Below, one piece after another: positions 1-64,000 of a stretch of DNA of 64,000 nucleotides. The DNA comes from an uncultured Bacteroidales bacterium. GTDB lineage: Bacteria; Bacteroidota; Bacteroidia; Bacteroidales; Muribaculaceae. The DNA lies in the NCBI GenBank assembly GCA_902776955.1, contig CACYSG010000001.1, forward strand, positions 1-64,000. Reading direction: 5' to 3'. Position numbers and translations under genes: made by a program. How positions within the stretch are numbered: the first letter of the stretch is position 1; every line of letters begins with the position of its first letter. Under the pieces are notes generated by a model, which saw only the letters and a program-made list of their open reading frames with translations, had not been told where the DNA came from and did not search any database.

Positions 1-29
1 TACCCGTTATGCAAAACCCGGTGCGAAAA

Positions 30-93
30 TTCATCCTGCAAATTGAACCTTAGAACCACTATGTGTGATTTTCATCCTGCAAAATGAACCTTA
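30..93. repeat. Direct repeat pair upstream of window edge
   Basis: Two 23-bp copies beginning TTCATCCTGCAAA and ending TGAACCTTA lie at 30-52 and 71-93, differing at one position, 41 bp apart. A third partial match (TTCATCGTG) begins at 135. They sit downstream of the bglX stop codon. They could be regulatory repeats of a gene to the left of the window or the edge of a dispersed repeat; the sequence does not decide. Confidence 0.6.
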
Positions 94-112
94 TGCCTAT
101 TTTTTTGATTTC

Positions 113-128
113 TCGGCCCTTAGGCCGA
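113..128. terminator. Short hairpin after bglX
   Basis: TCGGCC, loop CTTA, GGCCGA form a perfect 6-bp stem 7 bp past the bglX stop codon. The minus-strand flank after the hairpin is A-rich rather than T-rich, so this is not a canonical intrinsic terminator. Position alone makes a 3'-end role plausible. Confidence 0.35.
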
Positions 129-135
129 TAAAAAT

Positions 136-2412
136 TCATCGTGTCAAGGTGAAGGAAAGTCGCTGCACGTTGCGGCTGTCGGTGCCGATCATGACCTCAA
201 AGTCGCCCGGCTCGCAGACGTGCTCCAGGTCCTTGTTATAGAACTTGAGCAGCTCGGCGTTGATGGTAAATGTGACGGTACGACTCTCGCCGGGCTTGAG
301 GTTGATACGCTCAAAGCCCTTCAGCTCCTGGACGGGACGGGCGATACTGCCCACCATGTCGCGGATGTAGAGCTGCACCACCTCGGCGCCGGCGCGGCTG
401 CCCGTGTTGGTGACGGTGACCGATGCCGTGATGTTGCCGCCCTCGCTCAGCGTGCTCGAACTGAGGGTCATCGGGCTGTACTCAAAGGTGGTATAACTCA
501 GTCCGTACCCGAAGGGGAACAGCGGGTCGTTGGGCACATCCAGGTAGTTGCTGGTGTACTTGGAGAACCATTTCGGGTTGGGGCGGCCGGTCATCAGGTG
601 GTTGTAGTAAATGGGAATCTGGCCCACGTTGCGGGGCATCGTTGCCGTCAACTTGCCGCTGGGCGACACGTCGCCAAAGACCACGTCACAGATGGCGTCG
701 GCGGCCTCGCTGCCGCCAAACCACACGTTCAGAATCGTCGGGATGTTCTCGACCTCCCAGTCCATGACAGTAGTACGGCCCGAGAAATTGAGCAGCACGA
801 TGGGCTTGCCGGTAGCGAGTAGGGCAGTGAGCAGGTCCTTCTGGGCATCCAGGATTGTGAGCTCGCTGCGCGAACTGCTCTCGCCCGACATTTCGCTGGG
901 CTCGCCCATGGCGGCGACGATGACATCACACTGCTTGGCGATGCGTACGGCCTCGTCGCGCATCACGTCAACAGGACGCTCGTCGCGCATCTCGCGGCCG
1001 AACATGGTGGAGTTTTTCTCCAACTCGGCGTCGTAGCACACGTTGCAGCCCTTGGCATACATCACCTCGCCCTTGTCACCGACGGCGCGGCGCATGGCCT
1101 CGAGCAGCGTGCTGTAGCGCTCGCTGGAGGCGGCAACGCTCCAGGTGCCGGGCATATTGGCGCGGGTGTTGGCCAACGGGCCCACGAGAGCGATTTTGCC
1201 GGTACGTTGCAGCGGCAGGACGCCGTCCTTGTTCTGCAGCAGCACGAAGGTCTCGGTGGCGAGTTGACGGGCGGCGGCGCGGTGCTCATCGGTGTAGATG
1301 TCCTTCTTGGCTCGCTTGGCGTCCAGGTAACGGTAGGGGTCGTCAAACAGGCCCATCTTGTACTTGGCCTCGAGGATGCGGCGGCACGCCTTGTCGATAT
1401 CCTCCAGGGTCACTTTCCCCTCGCTGAGGGACTTCTCCAGCGTATTCAGGAAGCCGTCGGCCACCATATCCATGTCGGTTCCTGCGTTGAGGGCCAGGGC
1501 CGACACCGTCTGCAGGTCGCCCATGCCGTGGTTGATCATCTCGCTGATGGCGGTGTAGTCGGTCACGACAAAGCCGTTAAAGCCCCAACGGTCACGCAGC
1601 ACCTCGGTCATCAGCCAGCGGTTACCCGTAGCGGGTATATAGTCAATGACGTTAAACGAGGTCATGAAACTGCCGGCGCCTGCATCAACACCTGCCTGGT
1701 AGGGCGGGAAATACTCGTTGAACATGCGCACGTGGCTCATGTCCACCGTATTGTAATCGCGGCCGCCCTCGGGAGCGCCATACAGGGCAAAATGCTTCAC
1801 ACAGGCCATCATCGTGCTCTTGTCCGACAGGTCGTTGCCCTGATAGCCCTCGATCATCGCGCGGCAGATGGCCGAACCTAGGAACGGGTCCTCGCCGTTG
1901 CCCTCGCTCATGCGGCCCCAACGGGGCTCGCGGCAGATGTCCACCATCGGGCTGAAGGTCCAGCAGATGCCGTCGGCAGTCGCCTCGATCGAGGCGATGC
2001 GGGCCGAGTTGCGGATGGCGTCCATATCCCAGCTCATCGACATGGCAAAGGGGATGGGGAATACCGTCTCATACCCGTGGATCACGTCCATACCGAAGAT
2101 CAGCGGTATGCCCAGTCGGCTCTGCTTCACGGCCACCTCCTGCAACGCGCGGATGCTCTGCACTCCCTTCATGTTGAACAGGCCGCCCACCTGTCCGGCC
2201 TTGATCTTGCTGACAACGTCGCCGCTTACGCTTGAGCCGGTGATTATATCGCCGGTAACGGGCAAGTTGAGCTGTCCGATTTTCTCCTGAAGGGTCATCC
2301 TCCCCATCAGGTCGTCAATGAACCGGTCCATCTTGGCTTGGTCCACAGCCTGTGCCGTCATCGCTCCGCACAACAGCACTAAAGCGGCTAAAATGCTCTT
2401 GAAATTCTTCAT
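136..2412 (-). CDS. bglX: Glycoside hydrolase family 3 beta-glucosidase, exported
   Basis: Predicted exported exo-acting beta-glucosidase of family GH3, removing terminal beta-linked sugars from oligosaccharides, probably in the periplasm. Residues 1-22 are a signal peptide ending TAQA. The GH3 N-domain follows with KHFALYG (206-212) and GFVVTDY (280-286), whose Asp285 is the expected catalytic nucleophile. A GH3 C-domain (about 390-620) and a fibronectin-III-like domain (about 660-750) complete the normal BglX architecture and its usual 750-770 aa length. The start is supported by the signal peptide and a TAnnTTTG box 40 bp upstream. It appears to be a single-gene unit. Substrate preference cannot be read from sequence. 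Confidence 0.93.
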   Translation of the reverse strand: MKNFKSILAALVLLCGAMTAQAVDQAKMDRFIDDLMGRMTLQEKIGQLNLPVTGDIITGSSVSGDVVSKIKAGQVGGLFNMKGVQSIRALQEVAVKQSRLGIPLIFGMDVIHGYETVFPIPFAMSMSWDMDAIRNSARIASIEATADGICWTFSPMVDICREPRWGRMSEGNGEDPFLGSAICRAMIEGYQGNDLSDKSTMMACVKHFALYGAPEGGRDYNTVDMSHVRMFNEYFPPYQAGVDAGAGSFMTSFNVIDYIPATGNRWLMTEVLRDRWGFNGFVVTDYTAISEMINHGMGDLQTVSALALNAGTDMDMVADGFLNTLEKSLSEGKVTLEDIDKACRRILEAKYKMGLFDDPYRYLDAKRAKKDIYTDEHRAAARQLATETFVLLQNKDGVLPLQRTGKIALVGPLANTRANMPGTWSVAASSERYSTLLEAMRRAVGDKGEVMYAKGCNVCYDAELEKNSTMFGREMRDERPVDVMRDEAVRIAKQCDVIVAAMGEPSEMSGESSSRSELTILDAQKDLLTALLATGKPIVLLNFSGRTTVMDWEVENIPTILNVWFGGSEAADAICDVVFGDVSPSGKLTATMPRNVGQIPIYYNHLMTGRPNPKWFSKYTSNYLDVPNDPLFPFGYGLSYTTFEYSPMTLSSSTLSEGGNITASVTVTNTGSRAGAEVVQLYIRDMVGSIARPVQELKGFERINLKPGESRTVTFTINAELLKFYNKDLEHVCEPGDFEVMIGTDSRNVQRLSFTLTR

Positions 2413-2451
2413 AATCTTTTATGTTTTTAGAGTTGTTTCTTCTTGAAAATG

Positions 2452-2459
2452 CAAAAATA
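2452..2459 (-). promoter_or_regulatory. Bacteroidetes -7 box for bglX
   Basis: On the minus strand this reads TATTTTTG, matching the Bacteroidetes housekeeping -7 consensus TAnnTTTG, about 40 bp before the bglX ATG. No clear TTG -33 element at 19-20 bp spacing was found. Confidence 0.5.
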
Positions 2460-2499
2460 ACAAAAACTTTTTACTCCATGCCCCTAATTCCCGATTTCT

Positions 2500-2915
2500 C
2501 AACCCCGGTCCCCCGCCGCCCGGTCGCCTGTGCCGTCGCTGTGCGACGGCCCCCGTCCATCACTCCCGCCGTTGTAGGGTCTCGCCTTGGCGTGGCCGTC
2601 GTCCGCCCCCGTGCCCTCTGTGCCCGGTCTTCCGCCGCCCGGTCGCCTGTGCCGTCGCTGTGCGACGGCCCCCTTTCAATCACTCCCGCCGCTGTATTGC
2701 CTCGCCTTGCCTTGCCGTCGTCCGCCTTCCGCCTCCCGGTCGCCTGTGCCGTCGCTCCGCGGCGGCCCCCGTCAATCACTCCCGCCGTTGTAGGGCCTCG
2801 CCTTGGCGTGGCCGTCGTCCGCCCCCGTGCCCTCTGTGCTCGGCCCCCCGCCTCCCGGTCGCCTGTGCCGTCGCTCTGCGGCGGCCCCTCCGTCAATCAC
2901 TCCCCAGTGGCAGTA
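2500..2915 (+). repeat. Family B GC-rich tandem repeat array (four units)
   Basis: Four degenerate units start at 2525, 2644, 2740 and 2860 (spacings 119, 96 and 120 bp). Each opens with CGCCTGTGCCGTCGC and carries a hairpin: GCCGTCGC-TGT-GCGACGGC at 2532-2550 and 2651-2669, and versions paired through a G-T wobble at 2748-2766 and 2867-2885. Between them lies CTCGCCTTGGCGTGGCCG with a CGCC/GGCG dyad. The + strand is strongly C-rich. The array fills the gap between bglX and the LuxR-type gene. Open frames across it are low-complexity Pro/Arg/Ala strings and not credible genes. Single copies of the same family occur at 7262 and, partly, at 31627. Confidence 0.9.
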
Positions 2916-3007
2916 TGCGCGGGGCAATCCCCCGGGCACCAACGGCCAAAAATTTAGGCTACGCCAAACGATTGGCATAGCCTATGAGACGCTGTTTTGT
3001 AATAGGG

Positions 3008-3226
3008 TTAGTCGTTGATCTTTAACAATCCTGTGCGGTAAGCTTTACCTATGAGTTCAGCAACGTTGCGCGAGTTGGTTTTGCGCAATAGTTGTTTGCG
3101 ATGATACTCCACAGTGTTTGAGGAGATGAATATTTTCTCTCCGATTTCCTTGCTGTTATACCCTGTTGACAGCAATTCAAGTACTTCCTTTTCTCTGGAA
3201 GTCAGTTCGATTTTGGGGGCACTCAT
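3008..3226 (-). CDS. Stand-alone LuxR/GerE-type HTH protein
   Basis: A 72-aa protein that is almost entirely one LuxR-family helix-turn-helix domain: LTSREKEVLELL (about 9-20), SKEIGEKIFISSNTVEYH (about 26-43) and a final helix. It should bind DNA as a dimer. There is no receiver, sensor or TPR part, and the AT-rich upstream DNA contains stops rather than a lost N-terminal domain. The length resembles GerE, or the detached C-terminus of the TPR/HTH regulators common in Bacteroidota. A TATTTTTG box lies about 45 bp upstream. Targets and signal are unknown. Confidence 0.8.
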   Translation of the reverse strand: MSAPKIELTSREKEVLELLSTGYNSKEIGEKIFISSNTVEYHRKQLLRKTNSRNVAELIGKAYRTGLLKIND

Positions 3227-3268
3227 AATATCACGATTTTTGATAAGATGCTAATTATAACATAATTG

Positions 3269-3276
3269 CAAAAATA
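3269..3276 (-). promoter_or_regulatory. -7 box for the solo LuxR-type gene
   Basis: Minus-strand TATTTTTG matches TAnnTTTG, 43 bp before the ATG, in an AT-rich stretch (3227-3400) that otherwise shows no gene or repeat. Confidence 0.45.
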
Positions 3277-3446
3277 AACAGGAATTATTACCAAACCAAA
3301 GAATTTTCAAATAAATTGGACAAAATGATATCAAAACTATGCATTTCAGTAGATAAAAATGAAAAAAAATCAATTTTTGGCATTAAAACGCCAAACTTTT
3401 GTCACGTTATGAAGGGGGGTTACTAACAAGATGTATAGTGTTTTTT

Positions 3447-4862
3447 TCAGAATTTGACGATGGCGATATGGTCGTTGATAATGGCCTCGTTGGGAGTGCC
3501 TATGTCGTTGATGTCCTCGAGGATACTACGCAGCACGGTACGTGCCATTCCATAGACCTTCAGCCGCAACGCGGCGCGGGCAAGGGGGCGTAGGATGCCT
3601 GTGATGGTTTCGCCCACCACGCCGTCCACGCCGTGGATGAGTTGATCGACGAGTTCGCGGTTGTCCTGGCCGCCCTCGTTACCCTGGGCAAAGGCCATAT
3701 AGGCATGGGTGACAGGCTCTTGCAGGTGGCGCAGTAGCACGTCGGCGATGCCGTCGGGTGTGTCGGGCAGGTGTACAAATCGTGCCACGATGGGGTGCTT
3801 GCCGCGGTACTTGGCGATGGCGTCGCTGATTTCGGGCCAGTAGCGCGAGAGCACGCCGCGGGTCATCGTGGGGATGCTCGCGGTGAAGGCGGCGTGGGCT
3901 CGTTCGTCGAAGGTGGGGTCTCCCGGCAACGAGTGCAGGGTTCCGGTGTGCAGCTGCATCTTGCAGGTGGCGGTGTTGCAGGTGACGATACGCCACTGGC
4001 AGGGATAACCCACCGCTGCTGCGGTGGCGATCTCGGTCATGCTGCCCTGGTCGTGGCTCGCCTGACTGATGTCGCTGATGTGGAGATGCCCGGTGAAGAT
4101 GGCATGGACATCGGCCTGGAGCAGCTGTTGGCACAGCGTGGCGGCATCGTTAACCACATAGGGGGCGGCTAGCGTGTCCTCCATGTGGAAGTGGGGAACG
4201 AGGTGGTGATGCATCATGGCGATGACGCGGCGACCGGCAGACGTGGCGGCGGCAGCCTGGTCTACGAGCCATTGGCGGGTCGAGGCCTCGAGGCGTCCGC
4301 TGGCTTTGGTGTGGTCACGGGAATCGCCGCGTGAGACGAACGTGTTCAGGCGGTCCATGCAGGCGTCGATGGCCAGGATGGTCAGGCGGTCGTTCACGTC
4401 GCGGCAATAGCTCAGCGAGTCGGGATCGCGGCGCGAAGCGCTGTCATAGCCCATCTGGTGGTAGAGGTCGGCAAACTCGCTGCGGCTGATGGTATCTGTC
4501 GGGGCGGTGTTGTCGCCGTCATAGGTCTTGGCGTCGGGGTTGTTGATGTCGTGGTTGCCGGGGACGACAAGCACTTGGATGCCGGCATCGGTCAGGTGGC
4601 TCAGCTGAGACACCACCAGCTCGTGGCTGGCGCGCTCTCCGTCCTTGGTGAGGTCGCCGGTGACCAGCACAATCTCGGGCTTGAGGTCAAGGATTTCTTT
4701 CACGAGTGTGTCCAGAATCGCGGCACTCTCGCGTAGCATCTTGCGGTCGCGGGCCAGGTACTCCTCAATGGCTTTGCCATCGTTGACAAGCAACTGCGGC
4801 GCCATCACGTGCAGGTCGCTGATGACCACCATCTTCAATATCTGATTTGACGTCTCGCTCAT
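3447..4862 (-). CDS. Calcineurin-like metallophosphoesterase
   Basis: Predicted cytosolic phosphoesterase with a di-metal centre. All motifs of the family are visible in order from the chosen start: SDLHVMAP (D-x-H), TGDLTKDGE (GDxx), PGNHDINN (GNHD), a MMHHHLVPH histidine cluster and FTGHLHISD (GHxH), followed by a 200-residue C-terminal part of unknown role. An upstream in-frame ATG at 4901 would add 13 low-complexity Asn/Lys-rich residues; the ATG at 4862 (MSETSNQ) looks better. The gene is monocistronic, divergent from the next gene, with a -7 box at 4948-4955. Substrate unknown; related proteins act on cyclic nucleotides or nucleotide phosphates. Confidence 0.85.
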   Translation of the reverse strand: MSETSNQILKMVVISDLHVMAPQLLVNDGKAIEEYLARDRKMLRESAAILDTLVKEILDLKPEIVLVTGDLTKDGERASHELVVSQLSHLTDAGIQVLVVPGNHDINNPDAKTYDGDNTAPTDTISRSEFADLYHQMGYDSASRRDPDSLSYCRDVNDRLTILAIDACMDRLNTFVSRGDSRDHTKASGRLEASTRQWLVDQAAAATSAGRRVIAMMHHHLVPHFHMEDTLAAPYVVNDAATLCQQLLQADVHAIFTGHLHISDISQASHDQGSMTEIATAAAVGYPCQWRIVTCNTATCKMQLHTGTLHSLPGDPTFDERAHAAFTASIPTMTRGVLSRYWPEISDAIAKYRGKHPIVARFVHLPDTPDGIADVLLRHLQEPVTHAYMAFAQGNEGGQDNRELVDQLIHGVDGVVGETITGILRPLARAALRLKVYGMARTVLRSILEDINDIGTPNEAIINDHIAIVKF

Positions 4863-4947
4863 GATTTGTGGCTTTGTTTTGTTGTTGCTGTTACTATTCA
4901 ACGCCGATTTCGCGACTCCTGGGCGAAGGCGGGCGTCCCTCGTGGGA

Positions 4948-4955
4948 CAAAGGTA
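4948..4955 (-). promoter_or_regulatory. -7 box for metallophosphoesterase gene
   Basis: Minus-strand TACCTTTG matches TAnnTTTG in the divergent intergenic region, upstream of both candidate start codons. Confidence 0.45.
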
Positions 4956-5038
4956 AGAAAAAGATTCTGTTTTCCCCGCTTTTTATCGTTAACTTTTTGC
5001 TCTGTAGGCTCTATTATATATTAAAAGGTGAAAAAATA

Positions 5039-5068
5039 TTGCTGGGCGGGAAATTTTGTTTAACTTTG
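5039..5068 (+). promoter_or_regulatory. Complete -33/-7 promoter of the NagB-like/LmbE gene
   Basis: TTG at 5039-5041, 19 bp, then TAACTTTG at 5061-5068 reproduces the Bacteroidetes promoter consensus with ideal spacing. It lies 28 bp before the ATG at 5096 and is one of the best promoter matches in the window. Confidence 0.7.
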
Positions 5069-5095
5069 CTAGATTGAAAAACTAAGGTAAAAAAG

Positions 5096-7066
5096 ATGAA
5101 GACGGTTTTAAAGACAAATATCAAGTTTAATCAGGTATCTAGCCGCTATTACCGGCCTGGAACCGAAATAGAGCTCGCATCGCTCACGCGATATGAGAAA
5201 GTGCCCACAAACGTTCTCGAGAGCGCCGATGAGGGTGCGCGAGAGGCGGCTCTCGACGTGGCACGCGTCATCAACGACTGCGTCAAGCTCAAGGGACGGT
5301 GCGTCATCGGGTTCGGGGCAGGGAAATATGTCCTCAAGGTCTATGACGAGCTGGTGAAACTTTACTTTGCCGACAAGGTGAGTTTTACCGATGTGGTCGC
5401 CTTCAACCTGGGCGAGTTGAGCAAGACCGATGACGAGGAACTGAGCCTGCATCGTTGCATCAGCGAGCACCTGTACTCCAAGGTAGATATCGACCCGTCT
5501 CATGTCCACGCCATCAATCCTCTCGCTGCCAGCGAGAACACCCACGACCAGTGCAAGGCCTATGAGCGCGAAATCATCGAGGCTGGCGGCTTGGACCTGG
5601 TGCTGTGCGACCTCAACAACGATGGGTCCATTGCCTTCAACGAACCTGGTTCGGCGCGTAGCAGCGCCTGCCGTCTGATGCTGCTCAGCAGCGAATCCCG
5701 TGCCCGCGTCGCCGAGACCTTGCAGAGCGATAACGCGCCCAAGACGGCCATCACGCTGGGCATGGGCAACATTCTGGCGGCACGACGCATCATCTGCGTG
5801 GCTTGGGAAGAGGATTCTGCAGGGGCCCTCTATAACACCATCGAGGGAAAGATGACCGACGTGGTGCCCGCCTCGTTCCTGCAGGTGAACGACGACGTCA
5901 GGATATTTGCCGACCTGGATGCCGCATCAAGGCTCACACGCATCAGTTACCCGTGGAAGGTCACCTCCTGTGAATGGGACAACCACCTCATCCGCCGCGC
6001 CATCGTGTGGCTGTGCGCCCAGACGGGGAAACCGATTCTCAAACTCACCAACGAGGACTACAACGACTACGGCCTGAGTGAACTGGTGGCGCTGTACGAC
6101 TCGGCCTATAACGTCAACATCAAGATTTTTAACGATTTACAGCACACCATCACAGGCTGGCCCGGCGGCAAACCCAATGCCGACGACACCTATCGCCCCG
6201 AGCGCGAGAAGCCTTATCCCAAGCGGGTGCTCATTTTCTCTCCTCACCCCGATGACATGGTCGTGTCGATGGGCGGCACCGTGCGGCGCCTCGTTCAGCA
6301 GGGACACGAGGTGAGCATTGCGCTCCAGACCGATGCCGACGTGGCGGTGAGCGACGAGGACCTGCTGCGGTGCGTCTTGCTGGCCGACAGGCTGACCAAG
6401 CGGTTTGAACCGGGATCCGACTTCACGTTTATCAATAACACGCTCGACAGGCTCACTCAGAGTATCACCACCAGCGGCGATGATGCCGACATGCGTTACT
6501 TCAAGGGCTCGATCATGCTCAGCGAGGCCATGATGGCTTGCAGGCTCATGGGAGTACCCTGGAAGAACGTTTATGACCTGCGCATGCCGTTCTATGTCAA
6601 CGACTCGCACGGACAGGGAAAACTCAGTGAGGAGGATGTCGCGGTGATTCAGGACCTGATTCTCAAGGTCAAGCCGCACCAGATTTTCTTCGATAACGAC
6701 CTGGTGGACCCCTATGGCACACACGTGCGTGCGACAGGAGCCGTGATGCATGCGTTGGCCAACCTCAAGGACGAGGACTTCATGCGCGATTGCCGCGTGT
6801 GGATGTACAGGGGACAGTGGGGCCAGTGGGATGTCGCCAATATCGAGATGGCGGTCCCCATGAGCCCCGAGGAGTTTGCCGAGAAGCGTGCCGCCATCCT
6901 CATGTACCATTCCCAGATTCACGATGCCCCCTTCCGCTCAACGGCCGACGGCAAACTGCCGTGGCAGCGCTCCATCGAGCGCAACCGCGACTTAGCCGAA
7001 GCCTATCAGCACTTAGGCCTCGCCACCTACGAAGCCATCGAAGCCTTCGTCCAATACAAAGTATAA
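5096..7066 (+). CDS. NagB-like / LmbE (PIG-L) deacetylase fusion protein
   Basis: Two-domain protein of 656 aa. Residues about 30-290 resemble glucosamine-6-phosphate deaminase (NagB/SugI superfamily): GFGAGKYVLKVYDEL is the sugar-phosphate loop and DGSIAFNEPGS (176-186) the family signature. Residues about 375-640 form an LmbE/PIG-L-type zinc deacetylase domain with SPHPDDMVVSMGG (PHPDD at 383-387) and DPYGTH as a further likely metal site. Together they suggest amino-sugar deacetylation and deamination. However, two NagB catalytic positions are changed: MDEY of the classical enzyme is LGEL here (105-108), and the His of DGH is Ser178. Deaminase activity is therefore doubtful. This fusion is, as I recall, typical of Bacteroidales. 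Monocistronic, own promoter. Confidence 0.85.
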   Translation: MKTVLKTNIKFNQVSSRYYRPGTEIELASLTRYEKVPTNVLESADEGAREAALDVARVINDCVKLKGRCVIGFGAGKYVLKVYDELVKLYFADKVSFTDVVAFNLGELSKTDDEELSLHRCISEHLYSKVDIDPSHVHAINPLAASENTHDQCKAYEREIIEAGGLDLVLCDLNNDGSIAFNEPGSARSSACRLMLLSSESRARVAETLQSDNAPKTAITLGMGNILAARRIICVAWEEDSAGALYNTIEGKMTDVVPASFLQVNDDVRIFADLDAASRLTRISYPWKVTSCEWDNHLIRRAIVWLCAQTGKPILKLTNEDYNDYGLSELVALYDSAYNVNIKIFNDLQHTITGWPGGKPNADDTYRPEREKPYPKRVLIFSPHPDDMVVSMGGTVRRLVQQGHEVSIALQTDADVAVSDEDLLRCVLLADRLTKRFEPGSDFTFINNTLDRLTQSITTSGDDADMRYFKGSIMLSEAMMACRLMGVPWKNVYDLRMPFYVNDSHGQGKLSEEDVAVIQDLILKVKPHQIFFDNDLVDPYGTHVRATGAVMHALANLKDEDFMRDCRVWMYRGQWGQWDVANIEMAVPMSPEEFAEKRAAILMYHSQIHDAPFRSTADGKLPWQRSIERNRDLAEAYQHLGLATYEAIEAFVQYKV

Positions 7067-7116
7067 AAACCTCTCCCAATAACCGCAGGGCTCAAGTGTG
7101 ACGATGCCCTCCTGTA

Positions 7117-7138
7117 GAGACGCAAAAATTTGCGTCTC
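7117..7138. repeat. GTAGAGACGC palindrome, copy 1
   Basis: GAGACGCAAA, a 2-bp centre, then TTTGCGTCTC form a dyad with 10-bp arms, preceded by CTGTA. A near-identical palindrome is at 38965-38986. It lies about 50 bp after the NagB-like/LmbE stop and could act as a 3' hairpin. Confidence 0.75.
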
Positions 7139-7145
7139 CCACCGT

Positions 7146-7236
7146 AAGGCGTTACAAACTTCCTTCGCCCCAACGACCGGGGACGGCTCTTCTGGATGAA
7201 AAATGCCTGCATTTTTCGGACAGAAGAACCGTCCCC
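7146..7236. repeat. GGGGACGG dyad element with AAGGCGTTACAAAC flank, copy 1
   Basis: AAGGCGTTACAAAC (7146-7159) precedes a 58-bp nested inverted repeat at 7179-7236. Outer arms are GGGGACGG and CCGTCCCC, middle arms CTCTTCTG and CAGAAGAA (one mismatch), inner arms GAAAAATGC and GCATTTTTC. The same arrangement recurs at 25323-25467 in the same orientation. No ORF is inside. It looks like a small non-autonomous or REP-type repeat. Confidence 0.8.
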
Positions 7237-7261
7237 CCGTAATCAACGTAACCAAGATGTA

Positions 7262-7316
7262 TGCCCTCGCCTTGGCGTGCCCGGTCCCCTGTGCCGTCGC
7301 TCTGCGACGGCCCCCA
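7262..7316 (+). repeat. Family B repeat, single copy
   Basis: CTCGCCTTGGCGTGCCCGGT followed by the hairpin GCCGTCGC-TCT-GCGACGGC (7293-7311) and a C run. It is the same two-dyad unit as the array at 2500-2915 and in the same orientation. Confidence 0.8.
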
Positions 7317-7348
7317 TCAATATATTCTTCGCCTAATTATTTTAATTC

Positions 7349-7397
7349 GCGAAATTCGCATTAAAATAAATGATTTAGCGAATTTCGCATTAAAACA
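7349..7397. repeat. AT-rich direct repeat GCGAAWTTCGCATTAAAA
   Basis: Two copies (7349-7366 and 7378-7395) of a GCGAA-N-TTCGC dyad followed by ATTAAAA, just past the stop codon of the 421-aa gene. They may be 3'-end hairpins or protein-binding half-sites. Confidence 0.5.
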
Positions 7398-7400
7398 CGC

Positions 7401-8666
7401 TCAACCGGTGATGGCGCGGGGCAGCGTCATCAGCTCGGGGGCAAGCTGGATGCTGTATTCCTTGCCACGGGACCCGCTGATGATGTACTGCTTGGCCAAT
7501 TCCTTGTCGGTGATGACATTGCGGATGCAGCGGTTGGCCCTCGAAATCGCCTGATTGAGGGATTCGCTGAGCGGGTCGCACAGGTTGTTGACCGACTCTT
7601 CCATCCTCTCGTCGTTGGCTCCGGGTTTCACCAGGCTGTAGATATCCATAATCTCCTCGCGGTACTCCCAGATGTTCTTGAGGATAATGCCGCTACCCGT
7701 CTGTACGCGGTGTTTCATGAGCAGGATGTACAGCGTGCGGCTCATCGCGGGCATCTTGATTTCCATCTCGTCATAATCGGGCAACACGATTTTCATGTCG
7801 CCGTTAATCAGGATGTGACCTGGAGTGGTCCCTAGCAGCACTTTACCCTGCAGCATCATGGTCATCACTTGCTGCGGGTCCTTGTGATACTTGGCGATAA
7901 AGGCGACAATGCGGGCCCTGAGGTCTCTCACATCACGTTCATATTCGGTCTCAAGCCTGTTGAACTCGAGGATTTCCTCAGTCTCGATGTCAAGCAAATC
8001 GGTCGTGTCCTCGGTAGGCGCCTCGGTAGGCGCCTCGCAATAATCAGCCCAAGTTTCAGAAGATGCTACAACGGGCGCCTCGGCCTCTTTGGCCTTGACG
8101 TCAAAGTCGATGAGCTGTTCGTCATAATCGATGCTCGTTTCATCAAATTTATTAAATTTCTTCTTGCGTAAGATACGCCTTCTTAGAGGACTTCGGGATG
8201 GACGACAAAGTTTGACTTCTGTGTGATCTTGAGGCCATATATTCTCAGTCAAGATCTCACTCATCGATACCGAGGACTCTGATTGCCCCCATTTGCCCTC
8301 GGGCAGAGCGTTGCGGTCGCTGTAAGATTCCTCTTTGATGATCACATCGCCCACGCTGTTATCCATGACATCCTCCAGACAGTCGCTGAAGGCATGAACG
8401 GCCGCTAGCAGCGAGTAGCTGTCACTGCGACCATATCGGTTCAGGTGCAGTTGCACCGTGGCATATTTGCCGATGTTGCCCACGTTGAAGCGCCGGGCAA
8501 TGATGAGCGTGTGGTCAATGTCCCAGGTCTCGACCCACTCGAGGGACAGCGGGCGAATCATGGGTTCAATCATTGTGGCAAACCACCGCAGGTTGTGCGT
8601 CTGCTTGGGGTTGCCCATCACGTAGATGATACCGTATTTCAGGTCTTGAGTAAATAGTGCTGGCAT
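7401..8666 (-). CDS. Unrecognised 421-aa protein, possible C-terminal DNA-binding fold
   Basis: No family is recognised with confidence. The N-terminal 120 residues form a mixed alpha/beta region with a WDIDHTLIIARRF segment. Residues about 130-240 are acidic and probably disordered (repeats such as EAPTEAPTE). Residues about 240-400 are helical and include MSRTLYILLMKHRVQTGSGIILKNI in positions suggesting a winged-helix or similar module ending in a GSRGKEYSIQL strand pair. There is no signal peptide or membrane segment, so it is probably cytosolic. It follows the VWA gene on the same strand, separated by a strong hairpin. A regulatory role is only a guess. Confidence 0.7.
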   Translation of the reverse strand: MPALFTQDLKYGIIYVMGNPKQTHNLRWFATMIEPMIRPLSLEWVETWDIDHTLIIARRFNVGNIGKYATVQLHLNRYGRSDSYSLLAAVHAFSDCLEDVMDNSVGDVIIKEESYSDRNALPEGKWGQSESSVSMSEILTENIWPQDHTEVKLCRPSRSPLRRRILRKKKFNKFDETSIDYDEQLIDFDVKAKEAEAPVVASSETWADYCEAPTEAPTEDTTDLLDIETEEILEFNRLETEYERDVRDLRARIVAFIAKYHKDPQQVMTMMLQGKVLLGTTPGHILINGDMKIVLPDYDEMEIKMPAMSRTLYILLMKHRVQTGSGIILKNIWEYREEIMDIYSLVKPGANDERMEESVNNLCDPLSESLNQAISRANRCIRNVITDKELAKQYIISGSRGKEYSIQLAPELMTLPRAITG

Positions 8667-8712
8667 AACGAGGAGGGTTTATGGTAATAAAACAAAAAAC
8701 AGCAATAATCAT

Positions 8713-8750
8713 GCCAATTGCGCCACATGACAGGGGGTGGCGCAATTGGC
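8713..8750 (-). terminator. Perfect 14-bp hairpin after VWA gene
   Basis: GCCAATTGCGCCAC (8713-8726) and GTGGCGCAATTGGC (8737-8750) form a perfect stem with a 10-nt loop, 22 bp past the VWA stop codon. The minus strand continues into a T-containing tract (GCTGTTTTTTG) about 12 nt later. It is probably the transcription terminator or an attenuating 3' end between the VWA gene and the 421-aa gene. Confidence 0.75.
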
Positions 8751-8771
8751 TGCTTTTAGGGGGAATGTAGC

Positions 8772-9446
8772 TTAACCAAAAAAATCCTTCTTGTTGGATT
8801 GCCTGATGTTTTTCCTGCGTTCTTCGGTGGAAACACAGGGTTGTGCCATGACATCTTCCATCCTGTCCATCCACCTGAGGCGAGACCTGCGCTCCTTGGC
8901 AAACATGATTTGTGTGCCCTCCTCGCTCTTGTCAAACTGCAGGCTGTGGTCGATATGGAGCGAGAAGGCCACCTGCTCCACATCGTGGTCGGCACCGATG
9001 TAGGTGAATTGCCAGCCCTGCTCCTTGTAGCTGTCGATAAGCGACTTGAGGGCGGTGAGGCTGAACTCGCGTGAAGCGTTCTCATAGCCGTCGGTGATGA
9101 TGGTCACCAGCGCCAGCGAGTTATCGTCATTGCCCTTGAGCGCGTGAACACGGGTGATGGTGCTGCCCACGGCGTCATACAGCGGCGTCATGCAGCACGG
9201 GCGGTAGTCTCTGTCGGTGAGAGGGGCCGCCTCGTTCACGGGCACGTTGTCATAGATGGTCTTCATCTCGCAGCCGCAAAAGGCCACAAGCGTCACGATG
9301 TGTTTCTGGTCGGGGTTCTTTTCCTGGGCACTCTTGATCGAGCCGATGGTCTCGTTAACGCCATCGACGGCTTGACGGGCGATGCTGCTCATCGAGCCGC
9401 TCTTGTCAAGGATAATCACGTTGTAAACGGTAATTGGAGTTTTCAT
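8772..9446 (-). CDS. von Willebrand factor A domain protein
   Basis: 224-aa soluble protein that is essentially one VWA domain. The metal-ion-dependent adhesion site is complete: DKSGSMSS (14-21) gives D-x-S-x-S, a Thr follows in MTPLYDAVG, and ITDGYEN supplies the downstream Asp. The tail (about 180-224) is basic. There is no signal peptide or TM helix, so it should act in the cytosol, probably binding a protein partner, as VWA proteins of tellurite-resistance or chaperone systems do. A TACCTTTG box lies about 67 bp upstream. It precedes the 421-aa gene on the same strand; no AAA+ ATPase partner is visible nearby. Confidence 0.88.
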   Translation of the reverse strand: MKTPITVYNVIILDKSGSMSSIARQAVDGVNETIGSIKSAQEKNPDQKHIVTLVAFCGCEMKTIYDNVPVNEAAPLTDRDYRPCCMTPLYDAVGSTITRVHALKGNDDNSLALVTIITDGYENASREFSLTALKSLIDSYKEQGWQFTYIGADHDVEQVAFSLHIDHSLQFDKSEEGTQIMFAKERRSRLRWMDRMEDVMAQPCVSTEERRKNIRQSNKKDFFG

Positions 9447-9512
9447 AACGTTATTCTTTTTTAATCGGTCAATAAATAGCTTGAATCATGGGGCACGTTC
9501 CCGATGACGTTG

Positions 9513-9520
9513 CAAAGGTA
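9513..9520 (-). promoter_or_regulatory. -7 box for VWA gene
   Basis: Minus-strand TACCTTTG matches TAnnTTTG, 67 bp before the ATG. Confidence 0.45.
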
Positions 9521-9552
9521 GCACAACATTCCACCCCCACTCATTTCCTGCA

Positions 9553-9822
9553 ACCTTGCCGTTTTTCCCGTCCTCTCCGTTCCCTCCGTCCTCCCCGTCC
9601 TTTCCGTCCCCTCCGTCCTCTCCGTCCTCCCTCCACCTCCCCAGTGCCGCCAGTCCAGTACACAGCGATGCCATCGCTGTCCCCCCGCCTCTATGCCGCC
9701 CTGCTGTCCCGTGGGCGGCGGCTCTGCCGCCGTCTCCGCCCCGCCTCCCCTCCGTTATCTCCGTTATCTCCGTTTTTTCCGTCCTTTCCGTTCTTTCCGT
9801 TCTTTCCGTTATCTCCGTCCCC
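9553..9822 (+). repeat. Family C array plus family A hairpin pair
   Basis: In order on the + strand: a 9-nt-period pyrimidine array (TCCGTCCTC, TCCGTTCCC and similar, 9565-9640), the palindrome CAGCGATGCCATCGCTG (9663-9679), the hairpin CGGCGGC-TCT-GCCGCCG (9716-9732), and a second array of TCCGTTATC/TCCGTTCTT units (9751-9822). It lies between the divergent VWA and psd genes. ORFs through it are serine/proline/valine periodic artefacts. Confidence 0.9.
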
Positions 9823-9917
9823 TATCAATCAACTAATTAAACTGTAAAATGTGATTTTTACCTGGCCCTATTGTAAAAAAACTGGAGGGTAGGGGATGGC
9901 GGGTAAAAACTTTTTAG

Positions 9918-9925
9918 TAATTTTG
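9918..9925 (+). promoter_or_regulatory. -7 box fixing the psd start
   Basis: TAATTTTG matches TAnnTTTG. Transcription from it would begin near 9932, which excludes the upstream in-frame ATG at 9896 and supports the ATG at 9953. Confidence 0.6.
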
Positions 9926-9952
9926 CAAGTTAAACGATTGTTAACCGTAGAG

Positions 9953-10645
9953 ATGAAAGTTAAAATCCATCATGAAGGGGAGAACATCCTGCTGGTATTG
10001 TTCTTGATCATCGTGGCGAGCGGTGGGCTCGCCTATTGGTTCATTGACTACAAACCGGTGGCTTGGGTGCTGATTGCCCTCATGACCATTTTGTTCCTGC
10101 TGGTGCTCAACTTCTTCAGGTTGCCGCGTCGCCATTTCAAGGGTGACAACAGCGATGGCACGGCCGTGGTGTCGAGTGTCGACGGCACGGTGGTGGCACT
10201 CGAGGAGGTCTATGAGGATGAGTGCCTGCACCGCAATGTTATCCAGCTGTCGGTGTTCATGACACCGTTCAATGTGCATGCCAATTGGGTGCCCGTCAAG
10301 GGCGAGGTGACCTACTACAAGCACCACTCCGGTCGTTTCCTGGCAGCCAACCTCCCCAAGTCGAGCAGCGACAACGAGCGCTCCTCGATCATCATTCGCT
10401 CAACAACGGGCGAGGATATCCTCGTGCGCCAAATCGCCGGAGCGCTGGCGCGGCGCATCGTGACCTATGTCGAGCAGGGTGAGCAGGTGGACGTTAACGA
10501 CTTCATCGGCTTCATCAAGTTCGGCTCCCGCGTGGACATCTTCCTGCCGCTGGACACCGAGATTCTGGTTAAATTGGGTGACCGCACCTGGGGCGGTGAG
10601 ACCCTGATTGCACGTCTTAACAACAAAAAAGAGAATAACCAATGA
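9953..10645 (+). CDS. psd: Phosphatidylserine decarboxylase (proenzyme)
   Basis: Converts phosphatidylserine to phosphatidylethanolamine at the inner membrane using a pyruvoyl cofactor formed by self-cleavage. From the ATG at 9953 the protein is 230 aa, the short Psd form. Two hydrophobic segments near the N-terminus (about residues 11-30 and 37-52) anchor it. FMTPFNVHANWVPVKG is a family signature, and FGSRVDIF near the C-terminus holds the Gly-Ser cleavage site (Ser192). The preceding ATG at 9896 lies before the -7 box and is rejected. The stop overlaps the pssA start (ATGA), so the two PE-synthesis genes are translationally coupled. Confidence 0.93.
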   Translation: MKVKIHHEGENILLVLFLIIVASGGLAYWFIDYKPVAWVLIALMTILFLLVLNFFRLPRRHFKGDNSDGTAVVSSVDGTVVALEEVYEDECLHRNVIQLSVFMTPFNVHANWVPVKGEVTYYKHHSGRFLAANLPKSSSDNERSSIIIRSTTGEDILVRQIAGALARRIVTYVEQGEQVDVNDFIGFIKFGSRVDIFLPLDTEILVKLGDRTWGGETLIARLNNKKENNQ

Positions 10646-11322
10646 ACGCAATACGCAACAACATCCCCAACGCCATCACCTCGCTGAACCTGTTTTTCGG
10701 CTGCATGGCATGCATCGCGGCGCTGTCAAACGGATGCTTGATAGCCCCCTACATCGTGGCTTTTTGGTTCATCGCCCTATCGGCTATCGCCGATTTTCTT
10801 GATGGTCTGGTGGCGCGCTTGCTGCATGCCGTCAGCGCCATCGGCAAGGAACTGGATTCGCTGGCCGACCTGGTGAGCTTCGGACTTGCACCGGCACTGA
10901 TCTTGTATAGCATGATGCCCAATGATGGTCCATGGGCCGTATTTGCCCTGTTGCTGCCCGTGTTCGGCGCCCTGCGTCTGGCCCGTTTCAATGTCGATAC
11001 CAATCAGGCCACGACCTTCACCGGCCTGCCCATCCCGGCCAATGCCATCTTCTGGATCGGCTTCACCGACTGGTATTACCACCAGCCTGATTGCCCCGTC
11101 TGGATCGTGCTGCTGCTCATCGTGGTGCTGTCATTGCTCATGGTATGTCCGCTGCGCATGTTCTCGCTCAAGATGCACAACCTCTCGTCGCTCAAGCAGA
11201 ATTGGGCACAATATTTGCAGATAGTAGCCACAGTGGCATTTGTCGTATTGCTGGGTCTGCCCGGCCTTGCCGCCGCCATAGCACTCTACGTGCTGCTGTC
11301 TATCATTAAACGTGAGAAATAA
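10642..11322 (+). CDS. pssA: CDP-diacylglycerol--serine O-phosphatidyltransferase
   Basis: Makes phosphatidylserine from CDP-diacylglycerol and serine, the substrate for Psd. The CDP-alcohol phosphotransferase motif DGx2ARx8Gx3Dx3D is complete: D54 G55, A58 R59, G68, D72, D76. The 226-aa protein is highly hydrophobic with about six to eight membrane helices. It overlaps psd by 4 nt and is followed without a gap by the DUF4834 gene, forming a three-gene operon driven from 9918. Confidence 0.95.
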   Translation: MNAIRNNIPNAITSLNLFFGCMACIAALSNGCLIAPYIVAFWFIALSAIADFLDGLVARLLHAVSAIGKELDSLADLVSFGLAPALILYSMMPNDGPWAVFALLLPVFGALRLARFNVDTNQATTFTGLPIPANAIFWIGFTDWYYHQPDCPVWIVLLLIVVLSLLMVCPLRMFSLKMHNLSSLKQNWAQYLQIVATVAFVVLLGLPGLAAAIALYVLLSIIKREK

Positions 11323-11649
11323 ATGAGTTTTCTGACATTTATATTATTACTCCTGCTCGTGGTTGTGGGCTGGCCCTTACTGCGTGGCTGGCTGTTTGTG
11401 CGTGATGTCCGCAAGAAGGTCAATGACACCTTCGGCGAGAGTGAACCGCGTCGTGAACGACCCAGCCGTGAGGACCGCGAGGAATACACCGAGACCGGCG
11501 AACGCAAAATCTTCACCAGCAACGAGGGCGAGTATGCCGACTTTGAGGAAATCTCCGGCACCATAATTGAGGAAACCACCCCCGACGGCGACACCCGCAC
11601 CATCATCGAAGAACAAATCACCGACGCCGAATTCGAGGAAATCCAGTAA
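11323..11649 (+). CDS. DUF4834-like small membrane protein
   Basis: 108 aa: one N-terminal membrane helix (about 3-24), a basic juxtamembrane stretch (RDVRKKVNDTFG), then a charged, acidic and probably disordered tail. The start codon abuts the pssA stop. Proteins of this type are, as I recall, found beside pssA in Bacteroidota. Function is unknown; synteny suggests a link to membrane lipid synthesis. Confidence 0.75.
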   Translation: MSFLTFILLLLLVVVGWPLLRGWLFVRDVRKKVNDTFGESEPRRERPSREDREEYTETGERKIFTSNEGEYADFEEISGTIIEETTPDGDTRTIIEEQITDAEFEEIQ

Positions 11650-11718
11650 AAAATCAGGCCGCTATGGATTTGAGTTCCACAGTGGCCTTAAAAATTCTCT
11701 AAACCCTAACCTCTAAAC

Positions 11719-11749
11719 TTCATTTTTCCTTGATTCAAGGAAAAATGAA
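11719..11749. terminator. Bidirectional terminator between DUF4834 gene and nadB
   Basis: TTCATTTTTCCTTG (11719-11732), loop ATT, CAAGGAAAAATGAA (11736-11749): a perfect 14-bp stem lying 3 bp from the nadB stop codon and 70 bp from the DUF4834 stop. The A/T-rich outer arms provide U-rich 3' ends in both directions, fitting convergent genes. Confidence 0.8.
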
Positions 11750-11752
11750 TAA

Positions 11753-13345
11753 TCACAATTTCAGGTCGTCCTCATTCTTGGGTTGAGGAGGATAGTCGAT
11801 GGTGTAGTGCAAGCCGCGGGACTCCTTGCGGTCCTTGGCCTGGCGGGTAATCAGGTAGGCCACGTTGATGATGTTGCGCAGCTCGCAGATGCGGCGCGAC
11901 ACCTTGCTGGTCTTGAACAGGCGTTCGGTCTCCTCATACAGGATGTCCAGACGGTTCCACGCACGGTCCAGACGCAGGTTGCTGCGCACGATACCCACAT
12001 AGGTCGCCATGATTTCGCCCACCTCTTTTTCGCTCTGGCTGATAAGCACCATCTCCTCGGGATGCGTCGTGCCGGCATCGTCCCAGGCGGGGATATCCTC
12101 GCGCCAGCTGAACTCGTTCAGGTGCTCAATGGCATGCTTGGCGGCAGCGTCGGCATACACGACGGCCTCGATGAGCGAGTTACTGGCCAGGCGGTTACCG
12201 CCATGCAATCCCGTGCAGGAGCACTCGCCCACGGCATACAGCCGCTTGATGCTCGAGCAGGCGTTCAGGTCAACTTTGATGCCGCCACACATGTAATGGG
12301 CCGCGGGCACCACGGGAATGTACTCCTTGGTGATGTCGATGCCCAGATCCATACAGTGCTTGTAGATATTGGGGAAGTGATGCTTGGTCTCCTCGGCATC
12401 CTTGTGCGTCACGTCTAGGAAGACGTGGTCCTCACCGCGCTGCTTCATCTCGCTGTCGATGGCGCGGGCGACCACATCGCGCGGGGCAAGCGAGAGGCGC
12501 GGGTCATACTTCTGCATGAATTCCTCGCCGGCAAGATTGCGCAGCACGCCGCCGTAGCCGCGCATCGCCTCGGTGATAAGGAACGCGGGACGGTCGCCGG
12601 GATGGTACAGGGCGGTGGGGTGGAACTGCACGAACTCCATGTCTTGAACCGTACCCTTGGCACGATAGACCATGGCAATGCCGTCACCGGTTGCGACCAG
12701 CGGGTTAGTCGTAGTATGGTAAACACAGCCTACGCCGCCTGTCGCCATCAATGTCACGCGCGACAGGAAGGTGTCCACTTCGCCCGTCTCCTGGTTAAGG
12801 ACATACGCGCCATAGCACTCGATGCCGGGGGTGCGCCGTGTCACGATTTTTCCCAAGTGGTGTTGGGTGAGGATTTCTACGGCGAAATGGTCCTCATAGA
12901 TGTCGATATTGGGGTTGTTCTTGATGGTCTCAATGAGCGACACCTGAATCTCGTGGCCGGTGTTGTCGGCATGATGCAGGATGCGGAACTCGCTGTGACC
13001 GCCCTCGCGGTGCAGGTCAAACTCGCCCTTCTCGTTCTTGTCAAAGTCCACGCCCCAGCCCAGCAGCTCACGGATCTGGTCAGGCGCCTCGGTGACTACC
13101 TTCTTCACGGCCTCGGGGTCGCTGAGCCAGTCACCTGCCACCATCGTGTCGTGGATGTGCTTGTCAAAGTTGTCCACCTCCAGGTTGGTCACCGTGGCGA
13201 CACCGCCCTGGGCGAGGTCGGTATTGGCCTCCTCCATCTTGGATTTACACACGAGGGCAACAGTGCCCGTTTTTGCCACTTTCAGGGCAAAACTCATACC
13301 GGCTACTCCCGAACCGATGATGAGATAGTCATATTTCCGTACCAT
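11753..13345 (-). CDS. nadB: L-aspartate oxidase
   Basis: Flavoenzyme that oxidises L-aspartate to iminoaspartate, the first step of de novo NAD synthesis. The FAD-binding GSGVAGMS is near residue 11, and the succinate dehydrogenase/fumarate reductase flavoprotein features include REGGHSEFRILHHADNTG and HYMCGGIKVD with the GEC(S/A)CTGLHGGNRLASNSL signature. A C-terminal helical domain ends at residue 530, normal for NadB. nadA and nadC are not adjacent. It lies 38 bp downstream of the DUF1016 nuclease gene, which interrupts what may once have been a upp-nadB run. Confidence 0.95.
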   Translation of the reverse strand: MVRKYDYLIIGSGVAGMSFALKVAKTGTVALVCKSKMEEANTDLAQGGVATVTNLEVDNFDKHIHDTMVAGDWLSDPEAVKKVVTEAPDQIRELLGWGVDFDKNEKGEFDLHREGGHSEFRILHHADNTGHEIQVSLIETIKNNPNIDIYEDHFAVEILTQHHLGKIVTRRTPGIECYGAYVLNQETGEVDTFLSRVTLMATGGVGCVYHTTTNPLVATGDGIAMVYRAKGTVQDMEFVQFHPTALYHPGDRPAFLITEAMRGYGGVLRNLAGEEFMQKYDPRLSLAPRDVVARAIDSEMKQRGEDHVFLDVTHKDAEETKHHFPNIYKHCMDLGIDITKEYIPVVPAAHYMCGGIKVDLNACSSIKRLYAVGECSCTGLHGGNRLASNSLIEAVVYADAAAKHAIEHLNEFSWREDIPAWDDAGTTHPEEMVLISQSEKEVGEIMATYVGIVRSNLRLDRAWNRLDILYEETERLFKTSKVSRRICELRNIINVAYLITRQAKDRKESRGLHYTIDYPPQPKNEDDLKL

Positions 13346-13383
13346 ATTTTAATGCTATGTTATTATATCATTCCGTTTTAATA

Positions 13384-14430
13384 TTACCGATTACTGTACT
13401 CTTTTGCTATGAGAATAGATCGGTTCAACTTGTCAATAAACCACTGTTTATCTGGTAGGTAAGTAAGGTATTGTGCTACCTTTATGCGGTTTTCGTTCAG
13501 CATCATGAGCTCGATGTGCTCAGTATTGCCCTCGCTGCACAGCAACAACCCAATCGGGGGATTCTCGTCTGGCTGCAAATCATATTTCTGCAGATATTTT
13601 AGGTAAAGTTCCATTTGCCCCTTGTATTGAGGCTTGAATTTCCCAAGCTTCAGGTCAATAGCTACTAAGCATTTTAACTTCCTGTGGTAGAACAGTAGGT
13701 CCAAATAATAATCTGTCCCATCAATCGTAAAACGTTTTTGGCGTTCAAGGAAAGCAAACCCTTGTCCAAGCTCCAAAATGAAAGCCTCCAACTGTTTAGC
13801 AATTGCAGCTTCTAACTCCTCCTCTGAATAATAGCCACTGAGCCCCAAGAAATCTAAAACATAAGAATTTCTCAAGATTGCATCAGGCTCCATATGGGTA
13901 GGTGATACTTGCCCAAGCGTTGTGATTATTTCATTTTCTGGCTTAGCCGCAATGAGTGATCGCTCATATGCCATTTCATCTTGTTTGTCGCGTAATTGTC
14001 TCACGCTCCAATGCTCGGCGATTCCCATTTGCTGATAAAAAAGGCGTTTGGTGTCATCCTCGATGGTGATGAGTTCCAGGAAATGGCTCCATGTCAATGT
14101 TTGCGACAGTGTCGCAAACATCCCTTCTTCATTGTAAATCCGGGCCACTTTCATCATTCTAGTAACAGCCGAGTAGGTATAGCCTTTACCGTAGAGGGCT
14201 GTTAATCTTTGTGACAGTGTCGCAAGAATCTTGTCACCGTAAGCTGAGTATTGTTTATATCCCAAATCTTCATTGATGAAATGGCCTATATGCCAAAACA
14301 TCATGTTGGCATGTTTGTTGACATATACAATGACTTCTTGCTTTGCATCATTGATAATCTCAACAACACCTTGATAAAGGCGATCACTGACCTGATCTAT
14401 TGCTTTGGTATCGATCATTTTGTTTGCCAT
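13384..14430 (-). CDS. PDDEXK nuclease-like protein, YhcG/DUF1016 family
   Basis: 348 aa. The N-terminal part (about 20-180) matches the DUF1016 helical domain with an HIGHFINEDLGYKQ segment. The C-terminal part carries the PDDEXK-type core: DGTDYYLDLLFYHRKLKCLVAIDLKLGKF, where D, then the D-x-K pair, are the expected metal-binding residues. The family is thought to nick or cut branched DNA and is often mobile or linked to restriction islands. The base composition is visibly more AT-rich than upp and nadB on either side, suggesting acquisition by transfer. No methylase or partner is adjacent. Confidence 0.88.
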   Translation of the reverse strand: MANKMIDTKAIDQVSDRLYQGVVEIINDAKQEVIVYVNKHANMMFWHIGHFINEDLGYKQYSAYGDKILATLSQRLTALYGKGYTYSAVTRMMKVARIYNEEGMFATLSQTLTWSHFLELITIEDDTKRLFYQQMGIAEHWSVRQLRDKQDEMAYERSLIAAKPENEIITTLGQVSPTHMEPDAILRNSYVLDFLGLSGYYSEEELEAAIAKQLEAFILELGQGFAFLERQKRFTIDGTDYYLDLLFYHRKLKCLVAIDLKLGKFKPQYKGQMELYLKYLQKYDLQPDENPPIGLLLCSEGNTEHIELMMLNENRIKVAQYLTYLPDKQWFIDKLNRSILIAKEYSNR

Positions 14431-14591
14431 ATTCCTTTATCGTCGTTTCGCTGTTATCGTGCACATCGAAATAGGGGGGGGGACATAGTTTGTTCAGCAC
14501 TTCTTCGAGTCGAGCATCCGTTGGTACCCGTTATAACAGGCCTGGATGCTGACAATCTGCCGTTGGCTAGATGTGCAAAAATGGAATTTCT

Positions 14592-15248
14592 TTATTCTTT
14601 CTCGCCGTACAGCAGGTCGCCGCAGTCGCCCAGGCCGGGAACGATGTAGCTGTGCTCGTTGAGTTCGTCATCAATGTCACAGGTCCACAATGTGGTCTTG
14701 TCCTCGGGCAGGTGCTGGCGAACGACCTCAATGGCCTTGGGGGTCGCCACAACGCTTGCCACGTGGATGTGGGCGGGATGACCCTTGGTGACCAGCGCCT
14801 GGTAGGCCAGTTCCATCGAGGAACCGGTGGCCAGCATCGGGTCAACGATGACCAGGGTCTTGTCGTCAAGGCGTGGGCTCGCGATATACTCGATGTGGAC
14901 GACAAAGTCATCGGTCTTGGGGAAGTACTTCCTGTAAGCCGATACAAACGCGTTCTCGGCGCCGTCAAAGTAATTCAGGAAGCCCTCATGGAACGGCAGG
15001 CCGGCACGCAATAACGTGGCCAGCACCACACGGTCGTCGAGCACGTTACACTGCTTCACTCCCAGCGGAGTGGTCACGCCCACCGTGCTGTAAACGAGCT
15101 TTTTAGAGATCTCATAGGCCATAATCTGACCCAAGCGCTGGATATTGGCGCGAAAGCGCAGGCGCTCCTGCTGCAATTCCTTGTTGCGGATTTCGCTCAT
15201 GAACTGTCCTACGAGCGAGTTGTGTTCACACAGGTTGATAATATCCAT
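14592..15248 (-). CDS. upp: Uracil phosphoribosyltransferase
   Basis: Pyrimidine salvage enzyme making UMP from uracil and PRPP in the cytosol. The PRPP-binding motif VDPMLATGSS is present and the C-terminus ends GLGDCGDLLYG, the uracil-binding signature of the family. 218 aa is slightly longer than E. coli Upp (208) through an N-terminal extension. It starts 7 bp after the ribF stop, so SDR-ribF-upp reads as one operon from the promoter at 17104. Confidence 0.95.
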   Translation of the reverse strand: MDIINLCEHNSLVGQFMSEIRNKELQQERLRFRANIQRLGQIMAYEISKKLVYSTVGVTTPLGVKQCNVLDDRVVLATLLRAGLPFHEGFLNYFDGAENAFVSAYRKYFPKTDDFVVHIEYIASPRLDDKTLVIVDPMLATGSSMELAYQALVTKGHPAHIHVASVVATPKAIEVVRQHLPEDKTTLWTCDIDDELNEHSYIVPGLGDCGDLLYGEKE

Positions 15249-15255
15249 AATCTGT

Positions 15256-16200
15256 CTATGATTGATGATTGGTTAAGTATTCGTTGAGTAGCCGCTGGGC
15301 GTTGTCGCGGTCCAGCGTGAGTTGGTGCTTGAGTTCCTCGAGGCCGCACATCTTGAACTCCAGCCGCAGGAAGCTGATGAACTCCAGCATGATGTCCTGA
15401 CCGTAGATGTCATCGTCAAAGCCGAACAGGTTGACCTCGATGCTGATTTTGTCGCCGTTGTCCAGCGTGGGGCGCTTGCCGATGTTGGCCATGCCTTGCA
15501 GCTGCTGCCCTCCCACGTGGGCCAGCACGGCATAGGCGCCGTTGTGGGGGATCAGTACGTCAGGGTTCATCTCGCCCACGTTGGCGGTGGGGAAACCCAG
15601 TCCCCTGCCGTTATGGAATCCATGCACCACCTTGCCGCTGAGTTTGTAGGGGCGCCCCATGCAGTGCATGGCATCGACGACCCTGCCCGCCGAGATGAGC
15701 CCGCGGATGATGGTGGAGCTCACGGGGGCATACTGGCCCAGGTATTCGGGAGCCTTGACGACCTTGACGCCCAGCTCCTCGCCATGGCGGCAATAGTCCC
15801 CGAAGGTCTCCCCTTTGTTGTGGCCGAAGCGGTGGTTGTAACCTGCCACCAGCTCGCCCACGCCATAGCGGTCGCGCAGCAGTTCGGTGAATTGCTGCGA
15901 GTTGAGTTGTGCCAGATCGGGCGTGAAGTGCAATGTGAGCAACAGGTCGGGACCCAGGGCCTCGATCTGTGCCAGACGCTCGTCAAGCGGCATGATGAGT
16001 TTGAAGGACTGGTCGGGATGCAAGACCTGTCGGGGATGGTTCAGGAAGGTGATGACCAGCGACTGCTTGCCTTGGGACGACGCTTGACGCTTGAGGAAAT
16101 TAACCAGCGTGGCGTGCCCCAGATGCACCCCGTCAAACATGCCGATTGTGGCGACTGTGCTACCCTGCGGCAGACGCTCGTTTTCGCCAATAATTCTCAT
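15256..16200 (-). CDS. ribF: Bifunctional riboflavin kinase / FAD synthetase
   Basis: Phosphorylates riboflavin to FMN and adenylates it to FAD. The N-terminal nucleotidyltransferase domain has GMFDGVHLGHATLV (about 21-34) and HRFGHNKGETFGD. The C-terminal kinase domain has HGFHNGRGLGFPTANV. 314 aa matches bacterial RibF. The start is 9 bp after the SDR stop and the stop 7 bp before upp, implying co-transcription. Confidence 0.95.
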   Translation of the reverse strand: MRIIGENERLPQGSTVATIGMFDGVHLGHATLVNFLKRQASSQGKQSLVITFLNHPRQVLHPDQSFKLIMPLDERLAQIEALGPDLLLTLHFTPDLAQLNSQQFTELLRDRYGVGELVAGYNHRFGHNKGETFGDYCRHGEELGVKVVKAPEYLGQYAPVSSTIIRGLISAGRVVDAMHCMGRPYKLSGKVVHGFHNGRGLGFPTANVGEMNPDVLIPHNGAYAVLAHVGGQQLQGMANIGKRPTLDNGDKISIEVNLFGFDDDIYGQDIMLEFISFLRLEFKMCGLEELKHQLTLDRDNAQRLLNEYLTNHQS

Positions 16201-16209
16201 TAGCCGAAA

Positions 16210-17067
16210 TTACTTGTCCAGGTGCTCCTTGAGGATGCGCATCGTGTCGTTGCACAGGCGGATGAACATCTCGCGGTTCTTAAGCATGGTGGAGGTCTTG
16301 ACCTGCTTGTCGGCACCCGAGAACAGGTAGCCCGTGTCCTTGCTCTCGAGGGCACGCAACGTGGGTACCACGCCGGCCTCGGGGCTGGGGATATTGCGGC
16401 TCAGGTAGTCGGGAACGCGGTCCATCCAGCGCGACATCGCGATGGCGCCGCTCTTGAGCAGGCCCGGATTGACACAGTTCACCGACACGCGGCGGGTCTT
16501 CATCGTGCTCGACATGTATATCGAGAACAGCGTGAGCGCCAGCTTGCTCTGGGCATAGGCTCCCCACGGGGTGAAGTGGGACACGGCGGGGAACTCATAC
16601 GGCAGCGACACAAACCGGCGCGAGACACTCGTCGACAGGATGATGTGCCCATCTTCGATAATCAGGGGATATACCTGCATCGACAGCAGCACGGTGCTCA
16701 GGTAGTTTACCTGCACGGCATGCTCAAAGCCGTCGTCCGAAATCTCGCTGCGGCGGGGCAGCAGGCCGGCATTATTGATGAGAGCGGCAACAGGGCGCTT
16801 CAACGCACGCAGCCGCTTAACGAAGTCATTGACCAGTTCAAAGGAGTTGAGGTCCAGCTGCAGGCAGGTGATATCCTTGTTGCGGGTCACTTTGCGTAAT
16901 TGGGTGGCATAGTTCTCGGCCTTCTCAATATCGCGGCTGGCAAGCAATACGGCTTTGCCTTGTTCGGCGAGTTTACGCGTGATTACGCTGCCCATGCTGT
17001 CGGTGGAGCCTGTGACGATATACAATGGTTTCACATCGTCCAGCACTTTATCGTTATCGGTCATCAT
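16210..17067 (-). CDS. Short-chain dehydrogenase/reductase
   Basis: Classical-type SDR of 285 aa. The Rossmann motif TGSTDSMG lies at 19-26, NNAG at 98-101, the catalytic Ser in LSTSVSR at about 147, and YAQSK gives Tyr171 and Lys175. The spacing and the region after the YxxxK resemble retinol dehydrogenase/WW-domain oxidoreductase-like SDRs; the substrate is not predictable. First gene of the SDR-ribF-upp run; a TATCTTTG box lies 37 bp upstream. Confidence 0.88.
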   Translation of the reverse strand: MMTDNDKVLDDVKPLYIVTGSTDSMGSVITRKLAEQGKAVLLASRDIEKAENYATQLRKVTRNKDITCLQLDLNSFELVNDFVKRLRALKRPVAALINNAGLLPRRSEISDDGFEHAVQVNYLSTVLLSMQVYPLIIEDGHIILSTSVSRRFVSLPYEFPAVSHFTPWGAYAQSKLALTLFSIYMSSTMKTRRVSVNCVNPGLLKSGAIAMSRWMDRVPDYLSRNIPSPEAGVVPTLRALESKDTGYLFSGADKQVKTSTMLKNREMFIRLCNDTMRILKEHLDK

Positions 17068-17103
17068 ATCGTTTAGTTTTGTGGTTTATTCTGTTCTAAC
17101 CCG

Positions 17104-17111
17104 CAAAGATA
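17104..17111 (-). promoter_or_regulatory. -7 box for SDR-ribF-upp operon
   Basis: Minus-strand TATCTTTG matches TAnnTTTG, 37 bp before the SDR ATG. Confidence 0.55.
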
Positions 17112-17327
17112 TAAAACTTTGCCTAAAGTCATGCTATCGCATGGCAAAAAAGGACGGCAATTAAACTTTTTTCGCACTCTTTTACCTCATAACGACAAGC
17201 CGATAATCCCTTGAGCCCCACACGGCCCTCTGGGACACATGGCGATGGATAAAATGGCGATTCGCCGCGCGACATGCCTTGTCGACCTAAAATAACCTAG
17301 ACTGGCCTGTTGTCTCTGGTTTTTTTG
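17112..17327. other. Intergenic region between divergent SDR and psuK operons
   Basis: About 215 bp between the two -7 boxes. I see no ORF with coding character, no C-rich repeat and no strong hairpin. Confidence 0.5.
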
Positions 17328-17335
17328 TAACTTTG
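17328..17335 (+). promoter_or_regulatory. -7 box for psuK-psuG
   Basis: TAACTTTG matches TAnnTTTG, 27 bp before the psuK ATG. A TTG at 17310-17312 is only 15 bp upstream of the box, shorter than the usual 19-20. Confidence 0.55.
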
Positions 17336-17361
17336 CAGACAGAATTCAATAGTTTGTAGAG

Positions 17362-18258
17362 ATGACTGGATATGTGACTGTTATCGGCGGAGTGAACATG
17401 GACATATCGGCGGCATTGACGGCTCCGTTTGTCCCGGCCGACTCCATCCCGGGTCAGGTGACACTGGGCTGCGGTGGCGTGGCACGTAACATCGCCCACA
17501 ACCTGCTGTTGATGGGCAATGACGTGAAGTTCGTGAGCCTTTTTGGCGGAGAGACGTTCGGTGAGATGTGTTGGCGCGAGTGCGAGGTCATCGGCTTGGA
17601 CTTGTCGTTGAGCGAGCGCCGTGAGGGCTTGCGCAACGGTCTGTACCTGTGCGTCAACGACCTGACGGGCGACATGATTGCCGCTGTCGCCGATACCGAT
17701 ATCATCGACCACGTTACGCCCGACTTCCTGGAGCCCCGCATGGGCAGCATCAACGCAGCGGCTGCCGTGGTGGCCGACACCAACATGTCGGAGGACTCCT
17801 TGAGGTACCTCATCGACCATTGCACTGTTGCGCCGTTGTTTATCGACACCGTGAGCACCGCCAAGGCACCCCGCGTCATCACGGCCCTGCAACATAGCGC
17901 GACAAAGCGGCTCCACGGCCTGAAACTCAACCTGCTCGAGGCACAGACCGTGACCCGTTGCCACACAGTCCGCGATGCGGCCTCATGCCTCACGGCCATG
18001 GGCGTTGAGGAGGTGTACATCACCCTGGGAGCCGAGGGCGTCTACTGTAGCGACGGCTCCCGTCACGAGCACTTGCCCGCCATTCCCACCCGCGTCATCA
18101 ACACCACCGGTGCCGGTGACGCCTTCATCGCAGGCATCGTGCATGCGACGATGCAGCATGTGCCCTTCCCCGACGGAGCCCACACGGGCCTCAAGGCAGC
18201 CCATGCCGCACTACTCTCCCAGCAAACCGTCAATCCCAACATCCAAAACTATCTATAA
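17362..18258 (+). CDS. psuK: PfkB-family kinase, probable pseudouridine kinase
   Basis: Ribokinase-fold sugar kinase of 298 aa. VIGGVNMDIS (8-17) is the N-terminal signature, GCGGVARNIA the substrate-proximal glycine motif, and NTTGAGDAFIAG the PfkB signature with the catalytic base Asp253. Fold alone gives only a nucleoside or sugar kinase; the next gene, psuG, makes pseudouridine the likely substrate, which PsuK phosphorylates to pseudouridine 5'-phosphate. No pseudouridine transporter gene is adjacent. Confidence 0.88.
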   Translation: MTGYVTVIGGVNMDISAALTAPFVPADSIPGQVTLGCGGVARNIAHNLLLMGNDVKFVSLFGGETFGEMCWRECEVIGLDLSLSERREGLRNGLYLCVNDLTGDMIAAVADTDIIDHVTPDFLEPRMGSINAAAAVVADTNMSEDSLRYLIDHCTVAPLFIDTVSTAKAPRVITALQHSATKRLHGLKLNLLEAQTVTRCHTVRDAASCLTAMGVEEVYITLGAEGVYCSDGSRHEHLPAIPTRVINTTGAGDAFIAGIVHATMQHVPFPDGAHTGLKAAHAALLSQQTVNPNIQNYL

Positions 18259-18259
18259 A

Positions 18260-18330
18260 AGAACTCTAGAATATCTAGATCCTCTAGAACATCTAGCCCC
18301 CTTTAAACTTTAACCCTTAAACTTTAAACT
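18260..18330 (+). repeat. Short degenerate TCTAGA/CTTTAAA repeats between psuK and psuG
   Basis: TCTAGA-like words recur four times in 18263-18297, then CTTTAAACTTTAA words to 18330. The run fills the gap between the two genes and belongs to the class of short repeats seen next to stop codons elsewhere in the window. Confidence 0.5.
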
Positions 18331-18334
18331 AAGA

Positions 18335-19246
18335 ATGAACAAATATCTTTCCATCTCACCCGAAGTGCAGCAAGCACTCAACGAGGGCCGCCCCGTAGTC
18401 GCCCTCGAGTCAACCATCATCTCCCACGGCATGCCCTATCCACAAAACGTGGAAACGGCCCTGCGGGTAGAGCAGACCATCCGCGACGGCGGCGCCGTTC
18501 CCGCCACCATCGCCATCATCGGCGGCAAACTCAAGGCGGGCTGCACACCCGACGAAATCGAGTACCTCGGCAAGAAAGGCCAGGCCGTCACCAAGGCTTC
18601 GCGCCGTGACCTGCCCGTGCTTATCGCACGTGGCGAGGATGGCGCTACCACCGTGACCACGACCATGATTATCGCAGCGATGGCAGGCATACGCGTGTTT
18701 GCCACTGGCGGCATCGGTGGCGTGCACCGCGGTGCCGAGACCACGATGGACATCAGCGCCGACCTCGAGGAACTGGCGATGACCCCCGTGATGGTCATCT
18801 GCGCTGGCGCCAAGTCCATCCTCGACCTGGGACTCACGCTGGAGTATCTCGAGACCAAGGGCGTGCCCGTCATCGGCTACGGCACCGAGGAACTGCCCGC
18901 CTTCTACACCCGTCACAGCGGTTTCAAGGTGGATTACCGCATCGACACCCCCGAGGAATTGGCCGCCGCATTCAAGGCGAAACTCGACATGGGTCTGCAG
19001 GGCGGTATGTTGGTCACCAACCCCATCCCCGAGGAGTATTCCATGCCTGCCGAGGTCATCAACAAGGCCATCGACGAGGCCATCGACGAGGCCAACCGCC
19101 TGGGCATTCGTGGCAAGGAGACAACGCCCTTCCTGCTGGCCAAGGTCAAGGACCTCACCGGCGGCGACAGCCTCGCCAGCAACATCCAGCTCGTGCTCAA
19201 CAATGCCCGACTGGCTGCCCAAACCGCCGCTGCCCTGATGGCCTAA
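18335..19246 (+). CDS. psuG: Pseudouridine-5'-phosphate glycosidase
   Basis: Cleaves pseudouridine 5'-phosphate to uracil and ribose 5-phosphate. ALESTIISHGMP (23-34), TKASRRDLP (86-94) and FATGGIGGVHRGAE (122-135) are family signatures. Glu25 and Lys87 lie 62 residues apart, the spacing of the acid Glu31 and Schiff-base Lys93 of E. coli PsuG, so the enzyme should be active. 303 aa is normal. With psuK it forms a complete two-step pathway whose uracil could feed Upp encoded at 14592-15248. Confidence 0.95.
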   Translation: MNKYLSISPEVQQALNEGRPVVALESTIISHGMPYPQNVETALRVEQTIRDGGAVPATIAIIGGKLKAGCTPDEIEYLGKKGQAVTKASRRDLPVLIARGEDGATTVTTTMIIAAMAGIRVFATGGIGGVHRGAETTMDISADLEELAMTPVMVICAGAKSILDLGLTLEYLETKGVPVIGYGTEELPAFYTRHSGFKVDYRIDTPEELAAAFKAKLDMGLQGGMLVTNPIPEEYSMPAEVINKAIDEAIDEANRLGIRGKETTPFLLAKVKDLTGGDSLASNIQLVLNNARLAAQTAAALMA

Positions 19247-19301
19247 TGGGGTTCTGATGCTTTTTTTTGAAAAACTAGGGTGCTGTTTTAACTAAAATAG
19301 A

Positions 19302-19309
19302 TACCTTTG
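19302..19309 (+). promoter_or_regulatory. -7 box for zinc-ribbon gene
   Basis: TACCTTTG matches TAnnTTTG, 53 bp before the ATG at 19362. Confidence 0.5.
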
Positions 19310-19361
19310 TAGTTTGAAAATTAAACGAAGTTTAATCATTGGTAAAAAATAGACTAAGATT

Positions 19362-20846
19362 ATGAGATGTCAACATTGCGGACACGAGGTTCCTGAAGGC
19401 TCGATTTACTGTAACCGATGCGGCTACCGCATGAGTAACGATATGGCTTGCCCTCATTGCGGCAAGCAGATTCCCGCTTCTTCGGCGTTCTGCCCCAGCT
19501 GTGGCAAGGCCGTCAAGGAGATAGCCCGTCCTCAGCAGCCGGCAGCAACCGCTACGGCAGCCGCAGCAACCCCGCGGACCGAGCAGCCGCAGCCCACACA
19601 GACCTATAACGAGCAGCGCCGAGCCGCACAGCAGCAGGCCGCCCGTCAGCCGGTCAATGCATGGAAACAGCCCGAGCCCGAGGAGGATGACGATGATACC
19701 GACGACAACGATGGTGGTCGTTCCAACTTTAACCGCAACCTCATCATCGGTATCATTGCCGTGGCTGTTCTCATCGGACTGCTCAGCCTGTTGCGCCATT
19801 GCAACAGTCAGGAGAATGACCGTCTCGAGGCCCGTGCCGACAGTCTTGCCATCCAGGCCGAGGGCAGCCAGGACCCGATGGCGGTACTCACAGCCGAGCT
19901 CAACCGCAACGGCTTGACCGAGGACAAGGCCTACACGGGATGTGCCGTACGCTTCGACAGCACCGACCCCGACACCCCCGAGCGCATCGTCGGCGTGACC
20001 TACAAGGACGATACCGACCGCCCCTTCATCAAGGTCTATAACCTCACCCGTGACGGCGGTGGCTGGAAAACCGAATTGGGACAGACCAAGTATTTCGACG
20101 GCCGCGTCATCATGATGGACAACTCATCGCTCATCGCCGACGCCATGAATGTGCCCCGCAAGGTAACCATCGAGGGTAAGCAGTACCTGTATTTCGCGAT
20201 GGTCAACCACTTGAAGGGCGCTGGCGAGGGCGGCAATGGACGTGTGACGCTTTGCCTCTATGACACCGAGGGCAAGAAGTTGACCACCCTGACCTATGAC
20301 GGCAAAATCCGCTCGCGCACCGACGGCCGACAGTATGTCTATTGCCGCGGACCGCTCGAGAGCACCAGCGGCAGCGAGCGCAGCTTCCTGAAACAGGAGG
20401 CCGGCAACATCGGGGCCATACGCGTCGCAACTCAGGATGAGATAGACGCCGAGGAAGAGGCCAAGGCACAGGAAGAGGAAGCCAAGGCACTTGAGGGCGA
20501 GGAGAATGCCGGTGCCAAGTGGGATCACGACAACGCCGAAAACGTCGAGAAACTCAAGGAGGGCGAGGAAGTGAAGATGAAACCCACCCAGTACGACAAG
20601 CCCATCATCAACATGAAGGAAATCAAGGACAAACTTGAGAATGACCGCTATCTGGTATTCCTCGACACCAAGGGCGCTGTCGTGGGCTTCAACAAGAACA
20701 CCCGCAAGTATTTCACCATCTATGGCGGCAAGAACGGCTCGGCAACGGGCATCAGTTTCCATGGTGACAACACCGTGCTCATCAAGACCGGCGGCGGTTC
20801 CATCACCTATGACCTGGTAAATGACCGCGCCAAGAGCGCTAATTGA
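19362..20846 (+). CDS. Double zinc-ribbon membrane protein of unknown function
   Basis: 494 aa. Two N-terminal zinc ribbons use Cys3/6/17/20 and Cys30/33/44/47. An Ala/Gln/Pro-rich linker (55-105), an acidic patch (105-117) and one membrane helix (126-145) follow. The C-terminal 340 residues face the other side, with an acidic helical insert (about 360-400, E/K/A-rich) and beta-rich ends. Topology suggests cytosolic zinc ribbons and a periplasmic sensor-like domain. A 36-aa membrane peptide gene starts 5 bp downstream and is probably co-transcribed. Function unknown. Confidence 0.8.
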   Translation: MRCQHCGHEVPEGSIYCNRCGYRMSNDMACPHCGKQIPASSAFCPSCGKAVKEIARPQQPAATATAAAATPRTEQPQPTQTYNEQRRAAQQQAARQPVNAWKQPEPEEDDDDTDDNDGGRSNFNRNLIIGIIAVAVLIGLLSLLRHCNSQENDRLEARADSLAIQAEGSQDPMAVLTAELNRNGLTEDKAYTGCAVRFDSTDPDTPERIVGVTYKDDTDRPFIKVYNLTRDGGGWKTELGQTKYFDGRVIMMDNSSLIADAMNVPRKVTIEGKQYLYFAMVNHLKGAGEGGNGRVTLCLYDTEGKKLTTLTYDGKIRSRTDGRQYVYCRGPLESTSGSERSFLKQEAGNIGAIRVATQDEIDAEEEAKAQEEEAKALEGEENAGAKWDHDNAENVEKLKEGEEVKMKPTQYDKPIINMKEIKDKLENDRYLVFLDTKGAVVGFNKNTRKYFTIYGGKNGSATGISFHGDNTVLIKTGGGSITYDLVNDRAKSAN

Positions 20847-20851
20847 TTGAT

Positions 20852-20962
20852 ATGACTCCCGAGAAACGATATTATTTTTGGTTTTTCCTCAAGCTGGATC
20901 TCATCCTGGTAGGTTTGCTAGCCCTGCTCTGGTGGCTCAACAACGTCGCCTTCGCCGGGTAA
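20852..20962 (+). CDS. 36-aa small membrane protein
   Basis: An ATG 5 bp after the zinc-ribbon stop opens a 36-codon frame ending TAA. The peptide begins MTPEKRYYFWFFLK and continues as one hydrophobic helix (about residues 9-32, with a WW pair) and a short polar end. The charged start with a single helix and tight spacing suggest a real co-transcribed small membrane protein, perhaps a partner of the zinc-ribbon protein. No homologue is recognised. Confidence 0.55.
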   Translation: MTPEKRYYFWFFLKLDLILVGLLALLWWLNNVAFAG

Positions 20963-20979
20963 AAGATGACAATCCCGCC

Positions 20980-21065
20980 CCCCGTTATATCCGTAATATC
21001 CGTTCCCTCCGTCATTTCCGTTATTTCCGTTATATCCGTTATATCCGTTATATCCGTCCCCTCCA
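20980..21065 (+). repeat. Family C 9-nt-period array
   Basis: About nine consecutive TCCGTNNNN units (TCCGTAATA, TCCGTTCCC, TCCGTTATT, TCCGTTATA) between the small ORF and the GNAT-like gene. No family A hairpins accompany this copy. Confidence 0.9.
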
Positions 21066-21099
21066 TCCCACCTCGAACTAAAAAAAAACAATAAGAATA

Positions 21100-22230
21100 A
21101 TGGTAGAAATCCGAGAAATCCAACCCACCAAGCGCAACCTGCTCAAGTTTGTGCATTTCCCCATCGACACGCTGTACCGCGACAGCCAGTATTTTGTCCC
21201 GCCTCTGGTCACCGATGAAGTGAACACCCTGAGGCCCGACAAGAACCCCGCTTTTGACTTCTGCGAGGCGGTTTATTACCTGGCCTATCGTGACGGTGAA
21301 ATCGTGGGACGCGTGGCTGGTATCATCAACCACGTCTGCAACGAGCGCTCGGGCAAGAAGGAGGCGCGATTCAGCTACATCGACTTCATCGATGACGCCG
21401 AGGTCGTGGACGCTCTCATCGACGCCGTGACACGATGGGGAAAGTCCAAGGGCATGGAACACCTCACGGGGCCGCTGAGTTTTACCGACATGGATCCCGA
21501 GGGCATGCTCATCGAGGGCTACGACCGCGTGGGAACCAGCGGCGGCATCTACAATTTCCCGTATTATCCCAAGCACATGGAACGTCTGGGATTTGTCAAG
21601 GATGCCGACTGGATTGAGCTGCTCATCACCATCCCGAAGGAGATTCCCGAGAAGATGCAACGCATCTCCGACCTCGTGTCCCAGCGTTACAATCTGGAAA
21701 CCATCAAATACACCAGCCGCAAGAAACTGGTGGCCGACTATGGCGATGCCATCTTTAAGTTGATCAATGTGGCCTATGACGAGATTTTCGGCTATTCGCC
21801 ACTCTCCGACAAGCAAATCGATCACTACATCAAGATGTACCTGCCGTTCCTGCCCTTGAACGACCTGGCAATGGCCGTCGAGAAGGACACGCGCGAACTC
21901 ATCGCCGTGGGCATCTCCATCCCATCGATGGCGCGGGCGCTCATCAAGAACCGCGGACGCCTCTTCCCCATGGGTTGGAAACCGCTGCTGCACGCCTTCA
22001 AGCACAACGATGTCGTGGACCTCATGCTCATCGCCGTCAAGCCCGAGTTCCAGAACAAGGGCGTGAACTCGTTGCTGTTCACCGACCTCATCCCGTGCTT
22101 TAACGCCAATGGCTACAAGGTGGCCGAGAGCAACCGCGAGCTTGAGCTCAACTCCAAGGTGCTCAAGCAGTGGGATTACTTCGAGACCGACCAGCACAAG
22201 CGCCGCCGCGCCTTCACCAAGGAGATCTAG
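21100..22230 (+). CDS. GNAT-like acyltransferase family protein
   Basis: 376 aa, cytosolic. The C-terminal third contains VVDLMLIAVKPEFQNKGVNS, resembling the beta4 strand and acyl-CoA-binding turn (normally Q/RxxGxG/A) of GNAT N-acetyltransferases, followed by a helix and a terminal strand. The N-terminal half has a second GNAT-like pattern (AYRDGEIVGRVAGII), suggesting a tandem GNAT fold. The acceptor is unknown. It is flanked by C-rich repeats rather than a gene partner. Confidence 0.75.
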   Translation: MVEIREIQPTKRNLLKFVHFPIDTLYRDSQYFVPPLVTDEVNTLRPDKNPAFDFCEAVYYLAYRDGEIVGRVAGIINHVCNERSGKKEARFSYIDFIDDAEVVDALIDAVTRWGKSKGMEHLTGPLSFTDMDPEGMLIEGYDRVGTSGGIYNFPYYPKHMERLGFVKDADWIELLITIPKEIPEKMQRISDLVSQRYNLETIKYTSRKKLVADYGDAIFKLINVAYDEIFGYSPLSDKQIDHYIKMYLPFLPLNDLAMAVEKDTRELIAVGISIPSMARALIKNRGRLFPMGWKPLLHAFKHNDVVDLMLIAVKPEFQNKGVNSLLFTDLIPCFNANGYKVAESNRELELNSKVLKQWDYFETDQHKRRRAFTKEI

Positions 22231-22253
22231 CCACCAGCCCTCCGCTCCCCCAT

Positions 22254-22330
22254 GCCGTGGCTCAGCCACGGCCCCATTGGCAAGAGGGAATGTAGAAAGG
22301 CGGTCGTCCGTGCCGTGGCTCTGCCACGGC
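22254..22330 (+). repeat. Two GCCGTGGC hairpins (family B-like)
   Basis: GCCGTGGC-TCA-GCCACGGC (22254-22272) and GCCGTGGC-TCT-GCCACGGC (22312-22330) are perfect 8-bp stems with 3-nt loops, each followed by CCCC. The design equals the family B hairpin GCCGTCGC-TCT-GCGACGGC with one compensated base pair. They separate the GNAT-like gene from pgi and could also act as terminators. Confidence 0.85.
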
Positions 22331-22373
22331 CCCAACAACAAGAGACATCAATAATTAAATAACTGTAACAGTC

Positions 22374-23693
22374 ATGAACGATAAAATTCAAGTGATTAGC
22401 AAATTCGCCCTTCAGGGGCTGGAAACACAGGCATTACGTGACGCTGCGCTCGCCGCAAAGCAGACGCTGGAGAGCGGCAGCGGTGCAGGTAACGACTTCC
22501 TGGGCTGGCTCCACCTGCCCAGCAGCATCGACGAGCAGCAGTTCCAGGCGATTGAGCAGAGTGCTGCCCAGTTGCGCAGCGAGTGTGAGTATGTCATCAG
22601 CATCGGCATAGGCGGCAGCTACCTCGGTGGCAAGGCCGTCATCGATGCCTTGAGCAACCACTTTGCCGCCTACAGGCAGGATGGTGGACCCAAGGTGCTC
22701 TTTGCCGGCAGCAACATCGGCGAGGATTACCTCTACGACCTCATGGACCTGGTGCGCGGCCACAAGTTCGGCATCATCGTCATCTCCAAGTCGGGAACGA
22801 CGACCGAGCCGGCCATCGCCTTCCGCCTGTTCAAGGAGATGCTCGAGAAGCAGGAGGGCAAGGAGTTTGCCAGCCGCAACATCATTGCTATCACCGACTC
22901 ACGCCGCGGTGCACTGCGCCGCCTCGCCATGGAAGAGGGCTATGCCACCTTTGTCATCCCCGACAATGTGGGCGGACGTTTCTCGGTGCTCACGCCCGTG
23001 GGCTTGCTGCCTATCGCTGTGGCCGGATTTGACGTGCGTGCACTGGTGGCAGGTGCCGTCGAGATGGAGAAGGACGGCGACGAGCAGGTGCTCGATTATG
23101 CCATCGCACGCAACGCCCTCTATCAGCAGGGCAGGAAGATTGAGATTCTCGCCAACTTCACTCCGCGCCTGCACTTCATCGCTGAGTGGTGGAAACAGCT
23201 CTACGGCGAGAGCGAGGGCAAGCAGCACAAGGGTATCTTCCCCGCTAGCGTCGACTTCACTACCGACCTCCACAGCATGGGACAGTGGATTCAGGACGGC
23301 GAGCGCACCATCTTTGAGACGGTGCTCAGCGTGGGGGACCAGCAGCACGAGGTCATCATCCCCAACGACGAGGCCGACCTTGACGGTCTGAATTACATCG
23401 CAGGCAAGAACGTGGACTACGTCAACAAGATGGCCGAACTGGGAACCCGCCTGGCACACATCGACGGCGGCGTGCCCAACCTGCTCATCACCATCCCCGC
23501 AGTCAACGAGCGCTACATGGGACAGCTCATTTACTTCTTCGAGAAAGCGTGCGGCGTGAGCGGCTATATGCTCGGCGTCAACCCGTTCGACCAGCCCGGT
23601 GTCGAGGCCTACAAGAAGAACATGTTCGCCTTGCTCGAGAAACCCGGCTACGAGGAAGCCACCGCAGCAATCAAAGAGAAACTCAAACATTAA
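22374..23693 (+). CDS. pgi: Glucose-6-phosphate isomerase
   Basis: Interconverts glucose 6-phosphate and fructose 6-phosphate in glycolysis. The sugar-phosphate loops [13 protein letters not shown] (about 78-90) and [12 protein letters not shown] (about 138-149) are present, as is the [14 protein letters not shown] signature. 439 aa is the short bacterial Pgi form. Preceded by hairpins at 22254-22330 and followed by an unrelated gene 120 bp on. Confidence 0.96.
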
Positions 23694-23813
23694 CAAATAA
23701 TCAAACAACAGGAACAACAATAAACAACAGGAACAACCGATTATTATATTGTTGTTAACGTTGTTCAGCGTTGTTAAAGTTGTTTGATTTAACAAGAAAC
23801 TAGATACTATAAA

Positions 23814-25313
23814 ATGATTTATCCGATTCTTTCGGCCGAGGAAGCCGCCGAATTTGTACAAAATGGCTTCACCGTGGGCGTTTCGGGATTTACTTCACCC
23901 GGTTGTCCTCAAGCAGTGCCTGTTGCCATCGCCGAGCGCGCAAAGCGCGAGCATGAGGCAGGTCGCGAGTTCAAAATCAACCTCTTCAGTGGCGCTTCCA
24001 CCAGCGACCACATCGACGGTGAGTTGACGCGTGCCGACGCACTCAACTTCCGCACCCCTTACCAGTCGCACCCCGACATGCGTAAGGCCATCAACGCTAA
24101 TGCCATCCACTATAACGACCGCCACCTGAGCGAGCTGGCTCAGGAGTTCCGCTATGGCTTCTACGGTAAGATGGACATCGCCATCGTCGAGGCTCAGAGC
24201 ATCACCGATGACGGCGAGCTCGTGCTGGGTACATCGATGGGCAACACCGCCACCTGGCTCAAGATGGCCGACAAGGTGATTGTCGAGGTCAATGACCAGA
24301 TCCCCGAGACCATCCGTGGCATGCACGATGTCTATACGCCCGTTGACCCGCCTTACCGTCGCGAGATCCCCATCTATACGCCTCACGACCGCGTGGGTAC
24401 TCCCACCGCCCATGTCGACCCCAAGAAGGTCCTCGGCGTTGTCAAGACTTCGCTGCCCATCAGCAAGGAGGGTGCTTTCACCCCCGTTGACGAGGTGACT
24501 GCAGCCATCGGACGCAACGTGTGTGCCTTCCTTGTTAACGAGCTCAAGGCTGGCCGCATCCCCAAGGAGTTCCTGCCCCTCCAGAGTGGTGTGGGCAACA
24601 TCGCAAACGCCGTGCTCGACGCCCTTGACAAGAGCGACGACATCCCCCCGTTCGAGATGTACACCGAGGTGATCCAGGACAGCGTGCTCGAGCTCCTCGA
24701 GAGCGGCAAGTGTAAGTTTGCCAGCACCTGCTCGATGACCTTCTCCAGCGGTGCCATGACCGAGTTCTTTGAGAAGGGCGAGGCCCTCCATGGCAAGGTG
24801 CTCATGCGTCCCAGCGAAATCAGCAACAACCCCGAGGTGGTTCGCCGTCTCGGCGTCATTACGATGAACACCGCCATCGAGGCCGACATCTACGGTCACA
24901 TCAACTCGACCCACGTGAGCGGCACCCGCCTGATGAATGGTGTCGGCGGCTCGGGCGACTTCACCCGCAACGCCTACATCAGCATCTTCCTGTGCCCCTC
25001 AATCAAGAAGGACGACTGCATCAGCACCATCGTGCCCATGGTTTCCTATCCTGACCACAACCCCCACTCGGTGGACATCATCATCACCGACCAGGGTATC
25101 GCCGACCTGCGCGGCAAGGATCCCGTTCAGAGTGCTCACGAGATCATCGAGAAGGCTGCACATCCCGTTTATCGTCCCCTGCTGCGTGAATATCTCACGC
25201 TCGCCAAGAAGGGCCACGTGATGATGAACCCGGACATCGCCTTCGCCTTCCACAGCACACTGATGCACGACGGCGACATGCGCAAGACCGACTTCGCCAA
25301 GTTCATGAAGTAA
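23814..25313 (+). CDS. Acetyl-CoA hydrolase/transferase family (succinate-type CoA-transferase)
   Basis: 499 aa with the acetyl-CoA hydrolase/transferase N- and C-domains. GVSGFTSPGCPQAVP near residue 22, QSGVGNIANAVL (about 260) and GSGDFTRNAYIS (about 381) are family motifs. In Bacteroidota this family moves CoA between succinate, propionate and acetate in the last steps of propionate or acetate fermentation; the exact acceptor cannot be told from sequence. Single gene, with a short spacer of AACAAC-type words upstream. Confidence 0.88.
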   Translation: MIYPILSAEEAAEFVQNGFTVGVSGFTSPGCPQAVPVAIAERAKREHEAGREFKINLFSGASTSDHIDGELTRADALNFRTPYQSHPDMRKAINANAIHYNDRHLSELAQEFRYGFYGKMDIAIVEAQSITDDGELVLGTSMGNTATWLKMADKVIVEVNDQIPETIRGMHDVYTPVDPPYRREIPIYTPHDRVGTPTAHVDPKKVLGVVKTSLPISKEGAFTPVDEVTAAIGRNVCAFLVNELKAGRIPKEFLPLQSGVGNIANAVLDALDKSDDIPPFEMYTEVIQDSVLELLESGKCKFASTCSMTFSSGAMTEFFEKGEALHGKVLMRPSEISNNPEVVRRLGVITMNTAIEADIYGHINSTHVSGTRLMNGVGGSGDFTRNAYISIFLCPSIKKDDCISTIVPMVSYPDHNPHSVDIIITDQGIADLRGKDPVQSAHEIIEKAAHPVYRPLLREYLTLAKKGHVMMNPDIAFAFHSTLMHDGDMRKTDFAKFMK

Positions 25314-25322
25314 AGTCCTCGC

Positions 25323-25467
25323 AAGGCGATACAAACTCGTAACGGAAAAGGGGACGGCTCTGCTGGATGAAAAATGCCATCATTTTTCGTACAGCAGACC
25401 CGTCCCCCCGTAATAAAAACCGCCCTCACAAGGCGTTACAAACCCCTTCTCGCAAGGCGATACAAAC
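25323..25467. repeat. GGGGACGG dyad element with three AAGGCGWTACAAAC flanks, copy 2
   Basis: AAGGCGATACAAAC (25323-25336), the nested inverted repeat 25350-25407 (outer GGGGACGG/CCGTCCCC, then GCTG/CAGC, inner GAAAAATG/CATTTTTC), then AAGGCGTTACAAAC (25430-25443) and AAGGCGATACAAAC (25454-25467). It matches 7146-7236 in sequence and orientation and abuts the start codon of the next gene. Confidence 0.8.
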
Positions 25468-25471
25468 TAAT

Positions 25472-25900
25472 ATGGGTAACACAACTATAATCATCACGCT
25501 GTTGGCAAGCTTTTTGCTTGTTGGCGGTTGTAATTCATCACGGCCCGAACAGCAGGCCACAGTCAATCAACACATGATAAAGCGTCCACATGTAAACATC
25601 AACGACAGCATCGAGCGCCGCACAGTGCCCGACGATAGTCTGCCGCCACTGCCCGATATCGAGGACGAGACCTTCGCCCCGCGAACGCTCATCATCTCCT
25701 ATGATACCGAAACAGGAACCGCAGCCCTTGATGAAGCCATCAAGGACTACGGTGCCGAAATTGTTTACCGTTACGAGAACATTCACGCTGTCGCCATCTG
25801 CATCCCCGAGGGGAAGGACATCCACGAAGCCATTACCCACTTCGGCAAGGTCCAGGGCGTCACAGCCGTCAATCGCGACCGCAAGGTTCGACTGATGTAA
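25472..25900 (+). CDS. Small lipoprotein with I9/propeptide-like C-terminus
   Basis: 142 aa from the ATG at 25472; an earlier in-frame ATG at 25367 lies inside the dyad element and is rejected. A lipoprotein signal ends LLVGGC, with Cys19 as the lipidated residue. The C-terminal 70 residues (TLIISYDTETGTAALDEAIK, then YENIHAVAICIP, VQGVTAVNRDRKVRLM) have the beta-alpha-beta-beta-alpha-beta order of subtilisin propeptides/inhibitor I9. A role as a periplasmic protease inhibitor is an inference from fold pattern only. Confidence 0.75.
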   Translation: MGNTTIIITLLASFLLVGGCNSSRPEQQATVNQHMIKRPHVNINDSIERRTVPDDSLPPLPDIEDETFAPRTLIISYDTETGTAALDEAIKDYGAEIVYRYENIHAVAICIPEGKDIHEAITHFGKVQGVTAVNRDRKVRLM

Positions 25901-25905
25901 GTGCC

Positions 25906-27042
25906 TTACTCCTTGTCGTGGACGGCGCGAATCGAGAAGTGTAATGCTCTCAGATCGTAGTCGAACATGTACTTGCCCGTCAAGTCTCCCTCGCTGGAAT
26001 TGCATTTGAACAACCACGCCGTTCTTACCGAACTGTCGAAGCCGTAGCTGTGGGTATCGGCATAGTGGTAGTTATGGCAGATGCTTGAGGTCCAGTAATA
26101 CCCGATTTCATTGGTCTTGTAGGGACCCGCATGGAAGCGGTTGGAAATGTCGTCGCCATAGTATCCCGCTAGCTTGATGATGATGCTGTTGCCGTTGGGA
26201 CCGATGACCTCATACCACTTGATGTCTCCACGGTTGCACAAAATCCACTGGCATTGCTCGCACAATTCCTTTGCCTCGGCAAGGGTCGGCAGGCGCCATC
26301 CGTCACCCCAGTTGGCCGTCACGACGTCCAGCTCTGTACCACTGATGTCTTCAGGCGGCATGTTGCCACCATAGTTTGGGGTGTCCCACGAGTAAGTGTT
26401 GGTTTCCCTGTCCAAAGTGATGCCGTCGCCCGACCATAGCTTGCCTGTGGGGTCGCCCCACGCATAGTGACCGCCAAAGTCGTCAACGGCTTGTGCGCCC
26501 AGGTTACAGTTGGCCCACAGCACCGACAGACCGAGGTCCACGCCCTCTAGAATCTTCGGTTTCTCCAAGTTTCCGTTACCCGAATTGTCCGGCGGATTCT
26601 CCTTGATCATCCAGAAGTGATACGTCTTTAAGGTATAACTGTCCATGGCAATGCCGTTCACCAACCTCGAGCGGATAATCTTCACAAAGCACACCGTGTT
26701 ACCTTTCTCGTCAGCATAGGCCGTAGCATAGTCATTATAAATGTCGTCACAAGCCCTGATGGCCGCAGCATCATTGACCGCACGTGTGTTGTGCTCCGAT
26801 GTGGCCGTCGACAATGCATATTTCATGTTGGAGATGGTCCGCGACATGATGTCAAATTCTCCATCGGGCATGGTCCCCTGGCTCTCATCCCCCTCCCACA
26901 GGGTAATGGGAACCTGAGACTGGATGGTCATATAGTAACCATAGACGTTGTCGTCCTCGTTTTCCTTGTCACCACACGACGCGAATGTCACCATGACTAG
27001 GGCGATGACAAAAAGCCCTAAAAAGCACTTGATGCGTCTCAT
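25906..27042 (-). CDS. Lipoprotein with FISUMP/DUF1566-like domain
   Basis: 378 aa. Signal peptide with lipobox VTFASC (Cys at about 23). The N-terminal half is a variable exported region. The C-terminal half (about 165-378) begins GVDLGLSVLWANCNLGA and contains WGDGWRLPTLAEAKEL and YYWTSS, ending FSIRAVHDKE, typical of the repeated secreted proteins of Prevotella and Fibrobacter (major paralogous domain). Probably surface-exposed; function unknown. It converges on the preceding lipoprotein gene with a 5-bp gap. Confidence 0.82.
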   Translation of the reverse strand: MRRIKCFLGLFVIALVMVTFASCGDKENEDDNVYGYYMTIQSQVPITLWEGDESQGTMPDGEFDIMSRTISNMKYALSTATSEHNTRAVNDAAAIRACDDIYNDYATAYADEKGNTVCFVKIIRSRLVNGIAMDSYTLKTYHFWMIKENPPDNSGNGNLEKPKILEGVDLGLSVLWANCNLGAQAVDDFGGHYAWGDPTGKLWSGDGITLDRETNTYSWDTPNYGGNMPPEDISGTELDVVTANWGDGWRLPTLAEAKELCEQCQWILCNRGDIKWYEVIGPNGNSIIIKLAGYYGDDISNRFHAGPYKTNEIGYYWTSSICHNYHYADTHSYGFDSSVRTAWLFKCNSSEGDLTGKYMFDYDLRALHFSIRAVHDKE

Positions 27043-27177
27043 AACGTAATCGTTTTTAAGGGTTAAAGAAGAATCAATAATAAAAATTCATTCTATTTAA
27101 TAATTATTAGACTATTTTTCAACTAAAAAGTTTAATCCCCCCAAATAAATCCCCCCGTCCTGCCTCCGCCTCCCCCG

Positions 27178-27420
27178 TGCCGCCAGTTCAGTACGCAACG
27201 ATGCCATCGCTGCCCCCCCGTCCCCCCGCCGTCCCGCCACCCCCGCTCTGCCACCCCTGCTGTCCCGTGGGCGGCGGCTCTGCCGCCGTCTCCCGTTCTT
27301 TCCGTTCTTTCCGTTATCTCCGTTCCCTCCGTTTTCTCCGTTTTCTCCGTTCTCTCCGTTCTTTCCGTGCCGCCTCCCCCGTGCCGCTTGTTCAGTATGC
27401 AGCGATGCCATCGCTGCCCC
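27178..27420 (+). repeat. Family A/C composite repeat
   Basis: A variant palindrome CAACGATGCCATCGCTG (about 27196-27212), the hairpin CGGCGGC-TCT-GCCGCCG (27272-27288), a 9-nt array (TCCGTTCTT, TCCGTTATC, TCCGTTTTC; 27292-27370), and a second, perfect palindrome CAGCGATGCCATCGCTG (27400-27416). The gap 27043-27629 otherwise holds only AT-rich promoter DNA. Confidence 0.9.
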
Positions 27421-27584
27421 CCGCATCCCGTAAATTCCATGCGATTTCCCCTCCTCCCACCATTGTAAAGAACTTAGATTTTCACAAGCCATCATTCTCA
27501 CTAATTCCCTCACAACCACCACTTTACCCCTTCAATAAAGTTTGATTTTTCTTTGAGGGCCTTAACTATCATATATTAATGTAT

Positions 27585-27592
27585 TAATTTTG
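27585..27592 (+). promoter_or_regulatory. -7 box for the 1298-aa secreted protein gene
   Basis: TAATTTTG matches TAnnTTTG, about 38-44 bp before the possible ATGs at 27630 and 27636. Confidence 0.5.
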
Positions 27593-27629
27593 TGACAAAT
27601 AGCTTAATACAATTAACTGTAAAAATTCT

Positions 27630-30600
27630 GTGACAATGAAGAGATTTTCCACTTTAATCAGTCTTGCTGCTGCGGTGCTGCTCATGGCCACCAGCAGCAC
27701 TGTTTGGGCACAGGATGCCCTGCCCATTACGGCAGCGGCTCCGCAAGTGACCCAAAACTTTGACGGCATGTGGGATGCCGCTACTGGTGCGGCTACCCTC
27801 AACATGCCGCAGGGATGGCGTGTGGAGCGTCAGATGGGTGCTGCACGCACGCTGGGCGCTTTCTCCGGCGCATCGACCACGGTGATGTACACCGGCGGAA
27901 CGAGCCTGGCCAGCAACGCCTCCAACGGCACCTGGAACTTTGTTTCCAGCAGCAATCCCGGCGACTGCTCGGTGGGCGGCTTGTCCACCACGGTGAGCAA
28001 CGGCACGCGCTGCATCAACGTGATGACCTGCCTGCACAACGAGGGTGACGAGGCCATCACCAAGCTGACCCTGGGTTATGACATCGAGAAGTACCGCGAC
28101 GGCGACAACCCCGCGGGCTTTGCTGTGCAACTCTACGTGTCGACCGATGGTGTCACGTGGAACAATGCAGGTGACGACTTCTACACCTATTTCGGTCCCG
28201 ATGCAGCTACCCAGGGCGCTGCCGTGGTTCCCATCAGCACTACGGGCATCACGGGCAAGCAGCTCATGGTGGACCTGGCAGCCGGCGGTGACCTGTACCT
28301 GGCCTGGAACATCAGTGTGGCCAGTGGCAGCAGCCCCAACAAGGCGATGGGCCTGTCGATCGACAATGTGGTGATTGACGCCACCTTCGCTTCTCAGGAT
28401 CAGGCCTGCTACATCTATGTCGAGGACGTGACCAAGTGGAGCGCTCTGTATATGGCCGATGGTGCAGCCGAGGCTGCAGCCGCATCGAGCAGCGCCGTGG
28501 TCAACGGTGTGACCTACAAGGTATGGGAAATCGCCATGGACGGTGCCGAGCACACGCTCACTTTCACCGACAACAACGGCAACAGCGTGACCACCACCGT
28601 CAACGCCGACAGTGACCATTACCTCTGCCTGACTGCCGACGAGGCTACCGAAATCGCCGACCCCCAGAACTATGACGGCTACGTTGACCCCACGCGTCCC
28701 CCGTTCGTCGCTTCGGGCATCTTCCTGCGCGGCGAGGTGAACAGCTGGGGCGCTGTGACCGACTGGGAGTTCAGCGACGAGGGCAACGGTACCTATGTGC
28801 TCTATGACAAGTCGCTGAGCGGACAGTTCAAGGTCGCCGACTCGGGCTGGACCAGCGCCTGCAACTACGGCAGCAATGGCACCAGTGTGCAGATGGGCGT
28901 GCCTTACAGCCTCGTGCTGGGCACCAACGACAACATCTCGTGTGGCGGCAACTCCTACGTGTGCAAGCGCATTGTCCTCACAATCAACAATGGTGCGGCT
29001 ACGCTGCTCCTCGAGAGCGACGATGACGACACGGGCCTGACAGCCGTCTATGTCATCGGCGACAACAACGGATGGAACTACATGGACGCTTCGGGCAAAC
29101 TCGACCTCGTCGAAGGCAAGACCTTCAAGGGTCAGGTGACCATGCCCGCTGTGGGCGACGGCTATAGCCACTGGCGCATCTATCAGCGCCTGGGTATGGG
29201 CGGCGTCTGGGGTGCCGAGGCCGACCTCACTGGCGACAACACCAGCGGCACGCTCATCAAGGGCGCTACTGGCAAGGTATCGACCGCTCCGGGCACCTAT
29301 GACGTGACCTTCAACCTTGAGACGGGCGAGTACAGCCTCGTGCTGGCTGCTTCTACGCCCACCTCGATGACGCTGCAACCCGCCAACGTGGTGCTCGTTC
29401 CCGAGCTCCCCGAGCAGGTGAAGGTGCTCTCGCTGAACAACAGTCTCATCTATTATAATGATCAGGACGCTGTGTTCAATGGCATCGCCGCAGCAATGGG
29501 CAAGGATGCCTACTGGACCAAGCACACCCTGCTGGGCAAGTCGCTCAAGGCCCATTGGGAAGAGGGCGACGGCGTGGCCGAGGACGGTAACCCCGGTGCC
29601 AAGATGCTCGTGCGCAGCGAGGCTTGGAGCCACATCATCCTGCAGGAGCAGAGTTCGCTGCCCCGCACCGATATCGAGACCTTCCGCGCCAATGTGAAGC
29701 GCTGGGTGGACTACATCCGCGAGTATTGCCCCAACCCCAACGCCATCATCATCTTGCCCGTCAACTGGGCTTACAGTGGCGACTGGGAGAACTACACCGC
29801 CTTTAACGCGACGTTCATCAAGAACTACCAGGATGTGGCCCTTGACCTGGGCGTGACGCTCTGTCCTGTTGGCCTGGCCTACCAGGAAGTCTTTGACCTG
29901 GAGGGCAGCGCAGGTACCCTCTCCTGGTTCCTCGACGACCGCCATCCCACCCTCAAGGCTACCTATATGGCTGCCGCGATGGAGTATGGCCTCATCTACG
30001 GCGAGGATCCGGCTACGATCACTTGGGCTCCCGACGGCCTTAGCGCCAGCGATGCTGCTGCCATGCGTGGCTATGCTAGCCGTGTCTTGAACGGCTTCAC
30101 CAATTATGTGGACCATACCGCAGGAAAGGTTCACTACCAGGTGACCGTCCGCGACCAGTTCGGCATGGTGATTGATGCGCCCGAGCCCGTGGAGATGACC
30201 CTGAGCGGCGGTGGTGACATCGATGCCAACTTCATCTTCACCAGCAACGGCGAGAACGGTGACTACACCGTGACCGCTACGACCGGAAACTTCACCCAGA
30301 GCGCTAACGTTAAGGTTGCCAGCGCACTTACCGAGGTGGTGACCTATCCCGCCATCGAACTGAACGAGACCACGCTGAGCGCCGGACAGAACTTTGATAT
30401 CATGGGCGATGAGGCCACGGCTACGCTGCCCGCAGCTTGGCGCATCGACCGCATCCTCTCTGGCCCCCGCACCGTGGGACGCTATGACCTGGCCGACGAC
30501 CAGACGATGTGGAGTGGTGGCGTCAACCTGCCCAGCAATGCCAAGAACGGTACGTGGAACTTCGGTGACAATGCCGGCGACGACCGCGCACTGGGTGGCA

Positions 30601-31526
30601 TCTCGACAGGTGTTGCCGACGGCACCAGGTGCGTCAACGTGTACGCCCACCTGCTCAACACTGGCAACAAGGACATCGAGAACCTCAACATCACCTATAA
30701 CATCGAGAAGTACCGCAAGGGTAACAACAGCGCTGGCTTTGCCGTGCAGCTCTATTACTCCATCGACGGCCGCAACTGGACCAGCGCCGGCAACGACTTC
30801 TACACCTACTTCGCTCCAGACAGCGAGACGGCTGGCTATGAGAACGTCCCCGGTGAGACGGTTCCCGTGAGCGCCGAACTCGGCACCAAGATTTCGCGCG
30901 GCTGTGACCTGTACCTGGCTTGGAACATCAGCGTGGCCAGCGGCACCGCAGCTCAGGGCGCTATGGCACTGGGTATCGACGACTTCACCATCAGTGGCGA
31001 ACTGCCCAAGATTCCCGCTTCCCAGCACTACATCTTTGTTACCGACTTGACAGGATGGGATGCCCTCGGCCTCTATGCTTGGGGTGACAGCGAACTCTTC
31101 GGCGCATGGCCCGGCGAGGCAAGTGTCGGCGACTCGATTGTGGACGGCACAATCTACAAGGTGTTCCTGCTGGACACCAATGGCGGCTACTATCACCTGA
31201 TCTTCAACAACTGGAATAATGGCCTCCAGTTGCCTGACTATGACATCATTGCCGACCGTGACTACTTCTTCACCATCACCGACAGCGAGGTGATTGAGAA
31301 TCAGGCCACCGTCATCGAGAATGTCATGGACAGCACCCCTAAGATGAGGGTGATTGGCAAGGAAGTGACCTATCCCGGCGCGATCACCGTCTATAATGTC
31401 GGTGGTCAGGCTGTGGCAACCGGCCAGGATGCCGTGAGCCTGCAGCACCTGTCACGCGGCATCTACATCATGCAGGGCCGCAGCGGCAGCCATGTCGAGA
31501 TCATCAAAGTTGCCATCAATTCATAA
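27630..31526 (+). CDS. Large secreted protein: duplicated domain, DUF4886 (SGNH-like), CBM26-like module
   Basis: 1298 aa with a signal peptide ending VWAQ. Residues about 39-253 and 917-1118 are two copies of one beta-rich domain (shared GTWNF, TRCxNV, IEKYR, FAVQLYxSxDGxxW and DLYLAWNISVASG). Residues about 595-815 form a DUF4886 domain, an SGNH-hydrolase relative: the Ser of SLNNSLIYYND (about 603) and DDRHPT (about 768) are the likely catalytic Ser, Asp and His. Residues about 365-465 resemble a SusE/F-type module. About 1133-1225 (YAWGDSELFGAWPGE, IFNNWNNGLQLPD) resembles a CBM26 starch-binding module. The C-terminus (VYNVGGQAV to the end) resembles a type IX sorting domain. Likely a cell-surface carbohydrate esterase. 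Start could be 27636. Confidence 0.82.
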   Translation: MTMKRFSTLISLAAAVLLMATSSTVWAQDALPITAAAPQVTQNFDGMWDAATGAATLNMPQGWRVERQMGAARTLGAFSGASTTVMYTGGTSLASNASNGTWNFVSSSNPGDCSVGGLSTTVSNGTRCINVMTCLHNEGDEAITKLTLGYDIEKYRDGDNPAGFAVQLYVSTDGVTWNNAGDDFYTYFGPDAATQGAAVVPISTTGITGKQLMVDLAAGGDLYLAWNISVASGSSPNKAMGLSIDNVVIDATFASQDQACYIYVEDVTKWSALYMADGAAEAAAASSSAVVNGVTYKVWEIAMDGAEHTLTFTDNNGNSVTTTVNADSDHYLCLTADEATEIADPQNYDGYVDPTRPPFVASGIFLRGEVNSWGAVTDWEFSDEGNGTYVLYDKSLSGQFKVADSGWTSACNYGSNGTSVQMGVPYSLVLGTNDNISCGGNSYVCKRIVLTINNGAATLLLESDDDDTGLTAVYVIGDNNGWNYMDASGKLDLVEGKTFKGQVTMPAVGDGYSHWRIYQRLGMGGVWGAEADLTGDNTSGTLIKGATGKVSTAPGTYDVTFNLETGEYSLVLAASTPTSMTLQPANVVLVPELPEQVKVLSLNNSLIYYNDQDAVFNGIAAAMGKDAYWTKHTLLGKSLKAHWEEGDGVAEDGNPGAKMLVRSEAWSHIILQEQSSLPRTDIETFRANVKRWVDYIREYCPNPNAIIILPVNWAYSGDWENYTAFNATFIKNYQDVALDLGVTLCPVGLAYQEVFDLEGSAGTLSWFLDDRHPTLKATYMAAAMEYGLIYGEDPATITWAPDGLSASDAAAMRGYASRVLNGFTNYVDHTAGKVHYQVTVRDQFGMVIDAPEPVEMTLSGGGDIDANFIFTSNGENGDYTVTATTGNFTQSANVKVASALTEVVTYPAIELNETTLSAGQNFDIMGDEATATLPAAWRIDRILSGPRTVGRYDLADDQTMWSGGVNLPSNAKNGTWNFGDNAGDDRALGGISTGVADGTRCVNVYAHLLNTGNKDIENLNITYNIEKYRKGNNSAGFAVQLYYSIDGRNWTSAGNDFYTYFAPDSETAGYENVPGETVPVSAELGTKISRGCDLYLAWNISVASGTAAQGAMALGIDDFTISGELPKIPASQHYIFVTDLTGWDALGLYAWGDSELFGAWPGEASVGDSIVDGTIYKVFLLDTNGGYYHLIFNNWNNGLQLPDYDIIADRDYFFTITDSEVIENQATVIENVMDSTPKMRVIGKEVTYPGAITVYNVGGQAVATGQDAVSLQHLSRGIYIMQGRSGSHVEIIKVAINS

Positions 31527-31559
31527 CCACAGTTCATTTATTCGCCTCTCTCGATAACC

Positions 31560-31594
31560 GGCCGCAACCCCCAAAAAAGGTTGCGGCCATTTTT
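31560..31594 (+). terminator. Rho-independent terminator of the 1298-aa gene
   Basis: GGCCGCAACC (31560-31569) and GGTTGCGGCC (31579-31588) form a perfect 10-bp stem followed by ATTTTTAT, 34 bp after the stop codon. Confidence 0.88.
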
Positions 31595-31626
31595 ATCCCT
31601 CCTCCCAGCGTTCCCCGCCACTGTAG

Positions 31627-32010
31627 GGCCTCGCCTTGGCGTGGCCGCCACCCGTTCTATCCGTTCTATCCGTTATTTCCGTTTTCTCCGTTCTATCCGT
31701 TTTTTCCGCCTTTGCGGCCGCCCACAATAATCCTTCGCGCCTTCGCGCCTTTGCGTGGTGCCTCCCCGTTTTCTTCGTTATCTCCGCCTTTGCGGCCGCC
31801 CACAATAATCCTTCGCGCCTTCGCGCCTTTGCGTGGGGCCACCCGTTCTATCCGTTATCTCCGCCTTTGCGGCCGCCCACAATAATCCTTCGCGCCTTTG
31901 CGCCTTTGCGTGGGCTCCGTCCGCCGTTTTCTCCGTTTTCTCCGTTTTCTCCGCATTTGCGGCCGCCCAAAATAATCCTTCGCGCCTTCGCGCCTTTGCG
32001 TGGGGCCTCC
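31627..32010 (+). repeat. Family D tandem array with family B and C pieces
   Basis: Opens with GGCCTCGCCTTGGCGTGGCC (family B dyad, 31627-31646) and TCCGTTNTN units. Then four copies of a unit starting at 31705, 31783, 31860 and 31950 (spacings 78, 77 and 90 bp): CCGCCTTTGCGGCCGCCCA, an AATAATCCTT link, then CGCGCCTTCGCGCCTTTGCG and TGG. TCCGTTTTC-type 9-mers separate the units. All copies are on the + strand. Frames through it encode repetitive non-genes. Confidence 0.92.
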
Positions 32011-32067
32011 CCGTTTAAAATCCATGTCATAAAACTCTTTAATATTGTCCTAAAATGCGTTAATGGT

Positions 32068-32098
32068 TTGTGCGGTTGGGCAATTTGTCGTAATTTCG
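32068..32098 (+). promoter_or_regulatory. -33/-7 promoter of dus
   Basis: TTG at 32068-32070, 20 bp, then TAATTTCG at 32091-32098 (one mismatch to TAnnTTTG), 33 bp before the ATG. Confidence 0.5.
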
Positions 32099-32131
32099 CA
32101 CCAGTAAAACAAGTCATGACACAGTAACACG

Positions 32132-33157
32132 ATGAAAATCGGGAATATAGATTTAGGCGAGCGTCCGGTGATGTTAGCTCCTATGGAGGATGTCACCGAC
32201 CAGTCGTTCAGGCTCATCTGCCGTGAACAGGGCGCCGACATGGTCTACACCGAGTTTGTCAGCGCCGATGCGCTGGTACGCAGCATCGAGCGCTCCTTCC
32301 AGAAGATGGCGATTGCCCCCGGCGAACGCCCCGCCGCGATACAGATCTACGGCCGCTTCAAGGATGCCATGGTCGAGGCCGCGCGCATCGCAGCCGAAGC
32401 ACACCCCGATTTCATCGACATCAACTGGGGCTGTCCCGTCAAGAAAATCGCCGGCAAGGGCTCCGGTGCCGGCATGTTGCGCAACGTGCCACTGCTGCTC
32501 GAGATTACTCGTGCCGTGGTCGATGCCGTCAACCTGCCCGTCACCGTAAAGACCCGCCTGGGATGGGACCACGACAACAAAATCATCGTCGATCTGGCCG
32601 AGCAACTGCAGGACTGCGGCATCGCGGCACTGACCATCCACGGCCGTACACGCTCACAAATCTACAGCGGCGAGGCCGACTGGACCCTCATCGGTGAGGT
32701 GAAGAACAATCCGCGCATGACGATTCCCATCATCGGCAACGGCGACGTGACGACACCCCAACGGTTGAAGGAGTGTTACGACCGCTATGGAGTGGATGGC
32801 GTGATGGTGGGAAGAGCGAGCATCGGCGCCCCCTGGATATTCCGCGAGATGAAGCAGTACCTGCTCACCGGCGAGGAGCCCGTCATCTCCAACGAGGAGA
32901 AGATGGCGCTCATCCGCCGACAGATTGCCGAGAGCATCGACCGCATCGACGAGTACCGCGGCATCCTGCACATTCGCCGCCACCTGGCAGCAACCCCGTT
33001 ATTCAAGGGCATACGCAACTTCCGCCCCTTGCGCATCGCCATGCTCCAGGCCAATACACGTGCCGAGCTTGAATCCATCCTGGACCATATCGAAAAAGAT
33101 ATTTTGCCAAATATAGACAACTCCAATGAAGAGAACAATGAGACGATTGCTGATTAG
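32132..33157 (+). CDS. dusB: tRNA-dihydrouridine synthase
   Basis: FMN-dependent reduction of uridine to dihydrouridine in tRNA. LAPMEDVTDQSFR starts the TIM barrel. DINWGCPVKKIAGKGSGAGML holds the catalytic Cys101. TIHGRTRSQIYSG and IPIIGNGDVTTPQ bind FMN and phosphate. 341 aa with a C-terminal helical domain fits DusB-like enzymes; the precise Dus subgroup is tentative. The 3' end overlaps the next gene by 32 bp, so they are probably co-transcribed. Confidence 0.94.
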   Translation: MKIGNIDLGERPVMLAPMEDVTDQSFRLICREQGADMVYTEFVSADALVRSIERSFQKMAIAPGERPAAIQIYGRFKDAMVEAARIAAEAHPDFIDINWGCPVKKIAGKGSGAGMLRNVPLLLEITRAVVDAVNLPVTVKTRLGWDHDNKIIVDLAEQLQDCGIAALTIHGRTRSQIYSGEADWTLIGEVKNNPRMTIPIIGNGDVTTPQRLKECYDRYGVDGVMVGRASIGAPWIFREMKQYLLTGEEPVISNEEKMALIRRQIAESIDRIDEYRGILHIRRHLAATPLFKGIRNFRPLRIAMLQANTRAELESILDHIEKDILPNIDNSNEENNETIAD

Positions 33158-33845
33158 TATCTTGCTGCTGTGGGCGACGGCTCTGATGGCGACAGCCCAA
33201 CCGATGCGCCACGAGATCAAGGTGGGTAATTTCACACGCTTGGCACTGCTAGACGACATCAATGTCAATTATCGTTGTAATCCCGATTCGGCGGGAATGG
33301 TTATCGTGGTTTGTCCCAAGGAGACCATCGACAACTTTATTTTCACGCTTTCGGCTAACGGACGCTTGACCATACAGATCGAGGACACCTATGAGCGACA
33401 GGGCAACCTGCCCACACTCACGGTCTATTCGTCAACGCTCGACGAGGTGGAGAATTCCAGCGACAGCACACTGCGCATCTCGGGACTGCCCCGATTGAAG
33501 TCTTTCAAAGCCCGCCTCGTTGACAACGGCAAGATTATAGTACGGGATATTTTCGCCTCACAGCTCGAACTGCAGATCTTGAGCGGTAAGGGCAAGATCA
33601 TCGCTTCGGGCGGCTGTGACGACCTCTCTCTCAGGCTCGTGGGTACCGGAGAAGTGCAGGCCGACAACGTCCAGGCCACCACTGTCTCTTGCCGCATCAT
33701 GGGAACGGGAACGATAGGCTGCAACGTCAACGGTGGCGAACTCAAGGTGAGCGGCAGCGGCACCGGTAAAGTCTATTACAAGGGCACTCCCTCCAAGGTA
33801 ACCGTACGAAAACTCGGCACCATCAAAGCCATCCCCATGGAATAA
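33126..33845 (+). CDS. Exported GIN/DUF2807 domain protein
   Basis: 239 aa. A hydrophobic signal peptide (about 1-24, ending ATAQP) is followed by the GIN domain, a right-handed beta-helix-like repeat of short strands: NGRLTIQI, LRISGLPRLKSF, ARLVDNGKIIV, LSGKGKIIASG, LVGTGEVQADN, MGTGTIGCNVNGG, VSGSGTGKVYYKGTP. These are common periplasmic or surface proteins of Bacteroidota of unknown role. The start at 33126 overlaps dus; an internal start at 33138 is possible. Confidence 0.85.
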   Translation: MKRTMRRLLISILLLWATALMATAQPMRHEIKVGNFTRLALLDDINVNYRCNPDSAGMVIVVCPKETIDNFIFTLSANGRLTIQIEDTYERQGNLPTLTVYSSTLDEVENSSDSTLRISGLPRLKSFKARLVDNGKIIVRDIFASQLELQILSGKGKIIASGGCDDLSLRLVGTGEVQADNVQATTVSCRIMGTGTIGCNVNGGELKVSGSGTGKVYYKGTPSKVTVRKLGTIKAIPME

Positions 33846-33873
33846 CCCAATACGAGGAGAACCAATAAAAAAC

Positions 33874-33911
33874 AAGCGACTGTCATGGGGCTTAGCCCAC
33901 GGCAGTCGCTT
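33874..33911 (-). terminator. Terminator of the small secreted protein gene (minus)
   Basis: AAGCGACTG (33874-33882) pairs with CAGTCGCTT (33903-33911), and inner GGGC/GCCC pairs extend the stem. On the minus strand it is followed by GTTTTTTATT. It may also stop plus-strand transcripts from the GIN gene. Confidence 0.75.
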
Positions 33912-33964
33912 TAACGTGCGTTTGTATTAGTAGTCATTCACTCATTCTATAAAGACACTTAACT

Positions 33965-34339
33965 TCAGTTCCTAATCAGCAGGTATCTGTTCGAAATGTC
34001 ACCCAGGTTCTTGACCTTGACCGTGAAGTAGCCGCTCCTCTTGGGGGTCCAACTTACATAGCAGTCGTCGCCGTAGTCGATGTCAAAGTCCATCAGATTG
34101 TCGTTCTCGTCATATACGTAGACGTCCAGGTCGGTATCGCCGTCTCCGATTACGACTACCTCTGCTTCAACGCCGCGGGTGAAATACATGCGGTAGATGT
34201 CGGTGGTATTGGCCCTGACCACATCGGTGTGGCTTGTTACTGAATTGTCGCGGGCCTGAGCGTTGGCGGGTGCCTCAAGTGCATTAGCGGCCAGTGTTGC
34301 AAAAATCGCAATCATGCAAATGGTAATCATCTTCTTCAT
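33965..34339 (-). CDS. Small secreted PPC-like domain protein
   Basis: 124 aa: a signal peptide (about 1-25, with an NALEA or NAQA cleavage region) and one beta-sandwich domain (about 35-124) resembling bacterial pre-peptidase C-terminal domains: YRMYFTRGVEAEVVVIGDGD, TDLDVYVYDENDNLMDFD and YFTVKVKNLGDISNRYLLIRN. No catalytic part is attached. Likely a periplasmic or secreted binding protein; role unknown. Confidence 0.75.
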   Translation of the reverse strand: MKKMITICMIAIFATLAANALEAPANAQARDNSVTSHTDVVRANTTDIYRMYFTRGVEAEVVVIGDGDTDLDVYVYDENDNLMDFDIDYGDDCYVSWTPKRSGYFTVKVKNLGDISNRYLLIRN

Positions 34340-34550
34340 TGTCGTATGCCCTTAGTCCGTGTCGAGCGCAACTTCTATTGTTGTTATTGTTAAATTGATT
34401 TCTTAGTTGTTGAAACGCATTTGATGTGCGCCTCTACTGTAATTATGCAAATAGGGCAGCTTTTCTATCACCATCCCCAATTTTTTTTTGAAGCCCAAAT
34501 CAATCACCCCTCCCTCCACATTATATATACCCCATTAACAATATTAGTAA

Positions 34551-34714
34551 CAACTGTTCAGTACACAGCGATGCCATCGCTGTCCCCCGGCCGTCCCGTC
34601 CCCCCCCCGTTCTCCCCGTTTTTTCCGTCCCCTCCGTTCTTTCCGTTCTCTCCGTCCCGTCCCCCCAGCAATGTCGCCCCTGCTGTCCCGTGGGCGGCGG
34701 CACTGCCGCCGTCT
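34551..34714 (+). repeat. Family A/C composite repeat
   Basis: Palindrome CAGCGATGCCATCGCTG (34566-34582), then an array of TCCGTCCCC/TCCGTTCTT 9-mers (34608-34660), then the hairpin CGGCGGC-ACT-GCCGCCG (34695-34711). Here the array sits between the two dyads. The rest of the 34340-34824 gap shows no gene. Confidence 0.9.
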
Positions 34715-34824
34715 CCGCCACCGGGCATGATGTAGCGTAATTTTTCGAGGCCAGTGACAGATTGCCACCTGCTCCTGCGTCTATAGAACCAGATTCTCAT
34801 TAATTACAAACAACTTGAAAAACT

Positions 34825-36399
34825 ATGACAAACTTATCTAAACACCCTAATGGCCTCAAGCTCTTGTTCGTCACCGAGCTTGCCGAGCGCTTCTCTTATT
34901 ACGGTATGCGAGCCATCCTGGTGCTGTATCTGATTGCCGCTTTTCTCGGCAATGCGTCAGCATCAAGGTTGTATGGCTCGTTTGCCGGTTTGATTTATCT
35001 TTCGCCGATATTGGGCGGATACATTGCCGACCGCTACTGGGGCAATCGCCGCTCCATTATCGTGGGAGCAGTCATTATGATTATGGGCCAGTTGCTGCTC
35101 TTTGCTTCGGCTTGCCTTGTGAAGCAAAGTATCTTCCTCGATCCTGTTTCGGGTGGGACGATTGACCCCAGTGTTGACAATGTGCTGTCCTTTTGGCTGA
35201 TGATCCTTGGACTCGCCTGCTTGATTATCGGGAACGGCGCATTCAAGCCCAACATCAGCACGATGGTCGGCGACCTGTACGAGCGGGACGACTCACGCAC
35301 CGACTCGGCCTTCACGATATTCTATATGGGCGTGAATATTGGAGCTTTTACCGCTCCGTTGTTGATGGGGTGGCTCACTGCCGACGGCGGATGGACCAAT
35401 CCCGGCGTCTTCCGCTGGGGATTCCTTTGTGCAGCCATCGCCATGGCGGTATCATTGTCGGCATTCCTGTACTACAAGGATTCGCTGCTGGTGCGTCCTG
35501 ACGGTTCCCCCATCGGTGTGGCTCCCGAGAAGCCTTCCAAGCGGGAGACCGCTCCTGCCCCCAAACGTCAGATCTGGCAGATCTCACTCTGCTCGCTGTT
35601 GGCGATTGGCTTGTTCTTCTTATTCTCCCACTCAGCGGCCGATATCAACGATTATGTGGCTGCAGCCATCTATACGGCTGGTATCGCCCTGCCGGTGTTT
35701 GTGATCTGTGATTCCAGCCTCACTTCGCTGGAGCGTAAAAAGATTGTTGTGGTCTATGTGCTGGCGGCATTTTCGGTATTCTTCTGGGCCGCCTATGAGC
35801 AGGCTGGCTCGTCATTAACGATTTTTGCCGACCAGCAGTGTAACCGTCAATTGGGGTCGTTTACAGTGCCCACAACATGGTTCCAGTCCGTTAATCCCAT
35901 TGTGGTGATTTTGTTCGCTCCGCTGCTGGCCATGCTTTGGGAATGGCTGGGCAAGCGCAATGTTGAGCCGTCATCACCTGCCAAGCAGGCAATCGGGCTG
36001 CTCTTGCTGGCCGTCGGTTATATGGTCATTGCCATCGGCACCAACGGCGCTTCCATTGCCAATAAGGCTTCCATGTGGTGGCTGGTGATTCTCTTTTTCA
36101 TCACCAGCATTGCCGAGTTATCCGTCGGGCCCATCGGACTGTCGTTGGTCAACAAGTTGTCGCCGGCACGCTTCGCCTCGTTGATGATGGGTTTATGGTA
36201 TACCGCCTTTGCCGCCAGCAATGCGTTGGCAGGCGAACTGGCAACGCTGTTACCGGGTTCTGAGGGACAAACCCAGTCGCTCCTCGGATTCCCCATCGAG
36301 AGCCTCACCGATTTCTTCATGGTGTTTGCCGTCATGGCCGGTGGAATGGGCGTCTTGTTACTCTGCCTCTGCCCTTGCCTCAAACGCCTAATGAAATAA
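34825..36399 (+). CDS. POT-family proton-coupled oligopeptide transporter
   Basis: Inner-membrane major facilitator of 524 aa importing di- and tripeptides with protons. The ExxERFxYYG proton-coupling motif is intact: Glu18, Glu21, Arg22. FKPNISTMVGDLY and the two NIGAF/TAPLLMGW segments are PTR2 signatures. About 12-14 membrane helices are evident. It suits an anaerobe that ferments peptides and is upstream of, but separated by a repeat from, the Xaa-Pro aminopeptidase gene. Confidence 0.93.
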   Translation: MTNLSKHPNGLKLLFVTELAERFSYYGMRAILVLYLIAAFLGNASASRLYGSFAGLIYLSPILGGYIADRYWGNRRSIIVGAVIMIMGQLLLFASACLVKQSIFLDPVSGGTIDPSVDNVLSFWLMILGLACLIIGNGAFKPNISTMVGDLYERDDSRTDSAFTIFYMGVNIGAFTAPLLMGWLTADGGWTNPGVFRWGFLCAAIAMAVSLSAFLYYKDSLLVRPDGSPIGVAPEKPSKRETAPAPKRQIWQISLCSLLAIGLFFLFSHSAADINDYVAAAIYTAGIALPVFVICDSSLTSLERKKIVVVYVLAAFSVFFWAAYEQAGSSLTIFADQQCNRQLGSFTVPTTWFQSVNPIVVILFAPLLAMLWEWLGKRNVEPSSPAKQAIGLLLLAVGYMVIAIGTNGASIANKASMWWLVILFFITSIAELSVGPIGLSLVNKLSPARFASLMMGLWYTAFAASNALAGELATLLPGSEGQTQSLLGFPIESLTDFFMVFAVMAGGMGVLLLCLCPCLKRLMK

Positions 36400-36410
36400 C
36401 CCCGCACCCC

Positions 36411-36577
36411 CCCGTTCTCTCCGTTATATCCGTCCCCTCCGTTATTTCCGTTATCTCCGTTCTCTCCCCAGTGACAACTGTCCAGTACACAGCGATGCCA
36501 TCGCTGTCCCCCAGTCGTCCTGTCCCGCGGCAATTCCGCCCCTGCTGTCCCGTGGGCGGCGGCACTGCCGCCGTCTC
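36411..36577 (+). repeat. Family C/A composite repeat
   Basis: An array of 9-mers (TCCGTTATA, TCCGTCCCC, TCCGTTATT, TCCGTTATC) starts 12 bp after the POT stop codon, then CAGCGATGCCATCGCTG (36489-36505) and CGGCGGC-ACT-GCCGCCG (36557-36573). Confidence 0.9.
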
Positions 36578-36620
36578 CAACAATGTATACCGCGTTTTTT
36601 ACAGCCCCCAATGAAAAATT

Positions 36621-36651
36621 TTGTGTTTTCTTGATAATTCAATTATCTTTG
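36621..36651 (+). promoter_or_regulatory. -33/-7 promoter of pepP
   Basis: TTG (36621-36623), 20 bp, TATCTTTG (36644-36651), 38 bp before the ATG. Good match to the Bacteroidetes consensus. Confidence 0.65.
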
Positions 36652-36689
36652 CGCTATCAAAAACTCTAATCATCAATAACTAAATCATT

Positions 36690-38093
36690 ATGTTCAGTAA
36701 ACAGACTTACATCAATCGCCGCAACGAGCTCAAGAAGCTCGTGGGCGACGGCGTGATTTTGCTCTTCGGCAACAACGAGTCGCCGTGCAACTACCCTAAC
36801 AATGCCTTTTATCCCTTCCGTCAGGACTCGTCGTTCCTGTACTACTTCGGTCAGCAGCGCGACGGCCTGGTAGGCGTCATCGACGTGGATAACAACGTCG
36901 AGACCCTCGTGGGCGACGACATCGACATCGAGGATATCGTGTGGTACGGCTCGGTGGACAGCGTGGCCGACATGGCCGCCCAGGTGGGCGTGGCCAACTC
37001 GGCTCCCATGAGCCAGCTGCAGGTCATCTGCGACGACGCCAAGGCCAAGGGACGCCGCATCCACTTCCTGCCGCCTTACCGCCACGACACCAAGATCCAG
37101 ATCATGGACCTGTTGGGCATCCACCCGAACAAACAGGGTGAGGCTTGCTCACATGACCTGCGCATGGCGGTCATCAATATGCGCTCGGTCAAGACCGCCG
37201 AGGAAATCGCCGAACTCGAACGTGCCGCCGAGGTGGGCTACCTGATGCACACCACCGCGATGCGCCTCATCAAGCCCGGCGTGACCGAGAAATACATCGG
37301 CGGCCAGATCGACGGCATCGCCGAGAGTTACGGTGCCAAGGTGAGCTTCGCCACCATCTTCTCGCAGCACGGCGAGATCATGCACGGCAACCCGTCAATG
37401 GCCCCGCTCGAGGCAGGCCGCCTCGCCCTGTGTGACTGCGGTGCCGAGACGATGGAGTTCTATTGCAGCGACAATACCCGCACCATGCCCGTGACCGGCA
37501 AGTACGACCAGCGCCAACTCGACATCTACCGCATCGTCGAGGAGTGCCACGACCTGGCTCTGGAAATCTCCAAGCCCGGCATGAAATATATGGACGTGCA
37601 CATGGCCGTCTGCCGCCGCATGACCGAGCGCCTCAAGGAGCTGGGCCTCATGAAGGGCGACGTTGACGAGGCCGTTGCCGCCGGTGCACACGCCATGTTC
37701 CTGCCTCACGGACTGGGACACATGATGGGTATGGACGTGCACGACATGGAAGGCCTGGGACAGATTTACGTCGGCTTTGACGAGGAGACCCGTCCCCGTC
37801 TGGACCAGTTCGGCACCAACGCCCTGCGCATGGGACGCCGTCTGCAGGAGGGCTTTGTCGTGACCGACGAGCCGGGCATCTACTTCATTCCCGCCCTCAT
37901 CGACGACTGGCGCGCAAGCGGCCACTGCGCCGAGTTCCTGAACTTCGACAAGCTGGAGACCTACAAGGACTTCGGCGGCATCCGCATCGAGGACGACATC
38001 CTCATCACCGCCGACGGCTGTCGTTTCATCGGCGAGAAGCGCATCCCCTACCATCCCCAGGATGTCGAGGACTTCATGGCTGCAGCACGTTAA
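36690..38093 (+). CDS. pepP: Xaa-Pro aminopeptidase (M24B)
   Basis: Di-metal peptidase releasing an N-terminal residue before proline. The creatinase-like N-domain (about 1-170) begins with RRNELKK and ends before the pita-bread domain. Metal ligands are visible: Asp249 in LCDCGAE, Asp261 in YCSDNTRT, His in LPHGLGHMMGMDVHD, Glu in VVTDEPGIYF and the final Glu in IRIEDDILIT. 467 aa is normal. Cytosolic. Works downstream of peptide uptake such as the neighbouring POT transporter. Confidence 0.94.
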   Translation: MFSKQTYINRRNELKKLVGDGVILLFGNNESPCNYPNNAFYPFRQDSSFLYYFGQQRDGLVGVIDVDNNVETLVGDDIDIEDIVWYGSVDSVADMAAQVGVANSAPMSQLQVICDDAKAKGRRIHFLPPYRHDTKIQIMDLLGIHPNKQGEACSHDLRMAVINMRSVKTAEEIAELERAAEVGYLMHTTAMRLIKPGVTEKYIGGQIDGIAESYGAKVSFATIFSQHGEIMHGNPSMAPLEAGRLALCDCGAETMEFYCSDNTRTMPVTGKYDQRQLDIYRIVEECHDLALEISKPGMKYMDVHMAVCRRMTERLKELGLMKGDVDEAVAAGAHAMFLPHGLGHMMGMDVHDMEGLGQIYVGFDEETRPRLDQFGTNALRMGRRLQEGFVVTDEPGIYFIPALIDDWRASGHCAEFLNFDKLETYKDFGGIRIEDDILITADGCRFIGEKRIPYHPQDVEDFMAAAR

Positions 38094-38124
38094 CCTCGCA
38101 GCTGGACATACGGCATAAAACTGA

Positions 38125-38155
38125 CGATGGCGGTCTCAACTCGAAACCGCCATCG
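38125..38155. terminator. Bidirectional terminator between pepP and yebC
   Basis: CGATGGCGGT (38125-38134) and ACCGCCATCG (38146-38155) form a perfect 10-bp stem, with TTTAGTTTA on the + side and AGTTTTAT on the minus side. It lies midway between convergent stop codons. Confidence 0.85.
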
Positions 38156-38180
38156 TTTAGTTTAAGGGAGAAACTTGGAT

Positions 38181-38918
38181 TTACTCCTCCTCGTCGCCAC
38201 CCTCGGCCTCGGCCATCGTGGTGAAGACGTTCTGCACGTCGTCGTCCTCCTCAAGGGCCTCGATCAGGGCCTCGACGTCGGCACGCTCGGCATCGCTCAC
38301 CTCCTTGTAGTCGGCGGGCTCATAGACGAATTCACTGCTCTTGATCTCGAAGCCGTTGTCCTCGAGGTACTTCATGATGTCGCCATTGGAGGCAAAGTCA
38401 CCCGAAACGAGCATTTCCTCCTCGTCGATGGCAAACTCCTCGGCGCCGCAGTCGATAAGCTCGAGCTCGAGCTCGTCGGGGTCAACGTCGGCCTTCGGAG
38501 CCACATGGAAGTAGCACTTGTGGCTGAACATGAAGGCTACGCTGCCCGAGTTGCCCAGGCTGCCGCCCTTCTTGTTGAAGTAGTTGCGCAGGTTGGCCAC
38601 CGTACGGGTGGTGTTGTCGGTAGCGGTCTCGACCAGGACGGCAATGCCGTGGGGGCCGAATCCCTCGTAGATCACCTCCTTGTAGTCGCCGGCATCCTTC
38701 TCACTGGCGCGCTTGATGGCACGCTCAATGTTCTCCTTGGGCATGTTGGCGGCCTTGGCGTTGGCGATGAGTGCGCGCAGACGCGAGTTGCCTTCAGCAT
38801 CGGGACCACCAGCCTTAACGGCGATGGTGATTTCCTTACCGATCCTGGTAAACGTGCGGGACATGCTGCCCCAGCGTTTCATCTTTCTTGCTTTGCGGTA
38901 TTCAAAAGCTCTTCCCAT
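38181..38918 (-). CDS. yebC: YebC/PmpR (TACO1) family protein
   Basis: 245 aa cytosolic protein of the universal YebC family, described as transcription regulators and more recently as translation factors for difficult peptide stretches. The N-terminus MGRAFEYRKARKMKRWGSMSRTF matches the variant used in Bacteroidota rather than the MAGHSKW start of E. coli. PDAEGNSRLRALIANAKAAN, MPKENIERAIKRA and EGFGPHGIAVLVE are family signatures. The acidic C-terminal tail is usual. Convergent with pepP. Confidence 0.93.
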   Translation of the reverse strand: MGRAFEYRKARKMKRWGSMSRTFTRIGKEITIAVKAGGPDAEGNSRLRALIANAKAANMPKENIERAIKRASEKDAGDYKEVIYEGFGPHGIAVLVETATDNTTRTVANLRNYFNKKGGSLGNSGSVAFMFSHKCYFHVAPKADVDPDELELELIDCGAEEFAIDEEEMLVSGDFASNGDIMKYLEDNGFEIKSSEFVYEPADYKEVSDAERADVEALIEALEEDDDVQNVFTTMAEAEGGDEEE

Positions 38919-38964
38919 TGTTGTTGTGTATATATTGTTTAAAGATTAATATTTTCAGTTTGTA

Positions 38965-38986
38965 GAGACGCAAAATTTTGCGTCTC
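38965..38986. repeat. GTAGAGACGC palindrome, copy 2
   Basis: Perfect palindrome with 11-bp arms (GAGACGCAAAA and its complement), preceded by TGTA. Matches 7117-7138. It lies in the gap between pheT and yebC. Confidence 0.8.
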
Positions 38987-39001
38987 ACCATATGCGGAGC
39001 C

Positions 39002-39043
39002 AACTATTAACTATTAACTATTAACTATTAACTATTAACTCTT
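39002..39043. repeat. 8-bp tandem repeat abutting the pheT stop
   Basis: Five copies of AACTATTA(ACT) followed by two CTTATCT words run directly into the pheT stop codon. Probably prone to slippage. Confidence 0.85.
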
Positions 39044-39048
39044 ATCTC

Positions 39049-41514
39049 TTATCTCAGCTTGGCTCCCAGCTGGCTCTCCAGGTTCTTGATAATCTTGCTC
39101 ATGATCGCATCAATCTGCTTGTCGTTGAGGGTCTTCTCGTTGTCTTGCAGAATCATGCTGATGGCATACGACTTCTTGCCGGCCTCCAGCTTCTTGCTCT
39201 CATAGACGTCAAACAACGTCATCGACTTCAACAGCTTCTTCTCGGTGCTCTCGACCACGCGGCGGATGTCGTCATAGGTCACGTTGGTGTCCACCAGCAG
39301 CGCCAGGTCGCGGCGCAGCGGCAGCGTCTTGGGCAGGTCGGCATACTTGATGTCCTTCTTCATCGCCAGTTTGCAGGCGAGGTTCCAGTTGATCTGAGCA
39401 TAATAGACGGGCTGGTCCACGTCAAATTTCTTAGCCAGCGCCTCGTCAACGACACCCATCACGGCGATGGTCTTGCCGCCGCGGTTGCTGTAGCGCAGGG
39501 CGGGGTTGACGGTATCGTCCTCATACTGCTCGACAACGAGGTCGTTGAGGTTGATGCCCATGTTGGCGAACACGTTCTCCAGGTCGGCCTTCAGGTCATA
39601 GACGTTCAGCGCCCTCACCTTGTCGGCCCACGACTCGTCGTGGTTGTTGCCGGTGAGCCACATCGCCATCTGGGTGCTCTCGCTGTAGGGGGCGAGGGCC
39701 TTCTCCTCCTGGCTGATGCTGCCGTCGTGGCTATAGACGTTACCAAACTCATACAGCCTCAGGTTGGGGTTCTTGTGGTTGATGTTGCGGGCGATGCTCT
39801 CAAGGCCGCCGAACAACAGCGTCTGGCGCATGACGTTCAGGTCGCTGCTCAGGGGGTTCATGATGCGCACGCACAACTCGGCGGGATAGGTCGTCAGGCC
39901 CTCATAGTAGGCGCCCACGGTGAGCGAGTTGTTCATGATCTCGTGATAACCCACGCTGGTGAGCTGGTTGCTCACGGTCTCCTGCATGTCGTCGCGGTAG
40001 TCCACGTCGGTCTTGTTCGACAGGCTGCTGTGTACCTCGCTGGTGAACTCGACGTTGTTGTAGCCATACACGCGCAGGATGTCCTCGACCACGTCACACG
40101 GGCGCTGCACGTCAACGCGGTAGGGAGGAACGACGATTTGCAACTTCTCCTCGTCTTCGGCCTTGATTTCCATCTCCAGGCTCTCGACGATGCTGCGGAT
40201 GACGTCGTGGGGGATGTCCTTGCCGATAAGGCGCTTGACGTAGTCATAGCTCAGTTCCACGGGGAAGCCGGGGAAGTCATGGGCCTTGACATCGATGATA
40301 TCGCCGCAGATTTCTCCACCGGCCACCTCCTTGACAAGCATAGCGGCAAGCTTGAGGTTATAAATGACGCTGTTGGGGTCGATACCGCGCTCAAAGCGGA
40401 ACGATGCGTCGGTGTTCAGGCCGAAACGGCGGGCGGTCTTGCGGATCCACGTGGGGTGGAAATAGGCCGACTCCAGGAACACGTCGGTGGTCGATTCGGT
40501 GACTCCCGAGTCAAGACCGCCGAACACGCCACCGATGCACATCGGCTCCTCGCCGTTGCAGATCATCAGGTCGCGGTCGGTCAACGTGCGCTCAACGCCG
40601 TCGAGGGTGACAAATTTGGTGCCTGCATCCACGGTCTTGACAACGATGCGGTCGCCCTTGACCTTGGCCAGGTCAAAGCAGTGCATGGGCTGTCCGGTGC
40701 CCAGCAATATATAGTTGGTGATATCGACAATGTTGTTGATGGGACGCTGGCCCACGGCGAGCAGCAGGTCCTTCAGCCACTTGGGGCTCTCCTGAACCTT
40801 CACGCCGCGGACGGTCAAGCCGGCATAGCGCGGGCAGGCCTCGGCGTTCTCTACGCTGACGGGAATGCCGCCGTCAGTGCGGTCGATGGCAAAGGCGTCA
40901 ACACTGGGGCGATGCAGGTTACCGTCCATACCGTGGCGCTTCATCCAAGCTGCCAGGTCACGGGCAACACCGTAGTGCGAGCCGCCGTCGATGCGGTTGG
41001 GCGTGAGGTCCACCTCGATGAGGTAATCATCCTCGATGCCGTAGTAGTCGGCTGCGGGGGTGCCCACCACGGCCTCCTCGGGCAGGACGATGATACCGTC
41101 GTGGCTGCTGCCAACGCCAATCTCGTCCTCGGCACAGATCATACCCAGCGACTCCTCGCCGCGCATCTTGCTGCGCTTGATGGTGAATTCCTGGTCGCCG
41201 TCATACAGCTTCGTGCCCAGCGTGGCAACGATGACTTTCTGGCCGGCGGCGACATTGGGCGCTCCGCACACGATCTGTACAGGGTCGTTGCCGTCACCCA
41301 GGTTCACCGTCGTGATGTGCAGGTGATCGCTGTTGGGATGGTCGATGCAGGTCACTACCTGACCCACAACCAGGCCACGCAGCCCGCCCTTGATGGTTTC
41401 TACTTGTTCTACTGCTCCCACTTCCAGACCCAGCGAGGTCAGCGCCTCGGCCACCTGTTCAGGCGTCAGGTCGGTGTCGATGTAGCGTTTGAGCCACTTA
41501 TAGGAAATATTCAT
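39049..41514 (-). CDS. pheT: Phenylalanyl-tRNA synthetase beta subunit
   Basis: Beta subunit of the (alpha-beta)2 enzyme charging tRNA-Phe. In order: N-terminal region MNISYKWLKRYIDTDLTP, the tRNA-binding OB domain (about 40-155, VGQVVTCIDHPNSDHLHITTV), the B3/B4 editing domain (about 215-390), B5 (about 405-480), the core, and the C-terminal anticodon-binding ferredoxin-fold domain (about 725-821, DLPKTLPLRRDLALLVD). 821 aa is the expected size. pheS is not adjacent. A TAACTTTG box lies 37 bp upstream. Confidence 0.96.
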   Translation of the reverse strand: MNISYKWLKRYIDTDLTPEQVAEALTSLGLEVGAVEQVETIKGGLRGLVVGQVVTCIDHPNSDHLHITTVNLGDGNDPVQIVCGAPNVAAGQKVIVATLGTKLYDGDQEFTIKRSKMRGEESLGMICAEDEIGVGSSHDGIIVLPEEAVVGTPAADYYGIEDDYLIEVDLTPNRIDGGSHYGVARDLAAWMKRHGMDGNLHRPSVDAFAIDRTDGGIPVSVENAEACPRYAGLTVRGVKVQESPKWLKDLLLAVGQRPINNIVDITNYILLGTGQPMHCFDLAKVKGDRIVVKTVDAGTKFVTLDGVERTLTDRDLMICNGEEPMCIGGVFGGLDSGVTESTTDVFLESAYFHPTWIRKTARRFGLNTDASFRFERGIDPNSVIYNLKLAAMLVKEVAGGEICGDIIDVKAHDFPGFPVELSYDYVKRLIGKDIPHDVIRSIVESLEMEIKAEDEEKLQIVVPPYRVDVQRPCDVVEDILRVYGYNNVEFTSEVHSSLSNKTDVDYRDDMQETVSNQLTSVGYHEIMNNSLTVGAYYEGLTTYPAELCVRIMNPLSSDLNVMRQTLLFGGLESIARNINHKNPNLRLYEFGNVYSHDGSISQEEKALAPYSESTQMAMWLTGNNHDESWADKVRALNVYDLKADLENVFANMGINLNDLVVEQYEDDTVNPALRYSNRGGKTIAVMGVVDEALAKKFDVDQPVYYAQINWNLACKLAMKKDIKYADLPKTLPLRRDLALLVDTNVTYDDIRRVVESTEKKLLKSMTLFDVYESKKLEAGKKSYAISMILQDNEKTLNDKQIDAIMSKIIKNLESQLGAKLR

Positions 41515-41550
41515 AATATTGAATAAAATTTATAATCGCTTAAAAACGTG

Positions 41551-41558
41551 CAAAGTTA
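41551..41558 (-). promoter_or_regulatory. -7 box for pheT
   Basis: Minus-strand TAACTTTG matches TAnnTTTG, 37 bp before the ATG. Confidence 0.55.
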
Positions 41559-41609
41559 CAATATTTTCATCTAACCACCAACCCTATCAACAGAAAAGAA
41601 TCATTCCCA

Positions 41610-41776
41610 TCCTCTCCATCCTCTCCATCCCCCCATAATCTCCGTTATTTCCGTCTTCTCCGTTATTTCCGTATTCTCCGTTCCCTTCGTTTTTTTCGTC
41701 CCCTCCGTTCCCTCCGTTTTCCGTTTCCTCCGTTATCTCCGTTATCTCCGTTATCTCCGTTCCCTCCGTCCCCCCG
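41610..41776 (+). repeat. Family C 9-nt-period array
   Basis: After two CCTCTCCAT words comes a long run of TCCGTTATT, TCCGTCTTC, TCCGTTCCC and three identical TCCGTTATC units. The pyrimidine strand is again the + strand although both neighbours are minus-strand genes. No family A hairpins here. Confidence 0.92.
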
Positions 41777-41845
41777 CAATTAGTTGTTTTCAATAATGAA
41801 TGTACGCCGCTCCCAATTCGTGTAATTCGTAGTTTTAAAAAAACG

Positions 41846-44317
41846 TCATTCCTTGTTCTGTAACGACTTGATGTGCAGGTCGGCCTGCGGGAAGGGAATC
41901 TCGATGCCGTTCTCGTTCAGCACGTTGTAGATGCTCTCCTTGATGCGGGCGATGTCAGCGGGTTGTGACGCCACGCGCACCCACACGATCACCAGCAGGT
42001 CCACGCTGCTCTCGCCGAAGTTCTGGAACAGCACCTGCACGCCCTTTTTGGGGTCATAGCAGTCCAGATGGCTGATGCGCTCGATGATCATCTCGCGCAC
42101 GGTATTGACCTTGCTGCCGTAGGCCACGCCGACGGTGATTTTCGCCATCTCGTAGCCGTGGTTACGGGTCATGTTCTTGAAATTCTTGGTGAACAGCTGG
42201 CTGTTAAGGAACGCGATGACCGAGCCGTCAACAGTCTCGACGAGTGTGCTCTGGTAGTTGATGTTGCTCACCTTGCCGCGAACGCCGTCACACTCGATGA
42301 CGTCGCCTATCTTGACGCGACCGTTCATCAGCGACAGACCGTAGAACAGGTTCTCAAGAGTGTCTTTCATCGCGAAACCGATACCGGTCGAGAGGCCGGT
42401 GAGGATGAACGTGATGCCCGTGCGGCTCACGTGCAGGGTCACCAGCACGATATAGATGTAGATACCCCAGCCGATGTACTTGATGATGTTCATCGAGAGG
42501 GTTACGGCCTTGGATGCGGCCTTGTATTGAGCCTTGGCATTCGGGTCTTCTTGAACAATGGTGTTGATGTCAACCTCCTCATTATCAGCAATGTCATTTC
42601 TCTCCTCATACTGCGAGATGGCACGGGCCTCGGCGCGGCTCTGCTTCCACAGCTGGTACCCCTGGATAAACAGATAGATGATGTAATTAAAGACGAATGC
42701 GGCAGCCACGCAGAACAGAATCCTGTCGAGCGACAAGACAATGAGTCCGTCCTGGTTGACAAACTTGTAGCGGAAGATGCGCTCGCACCACTGCGTGAGG
42801 TCAAACACCCGTGCCGCCCAATAGATCGACAGCGCTACACTCAACGTGGCGGCGATGGGGATAACCATCTTATAGACAGCGTCATAGAACCAGGTTTGAC
42901 GCACGTCGGCATCGCTGGGAATGTACTTTTTCTCGTAGGAGTGCAGCAGGTCATAGATCACGGTGATGGTCTGGATAAGCGTCAACTGCATGATCCACCA
43001 GATGAGCACCTGCACGCTCATCAACGTGTAGCCCATCCATGCCATGACGGTCGACACGGCCATGACGATGAGCGATATCCACGAGTAGGACACGTCGCTG
43101 CGAGGCACGTTCACGTTGTGACGGCGATTGATGACCAACTGCCAGATGGTGGACGCCAGCAGTAGGGGAGGGAAGAGCAGGTTGACGACCGTGCTGGGAA
43201 GGAACACGATGCGGAAGAAGAACACTACAAAGCCCACCACCAGCACCGGCATATACAGCTTGAAACCGCTTTTGACGGTTTTGCCCTCCATGCGGATGAT
43301 GATGGACAGCGTGATGGCGGCGATGAGCCACGCATACTCGCTCAACAAGCGCGTCGCCATCTTCATGAAATTTTGACCAGTGATATTGGTGATGATGAAC
43401 GTCGCGATGGCAAACACCGCAGCGGCACCACAGATGATGATGCACGAACGCTTCGGCTGGAATTTCTGGTAAGTGCTGTTAGACAGGAATCGCCGCGGTA
43501 TCAGCTTGATGATGAGCCAACTGACGAGAAACGCACCGACGATATACACGGCCATGAAGATGAACAGGAAGCCGATGAGAGGCCCGCGCCACTCGCTATT
43601 GGTCTTGCGCGAATAGGTGTATTTCTCGGCAAGGTCTTCCTTGCTGTTCCTCCAGTTGTAACCAAAGCGCTTCAGGATCTGGTAATAGCTCTGACCGCCG
43701 TTGACAAAGACGCTCTGGCGGATGCGTTCATACATTCCCATGGCATGGTCGTTCAGCTTCTTGGCCTTAGAGGCGACCAGCTGGCGCTTCTCGTGATTCT
43801 CCTTCATCGTCTCGCGCGTGTGGCGGATGTCGTTCTCGATAGCCTGGGCCAGATAGATGCAGCTGTCGCGTGTGGCACGCATCTCGGGCGTCTTGAGCTG
43901 ATAGTCGGGAATATTGTTCAGGGCTTGCACCAGGTGCTCATATTGGGCAATCTGCTCGTCCTGTTGTTGCTCAAACTGCTTGAACGAGCGCGTACGCGTC
44001 ACGCGGTTATACAGGTCGGTAGCCTGGCCGCAGGCATACGCCAGGTCAAAGATATTCTGCTCCTTTTGGCTATAGAGCATCAGCTCGATGTTGTTACACA
44101 GCTCCAGGTCGCGGCCGATGCTGCGCTGGAATTGCTTGTTACGGCTCTCGAAGCGCGCCGCGCGCTCCTGCTGCTCCTGGTGTGTCTCGCTCAGTTCCTC
44201 GCACAGCACACCCAACGTCTGTTCCATCGTGCTCTCCTTCAGCACGGCACCCGCCTGCAGTGCCATCACCAGCACCACCAGCGCCACAATATATCTCCTC
44301 ATTCTTATCATCTTCAT
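41846..44317 (-). CDS. MscS-family mechanosensitive channel, large form
   Basis: About 823 aa from the ATG at 44317. The longer frame from 44362 would start upstream of the -7 box and add a Cys/Gly-rich stretch without signal character, so it is rejected. An N-terminal signal-like helix precedes a coiled, helical periplasmic region (to about 230). Multiple membrane helices follow (about 235-600). The MscS pore and beta domain has GIGFAMKDTLENLFYGLSLMNGRVKIGDVIECDGVRGKVSNI, then a C-terminal alpha/beta domain ending about residue 820. It releases osmolytes under membrane tension; size resembles MscK/MscM-type proteins. Confidence 0.9.
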   Translation of the reverse strand: MKMIRMRRYIVALVVLVMALQAGAVLKESTMEQTLGVLCEELSETHQEQQERAARFESRNKQFQRSIGRDLELCNNIELMLYSQKEQNIFDLAYACGQATDLYNRVTRTRSFKQFEQQQDEQIAQYEHLVQALNNIPDYQLKTPEMRATRDSCIYLAQAIENDIRHTRETMKENHEKRQLVASKAKKLNDHAMGMYERIRQSVFVNGGQSYYQILKRFGYNWRNSKEDLAEKYTYSRKTNSEWRGPLIGFLFIFMAVYIVGAFLVSWLIIKLIPRRFLSNSTYQKFQPKRSCIIICGAAAVFAIATFIITNITGQNFMKMATRLLSEYAWLIAAITLSIIIRMEGKTVKSGFKLYMPVLVVGFVVFFFRIVFLPSTVVNLLFPPLLLASTIWQLVINRRHNVNVPRSDVSYSWISLIVMAVSTVMAWMGYTLMSVQVLIWWIMQLTLIQTITVIYDLLHSYEKKYIPSDADVRQTWFYDAVYKMVIPIAATLSVALSIYWAARVFDLTQWCERIFRYKFVNQDGLIVLSLDRILFCVAAAFVFNYIIYLFIQGYQLWKQSRAEARAISQYEERNDIADNEEVDINTIVQEDPNAKAQYKAASKAVTLSMNIIKYIGWGIYIYIVLVTLHVSRTGITFILTGLSTGIGFAMKDTLENLFYGLSLMNGRVKIGDVIECDGVRGKVSNINYQSTLVETVDGSVIAFLNSQLFTKNFKNMTRNHGYEMAKITVGVAYGSKVNTVREMIIERISHLDCYDPKKGVQVLFQNFGESSVDLLVIVWVRVASQPADIARIKESIYNVLNENGIEIPFPQADLHIKSLQNKE

Positions 44318-44333
44318 TGCAAAATCCTGGCCA

Positions 44334-44341
44334 CAAAGATA
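44334..44341 (-). promoter_or_regulatory. -7 box that fixes the MscS-family start
   Basis: Minus-strand TATCTTTG matches TAnnTTTG and lies between ATG 44362 and ATG 44317, so transcripts from it can only be translated from 44317 or a later ATG (44311, 44302). Confidence 0.55.
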
Positions 44342-44419
44342 ACATTTTCCCCCAAATCCCACAACACTTTAAAACGACCCCCCATTTCCCCCATCCCTCC
44401 TCCGCCCCCCGTCCCCCAG

Positions 44420-44705
44420 GGGACCCCTGTCCAGTATACAGCGATGCCATCGCTGTCCCCCGTCATCCCCTGTTGTCCTTCGCCGTCCCGCTATGCCGCC
44501 CCTGCTGTCCCGTGGGCGGCGGCTCTGCCGCCGTCTCCCCGCCGTCCCCCGTTATATCCGTTCCCTCCGTTATATCCGTTTCCCCTCCACCCCCCGTTCC
44601 CCCCAGGGGACGCCTGTTCTGTATACAGCGATGCCATCGCTGTCCCCTCGCCGTCCCGCTCTGCCGCCCCTGCTGTCCCGTGGGCGGCGGCTCTGCCGCC
44701 GTTCA
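44420..44705 (+). repeat. Two tandem family A units with family C spacer
   Basis: Unit 1: CAGCGATGCCATCGCTG (44439-44455) and CGGCGGC-TCT-GCCGCCG (44517-44533). A short TCCGTTCCC/TCCGTTATA array (about 44550-44582). Unit 2: CAGCGATGCCATCGCTG (44626-44642) and CGGCGGC-TCT-GCCGCCG (44685-44701). Each unit is introduced by CCAGGGGAC(C/G)CCTGT-like sequence. Units are 187 bp apart. Confidence 0.92.
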
Positions 44706-44724
44706 ACAGCTGCACCCAGCAAAA

Positions 44725-44754
44725 CAGGGGATGTGCCATGCGGCACATCCCCTG
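44725..44754 (-). terminator. Terminator of the susC-susD operon
   Basis: CAGGGGATGTGCC (44725-44737) and GGCACATCCCCTG (44742-44754) form a perfect 13-bp stem with a 4-nt loop. On the minus strand it is followed by TTTTGCTG. It lies 26 bp past the susD stop. Confidence 0.85.
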
Positions 44755-44779
44755 TAGGGCGTTATAATCAATCTAATGA

Positions 44780-46435
44780 TTACTTGGCAGTAGGATCGTT
44801 GATGGTCTTGTAGCCATCATTGTAGTCGGTCTCCTTCAAGGGAACCTCCCATACCCAGTTGTTCGCATCCTCGGGCATGATGGTGACAGCCACTGCGGGA
44901 TGGGCGTTACCACCCTCATCCCATCCGTGACGGATGATGGGGAGTTTCCAACGCTTAAAGTCACTCCACTGGAAGCCTTCGCCCCACAGCTCAAGTGCAC
45001 GGTAGTCGGCAATCTCGTTGAACAGGTCCTGACCAGTCTTGCTGCAGGTGTAACCGGGGTTGCGGCCAGAGCCGGCGTTCAAGCGAACGAGGGCATCCTG
45101 AGCATTGGCGGGCTGGTTCATGAAGTAGTAGCACTCAGCCTCGATAAGGAGCATCTCACTGGTGCGGATGTAGGGCAGATAACCTACACCCGGAGTGTCG
45201 AATACGTAGAACTTCAAGTGGGCACCCAGGTGATATACGCCAGATGCGTAAGGCTCGGCCAGACCGGGAGCGGCATGCTCCTGAACATAGTAGTAAGCCT
45301 TGGCGTATGCATTCCTGTCGGTGTACTGCAGGTTGGCAGTCAGACCAATGTAACCAAAGGTGTGCTCAACCTGGTTGGGATCGTTGGCATCAATGCCCAG
45401 GCCGCTCTCGGTGAGGAACAGCGACTTGCGGAAGTCCTCATCGGGAATGCGGTTGATGAGCTCGCGGCCGATAGTACCTGCACCGTTCTGAGAAGCAGAA
45501 GCATAATAGCCGTTGCAGCTGTACTGAGTACCGTAGCTCCAGTACCAGTTGTTCTCATCGGCACTGCCATAGCTACCCAGAATCCACTCACTGGTGGGAC
45601 GGCAGAAACCGGCAGCATAAGCCTCATTGTTCATCAGGGGGTAGCCATCCTCGGCCAGCTTAGCGTGGTTCAGCGCGGTCTGGTAATCCTCCTTATACAG
45701 GGCAGCGCGAGCATAAACTGCGTGGGCACAATTCAGGTTGGGAGTCCAGCAGTCATTGGCAGAACGGTCAACGTCGCTCTCGCCGAACAGCTTGATGGCC
45801 TCATCCAGATCCTTGTAGATCTGAGTGTAAACCTCGGCCATCGTCGAGGGAGCAAGGTCACCAGTCGACTCATCAAGGCGAAGGGGTACACCCTGGGATG
45901 AACCATTGTTGGAGTCTTTCCAACGTACGCTGTAGTAATGGAGCAACTTCTCATAGCCATAGGCACGGAAGGTCAAAGCCGAAGCCTTGATGAACTTCTT
46001 GTCATCCTCATCGCCCTCGGCATTGTCAATGCGACTGATAATCACATTAGCCTGGGTGATAATCTGATAGTAGTAGTACCAAGCGTAGTGGTTGTAAATG
46101 GTGCTCTTATCGGTGTGCATCGTCTGGTTGTGGATATCAGCCCAACCTGAAGCATACTGATTGTAATAGTAGTCCTGACTGGGATAGTTCTCATACAGAC
46201 GCATGATGGCATTCTCACCGCAGAAACCCTGGCGATAGTTACCATGCTGGATGGTCATCGTCTTGGCAACACCGTTCAGAGCCTTGTAGGCATTGTCGAC
46301 GGTGGCAACAGCCGAAGCATCGCTGATCGACTCGGTGGGTTTAGTCTCGAGATAATCTTCGCCACAAGAGGTCGTAACCAATGCAGCACCGACCAGCAGA
46401 CCGCTCAATAAAATCCTATTTATATACTTTTTCAT
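44780..46435 (-). CDS. SusD/RagB-family outer-membrane glycan-binding lipoprotein
   Basis: 551 aa. Lipoprotein signal with lipobox LVTTSC (Cys24) followed by GEDYLETKPTES, typical of SusD. The N-terminal TPR-like helical half and the C-terminal SusD region (YIRTSEMLLIEAECYYFMN, LWGEGFQWSDFKRWKLP) are both present. It forms the lid of the SusC transporter and captures oligosaccharides at the cell surface. It is the second gene of the pair, 48 bp after susC. No glycosidase or sensor gene is in the unit, so the substrate is unknown. Confidence 0.95.
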   Translation of the reverse strand: MKKYINRILLSGLLVGAALVTTSCGEDYLETKPTESISDASAVATVDNAYKALNGVAKTMTIQHGNYRQGFCGENAIMRLYENYPSQDYYYNQYASGWADIHNQTMHTDKSTIYNHYAWYYYYQIITQANVIISRIDNAEGDEDDKKFIKASALTFRAYGYEKLLHYYSVRWKDSNNGSSQGVPLRLDESTGDLAPSTMAEVYTQIYKDLDEAIKLFGESDVDRSANDCWTPNLNCAHAVYARAALYKEDYQTALNHAKLAEDGYPLMNNEAYAAGFCRPTSEWILGSYGSADENNWYWSYGTQYSCNGYYASASQNGAGTIGRELINRIPDEDFRKSLFLTESGLGIDANDPNQVEHTFGYIGLTANLQYTDRNAYAKAYYYVQEHAAPGLAEPYASGVYHLGAHLKFYVFDTPGVGYLPYIRTSEMLLIEAECYYFMNQPANAQDALVRLNAGSGRNPGYTCSKTGQDLFNEIADYRALELWGEGFQWSDFKRWKLPIIRHGWDEGGNAHPAVAVTIMPEDANNWVWEVPLKETDYNDGYKTINDPTAK

Positions 46436-46483
46436 AATAAATTCTATTTTGATGTTTTAGTCTTAAGTTTTATTGACTGATTA

Positions 46484-49400
46484 TCAGAACTGCAACTGAA
46501 CACCGAAGTTAAACACGCGGGCGGTAACATAGGTGTTGTCACTACCACCGCTGAAGTTGTACTGGGGATTCAGACCCTTGCGGGAAGTGAAGGTGGCCAA
46601 GTTCTCAACACCAGCAGTAAGGGTGAGACCCTGCATACCAATCTTGTTCATCACCAGCTTGGGAAGTGCGTAGCTCAAGCTGATGTTCTTCACTACAAAG
46701 TAGGAAGCACTGGTCAACCAGCGGTCACTGGTAGCATTGTTGTAAGAGCTGTACTCAAAGTCGAGCTGAGGCAGACCCTTGGGATCAATGCGGTTGGGGG
46801 AATCCTCGGTCATACCGGCGGGTACACCGTTCCAAGAGTTCTTCAGGTCAACGTGGTTGGCACTTGCCGAAGAAGCGGTATTGGTCGACATCAGGCTCTG
46901 GTATGCGCTGTCATAGATCTTGCCACCCAGGCTGTAGGTGAACAGGGCGTTCAGCGAGAAGCCCTTGAAGTTGAGCAGCGAGTTGAATGAACCAAAGAAC
47001 CAGGGATGAGCAGTGCCGGCCCAGTCACGCAGACCATAAGAACCAGGCGAGGTGGTGTAGGTAACACCATTAATGTCTATAGCCTCACCAGCATCAGTAG
47101 CGCGTTCAATCATATCGGGATCAATCGTGTACAGCGAGCGACCGGTCATCTGGTCAACGCCCACAAAGTGATAGGTGTAGAACTCATAGGGATCGTGACC
47201 CTCTGAGTAGTTCTGCTGGCCATGGATAATGTCCTTGCCGTTAGGAAGCTTCTTGATCTTGCTCTTCATGAAGGTGCCCTCGGTGCTCAGCGTCCAGTTG
47301 AGGTCCCTGTTGCGCAGCACGTCATAGCTCAGCGAGATCTCGATACCGCGGTTGGAGATGGTACCGATGTTCTTGTAAACGCTCATGTTATAGTCATCAC
47401 CCCAAACAAACGAACCAGCCGACAGGGGCAGGGGAACTGCGAACAACAGGTCCTTGTTGCGCTTGTCAAACAGGACGAAGTTGAAGCTCAAGCGGTCAAA
47501 TAAGCGACCCTCGATACCGAAGTCGATATTCTGGCAGGTCTCCCACTTGATGTCCTCGGCAGCGAGGCTCTGCTTCATGAAGGCAGCGCTACCGGCGTTC
47601 TTCTCAATGTAATACAGGGCCTGGTAAGCATAGTAGCTAACACCGGTGTTGTTACCGGTCTCACCATAAGAAGCGCGAATGCGCAGCTGGTCGATCCAGT
47701 TAACATCCTGCAGGAAGTTCTCCTTCTTGATGTTCCAGTTTACACCGAACGAGAAGAAGTTACCCCAACGGTTCTTCTTGGCAAAGCGAGAAGAACCATC
47801 ACGACGGAACGAGAAGTCTGCGAAGTACTTCTCATAGTAGTTGTAGCGGGCACGACCCAGGTACGACTCGGTCTTGTCCTCGTCATCCGAACCCAGGAAG
47901 TAGGAGTTCGTCTGGAAGTTACCGGGAGTGTAGATACCATCGGCAGCCGAACCAGTGTTCATGCCGTAAGCCGAGCGGGCGTTGTACTCATAGTTCTCAT
48001 GAGCCAGCATGATATCAACATGGTGACGATCAAAGTCGCGATACCAGTTCAACAGCTCCTGAGCGGTGCGGCTGTTGTACTCATAGGCGTAGCTGCTCAG
48101 ACGACCACCATTGGTAGCACCATCACCAATAAACGGGTTGTTGTAATGACGGCGATTGGTGTTGCTGTGCATGAAGTCGGCCTTCAAAGTGATCGAGAAG
48201 CCCAGGGGAAGGGTAAAGGTACCGTAAGCCTGGCCATCGATGACGGCACGGCGACGACGGTCGAAGTCACTGCGAATCTCGAAGGCAATGTTGCGGTTGT
48301 CCAGATAGGACGACTCGGTATCATAAATCTTCTCGCCGTTCTCGTCAAGCAGGAAGCTGCCATCGGGGTTGTGCATGAACAAGGGATAAACCGGAGCCAT
48401 GTAACGGGCAGTGTAGAACGGGTTAGCATAGTAGGTACCGTTAGCATTGTCGTTGAAGTTGCGGGTAGCATATGTACCACTCAGGTTGATACCTGCCTTG
48501 AACCAGTCACTGGGAGTGAAGTTGGTGTTGATACGACCAGTGAAACGCTCATAGGCGCTGCCGTAGATATAACCCTGCTCGTTGGTGTAACCAGCCGAGG
48601 CAAACATGTTGTACTTCTCACTACCTGCGGTGCCCGACAAGCTGTAATCCTGACGATAACCGGTGCGCTCAACGTCCTTCTGCCAATCCAGGTCGGTGTA
48701 ACCGGGAAGTACCTGGGCTACGAGCTTACCGTTAGCATCAAACAGCTTATTATATTCAGCGTTGTAGATGTTGCGCTGAGCATAGTCGGTAATCAAGTGC
48801 TCGGTGGCATACTGCGCAGCAGCGGCGGGATCAAGACCCATGCTACCGTTGATGGCGAAGTTCTTCATGGCCTGCCATGAAGCCTCCATCCACTGGTCGG
48901 CATTCATGCGGTCATACTCTGCGATACCGCGCTTGTACATACCCTGGTTGATGCGAAGCGTTACAACGGGCTTGTTGGCATAGCTACCCTTCTTGGTGGT
49001 AATCAGCACAACACCGTTGGCTGCACGGTTACCATACAGGGCGGCCGAGGCAGCATCCTTCAACACACTCATGCTCTCGATATCAACAGGGTTGATCTCG
49101 GCGATGTTACCGTCAAAGGCCACACCGTCAACTACATACAGAGGAGTGCTCGAACCGGTGATACTACCGATACCACGGATGCGGATGTTGGGGGCTGCAC
49201 CAGGCTCACCATAGGTGTTGTTAACCTGGATACCGGGGGTGCTACCCTCAAGCGCTGCGGTAACCGAAGAACCGATGCGGTCCTTGATCTTCTTCTCGTC
49301 AACTACCGAGATAGAACCGGTAATCGACTGACGCTTGGCGCTACCGTAAGCAACTACAACAACCTCATCAAGGTCCTGACCACCTGAGTCAGACAGTTTG

Positions 49401-49669
49401 ATAACCATGTGGTCCGTTACCTCTACCTGACGGGTAGCGTAGCCAACGTACGATACGTTGACAAACCTCACGTGGTCAGGTAAAACCAGCGTGAAGTGAC
49501 CATCCAAATCAGTTGCAGTGCCACGACTCGCTCCCTCACCTTGCACAGTAGCGCCGATGAGGGGTTCACCATTGGCTGCATCCACTACTTGTCCGCTGAT
49601 TGTGCGGTCGGCATAAGCCGAGAGTGCCATAAAGCACATTGCAAACAGCAATAAAAAAACTTTTTTCAT
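46484..49669 (-). CDS. SusC/RagA-family TonB-dependent outer-membrane transporter
   Basis: 1061 aa. Signal peptide (1-20), carboxypeptidase-regulatory-like domain (about 22-100, ISGQVVDAANGEPLIGATVQG), a TonB-box-like DEVVVVAYG, plug domain (about 115-225, RIRGIGS and PLYVVDGV signatures), and a 22-strand barrel ending in a terminal Phe (FNFGVQLQF). Imports SusD-bound ligand using TonB energy, which the ExbBD-TonB cluster at 52.5-54.8 kb could supply. Promoter at 49791-49822 gives a leader of about 120 nt. Confidence 0.96.
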   Translation of the reverse strand: MKKVFLLLFAMCFMALSAYADRTISGQVVDAANGEPLIGATVQGEGASRGTATDLDGHFTLVLPDHVRFVNVSYVGYATRQVEVTDHMVIKLSDSGGQDLDEVVVVAYGSAKRQSITGSISVVDEKKIKDRIGSSVTAALEGSTPGIQVNNTYGEPGAAPNIRIRGIGSITGSSTPLYVVDGVAFDGNIAEINPVDIESMSVLKDAASAALYGNRAANGVVLITTKKGSYANKPVVTLRINQGMYKRGIAEYDRMNADQWMEASWQAMKNFAINGSMGLDPAAAAQYATEHLITDYAQRNIYNAEYNKLFDANGKLVAQVLPGYTDLDWQKDVERTGYRQDYSLSGTAGSEKYNMFASAGYTNEQGYIYGSAYERFTGRINTNFTPSDWFKAGINLSGTYATRNFNDNANGTYYANPFYTARYMAPVYPLFMHNPDGSFLLDENGEKIYDTESSYLDNRNIAFEIRSDFDRRRRAVIDGQAYGTFTLPLGFSITLKADFMHSNTNRRHYNNPFIGDGATNGGRLSSYAYEYNSRTAQELLNWYRDFDRHHVDIMLAHENYEYNARSAYGMNTGSAADGIYTPGNFQTNSYFLGSDDEDKTESYLGRARYNYYEKYFADFSFRRDGSSRFAKKNRWGNFFSFGVNWNIKKENFLQDVNWIDQLRIRASYGETGNNTGVSYYAYQALYYIEKNAGSAAFMKQSLAAEDIKWETCQNIDFGIEGRLFDRLSFNFVLFDKRNKDLLFAVPLPLSAGSFVWGDDYNMSVYKNIGTISNRGIEISLSYDVLRNRDLNWTLSTEGTFMKSKIKKLPNGKDIIHGQQNYSEGHDPYEFYTYHFVGVDQMTGRSLYTIDPDMIERATDAGEAIDINGVTYTTSPGSYGLRDWAGTAHPWFFGSFNSLLNFKGFSLNALFTYSLGGKIYDSAYQSLMSTNTASSASANHVDLKNSWNGVPAGMTEDSPNRIDPKGLPQLDFEYSSYNNATSDRWLTSASYFVVKNISLSYALPKLVMNKIGMQGLTLTAGVENLATFTSRKGLNPQYNFSGGSDNTYVTARVFNFGVQLQF

Positions 49670-49790
49670 AAAATAGTGATGTTTATTAAATTAATATAAA
49701 TTATAAATGGTTTTGTGTCTGATTTCATTAGTTACTGTAAGGCCTCGATGGCGCTTTTCTAGTAGCTAAAATCGATTATTTACAAGTATG

Positions 49791-49822
49791 CAAAACTAGT
49801 CAAAAAATGTGAAACGGGCAAA
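49791..49822 (-). promoter_or_regulatory. -33/-7 promoter of the susC-susD operon
   Basis: On the minus strand TTTG (49822-49819), 20 bp, TAGTTTTG (49798-49791). This matches the consensus and implies a 5' leader of about 115 nt, AT-rich, without an evident riboswitch. Confidence 0.6.
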
Positions 49823-50130
49823 ATAAACGCAGCGTTTTAACTAAACCCCCTTGTTTTCTATCTTTTTGATGCATTTGCATTTTTATTAAAAAATAATGTC
49901 ATTTATTGACTCTGCTTCAATTTAACACACTGATAAATAACCAATTAAGTGCAAGAAATAGCCGTTTTCGGTAGCTTTGGCCCCCAATTCAAAAATATGT
50001 TAATAAAAACACCTTTTAACAATCTCATTTTAACTAAATCCACCCAATAATAAATGATGCCCCCAAAGCCTAAAACCGCCCTAAATATAACTACTAGTGC
50101 CCATAAAAACCGTCCCCCCGTCCCCCCCGT
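49823..50130. other. AT-rich upstream region of susC
   Basis: About 300 bp of AT-rich DNA between the susC promoter and the next repeat. I see no gene or obvious ECF-sigma-type promoter; operator sites for a regulator could be here. Confidence 0.4.
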
Positions 50131-50415
50131 GACGCCTGTCCTGTATACAGCGATGCCATCGCTGTCCCCCGCCATCCCGCCGCTGTCCCGTCACCGCCGC
50201 TATTCCGCCCCTGCTGTCCCCCGCTGTCCCGTCACCGCCGCTATTCCGCCCCTGCTGTCCCCCGCTGTCTCGCCACCCCCGCTATGCCGCCCCTGCTGTC
50301 CCGTGGGCGGCGGCTTTGCCGCCGTCACCCCCGTCTCCCCTGTTTCCCCCGTTCTCTCCGTAATATCCGTCCCCTCCGTAATATCCGTCCCCTCCGTAAT
50401 ATCCGTTTTCCCCGC
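50131..50415 (+). repeat. Family A/C composite with internal duplication
   Basis: CAGCGATGCCATCGCTG (50148-50164), then about two and a half copies of a roughly 42-bp unit (GCTGTCCCGTCACCGCCGCT, then ATTCCGCCCCTGCTGTCCCCC), the hairpin CGGCGGC-TTT-GCCGCCG (50308-50324), and an array alternating TCCGTAATA and TCCGTCCCC (50355-50412). The linker between the two dyads is expanded compared with other copies. Confidence 0.9.
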
Positions 50416-50423
50416 CCCCGTAT

Positions 50424-50460
50424 AAAAAAAGCGGCCTGACGCATCGCGCGTGTGGCCGCT
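50424..50460 (-). terminator. Terminator of the LytS/LytTR pair
   Basis: AGCGGCC (50430-50436) and GGCCGCT (50454-50460) with an inner ACGC/GCGT dyad; on the minus strand it is followed by TTTTTTTATA. It lies about 50 bp past the response regulator stop. Confidence 0.85.
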
Positions 50461-50511
50461 CAAGAAAAGCTATGAGAAAAATAATGATTTTATAATATCA
50501 GCATATGTGTG

Positions 50512-51261
50512 CTATTTTGTGAGAATCTTCTTGCTCAGGTAGTTCATGAACGCATCCTTGTAGTTGTCGCCGATCGGCATCGACGCATCGCCCTCGAGGA
50601 CGACATGACTCTTTTTCACCTCAGTGATTTTGTCGAGGTTGATGATAAAGGAGCGGTGAATGCGCATGAATTTATTTGAGGGTAGGTGCTCCTCGATCTT
50701 CTTCATGCTCAGCAGCACGATGACGGGCCTCTCCTTGTCGTCACAAGAGATGCGCAGGTACTCACTCATGGCCTCGATATAACGGATATGCTCGATATCA
50801 ATGCGAACAATCTTGTAGTCACTCTTGACAAAGATGGTGCCGTCGTTCACTTCACGGGTATCCACCTCGGTGAAGGACTGTTGGCGTATTTCCTGGATCT
50901 CCTTGATCCTTTTGGCAATGGTTTCAAACTCATCAAATCCGTACGGCTTCAACAGATAACCCACGGTATTGGCCTTATAGCTCTCCAGGGCATATTCGCT
51001 ATAGGCGGTGATGAACACGATGAGCGGGCCGCGGCCATAATCTATATCCAGTGATTTGGCAAAGTCGATGCCGTTCAGGTCGGGCATGTTGATGTCGAGG
51101 AAGATGGCATCAACTTGTTGCTCGTCCATGACTTTTTGTGCCTGGATGGCGCTATGGCACTCTGCAACAAGCTCAAAGTATGGTATCTTGTTGATATAGG
51201 CTACGAGTTTCTTGAGTGCCAACGGCTCGTCGTCGATTGCGATACATTTAATCTTTGTCAT
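50512..51261 (-). CDS. LytTR-type response regulator
   Basis: 249 aa: receiver domain (1-120) with acidic residues Asp10/Asp11, phospho-acceptor Asp56 in IFLDINMPDLNG and the conserved Lys in VGYLLKPYGFDE. A LytTR DNA-binding domain follows (about 145-245, YIEAMSEYLRI and FMRIHRSFIINLDKITEV). It forms a two-component system with the kinase encoded 29 bp upstream. Targets unknown. Confidence 0.94.
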   Translation of the reverse strand: MTKIKCIAIDDEPLALKKLVAYINKIPYFELVAECHSAIQAQKVMDEQQVDAIFLDINMPDLNGIDFAKSLDIDYGRGPLIVFITAYSEYALESYKANTVGYLLKPYGFDEFETIAKRIKEIQEIRQQSFTEVDTREVNDGTIFVKSDYKIVRIDIEHIRYIEAMSEYLRISCDDKERPVIVLLSMKKIEEHLPSNKFMRIHRSFIINLDKITEVKKSHVVLEGDASMPIGDNYKDAFMNYLSKKILTK

Positions 51262-51290
51262 AGCGTTTCTCTTTTTTTGCCTTTTCGGGC

Positions 51291-52409
51291 TTATTTGGTC
51301 ATGCTGTCTTCGGTGTTATTGAAGTCGTCACGGCAGCGCTCCGGCAAATTGAGCAAGACGTCATAATCTGTCTCACTGTCCTTGATATCAAGGGAATAGT
51401 CATTGCCGTAGATGAGTTCTAGTCGTTTGGCTGTGTTGTTCAGCCCCACGCCGCCAAACTCGTGCTTGACGTCGTTCTTGGTGTTGTGGCAGTGGAACAG
51501 CAGGCGGTTGCCTTGCTTCTTGATGCCGATGTCGATAACCGACGGCTTGTCGTAGGCCACACCGTGCTTGAACGCGTTTTCCACAAACGGGATGAATAGC
51601 AGCGGCGCTATCACCACCTCGTTGGGCTCGACCTTGGGGAGATCAAGATTAACGGTCACCTGGTCTGAATAGCGCAATTTCATCAGGTTGACGTACTTCT
51701 GGAGGAAGGGGATGGCGATATGGAGCGAGACGCAGCAGTTATCGCTCTCATACAGGAGGTACCGCATCATTCGCGACAGGTCCACGATACTGTCCTTGGC
51801 CTGCTCGGGGTCAATATCCACCAGGGCGTGGATATTGTTGAGCGTGTTCATGATGAAGTGAGGGTTGATCTGGTAACGCAGGTAGTCCAGCTCCTGCTTC
51901 AGGCTCTGTTCCTTGAGCTTCGCCAGCCTGTTATTCTCCTCCTCGCTCTGGCAATAGGTCTTCACACCCAGGTTGGCCCCAAGCATCATAATCACGAGAA
52001 TGAACATGGTGATGTCGTGCTTGTGGATGGGAGGACGACCATTGGGAGGTGGTGGTTCCATATCGATGACACTGGTTGGCTGCGGACTTTGCGGCATGGG
52101 ATTGTGACCGGGCTTGTGCATGCATTGGCCCGTCTGGAACAATGCAATCACGACAACGCAGCTGGCGATGTATTTGGTCACCTTCTTCTGTTTCACCAGC
52201 ATCGGCGCCAGGATGTGGTTATGGATGAGGAAAACGACGAAGAAGAACAACAGGTGGACCCATGTGTCAAGCAAGCCGTTCTTGATCCAGATCGGGTGCT
52301 CGGGATTATAATTGACGACGAACTCCGATAGCGGGGCCAAAAAGATAACAAACCACACGATAGTGTAGATGATGGTCTCTTGTTTGGTCTGCTTGTAATA
52401 GTCGCTCAT
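51291..52409 (-). CDS. LytS-like sensor histidine kinase
   Basis: About 372 aa from the ATG at 52409. The frame is open from 52481, but the -7 box at 52437-52444 lies inside that extension. Four membrane helices (within about 12-150) form the sensor part with a short Pro-rich loop. A His_kinase domain has QINPHFIMNTLNNIHALVD with phospho-accepting His184, and a HATPase domain carries FVENAFKHGVA (N box) and GGVGLNNTAKRLELIYG (G box). It phosphorylates the adjacent LytTR regulator. No ligand is evident. Confidence 0.93.
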   Translation of the reverse strand: MSDYYKQTKQETIIYTIVWFVIFLAPLSEFVVNYNPEHPIWIKNGLLDTWVHLLFFFVVFLIHNHILAPMLVKQKKVTKYIASCVVVIALFQTGQCMHKPGHNPMPQSPQPTSVIDMEPPPPNGRPPIHKHDITMFILVIMMLGANLGVKTYCQSEEENNRLAKLKEQSLKQELDYLRYQINPHFIMNTLNNIHALVDIDPEQAKDSIVDLSRMMRYLLYESDNCCVSLHIAIPFLQKYVNLMKLRYSDQVTVNLDLPKVEPNEVVIAPLLFIPFVENAFKHGVAYDKPSVIDIGIKKQGNRLLFHCHNTKNDVKHEFGGVGLNNTAKRLELIYGNDYSLDIKDSETDYDVLLNLPERCRDDFNNTEDSMTK

Positions 52410-52436
52410 GGGCGTTGCTGCGTTTAAGTTGGATAA

Positions 52437-52444
52437 CAAAGATA
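52437..52444 (-). promoter_or_regulatory. -7 box that fixes the LytS start
   Basis: Minus-strand TATCTTTG matches TAnnTTTG, 28 bp before the ATG at 52409 and downstream of the alternative ATG at 52481. Confidence 0.6.
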
Positions 52445-52503
52445 GTGATGTTGGCTTATACCACAAAATTTTTTCAGCCATCTAACCCAATGTATCAATA
52501 AAC

Positions 52504-52531
52504 CGCCCCTATAGCAGCAGCAATAGGGACG
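52504..52531 (-). terminator. Hairpin after tonB
   Basis: CCGCCCCTAT and ATAGGGACGG pair with one mismatch; the minus strand continues TTTATTGATAC. The right arm with GGCTCTT resembles the outer arm of the GGGGACGG dyad elements at 7179 and 25350. Confidence 0.6.
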
Positions 52532-52552
52532 GCTCTTGATGTGTGGGGCACA

Positions 52553-53443
52553 TTAATGCCAGATGTACGTTACGGTACCGATGCCCTCGGTCATGGTGTT
52601 CTTGGGCACCGAGAAACTGGATTTCAGCGCAGCCTGCTCACAGGCGCGGCGCACCTCGGGATGCGACGCGAGGTCGCCCGTGGCTCCCGTGGCCTTGGCG
52701 CTGGTCACTTTACCTCTCGGGTCCACGGTGACGCGCACGGTGACGCGTCCCGACCACTTGCTGTTAGGCACGGGCTTGGCCCAGTAGTCCAGGGTATAGC
52801 CCACGAGTCCGCTGATGCCGGGCTTGCCGGCAAGCACGCCCTGGTTGGAGTTTCCGCCGGCCGTGCCTTTCTGACCGCCACCGTTGCCGCTGCCGTTGCC
52901 GAATGCGTTTTTCACCCTGTTGTTGGTGGCATTGCTGGCTGTGGTCTGCTCGGTTTTGGTGTTCTTGGACTTGGTTTGCTGGGCCTCGGAGTTCTTGTTC
53001 TGGGCTTTGGGCTTATCCACGACTTTGTCGTTCGGCTTTGTGGGGCCGGGCTTCTTGGGCTCAGTCTCCTTGGGCTGTTCCTTCACCTTGTGCGGCGATT
53101 CGGTCTTCTGGGTGACCAGGGGAGGCGTCTTGTGGTTCACCTCGCCGGCGTCCTCCAGGTCATCGGCGTCGATATCGGGGTCGTCACCCTCGTCGGGAGA
53201 GGCACTGGGTTCGGCCGACTCCTCGTCCATCATGTCGTTCTGAACGTTGTCAAGGGTGTTTCCCAGCATCACAAATTCACCGCCGAACAGGATGGAGTCC
53301 TGAGCAAGCTGCGTCAGGTCGGGCCTGTCGGGCACTTGCTCATACCGCAGCGTGTAACTCAGCAGCAACGCTAGCGTTCCCACTGTGATGAGCAGGGTGA
53401 TCAGTAATGCCCATAGGCTATGTTTGCGGCGATCTTCTTCCAT
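52553..53443 (-). CDS. tonB: TonB-family energy transducer
   Basis: 296 aa: short cytosolic N-terminus, one membrane helix (about 12-31), a long Pro/Lys/Glu-rich periplasmic spacer (about 70-200, many PKK, TKP and Asn-rich stretches) and a C-terminal TonB domain (about 215-296, WSGRVTVRVTVDPRGKVTSAKATGATGD, then SFSVPKN, ending GTVTYIWH). Transmits proton-motive force to TonB-dependent transporters such as SusC. The start is 12 bp after the exbD stop, consistent with an operon. Confidence 0.93.
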   Translation of the reverse strand: MEEDRRKHSLWALLITLLITVGTLALLLSYTLRYEQVPDRPDLTQLAQDSILFGGEFVMLGNTLDNVQNDMMDEESAEPSASPDEGDDPDIDADDLEDAGEVNHKTPPLVTQKTESPHKVKEQPKETEPKKPGPTKPNDKVVDKPKAQNKNSEAQQTKSKNTKTEQTTASNATNNRVKNAFGNGSGNGGGQKGTAGGNSNQGVLAGKPGISGLVGYTLDYWAKPVPNSKWSGRVTVRVTVDPRGKVTSAKATGATGDLASHPEVRRACEQAALKSSFSVPKNTMTEGIGTVTYIWH

Positions 53444-53455
53444 CGTGATGACGCA

Positions 53456-53947
53456 TTAGGGGTTGATGTCGGTGACAGGAACGGGCTCGCTGACGGGCTC
53501 CTGGGCGGGGGCGGGACCGAAGCTGGCCTCGCTGGGCTTGGTGGCAAGAACGATTTTAACGCCTTGCTTCGAGCCCTTGTCCAGAATCTCGACAATCTTG
53601 CCGTAATTCACTTCCTCGTCGGCATATACGGCGACAAACTCGTTGGGATTGCCGGCCTTCAGGGCCTGCATGAAGCCCTCGAGCTGCTCGGGGGCGATGG
53701 GCAGCAGGTCACTCTCGCCGGTCTCGGTGGTCTGCGTGGCATACATGTTGAGGTCCTTGTCAACATAGATGCGCGTCGAGGGCTTGATGGCCGTCTGCTC
53801 GCTGCTCTGCGGCAGGTTGACCTCGAGCGCCGACGGGAATACAAACGTCGAAGTGACCAGGAAGAAGATGAGCAGCAGGAAGATGACGTCGGTCATCGAG
53901 GCCATGCTGAACATCGACAGCGTCTTGTGTTGTCTCTTGAGTGCCAT
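53456..53947 (-). CDS. exbD: ExbD/TolR-family proton channel subunit
   Basis: 163 aa with one membrane helix (about 17-38) carrying the conserved Asp20 in MTDVIFLLLIFF and a periplasmic domain (about 40-140). Ends in a Pro/Glu-rich tail. It forms the proton channel with ExbB that drives TonB. Only one ExbD is present here, whereas many Bacteroidota clusters carry two. Confidence 0.93.
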   Translation of the reverse strand: MALKRQHKTLSMFSMASMTDVIFLLLIFFLVTSTFVFPSALEVNLPQSSEQTAIKPSTRIYVDKDLNMYATQTTETGESDLLPIAPEQLEGFMQALKAGNPNEFVAVYADEEVNYGKIVEILDKGSKQGVKIVLATKPSEASFGPAPAQEPVSEPVPVTDINP

Positions 53948-53990
53948 AATTTCTGGTTTTTAGTTTTTAGTCATTAAGATGCGGATGACA

Positions 53991-54034
53991 ATTCCTAACT
54001 CCTAACTCCTAACTCCTAATTCCTAACTCCTAAA
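53991..54034. repeat. 8-bp tandem repeat between exbB and exbD
   Basis: Five or six copies of CCTAACTC (one variant CCTAATTC) end directly at the exbB stop codon. Same class as 39002-39043 and 59724-59750. Confidence 0.85.
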
Positions 54035-54835
54035 TTACTTGGCCGGCTCGTTGAGCAGGTCCATGAATTCCATCGTCTTGCCCTCCAGCTTGTTCATCAC
54101 CTTGTTGACACGTGAGGTCAGGTAGTTGTAGGCAAACAGGGCGATGATACCCACAATCAGACCGGCAACAGTCGTTACCAGTGCCTGATAGATGCCGCTG
54201 GCCAGAATGGTCACGTTACTGTTGTTACCGGCGCTCGCGAGCTGGAAGAAGGCCTGTACCATACCGATTACGGTACCCAGGAAACCGAGCATCGGGGCTC
54301 CTGCTGCCGTGGTGGCCAGCCAGTTAAAGCCCTTCTCGAGCTTGGCGACTTCCATATTGCCCACGTTCTCGATGGCAACGAGCACATCGTTCATGGGGCG
54401 TCCGATGCGGGTCACACCCTTCTCGATCATGCGAGAGTAGGGGGTATTGGTGTCCTGACACAGCTTCAGGGCCTGGTCCACCTCGCCGCGGTGGATGTAT
54501 TCCTTGATGCGGTCCATGAACGAGCGGTCCTGACGGTTCGCATGGTTGATGGCGAACAGACGCTCAAAGAAGATATAGATGCTCACAACTGCCAGCAGCG
54601 CCAGGGGAATCATAATCCACCAGCCACCGGCCTTGATGAGTTCCCACACCGAGAGTTCCTTGACAATCGGTTCGGCTGCCTCGGCAACGGGGGCGGTGGC
54701 GGCGGCGATGGCTGCTGCACTGTCGGTAACGATTTGTACGGCACTGTCCATTGCTTGCTGCATGGTGTCGGCGGCTTGTTGTGCCACTTGAGCGACAGGC
54801 TCTGCTTGAGCTAAAATCATGTTGAGGATAGACAT
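54035..54835 (-). CDS. exbB: ExbB/TolQ/MotA-family proton channel protein
   Basis: 266 aa with three membrane helices (about 70-92, 170-195 and 205-230) and the TolQ/ExbB core (GVTRIGRPMNDVLVAIENVGNMEVAKLEKGFNWL, then GAPMLGFLGTVIGMVQAF). The first 65 residues are an unusual Ala/Gln/Val-rich extension that may be a signal-like or periplasmic segment. Pairs with ExbD. The order pdxJ-exbB-exbD-tonB on the minus strand suggests one transcript. Confidence 0.93.
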   Translation of the reverse strand: MSILNMILAQAEPVAQVAQQAADTMQQAMDSAVQIVTDSAAAIAAATAPVAEAAEPIVKELSVWELIKAGGWWIMIPLALLAVVSIYIFFERLFAINHANRQDRSFMDRIKEYIHRGEVDQALKLCQDTNTPYSRMIEKGVTRIGRPMNDVLVAIENVGNMEVAKLEKGFNWLATTAAGAPMLGFLGTVIGMVQAFFQLASAGNNSNVTILASGIYQALVTTVAGLIVGIIALFAYNYLTSRVNKVMNKLEGKTMEFMDLLNEPAK

Positions 54836-54890
54836 ATTCGTTTAATTCAATTTATTTGGTTATTTCTTTATTAACGTGAAAAATCGCTTT

Positions 54891-55604
54891 TTATTTCAAA
54901 CACTCCTTATAAGCCTTGATGGTGGCCTCCAGACCCAGGTACAGCGCGTCGCTGATCAGCGCATGCCCGATCGACACCTCGCTCAGGTGAGGCACATGCT
55001 GCTGGAAGAACTGAAGGTTGTGAAGGCTCAGGTCATGACCGGCATTCAGGCCCAGGCCAACGCTGTGGGCCGTCTGGGCAGCTGCGGCAAAGGGGGCAAC
55101 GGCAGCATCGGGGTCAGCGTCAAATTCTTCAGCATAGGGGCCGGTGTACAACTCCACACGGTCGGCGCCAGTGCGGGCAGCGGCACGGATGTTGTCAAGG
55201 TCGGTGCCCACAAAGATGCTGGTGCGGATGCCGGCCTCCTTGAGCCTGTCAACGATGCCCGTGAGGAACTCCATATTGGCCTCCACGTCCCATCCCGCCG
55301 ACGAGGTCAGCACGTCGGGAGCGTCGGGAACCAGCGTCGCTTGCGTGGGACGAACCGCGAGAACCAACTCCATGAACTGCTCGCTCGGGTAGCCCTCGAT
55401 ATTGAACTCGGTGCGAACCAGCGGTCTCAGTTCATACACGTCGCTGCGGCGGATGTGTCGTTCGTCGGGGCGCGGATGCACGGTAATACCGTCAGCACCA
55501 AAGCGTTCACAGTCCATTGCTACCCTCAATACGTCAGGTACATTACCGCCGCGCGCGTTGCGCAGGGTCGCTATCTTGTTGATGTTTACACTCAGGTTAA
55601 TCAT
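54891..55604 (-). CDS. pdxJ: Pyridoxine 5'-phosphate synthase
   Basis: Condenses 3-amino-1-hydroxyacetone phosphate with 1-deoxyxylulose 5-phosphate in vitamin B6 synthesis. [20 protein letters not shown] at the N-terminus, [17 protein letters not shown] and [15 protein letters not shown] are diagnostic. 237 aa is normal. First gene of the pdxJ-exbB-exbD-tonB run, which is a familiar Bacteroidota arrangement. A TAATTTTG box lies 90 bp upstream. Confidence 0.95.
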
Positions 55605-55693
55605 CTTGTTCTAGTGATGTATGTCTTTTCGTTATGTGTATAGGATACAGGTGTTGCTATCGTTATGCCGCTGCGTTACCGCGCGACAATTTG

Positions 55694-55701
55694 CAAAATT
55701 A
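55694..55701 (-). promoter_or_regulatory. -7 box for pdxJ-exbB-exbD-tonB
   Basis: Minus-strand TAATTTTG matches TAnnTTTG, 90 bp before the pdxJ ATG. Confidence 0.5.
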
Positions 55702-55867
55702 ACCATTATTTTTCACATAGCTGTGATAACGAATGTGAATTTTGCCAAAAAAAACCTTTACCATCCCCCCACAATCCAGATAACCCCTTCACCCCCCGCG
55801 TCCTCCCGCGTCCTTCCCGGCTCCCGCGAGTCCTTCCCCCGTCCTCGCCCCCCGTCCCCCCAAGGGG

Positions 55868-56595
55868 GACGCCTGTTCAGTAAACAGCGATGCCATCGCT
55901 GTCCCCCTGCTGTCCCGTAACCGCTGTCCCGCCCCTGCCGCTATGCCACCCCTGCTGTCCCGTGGGCGGCGGCTCTGCCGCCGTCACCCCCGCCCGTCCC
56001 TTCCGTTATATCCGTTTTCTCCGTTCTCTCCGTTCTCTCCGTCTCCCCGTTTTCCCCGCCCCTCCATCCATCCCCTGTGCCGCCTGTCCTGTATTCAGCG
56101 ATGCCATCGCTGTCTCCCGCTGTCCCGCCCCCGCCGCTATGCCACCCCTGCTGTCTCGTGGGCGGCGGCTCTGCCGCCGTCACCCCCTTCCGTCCGTCTC
56201 CCGCGAGTCCTTCCCCCGTCCCCGTCCCCCAAGGGGGGCGCCTGTCCAGTATACAGCGATGCCATCGCTGTCCCCCTGCTGTCCCGCAACCGCCGTCCCG
56301 CCCCCGCCGCTCTGCCACCCCTGCTGTCCCGTGGGCGGCGGCATTGCCGCCGTCACCCCCTCCCGTCCGTCTCCCTCGAGTCCTTCCCCCGTCCGCGCCC
56401 CCCGTCCCCCAATGGGGACGCCTGTTCAGTATACAGCGATGCCATCGCTGTCCCCCCGCTGTTCCGCACCCGCCGCTCTGCCGCTCCCGCTGTCTCGTGG
56501 GCGGCGGCACTGCCGCCGTCACCCCCGTCACCCCCGTCCGTCCGCGCCCGTCCTCCCCCCGTATTTTCCGTTTTCTCCGTAATATCCGTTCCCCA
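55868..56595 (+). repeat. Largest family A cluster: four units with family C arrays
   Basis: Four palindrome/hairpin pairs in tandem: 55885-55901 with 55967-55983 (loop TCT); 56096-56112 with 56163-56179 (TCT); 56254-56270 with 56336-56352 (loop ATT); 56434-56450 with 56502-56518 (loop ACT). All palindromes are CAGCGATGCCATCGCTG and all stems CGGCGGC/GCCGCCG. TCCGTTATA/TCCGTTCTC arrays lie at about 56003-56045 and 56565-56592. Units are separated by linkers rich in GTCTCCCGCGAGTCC and CCAAGGGGACGCCTGT. Units 3 and 4 are 180 bp apart, like the pair at 44.4 kb. Confidence 0.93.
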
Positions 56596-56654
56596 GCCCG
56601 TTTGCCTCCACAACGCCCTTGCGTGTAGCTCCCTTTTTCCAGTGGGGGAATAAA

Positions 56655-56686
56655 AAAACGACCGCCCGTCATGGATGGTGACGGGC
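56655..56686 (-). terminator. Terminator of the DUF3244-like gene
   Basis: GCCCGTC (56664-56670) and GACGGGC (56680-56686); on the minus strand it is followed by GGTCGTTTTTTTA. It lies 70 bp past the stop codon. Confidence 0.8.
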
Positions 56687-56755
56687 AGCAGTTTGGATGA
56701 TGTGTGTTTCTCTAATTTAAGGAATACCTAATTATTTAAAATCTAAACATTTCTC

Positions 56756-57226
56756 TCAATACTCTAAAAAAATCCTACCAAGTCCTCCGGTTGGAATGGT
56801 CTGGCCTCCAAAATTGTCAAATTGGAAATTTGGCACAATCCTGCCATAGAAGCCATTGTTGAACATCCACGTGTAAACGTTACCCCGTGAACTGGTGAAC
56901 CTGAAGGTGTAGGTGCCGGTCAGGAAGTCGTGGGCGTCAATCGTGTCCATTACTCCGTCAATAACCGTCTCAAACACCTCTACCTGGGTGGCAGCCGTCG
57001 TAACTACTAATAGGTAGAAGTCGCTGGCGTTGCCTTGTACGGTAATCATCTTGGTTTCGCTGTTGTAATCCACCGACGGCTGATCGTCGTAGAATACGAA
57101 ACCGCCCCGGTCGCCGCCTGATGTCTGACGTACGATATCGGGTCTGTCCTGAGCCAATGCGGTCATGCCGACAGCGGCCAGTAACATAATCAGTATAGTA
57201 GTATAAATACGTTTCATAATTCTCAA
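56756..57226 (-). CDS. Small exported DUF3244-like protein
   Basis: 156 aa with a signal peptide (about 1-25, ending TALAQ) and one beta-sandwich domain whose pattern (VFETVIDGVMDTIDAHDFLTGTYTFRF, then a Trp-Met-Phe strand) resembles the Bacteroidota DUF3244 family of short secreted proteins. A Met at residue 4 is an alternative start. Promoter with both elements at 57267-57297. Function unknown. Confidence 0.75.
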   Translation of the reverse strand: MRIMKRIYTTILIMLLAAVGMTALAQDRPDIVRQTSGGDRGGFVFYDDQPSVDYNSETKMITVQGNASDFYLLVVTTAATQVEVFETVIDGVMDTIDAHDFLTGTYTFRFTSSRGNVYTWMFNNGFYGRIVPNFQFDNFGGQTIPTGGLGRIFLEY

Positions 57227-57266
57227 ATGTTTAGATTTTGACTATGCTATGTTTAGATTTGCGATG

Positions 57267-57297
57267 CAAAATTACGTCAATTTGTTGAATTGACCAA
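57267..57297 (-). promoter_or_regulatory. -33/-7 promoter of the DUF3244-like gene
   Basis: Minus-strand TTG (57297-57295), 20 bp, TAATTTTG (57274-57267), about 40 bp before the ATG. Confidence 0.6.
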
Positions 57298-57404
57298 ATT
57301 TTATCGTAATACAAGGTGGTTTTAATGAACTGATTTATAATAAGTTGTAAAAAAAAATCTAATACGCGATAATACAACTTCATTTTTTGAGTCCAAAAAT
57401 GCTT

Positions 57405-59123
57405 TTATTGACGTTTTTCGGTCAAATGTTGGTTTTTACCCGTGTTTCGTTCGATGTATTCATTCAACGAACAGTCCAGTCCCATCTTCTTGGCAAGCCT
57501 CTGTTTGATGACGCTCACACTGGTGGCGTTGGAGTATCCCATGATGATCGCGGTCTGGATGTAGGAGTATCCCATACACGTCAGGGCAAGCAGAAGCAAC
57601 TCGCGTTCGTTGAGCTGGGGGTACTGCTCGCGGGTGCGGGTCATGATGCCGTTATACTCCAGGTCGATGTAGTCATAGAACTTGAACCAGTTGTCGCGGT
57701 TGCTGTCCTGGAACTTGACGATGCGCTTCATGTCCTCCGACACGCGGGTGCTGGGGCCGTGGTAGCACGCCTCGATCATGTCGCGCATCATATTCATGTG
57801 CGAGGAGATGAATCCCTTGAGGCGTTCATCGTTGATCTTCAGCTCATTGATGTTGTTCTGAAGGCTGGCAAGGTCCTTGAGCTGGTTTTGCGACTGGTCC
57901 TGGAGCTCGACAACGAGTTTGTCGTAGCGGTGGGTACGGCGGTAGAGCAGCACGGCCAGGGCTATCAGGCCCAGGATGATGGCGCCGACGATGCACGCGA
58001 TAATGAAATTCCTTGTCCAGCGGTCCCGTTCCTCCTGATGCCGGCGGTCGTTATCGAAGCTCTGCTCGGCATACATGATGTTGACGATGTCGGGGTCGTT
58101 CAGCTGCGAGAACGTGATACGGTCACAGTCATTGCTCAGTTTCAGGTAGTTAAGCGAGTCACCGCGAGCAAGGGCGATGCGGCTCATGGCCTCAAGATAG
58201 GTGTTCTTGCGGCGGATGAGCGAGTCATTGCCGTTTTCCAGCGCGGTCTGCAGGTAGGTCATCGCCGAGTCGGGCAAACCCAGGCTGGCATACACACAGG
58301 CGAATGTCGAGTAGATGTTGTCGTTCAGCCCGTTGAACCTCAAGGACTTGATGCGCTGCAGCAATTTGCGCGCTTTGACGTTCGACGCCCTGTCCCCCTT
58401 CATGAAGTACAGGTAAGCCAGACTGTTGAGGCTGTGGATAAGGTTGGTGGTGTCCTTCTCCCGCTCAGCCAGTGAGATGGCCTCGTTGAGCGTCTTTTCG
58501 GCCTTGTCCTTGTTGGAGCCCCGGTACATCGCGCCCAGGTCTTTCAGGCAGACAATCTGGTAGTGGATGTTGCCGGCCTTGCGGAAACAGTCGAGTGCCT
58601 GCTCCAATTTCTCGATATCACGGCCGTCATAGGCGTGGTGGTTGTAATAGAGCTTGCCGATGCGCAACAGGGCGTAGCCCTTGTTGAAGTAGTCGTTGTT
58701 GGCGCTGGCATTAAGGTCGGCACGCTTGTAGTAAATCATGGCGGAATCGGGTTTCACCAGATTTTCAAGCTCTTCCATGACCGCTCCCTTGTAGATATAG
58801 GCGCGAGTGAGTTTCTCCTGCTCGTTGTTGTGATGCTCATAGTAGGCAATGGCCGAGTTGATCTCGGCATCGCTGGTGATGACGGCATAGCACTTGTAAC
58901 GGGCCTGAGTGGTGAGTAGCGCGTGATAGGCGCGGTCGCCGTCACTGGCGAGCGTGCCGGGCGCTATCGACGAGAGCAGCGTCAAGGCGCTATCGGGCGG
59001 GTCGAGGACCATGAGGCTGTCTGCCAGTGTCAAGCGGCTGTCATAGTGCGGAGCGTGGTGACAACTAGCGAGAAATCCCGCTAATGCCATCACAATAAGC
59101 CAAATATGAGCTAAATATCTCAT
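57405..59123 (-). CDS. TPR lipoprotein-like membrane regulator with C-terminal HTH
   Basis: About 572 aa. The frame is open from 59144, but a -7 box covers 59134-59141, so the ATG at 59126 or 59123 is more likely; this also leaves a normal lipoprotein-type signal (LAGFLASC). TPR repeats (about 40-330), one membrane helix (about 375-398, IIACIVGAIILGLIALAVLLY), a coiled coil (about 400-440) and a C-terminal helix-turn-helix (about 500-560, LNERELLLLALTCMGYSYIQTAIIMGYSNATSVSVIKQRL) follow. The architecture suggests periplasmic TPR sensing linked to cytosolic DNA binding. Ligand and regulon unknown. Confidence 0.85.
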   Translation of the reverse strand: MRYLAHIWLIVMALAGFLASCHHAPHYDSRLTLADSLMVLDPPDSALTLLSSIAPGTLASDGDRAYHALLTTQARYKCYAVITSDAEINSAIAYYEHHNNEQEKLTRAYIYKGAVMEELENLVKPDSAMIYYKRADLNASANNDYFNKGYALLRIGKLYYNHHAYDGRDIEKLEQALDCFRKAGNIHYQIVCLKDLGAMYRGSNKDKAEKTLNEAISLAEREKDTTNLIHSLNSLAYLYFMKGDRASNVKARKLLQRIKSLRFNGLNDNIYSTFACVYASLGLPDSAMTYLQTALENGNDSLIRRKNTYLEAMSRIALARGDSLNYLKLSNDCDRITFSQLNDPDIVNIMYAEQSFDNDRRHQEERDRWTRNFIIACIVGAIILGLIALAVLLYRRTHRYDKLVVELQDQSQNQLKDLASLQNNINELKINDERLKGFISSHMNMMRDMIEACYHGPSTRVSEDMKRIVKFQDSNRDNWFKFYDYIDLEYNGIMTRTREQYPQLNERELLLLALTCMGYSYIQTAIIMGYSNATSVSVIKQRLAKKMGLDCSLNEYIERNTGKNQHLTEKRQ

Positions 59124-59133
59124 CATCCAAATG

Positions 59134-59141
59134 CAAAGATA
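59134..59141 (-). promoter_or_regulatory. -7 box of the TPR/HTH regulator gene
   Basis: Minus-strand TATCTTTG matches TAnnTTTG. It overlaps the longest possible ORF start and leaves almost no 5' leader before ATG 59126/59123, so the mRNA may be leaderless or nearly so, or another promoter is used. Confidence 0.45.
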
Positions 59142-59238
59142 CACATTTTTTCTATGTCATCGCACTTTTTGACAAAATATTACTTGAATCCATCATTTTG
59201 GGCAATCTCTGTCTAACCCTATATTAATAAGGTGTACT

Positions 59239-59691
59239 TTACTCCTTCAGGCGGCTGTCGATGATGATGGTCACGGGGCCGTCGTTGATGAGCGCTACCT
59301 GCATCTCGGCGCCGAAGACACCTCGTTGCGTCGGTTTGCCCAGCAGCTGTGCTACCTCGTCGCAGTAGGCCTCATACAGCGGCACTGCCAGGTCGTGGCC
59401 CGCAGCGTGGATATAGCTGGGGCGGTTGCCCTTCTTGGTCGAGGCGTTCAGGGTGAACTGGCTCACGGCCAGCACTTCGCCTCCGGCATCGATGATGCTG
59501 CGGTTCATCACACCCTGCTCGTCGTCAAAGATGCGCAGGTTCACCGTCTTCTGCGCCAGCCAGCGCATGTCGTCAAGGGTATCACCCTCACGGACGCCCA
59601 CCAGCACCATCAGCCCGTGGCCGATGGTGCTGTGCACTTGTCCGTCGATGGTGACCGAAGCTTCAGTCACCCGTTGTATCACAATTCTCAT
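59239..59691 (-). CDS. dtd: D-aminoacyl-tRNA deacylase
   Basis: 150-aa enzyme that removes D-amino acids from mischarged tRNA. MRIVIQRVTEASVTIDGQ at the start, the SQFTLNAST motif near residue 78 and the C-terminal FGAEMQVALINDGPVTIIID with a Gly/Pro-type loop are diagnostic. It follows the ABC permease gene after a 59-bp gap filled by a 7-bp repeat and is probably co-transcribed with the exporter. Confidence 0.95.
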   Translation of the reverse strand: MRIVIQRVTEASVTIDGQVHSTIGHGLMVLVGVREGDTLDDMRWLAQKTVNLRIFDDEQGVMNRSIIDAGGEVLAVSQFTLNASTKKGNRPSYIHAAGHDLAVPLYEAYCDEVAQLLGKPTQRGVFGAEMQVALINDGPVTIIIDSRLKE

Positions 59692-59723
59692 TTTTTTATT
59701 CGCTATCTAGTCATTTGTAGCAA

Positions 59724-59750
59724 GTCTAACGTCTAACGTCTAATGTCTAA
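59724..59750. repeat. 7-bp tandem repeat abutting the permease stop
   Basis: Four copies of GTCTAAC (one GTCTAAT) end at the permease stop codon. Same class as 39002-39043 and 53991-54034. Confidence 0.8.
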
Positions 59751-61064
59751 CTATCTCAGCCAATTGAAAAGGTCCTTAAAGCTGGCCTTCTTACCGTAGC
59801 TCAGGATACCGCGGCGGTAGATGCGCGCGGCGAGCCATACGATGGCTAGTGCCGTAATAATCAGCAGCACATGGCTCAGGATGATCTGCCAAATCGGGAC
59901 ATCAAACGGTAGCCTTACCATCATCACGGTGGGGGCGGTGAACGGTATGATCGAGCACCAGAATGCCATCGGCCCGTCGGGATTCTCGGCGCAACCCATT
60001 GCGGCATAGAAGGAGAAGATCATGAGCAGCATCACGGGAGTCAGGAACTGCGAGGTGTCGCTGGCCTGGTCCACTGCCGAACCGAGGGACGCAAAGATGG
60101 CGCAGTACAGCAGATAGCCCTCAATAAAGTAGAGCAGGAAGTTGATGATGATGGGCGTGTAGTTGATGGCCAGGGCTTGCCTCATGAAACTGGCGAATTC
60201 GCCTTCAACCTCAGGGGTTACCGCTGCGCCGGCTCCCATCATGTCGGGGCTGGGCACGGCACCGCTGACGCCTAACAGACTGCCGCCGATAGTACCGGCA
60301 ATGCCTAGCAGTACAATCCAGATGGCCATCTGGGTCAGCACCGACAAGCCTACGCCGATGATTTTTCCCATCATGAGATGGAATGGCCGGCAACTGCTCA
60401 CCACCACCTCGACAATGCGGTTGGTTTTCTCCTCAACGACATTGTTCATGATCATCGTGCCGCTGAAGAATACAAACCAGAAGATAATCAGCGAGAGTAT
60501 GATGCCCAAGAACAAGGCAATGTCAGTCGAGGCCTCTTCTTCGTCACCGGTATCGCTCCACTTGATGGCGTGAATGTCGATGTTGACGTGAGCCTTGTCC
60601 ACAATCTGCTGCAGGTTGGGTATGCCCATGGCGGCCAGGTGCGCGCTCTCGATAGTGTCGGTCAGCGCGTTCTTGACGGTAGATTCCAGGGCGGGAATGA
60701 TGGTGCCCTCGCTATAAATGTTGACCACGCCAGTGCTGTCCACATCGCGTGGAATGATGATCACGGCACTGATGCTGCCCTTAGACTTGTCGTAGAAATC
60801 GCGGGCATTGGTCACGGTGTCTCCGTTGATGGCGACAAAGTTGAACTTGTTGTCGTTAGGCAAGGCGGCGGCATATCGTCCCGTCTCATCGATGACGGCA
60901 ATCTGTTGCATTTGGTCGCCCTTGTCGTTCATGTAGGCCATCAAAATGGGGATAGACCCAATGGCAATCATCAAGAATGGGAATAGCAAAGTCAAGATGA
61001 TGAATGACTTGCGCCCGACAATCGACATGTATTCGCGGGCTATGATGAGGCGGAGCTTATTCAT
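59751..61064 (-). CDS. ABC-2 type exporter permease (NatB-like)
   Basis: 437 aa. One membrane helix at the N-terminus (about 20-42), a large periplasmic region (about 45-180), then five or six helices (about 185-430): the ABC-2 architecture of NatB/YhaP-type exporters. MNKLRLIIAREYMSIVGRKSFI is the usual cytosolic start. The start overlaps the ATPase gene by 8 bp, so the two are coupled. Substrate could be sodium, a lipid or a small molecule; not decidable. Confidence 0.9.
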   Translation of the reverse strand: MNKLRLIIAREYMSIVGRKSFIILTLLFPFLMIAIGSIPILMAYMNDKGDQMQQIAVIDETGRYAAALPNDNKFNFVAINGDTVTNARDFYDKSKGSISAVIIIPRDVDSTGVVNIYSEGTIIPALESTVKNALTDTIESAHLAAMGIPNLQQIVDKAHVNIDIHAIKWSDTGDEEEASTDIALFLGIILSLIIFWFVFFSGTMIMNNVVEEKTNRIVEVVVSSCRPFHLMMGKIIGVGLSVLTQMAIWIVLLGIAGTIGGSLLGVSGAVPSPDMMGAGAAVTPEVEGEFASFMRQALAINYTPIIINFLLYFIEGYLLYCAIFASLGSAVDQASDTSQFLTPVMLLMIFSFYAAMGCAENPDGPMAFWCSIIPFTAPTVMMVRLPFDVPIWQIILSHVLLIITALAIVWLAARIYRRGILSYGKKASFKDLFNWLR

Positions 61065-61974
61065 TGTTCTCAGTGTTTTTGGATTTGACGGTCTCGATGA
61101 AAATCTCGTTCATGCTGGGAAGCACCTCGGTGAATCCGGTCAGGTGGTAGCGCTCGTTGAGCCAGCTGATGGCGTCACGCGCGTTCACTCCTTGGGCAAG
61201 TTTGATGCGGGTGTCACTCTTCCTCACGGGGTCGGGGGGGAGAAGGGTAAACATCTCGGGATTGGGCTCGACGGTGTCGGGAGTCTGCACGGCGATGATG
61301 TTTTTCTTGTGCTGTTGCTTCACCTCGTCGACACTGCCGGTGAGCACCACCTGGGCATGGTTCAACAGGGTGATCTGCTGGCAGATTTCCTCAACCGACG
61401 CCATGTTGTGGGTCGAGAACAGGATGGTGCTGCCCTGGTCGCGCAGGGCGAGGATCTCCACCTTCAGCTGCTCGGCGTTCACGGGGTCGAAGCCCGAAAA
61501 CGGCTCGTCAAAGATCAACAGCGGCGGACGGTGGATCACGGTGCCGATAAACTGCACCTTCTGCTGCATTCCCTTCGACAGGTTCTCAACCTTCCTGTTT
61601 TCCCACTCCTTGAGGTCAAAACGGTCGAGCCACCAGTGCATCGAGGCAACGGCGTCGGCCTTGGTCATGCCCTTCAGGCGACCCAGATAGACGATGTGGT
61701 CGCCCACCTTCATTTTCTTATACAGACCTCGTTCCTCGGGCAGGTAGCCGATGTGAGTGATGTCGTTGTCGGTCATCTTCTTGCCGTTGAGGGTAACAGT
61801 TCCCTCGTCGGCGGCGATAATGCGGTTGATGATACGTATCAGGGTACTCTTGCCGGCGCCGTTGGGCCCCAGCAGGCCATAGATACAACCCTCGGGCACC
61901 TCCATCGAGACGCCCGACAGGGCCGTGTGCCCCTCGTATCGCTTCACCACGTTGTTAATGTCTAGGTAAGCCAT
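61057..61974 (-). CDS. ABC transporter ATP-binding protein (NatA-like)
   Basis: 305 aa: Walker A GPNGAGKST (about 36-44), Q-loop near YLPEERGLYKKM, signature LSKGMQQKVQ (about 134-143), Walker B LLIFDEP (about 153-159), switch His in LFSTHNMASVEE. The C-terminal part (about 225-305) is the DUF4162-type domain of NatA/YhaQ-like exporters. Powers the overlapping permease. A TATTTTTG box lies about 30 bp upstream. Confidence 0.94.
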   Translation of the reverse strand: MAYLDINNVVKRYEGHTALSGVSMEVPEGCIYGLLGPNGAGKSTLIRIINRIIAADEGTVTLNGKKMTDNDITHIGYLPEERGLYKKMKVGDHIVYLGRLKGMTKADAVASMHWWLDRFDLKEWENRKVENLSKGMQQKVQFIGTVIHRPPLLIFDEPFSGFDPVNAEQLKVEILALRDQGSTILFSTHNMASVEEICQQITLLNHAQVVLTGSVDEVKQQHKKNIIAVQTPDTVEPNPEMFTLLPPDPVRKSDTRIKLAQGVNARDAISWLNERYHLTGFTEVLPSMNEIFIETVKSKNTENNE

Positions 61975-62002
61975 TGTATTCTCAGTTTTTGTTGTTTTGT
62001 TG

Positions 62003-62010
62003 CAAAAATA
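62003..62010 (-). promoter_or_regulatory. -7 box of the ABC exporter-dtd operon
   Basis: Minus-strand TATTTTTG matches TAnnTTTG, 29 bp before the ATPase ATG. Confidence 0.55.
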
Positions 62011-62092
62011 GTCTTTTTTGCCTATTAGACGCTTCAGGTGGGTAAAAAACTACATCATTCCAAAAAAAAATTCGGGCTCAGGCCAACAAAGC

Positions 62093-62131
62093 GGGCCACA
62101 GGTACTCATCCGGGAGTTTCACCTGCGGCCC
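62093..62131. repeat. Inverted repeat between the ABC operon and the small ORF
   Basis: GGGCCACAGGT and ACCTGCGGCCC pair with one mismatch across a 17-nt loop. It lies 140 bp past the stop of the 29-aa ORF. The minus strand has a T9 tract about 25 bp further on, too far for a standard terminator. The rest of 61975-62272 shows no gene. Confidence 0.45.
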
Positions 62132-62272
62132 ACTTCATGGGAATGATACTTTATTGGTCCCCTAACGTCACGCTCTTGCGTGTGGCAGCTCCAGTTTCAT
62201 CAGTTACATACTGTAGGGCTCTTATAAATAATTAGGTATTCGCTTGATAATTATGAAACGTCGCCGGGGGCA

Positions 62273-62362
62273 TCAGCCCCAGCTGATGAAAATCGTCGAG
62301 AGTAATGTGATGACTGCGATGGCAATCATTGTGAGAGATACGATGCAAACTTGCGTGTCCAT
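62273..62362 (-). CDS. 29-aa single-helix membrane peptide
   Basis: ATG at 62362 opens a 29-codon frame starting MDTQVCIVSLTMIAIAVITL and ending TGA. After four polar residues it is one hydrophobic helix (about 5-26). A TAATTTTG box at 62438-62445 with a TTTG at 62467-62470 (21-bp spacing) would give a 70-nt leader. A small hairpin (CATCAGC/GCTGATG, 62271-62288) overlaps the stop codon. The longer 61-codon frame includes the promoter and is rejected. No homologue is recognised. Confidence 0.5.
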   Translation of the reverse strand: MDTQVCIVSLTMIAIAVITLLSTIFISWG

Positions 62363-62437
62363 AATAGTGTCGTTTTTAGTTGTTACTGTCGGTTGTTTGT
62401 TGCTGGCGCGGGATTCCTTCTCCGCGTTTTGCTGATA

Positions 62438-62470
62438 CAAAATTAAGGTGTGCCCCATCCACCCGACAAA
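62438..62470 (-). promoter_or_regulatory. Promoter of the 29-aa peptide gene
   Basis: Minus-strand TTTG (62470-62467), 21 bp, TAATTTTG (62445-62438). Spacing is 1-2 bp longer than usual. Confidence 0.45.
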
Positions 62471-62596
62471 TATTTTTTATCAATAATCGCCAATTGTCCA
62501 ATTATTTTACACTAAAGTGTCTAATTTTTTTACAGATGCTCACAACCACCACCCAATAAACCACAATAAATTGATTAATATACCCCCCGTCCCTCC

Positions 62597-62808
62597 AGGG
62601 GACGACTGTACAGTACACAGCGATGCCATCGCTGTCCCCCGCTTGTCCCGCCCCCCCGCAATGCCTCCCCTGCTGTCCCCCGTCCCGCTCCGCCGCCCTG
62701 CTGTCTCGTGGGCGGCGGCTCTGCCGCCGTTTTCTCCGTCCTCTCCGTTCCCCCGTTTTCTCCGTTTTCTCCGTTCTCTCCGTTCTCTCCGTTCTCTCCG
62801 TTTCCCGC
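62597..62808 (+). repeat. Family A/C composite repeat
   Basis: CCAGGGGACGACTGT leader, CAGCGATGCCATCGCTG (62618-62634), CGGCGGC-TCT-GCCGCCG (62713-62729), then an array of TCCGTCCTC, TCCGTTTTC and three TCCGTTCTC units (62734-62803). Both neighbours are minus-strand genes, yet the pyrimidine strand is +. Confidence 0.92.
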
Positions 62809-62831
62809 CACTAAGGGCTAGAATAACCCGC

Positions 62832-62867
62832 GAGGGCCGATGCCCCTCGCGGGAGGCATCGGCCCTC
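62832..62867 (-). terminator. Long hairpin downstream of the 267-aa lipoprotein gene
   Basis: GAGGGCCGATGCC (62832-62844) and GGCATCGGCCCTC (62855-62867), a perfect 13-bp stem. CCCGCGAGGG (62828-62837) can alternatively pair with CCCTCGCGGG (62844-62853). It lies about 100 bp past the lipoprotein stop codon without a strong T tract, so it may be a terminator or another dispersed palindrome. Confidence 0.6.
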
Positions 62868-62965
62868 ATGCGTGCTGTACCGCTCTGGCTAGCGGTAGCT
62901 GCGACATTGCGTCAGGAAATCTTTGACTCGTCGCTGGCTGGTGCTTTACGCAATCCCATGCCGCT

Positions 62966-63769
62966 CTATTTCATTGATTTATTTCGAGTGAAGGAAAAGT
63001 GAGTATGGCCTGTGATGAAGTCGGCAGTAATCCATTCTTCCCCATTATCGTAGTCATAGGAATACATCGTGTAATCGCCACGGTGGGTAAATGTCCAATG
63101 AGGTGCCTTCTCAACGGCCTTGCAGAATTCCTCCGATGGAATGGAGTCAAATTCAAAATAAATGTTCTCGTCGCTTCGTCCCGTTTCGGTCAGCGGCGGG
63201 AACTCTACGCCCAGCAGTTTGGACAGGGTTTCGCGGTCAACGACGGCATTGAAGTCTGCACGATTGTTCCTGAATACGACCTCAAATCCCTTCCACGAGT
63301 CTTTCCCTTCGCATGGTAGTTCAACCGAGACATGGATGTGATCGCCTAACATTTCGGGCCTCTTCTGGCCGGCTGTAAACGTGGTGTCGAGGTCAAAACA
63401 GAGCCTCATCTTGTCATCCAGTACACCAAAATTCATGATGAACCATCCGTGGTATTCTTCTTCATTATTGACCTGAGCCGCAATCTCTTTGACCTTTTCA
63501 GGCGAAACTTTCTCTAAGAACTTGCAGTACACTACAAACTGTTCGTCACCAGTTGCAAAATCCTTTCTGGTATAATACTCCTCGATGGTGTAATCGGGCA
63601 GGATGGAAAGATTCAGTAACTTGTCGAGATCGGCCTTGTCCTTGAAGGGCAGTACCGTGGTGTCGTCGATTTTATGCTTTTCAGGACCGCACGAGGTGGC
63701 CGTAAGCAACATGCCAGCAATGACCAGCAGGCCAAGGGCTGCCATGATTCTATTCTGTGTAGGTTTCAT
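62966..63769 (-). CDS. Unrecognised 267-aa lipoprotein
   Basis: Lipoprotein signal (about 1-27) with lipobox LTATSC, then GPEKHKIDD. The rest is a mixed alpha/beta exported domain with many acidic residues and repeated aromatic strands (IYFEFDSIPSEEFCKAVEKAPHW, TMYSYDYDNGEEWITADF). No family is recognised. It precedes the probable M16 peptidase's 3' end in the chromosome but is transcribed away from it on the same strand, downstream of it. It may be co-transcribed with the peptidase gene, across a gap that holds an inverted repeat. Confidence 0.78.
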   Translation of the reverse strand: MKPTQNRIMAALGLLVIAGMLLTATSCGPEKHKIDDTTVLPFKDKADLDKLLNLSILPDYTIEEYYTRKDFATGDEQFVVYCKFLEKVSPEKVKEIAAQVNNEEEYHGWFIMNFGVLDDKMRLCFDLDTTFTAGQKRPEMLGDHIHVSVELPCEGKDSWKGFEVVFRNNRADFNAVVDRETLSKLLGVEFPPLTETGRSDENIYFEFDSIPSEEFCKAVEKAPHWTFTHRGDYTMYSYDYDNGEEWITADFITGHTHFSFTRNKSMK

Positions 63770-63822
63770 AATGATTGTTTTTTGCTGGTTATGTGAGTTC
63801 GATATCTTACCTCTTGTTTGAG

Positions 63823-63868
63823 CAATAATGAGCCAGGATTCTTGTTGAAAGTTCCTAGCTCATTATTG
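63823..63868. terminator. Inverted repeat between peptidase and lipoprotein genes
   Basis: CAATAATGAG (63823-63832) and CTCATTATTG (63859-63868), extended inward by AGGA/TCCT with one mismatch. No T tract follows on the minus strand, so a 3'-processing or partial terminator role is a guess. Confidence 0.5.
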
Positions 63869-63891
63869 CCATAAACAATTGGGTTTAATGT

Positions 63892-64000
63892 TTACTTCTC
63901 AGGGCTCATGACAATCTCAATCTTGTTGCCTGCATTGTAGAGCTGGCGGGCAAACTCAGCAATGCTGGCGGGCGTCTGAGCCTTCAGGATTTGCTCATAG
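63892..64000 (-). CDS. 3' end of a probable M16 (insulinase-like) peptidase
   Basis: Partial: the last 36 codons before TAA at 63892-63894; the gene continues beyond the window. The encoded C-terminus has the pattern of an amphipathic helix (TPASIAEFARQLYNAGNKIE) then a final strand ending EIVMSPEK, which resembles the end of zinc proteases of the M16/PqqL family in Bacteroidales. The family call is tentative because no catalytic part is visible. Confidence 0.5.
   Translation of the reverse strand, partial: YEQILKAQTPASIAEFARQLYNAGNKIEIVMSPEK

Follow-up and report, generated by a model that had tools for sequence, protein, structure and literature searches.

Shared orientation of C-rich intergenic repeats in a gut bacterium and its possible link with replication direction

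C-rich repeats between the genes of the window

The DNA analysed here (the window) is a stretch of 64,000 nucleotides at the start of a contig, C1, from a rumen-type gut bacterium, in which several unrelated kinds of short C-rich repeats lie between the genes. The families are denoted by letters, A2 being a GGCGGC hairpin, and the window contains the following features.

2513..2900, + strand: four B-type GCCGTCGC hairpin units; E units at 2576 and 2792
7180..7316, + strand: F palindrome (7195), degenerate E (7260) and B hairpin (7291)
9559..9818, + strand: A1 (9662) and A2 (9706) hairpins with C arrays on either side
20982..21057, + strand: C array of TCCGTTNTN units; flanking genes both +
22240..22340, + strand: pair of weak B-like hairpins (GCCGTGGC); flanking genes both +; nearly palindromic, with a poorly defined strand
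25350..25417, + strand: second F palindrome, 90% identical to that at 7179
27195..27422, + strand: composite of A1, A2, C array and A1
31599..32016, + strand: E unit, C array and four 78-bp units with D (CTTCGCG)
34565..34713, + strand: A1, C array, A2
36412..36575, + strand: C array, A1, A2
41607..41769, + strand: C array; flanking genes both -
44403..44712, + strand: two A1-A2 composites and a short C array; flanking genes both -
50112..50406, + strand: A1, A2, C array; flanking genes both -
55806..56589, + strand: four A1-A2 composites and C arrays; flanking genes both -
62582..62803, + strand: A1, A2, C array; flanking genes both -

The first-pass annotation had listed 14 repeat loci, all of which are present where it placed them, and had claimed that every C-rich repeat lies on one strand whichever way the neighbouring genes point. 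Within the window, both parts of this claim hold. Clusters of A2, B, C, E and F are on the + strand in 15 of 15 cases (for near-palindromes with two overlapping opposite matches, the weaker match was discarded), and this polarity is independent of the strand of the flanking genes. The A1 exact core and A2 are each + in 12 of 12 cases, as are all C-array matches in the window (among those listed, 100 of 148 and 100 of 129), all D units among the matches listed, and five clear B units, which are accompanied by two weaker ones at 22.25 and 22.31 kb. A reversed-pattern control produced 0 matches in this genome; in relatives, it produced 1 match each in G030 and G039 and 2 in G220.

Because the cores of A1, B and F are near-palindromic, the strand call rests on the centre bases and the flanks. 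Furthermore, A, C, D and E often occur within one composite, so that the four families of the annotation are not independent witnesses. A1 and A2 are strong hairpins and the C array alone has no fold. The arrays, mainly of 9-bp tandem units, are also found in frame within several protein genes. Of 30 loci inspected (L001-L030 among 80, a few of which stop short of the site), L025 alone has an array in the gap between the genes at 8772-9446 and 9953, in the same orientation.

Orientation along the contig and across the genome

The one-strand uniformity does not extend beyond the window: the C1 copies at 97.6-122 kb are reversed. Among the matches listed, the C1 loci of A2, C and E comprise 15 in + orientation up to 79.1 kb and 5 in - orientation from 97.6 kb. 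Both sides of this switch carry A1, A2, C, D, E and F, all of which flip, and family G occurs only to the right of it, again among the matches listed. One weaker C-rich segment (score 10.8) at about 70.9 kb, on the left side, has the opposite orientation.

Such a pattern could arise by chance or as an assembly artefact, from few independent loci on a chimeric or mis-binned contig. The genome is indeed a draft of 123 contigs, 89.7% complete, and the exact A1 core is present on C1 only. Nevertheless, the probability of at most one switch in the 20 C1 loci (among the matches listed) is 3.8e-5 by chance; ctp on C1 is the sole match in this genome at E 1e-100; 9 of 12 relatives have mfd on that side of ctp too; and the polarity is seen also on C18 and in relatives. 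We regard this explanation as quite improbable.

With 123 contigs, no replichore map is available for this genome, and the other contigs give a less regular picture. Outside C1, adjacent loci among the matches listed have the same orientation in 26 cases and different orientations in 10 (p 0.004). Family D is mixed there (adjacent loci 0 same, 2 different, among the matches listed), and with D added the test weakens to 27 versus 14 (p 0.06, among the matches listed). The locus set derives from the best 100 of 122 E matches and 100 of 129 C matches plus places from 100 of 148, with inverted pairs and mixed clusters left out (15 in the set of C, E and A2, 22 with D). Among these listed matches, C18 (9/9 +), C14 (4/4), C34 (4/4) and C2 (3/3) each show a single orientation across families, C4, C20, C26, C30 and C95 carry mixed orientations, and C11 has a second origin-type switch. 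The one clean switch on C1 would fit an orientation that changes only at origin and terminus; the mixed contigs and C11 weigh against it.

A shared orientation might also reflect local spread, with a composite cassette copied repeatedly in direct orientation, such that flips would mark inversions or the places of founder copies and not replication. The A1 exact core has 14 copies, all on C1, which makes up 4% of the genome; among the matches listed, C arrays are densest on C1; and the composites reuse the same parts A1, A2 and C. However, on C18, C14, C34 and C2, families with no relation to each other share an orientation at different sites (among the matches listed), and E, F and D flip along with A and C on C1. 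Moreover, four relatives (G052, G059, G068 and G071) largely preserve the gene order across the C1 switch (63.9 kb, then mfd and ctp, up to 98.5 and 100.1 kb); compared with them, the flip is therefore no recent inversion. Coding skew, considered below, fits the repeat polarity elsewhere too. Local spread is therefore unlikely in our estimation, and still a serious contender; if it did operate, this would be an unusual case of regionally confined repeat spread.

Coding skew and the direction of replication

On C1, with short genes (up to 300 bp) and the pdxB-like gene that contains an array left out of the skew counts, the cumulative fourfold-site residual (GC minus AT) drops to a sharp minimum located between gene centres 78.5 and 80.1 kb. 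The GC4 skew of genes is -0.364 on the C-rich strand versus -0.201 on the other strand, and AT skew is also as expected. The proposal that the G-rich strand may be the leading strand receives partial support: on this contig, the single switch lies near the cumulative coding-skew minimum, with the G-rich strand on the leading side as predicted; elsewhere, gene GC skew agrees with it, but AT skew runs opposite to the expected direction. Agreement on C1 varies with the baseline, from 13 of 13 C loci to 19 of 25 clusters (own-genome baseline).

In a baseline-free test outside C1, genes on the C-rich strand have the lower GC skew (difference -0.084, interval -0.130 to -0.037, 51 regions; -0.106 in relatives alone). 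This test left out in-gene arrays, pairs, single-unit matches, regions where polarity is mixed in the vicinity, genes of at most 300 bp and the pdxB-like gene that contains an array; the relatives' regions lay around array matches, in genomes chosen for many matches, or around ctp. On average, then, neighbouring genes have less G at their silent sites on the C-rich strand. For own contigs without C1 and C18, the GC4 difference is -0.020 with an interval that spans zero, and agreement is 20/31; at array loci outside C1, it is 36/54 by the combined GC-AT measure versus 41/54 by GC alone. C-rich intergenic segments of any sequence (score >=10) match the local coding GC skew in 33 of 41 cases on the remaining own contigs and in 51 of 79 cases in relatives; for ordinary intergenic spaces (score <8), the counts are 96 of 167 and 271 of 513. 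A replication fixed beforehand in further relatives found agreement at 7 of 13 loci, a result that speaks against any simple rule by replichore (of the 40 regions planned, 20 were sampled, leaving out arrays inside genes, pairs and single-unit matches; the 13 loci lie on 13 contigs, so that the locus count equals the contig count).

Gene direction is no help as a leading-strand marker. Outside C1, coding sequence lies slightly more often on the C-rich strand than on the G-rich one (56% in own contigs, 55% in relatives), which weighs against the replication reading. Under a transcript-linked explanation, the pyrimidine-rich 9-bp arrays would function in the RNA 3' of genes, perhaps in Rho loading, being rich in C and poor in G, or as bidirectional hairpin terminators where two arrays pair, and their orientation would follow transcription. 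At tandem-gene array sites on contigs other than C1, the sense strand is the C-rich one in 27 of 35 cases, a count that also tells against replication as the cause; the purine arm comes first in 19 of 19 close inverted pairs, picked by eye among the matches listed; and one inverted pair folds as a long hairpin of -33.9 kcal/mol. Conversely, only 3 of 9 tandem-gene sites on C1 conform, C-rich segments of any sequence have no clear sense preference (19/28 own, p 0.09; 25/48 in relatives), and arrays also lie inside protein genes. This explanation appears improbable to us.

The ctp region of relatives was analysed for a conserved origin. Arrays flanking ctp in G050, and to its left in G054, G053 and G052, were considered as a conserved switch and rejected because those on the mfd side lie within the mfd coding sequence. 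Among 12 relatives, only in G054 does GC skew flip at ctp in the way seen on C1. The region to the left of ctp is not GC-negative in 9 of the 12; besides G054, the GC-negative ones are G080, with mfd on the other side, and G004, negative on both sides. In G004, a closed genome sampled at 20 places, skew is weak and noisy, and a possible change in the AT residual falls at 1.44-1.62 Mb, ctp being located at 1.859 Mb. Within 25 kb of ctp in 11 relatives, C-rich segments with score >=8 number 9 +/6 - to the left and 4 +/12 - to the right (p 0.07); at score >=10, they number 3 +/3 - and 2 +/6 - (p 0.58), several of the left segments in these counts being the same orthologous site. On C1 itself, the 24 DnaA-box sites at <=1 mismatch form no cluster, no 1-kb bin holding three, and dnaA is on C18.

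Several unrelated families keep one orientation over tens of kb and flip together on C1. A link with replication, not proven, may underlie this shared orientation, and we infer the direction of replication as the common cause. The account that we favour, while holding it tentatively, is that of selfish or neutral intergenic repeats whose gain or loss is biased by replication strand; they would comprise elements of the REP/BIME kind (GTAG-headed palindromes and other GC-rich hairpins) and 9-bp tandem arrays. Repeats that form hairpins or slip while single-stranded would be acquired or retained mainly in a single orientation relative to the fork. This could occur through single-strand transposases of the Y1/HUH type, three of which are encoded in this genome, inserting into the lagging-strand template, or through loss by slippage of arrays in the opposite orientation; a function for the cell would be unnecessary. 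The C1 switch (79.1-97.6 kb) would then mark an origin of replication or its vicinity, or else some other point at which replication changes direction relative to the sequence.

It is conceivable, with greater reservation, that replication direction sets one orientation on many unrelated families at once, such that polarity would allow fork direction to be read from draft genomes in this lineage, independently of base skew. The regional, gene-strand-independent polarity on C1 speaks for the tie to replication first proposed for these repeats, and the 7/13 replication, the AT skew, the mixed contigs and the location of dnaA on C18 speak against it. If replication does determine the orientation in which short hairpin and tandem repeats endure, genomes of this kind would amount to a natural experiment in how repeats are gained and lost with a strand bias, each of several families testifying separately. 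They would also help to locate origin and terminus where the assembly of an uncultured gut bacterium is fragmented.

Relation to known oriented repeats and mobile elements

KOPS and Chi are skewed, oriented and G-rich on the leading strand. The repeats described here are likewise skewed and oriented, with the G-rich strand on the putative leading strand, but they are clustered and have no match in most genomes of the genus. A polar segregation or recombination signal of this type, selected to point along the replichore, would account for the uniform polarity. However, the density, genome-wide spread and conservation in relatives that characterize KOPS were not observed: the exact A1 core is restricted to one contig, and family C, with 1 mismatch allowed, has matches in 37 of 101 genus genomes and none in 64, and with a longer pattern in 0 of 177 genomes from 25 other genera. 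Since the repeats are patchy even within the genus, the KOPS- or Chi-like duty that had been suggested is not supported, and we consider it very improbable.

Rickettsia palindromic elements are repeats found in frame within protein genes, as are the arrays here, which differ in consisting mainly of 9-bp tandem units.

Family E is a GTAG-headed REP-like palindrome, in which GTAG is followed by an imperfect 20-base palindrome with one stem mismatch; relatives have the same core. In the stretches examined, at <=3 mismatches, GTAG lies immediately ahead of the palindrome in most copies, 20 of 25 in this genome and 13 of 17 in relatives. On either strand, E folds into a stem that contains a mismatch (-7.4 and -6.7 kcal/mol, z -2.5 and -2.2). 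There are 122 matches at <=2 mismatches, 67 + and 55 -, and 14 clusters of E have both orientations within 500 bp (among the matches listed). The high copy number, the many inverted pairs and the palindrome after GTAG resemble the REP/BIME/REPIN elements of the GTAG class, which is described in PMC3733652. Unlike these, family E has no copy beside any Y1 gene here, and its single copies share a regional orientation on several contigs.

A linked RAYT gene would be expected to be flanked by the same palindrome; with mismatches allowed, no repeat family was found within ~1.5 kb on either side of the three Y1 genes (~3.3-kb loci). Two of the Y1 proteins were scanned against NCBIfam IS200, one scoring above the cut-off and one just below it, and the motifs NHVH and YIHQNP in one Y1 resemble those of the REP-type groups in PMC6006769. 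The same paper states a lagging-strand preference for two IS200/IS605 members. Insertion into the lagging-strand template, as in IS200/IS605, would give the families described here, if they are mobile, one orientation to the fork, and this genome has three Y1 genes.

One-way repeats and a single switch on the contig

As the first-pass annotation had claimed, the C-rich intergenic repeats of the window all lie on the + strand. This holds for 12/12 exact A1 cores, 12/12 A2 (GGCGGC) hairpins, each of the five clear B hairpin units and, among the matches listed, all 9-bp C arrays and all D units (CTTCGCG). Two further families, E (TAGGGCCTCGCCTTGGCGTGGCC) and F, follow the same one-way pattern, the latter with two copies:

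7.2 kb, + strand, F palindrome
25.4 kb, + strand, F palindrome

The families are grouped in composites and, therefore, loci rather than families are the unit to count; when A2, B, C, E and F copies are grouped within 600 bp, 15/15 clusters are on +. That flanking genes run in both directions was confirmed at 12 C-array loci: the two neighbours are both - at 6 of them, both + at 3 and divergent at 3. The window also contains 7-bp tandem repeats (AACTATT, TCCTAAC, GTCTAAC) adjoining gene ends, at 39002-39051, 53993-54033 and 59724-59751.

Contig C1, whose opening 64,000 bases form the window, spans 128,401 bp of a genome of 3,233,168 bp (123 contigs, 89.7% complete). For one gene, the closest public records come from genomes labelled Prevotellaceae, Muribaculaceae, Porphyromonadaceae or Bacteroidales, many of them of rumen or other ruminant gut origin. 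Among the matches listed, the A2/C/E loci of C1 comprise 15 on + as far as 79.1 kb, followed by 5 on - from 97.6 kb; the chance of at most one switch among 20 random loci is 3.8e-5. Both sides carry A1, A2, C, D, E and F, and all six flip, with near-palindromes giving a weak echo on the opposite strand. Family G is found on the right side of the switch only, and B has a single weak reversed match, at 122 kb. Three similar intergenic spaces (stretch L083, 10269-10628, 13172-13589 and 16307-16773) contain a right-side hairpin family (GCCGTCGCCGATCTCGGCGATGGC on -); they adjoin three consecutive large + genes, alike in size and possibly paralogous.

A sequence-blind search, taking from each intergenic space of C1 the segment with the highest C over G, yielded at scores of at least 12 a series of 12 segments on + to 77.9 kb and then 5 on - from 85.1 kb; one of the 12, at 77.4 kb, lies under a longer mfd frame and so may be coding in part. 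At scores below 12, at least one segment points the other way, near 70.9 kb and left of the switch.

Regional polarity and coding skew

Outside C1, 26 neighbouring pairs of C/E/A2 loci agree in orientation and 10 differ among the matches listed (p 0.011; 0.004 by shuffled orientations). By single family, again among the matches listed, agreement is 7 vs 3 for C and 13 vs 7 for E, neither significant.

Orientation of C/E/A2 loci on other contigs, among the matches listed
C18: 9/9 loci + over 90 kb
C14 and C34: each 4/4 loci alike
C2: 3/3 loci alike
C11: single switch, ++ then --
C3: 3 -, 1 +
C4, C20, C26, C30, C95: mixed orientations

Polarity was compared with local coding GC skew, using for family C intergenic, unpaired arrays of at least 2 units. 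Outside C1, C arrays matched the skew in 36/46 cases in a first batch and 7/13 in a second batch set beforehand (43/59 pooled). For all families, the match was 30/41 on the genome's own contigs outside C1 (20/31 with C18 removed) and 19/25 for C1 clusters with an own-genome baseline; C loci on C1 matched in 13/13 cases with a pooled baseline.

Skew agreement of intergenic segments, own genome and relatives
C-rich segments of any sequence, score at least 10: 33/41 own, 51/79 relatives
C-rich segments, score 8-10: 13/17 own, 35/52 relatives
Ordinary intergenic spaces, score below 8: 96/167 own, 271/513 relatives

In a baseline-free test of 51 regions outside C1, GC skew at fourfold sites was -0.318 for genes on the C-rich strand vs -0.234 for those on the opposite strand (interval of the difference -0.130 to -0.037); by source, the difference was -0.053 in the own genome alone, with an interval including zero, and -0.106 in relatives. 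Fourfold AT skew is in line with polarity on C1 and runs in the opposite direction outside it. The G-rich strand holds 69% of coding sequence left of the switch, 56% right of it and 44-45% elsewhere. We take the regional polarity of the repeats to be real, and its regional extent and link to GC skew are shown; the evidence for replication as its cause is moderate, not decisive.

The switch as a possible replication origin

A replication origin at the C1 switch is possible. The cumulative fourfold-site skew (GC minus AT, coding-strand corrected, repeats left out) reaches its lowest point between the genes with centres at 78.5 and 80.1 kb, that is, between mfd and ctp, the name used here for the C-terminal processing peptidase gene (NCBIfam). 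The GC difference is -0.130 to the left (95% bootstrap -0.236 to -0.035) and +0.290 to the right (0.135 to 0.460); the AT difference has the expected sign on both sides, the left interval including zero. The curve falls mostly at 16-50 kb and climbs mostly past 100 kb, which limits the resolution to tens of kilobases. On C1, the comparison of repeat strand with cumulative skew proposed in the first-pass annotation shows a single switch close to the minimum. In relatives, however, the coding skew usually shows no flip at ctp: the GC-negative left side is absent in 9/12. The dnaA gene is on C18, and a scan of C1 found no DnaA-box cluster.

Gene order round the switch (63.9-77 kb, ctp, then 98.5 and 100.1 kb) is largely common to the relatives G052, G059, G068 and G071, and, judged against these four, the switch is therefore no young inversion; the exceptions are ~15 kb of its own DNA in the studied genome and the 98.5-kb gene, which is turned. 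Right beside ctp, on its right, are two nearly identical tRNA genes of equal score, ~40 bp apart (L081, 17122-17195 and 17235-17308).

Nature of the repeats and possible routes to polarity

Family E is REP-like, an imperfect palindrome headed by GTAG in 20/25 own copies and 13/17 in relatives, with 122 matches at no more than 2 mismatches and many inverted pairs. A1 and A2 form strong hairpins on folding; a single C array gave no fold. C arrays also occur in inverted pairs, purine arm first in 19/19 pairs chosen by eye among the matches listed, and the one pair folded was very stable. They are present in 37/101 genus genomes searched, and a longer C pattern in 19/226 family genomes (at least 90% complete, plus the own genome), all 19 of this genus.

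Several protein genes contain C arrays in frame. The gene at C1:97115-98440 (L082, 13115-14440), recognised by eye and presumably pdxB, has >100 extra residues from in-frame C arrays and D units. An in-frame array lies at the same place in the pdxB-like gene of the relative G047, where it is shorter; that of G050 provides a third match, and that of G055 is without one. The mfd gene of G054 also contains an in-frame array. Other array-bearing genes, likewise recognised by eye, we take to be lspA, polA and a membrane protein (enzyme).

C-type arrays in these other genes (mfd and the putative lspA, polA and membrane enzyme), all in frame, sense strand mostly the purine strand
G050:C21:153281
G000:C2:41173 (studied genome)
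G054:C42:65256
G067:C14:51615
G050:C24:31707

Arrays lying within genes favour mobile or slippage-driven sequence over a terminator or segregation signal.

Most likely, orientation would be set by single-stranded DNA at the replication fork. We infer fork direction as the cause of polarity, which could act through orientation-dependent loss by slippage or through repeat insertion into the lagging-strand template. Orientation-dependent slippage loss is known for palindromes and triplet repeats.

A search of titles and abstract openings, not exhaustive, found no publication on these repeats or on any rule of regional orientation among REP-like elements. The genome has three Y1/HUH-type transposase genes, none flanked by the window families within roughly 1.5 kb on either side; two (L202, L203) lie amid GC-rich palindromic or repeated sequence unlike those families, possibly their own repeat partners. 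Two of the three resemble a group for which PMC6006769 lists no REP structures, and the third has motifs similar to those of its REP-type groups. Insertion into the lagging-strand template would have its counterpart in IS200/IS605 members, which, according to PMC6006769, insert in this way.
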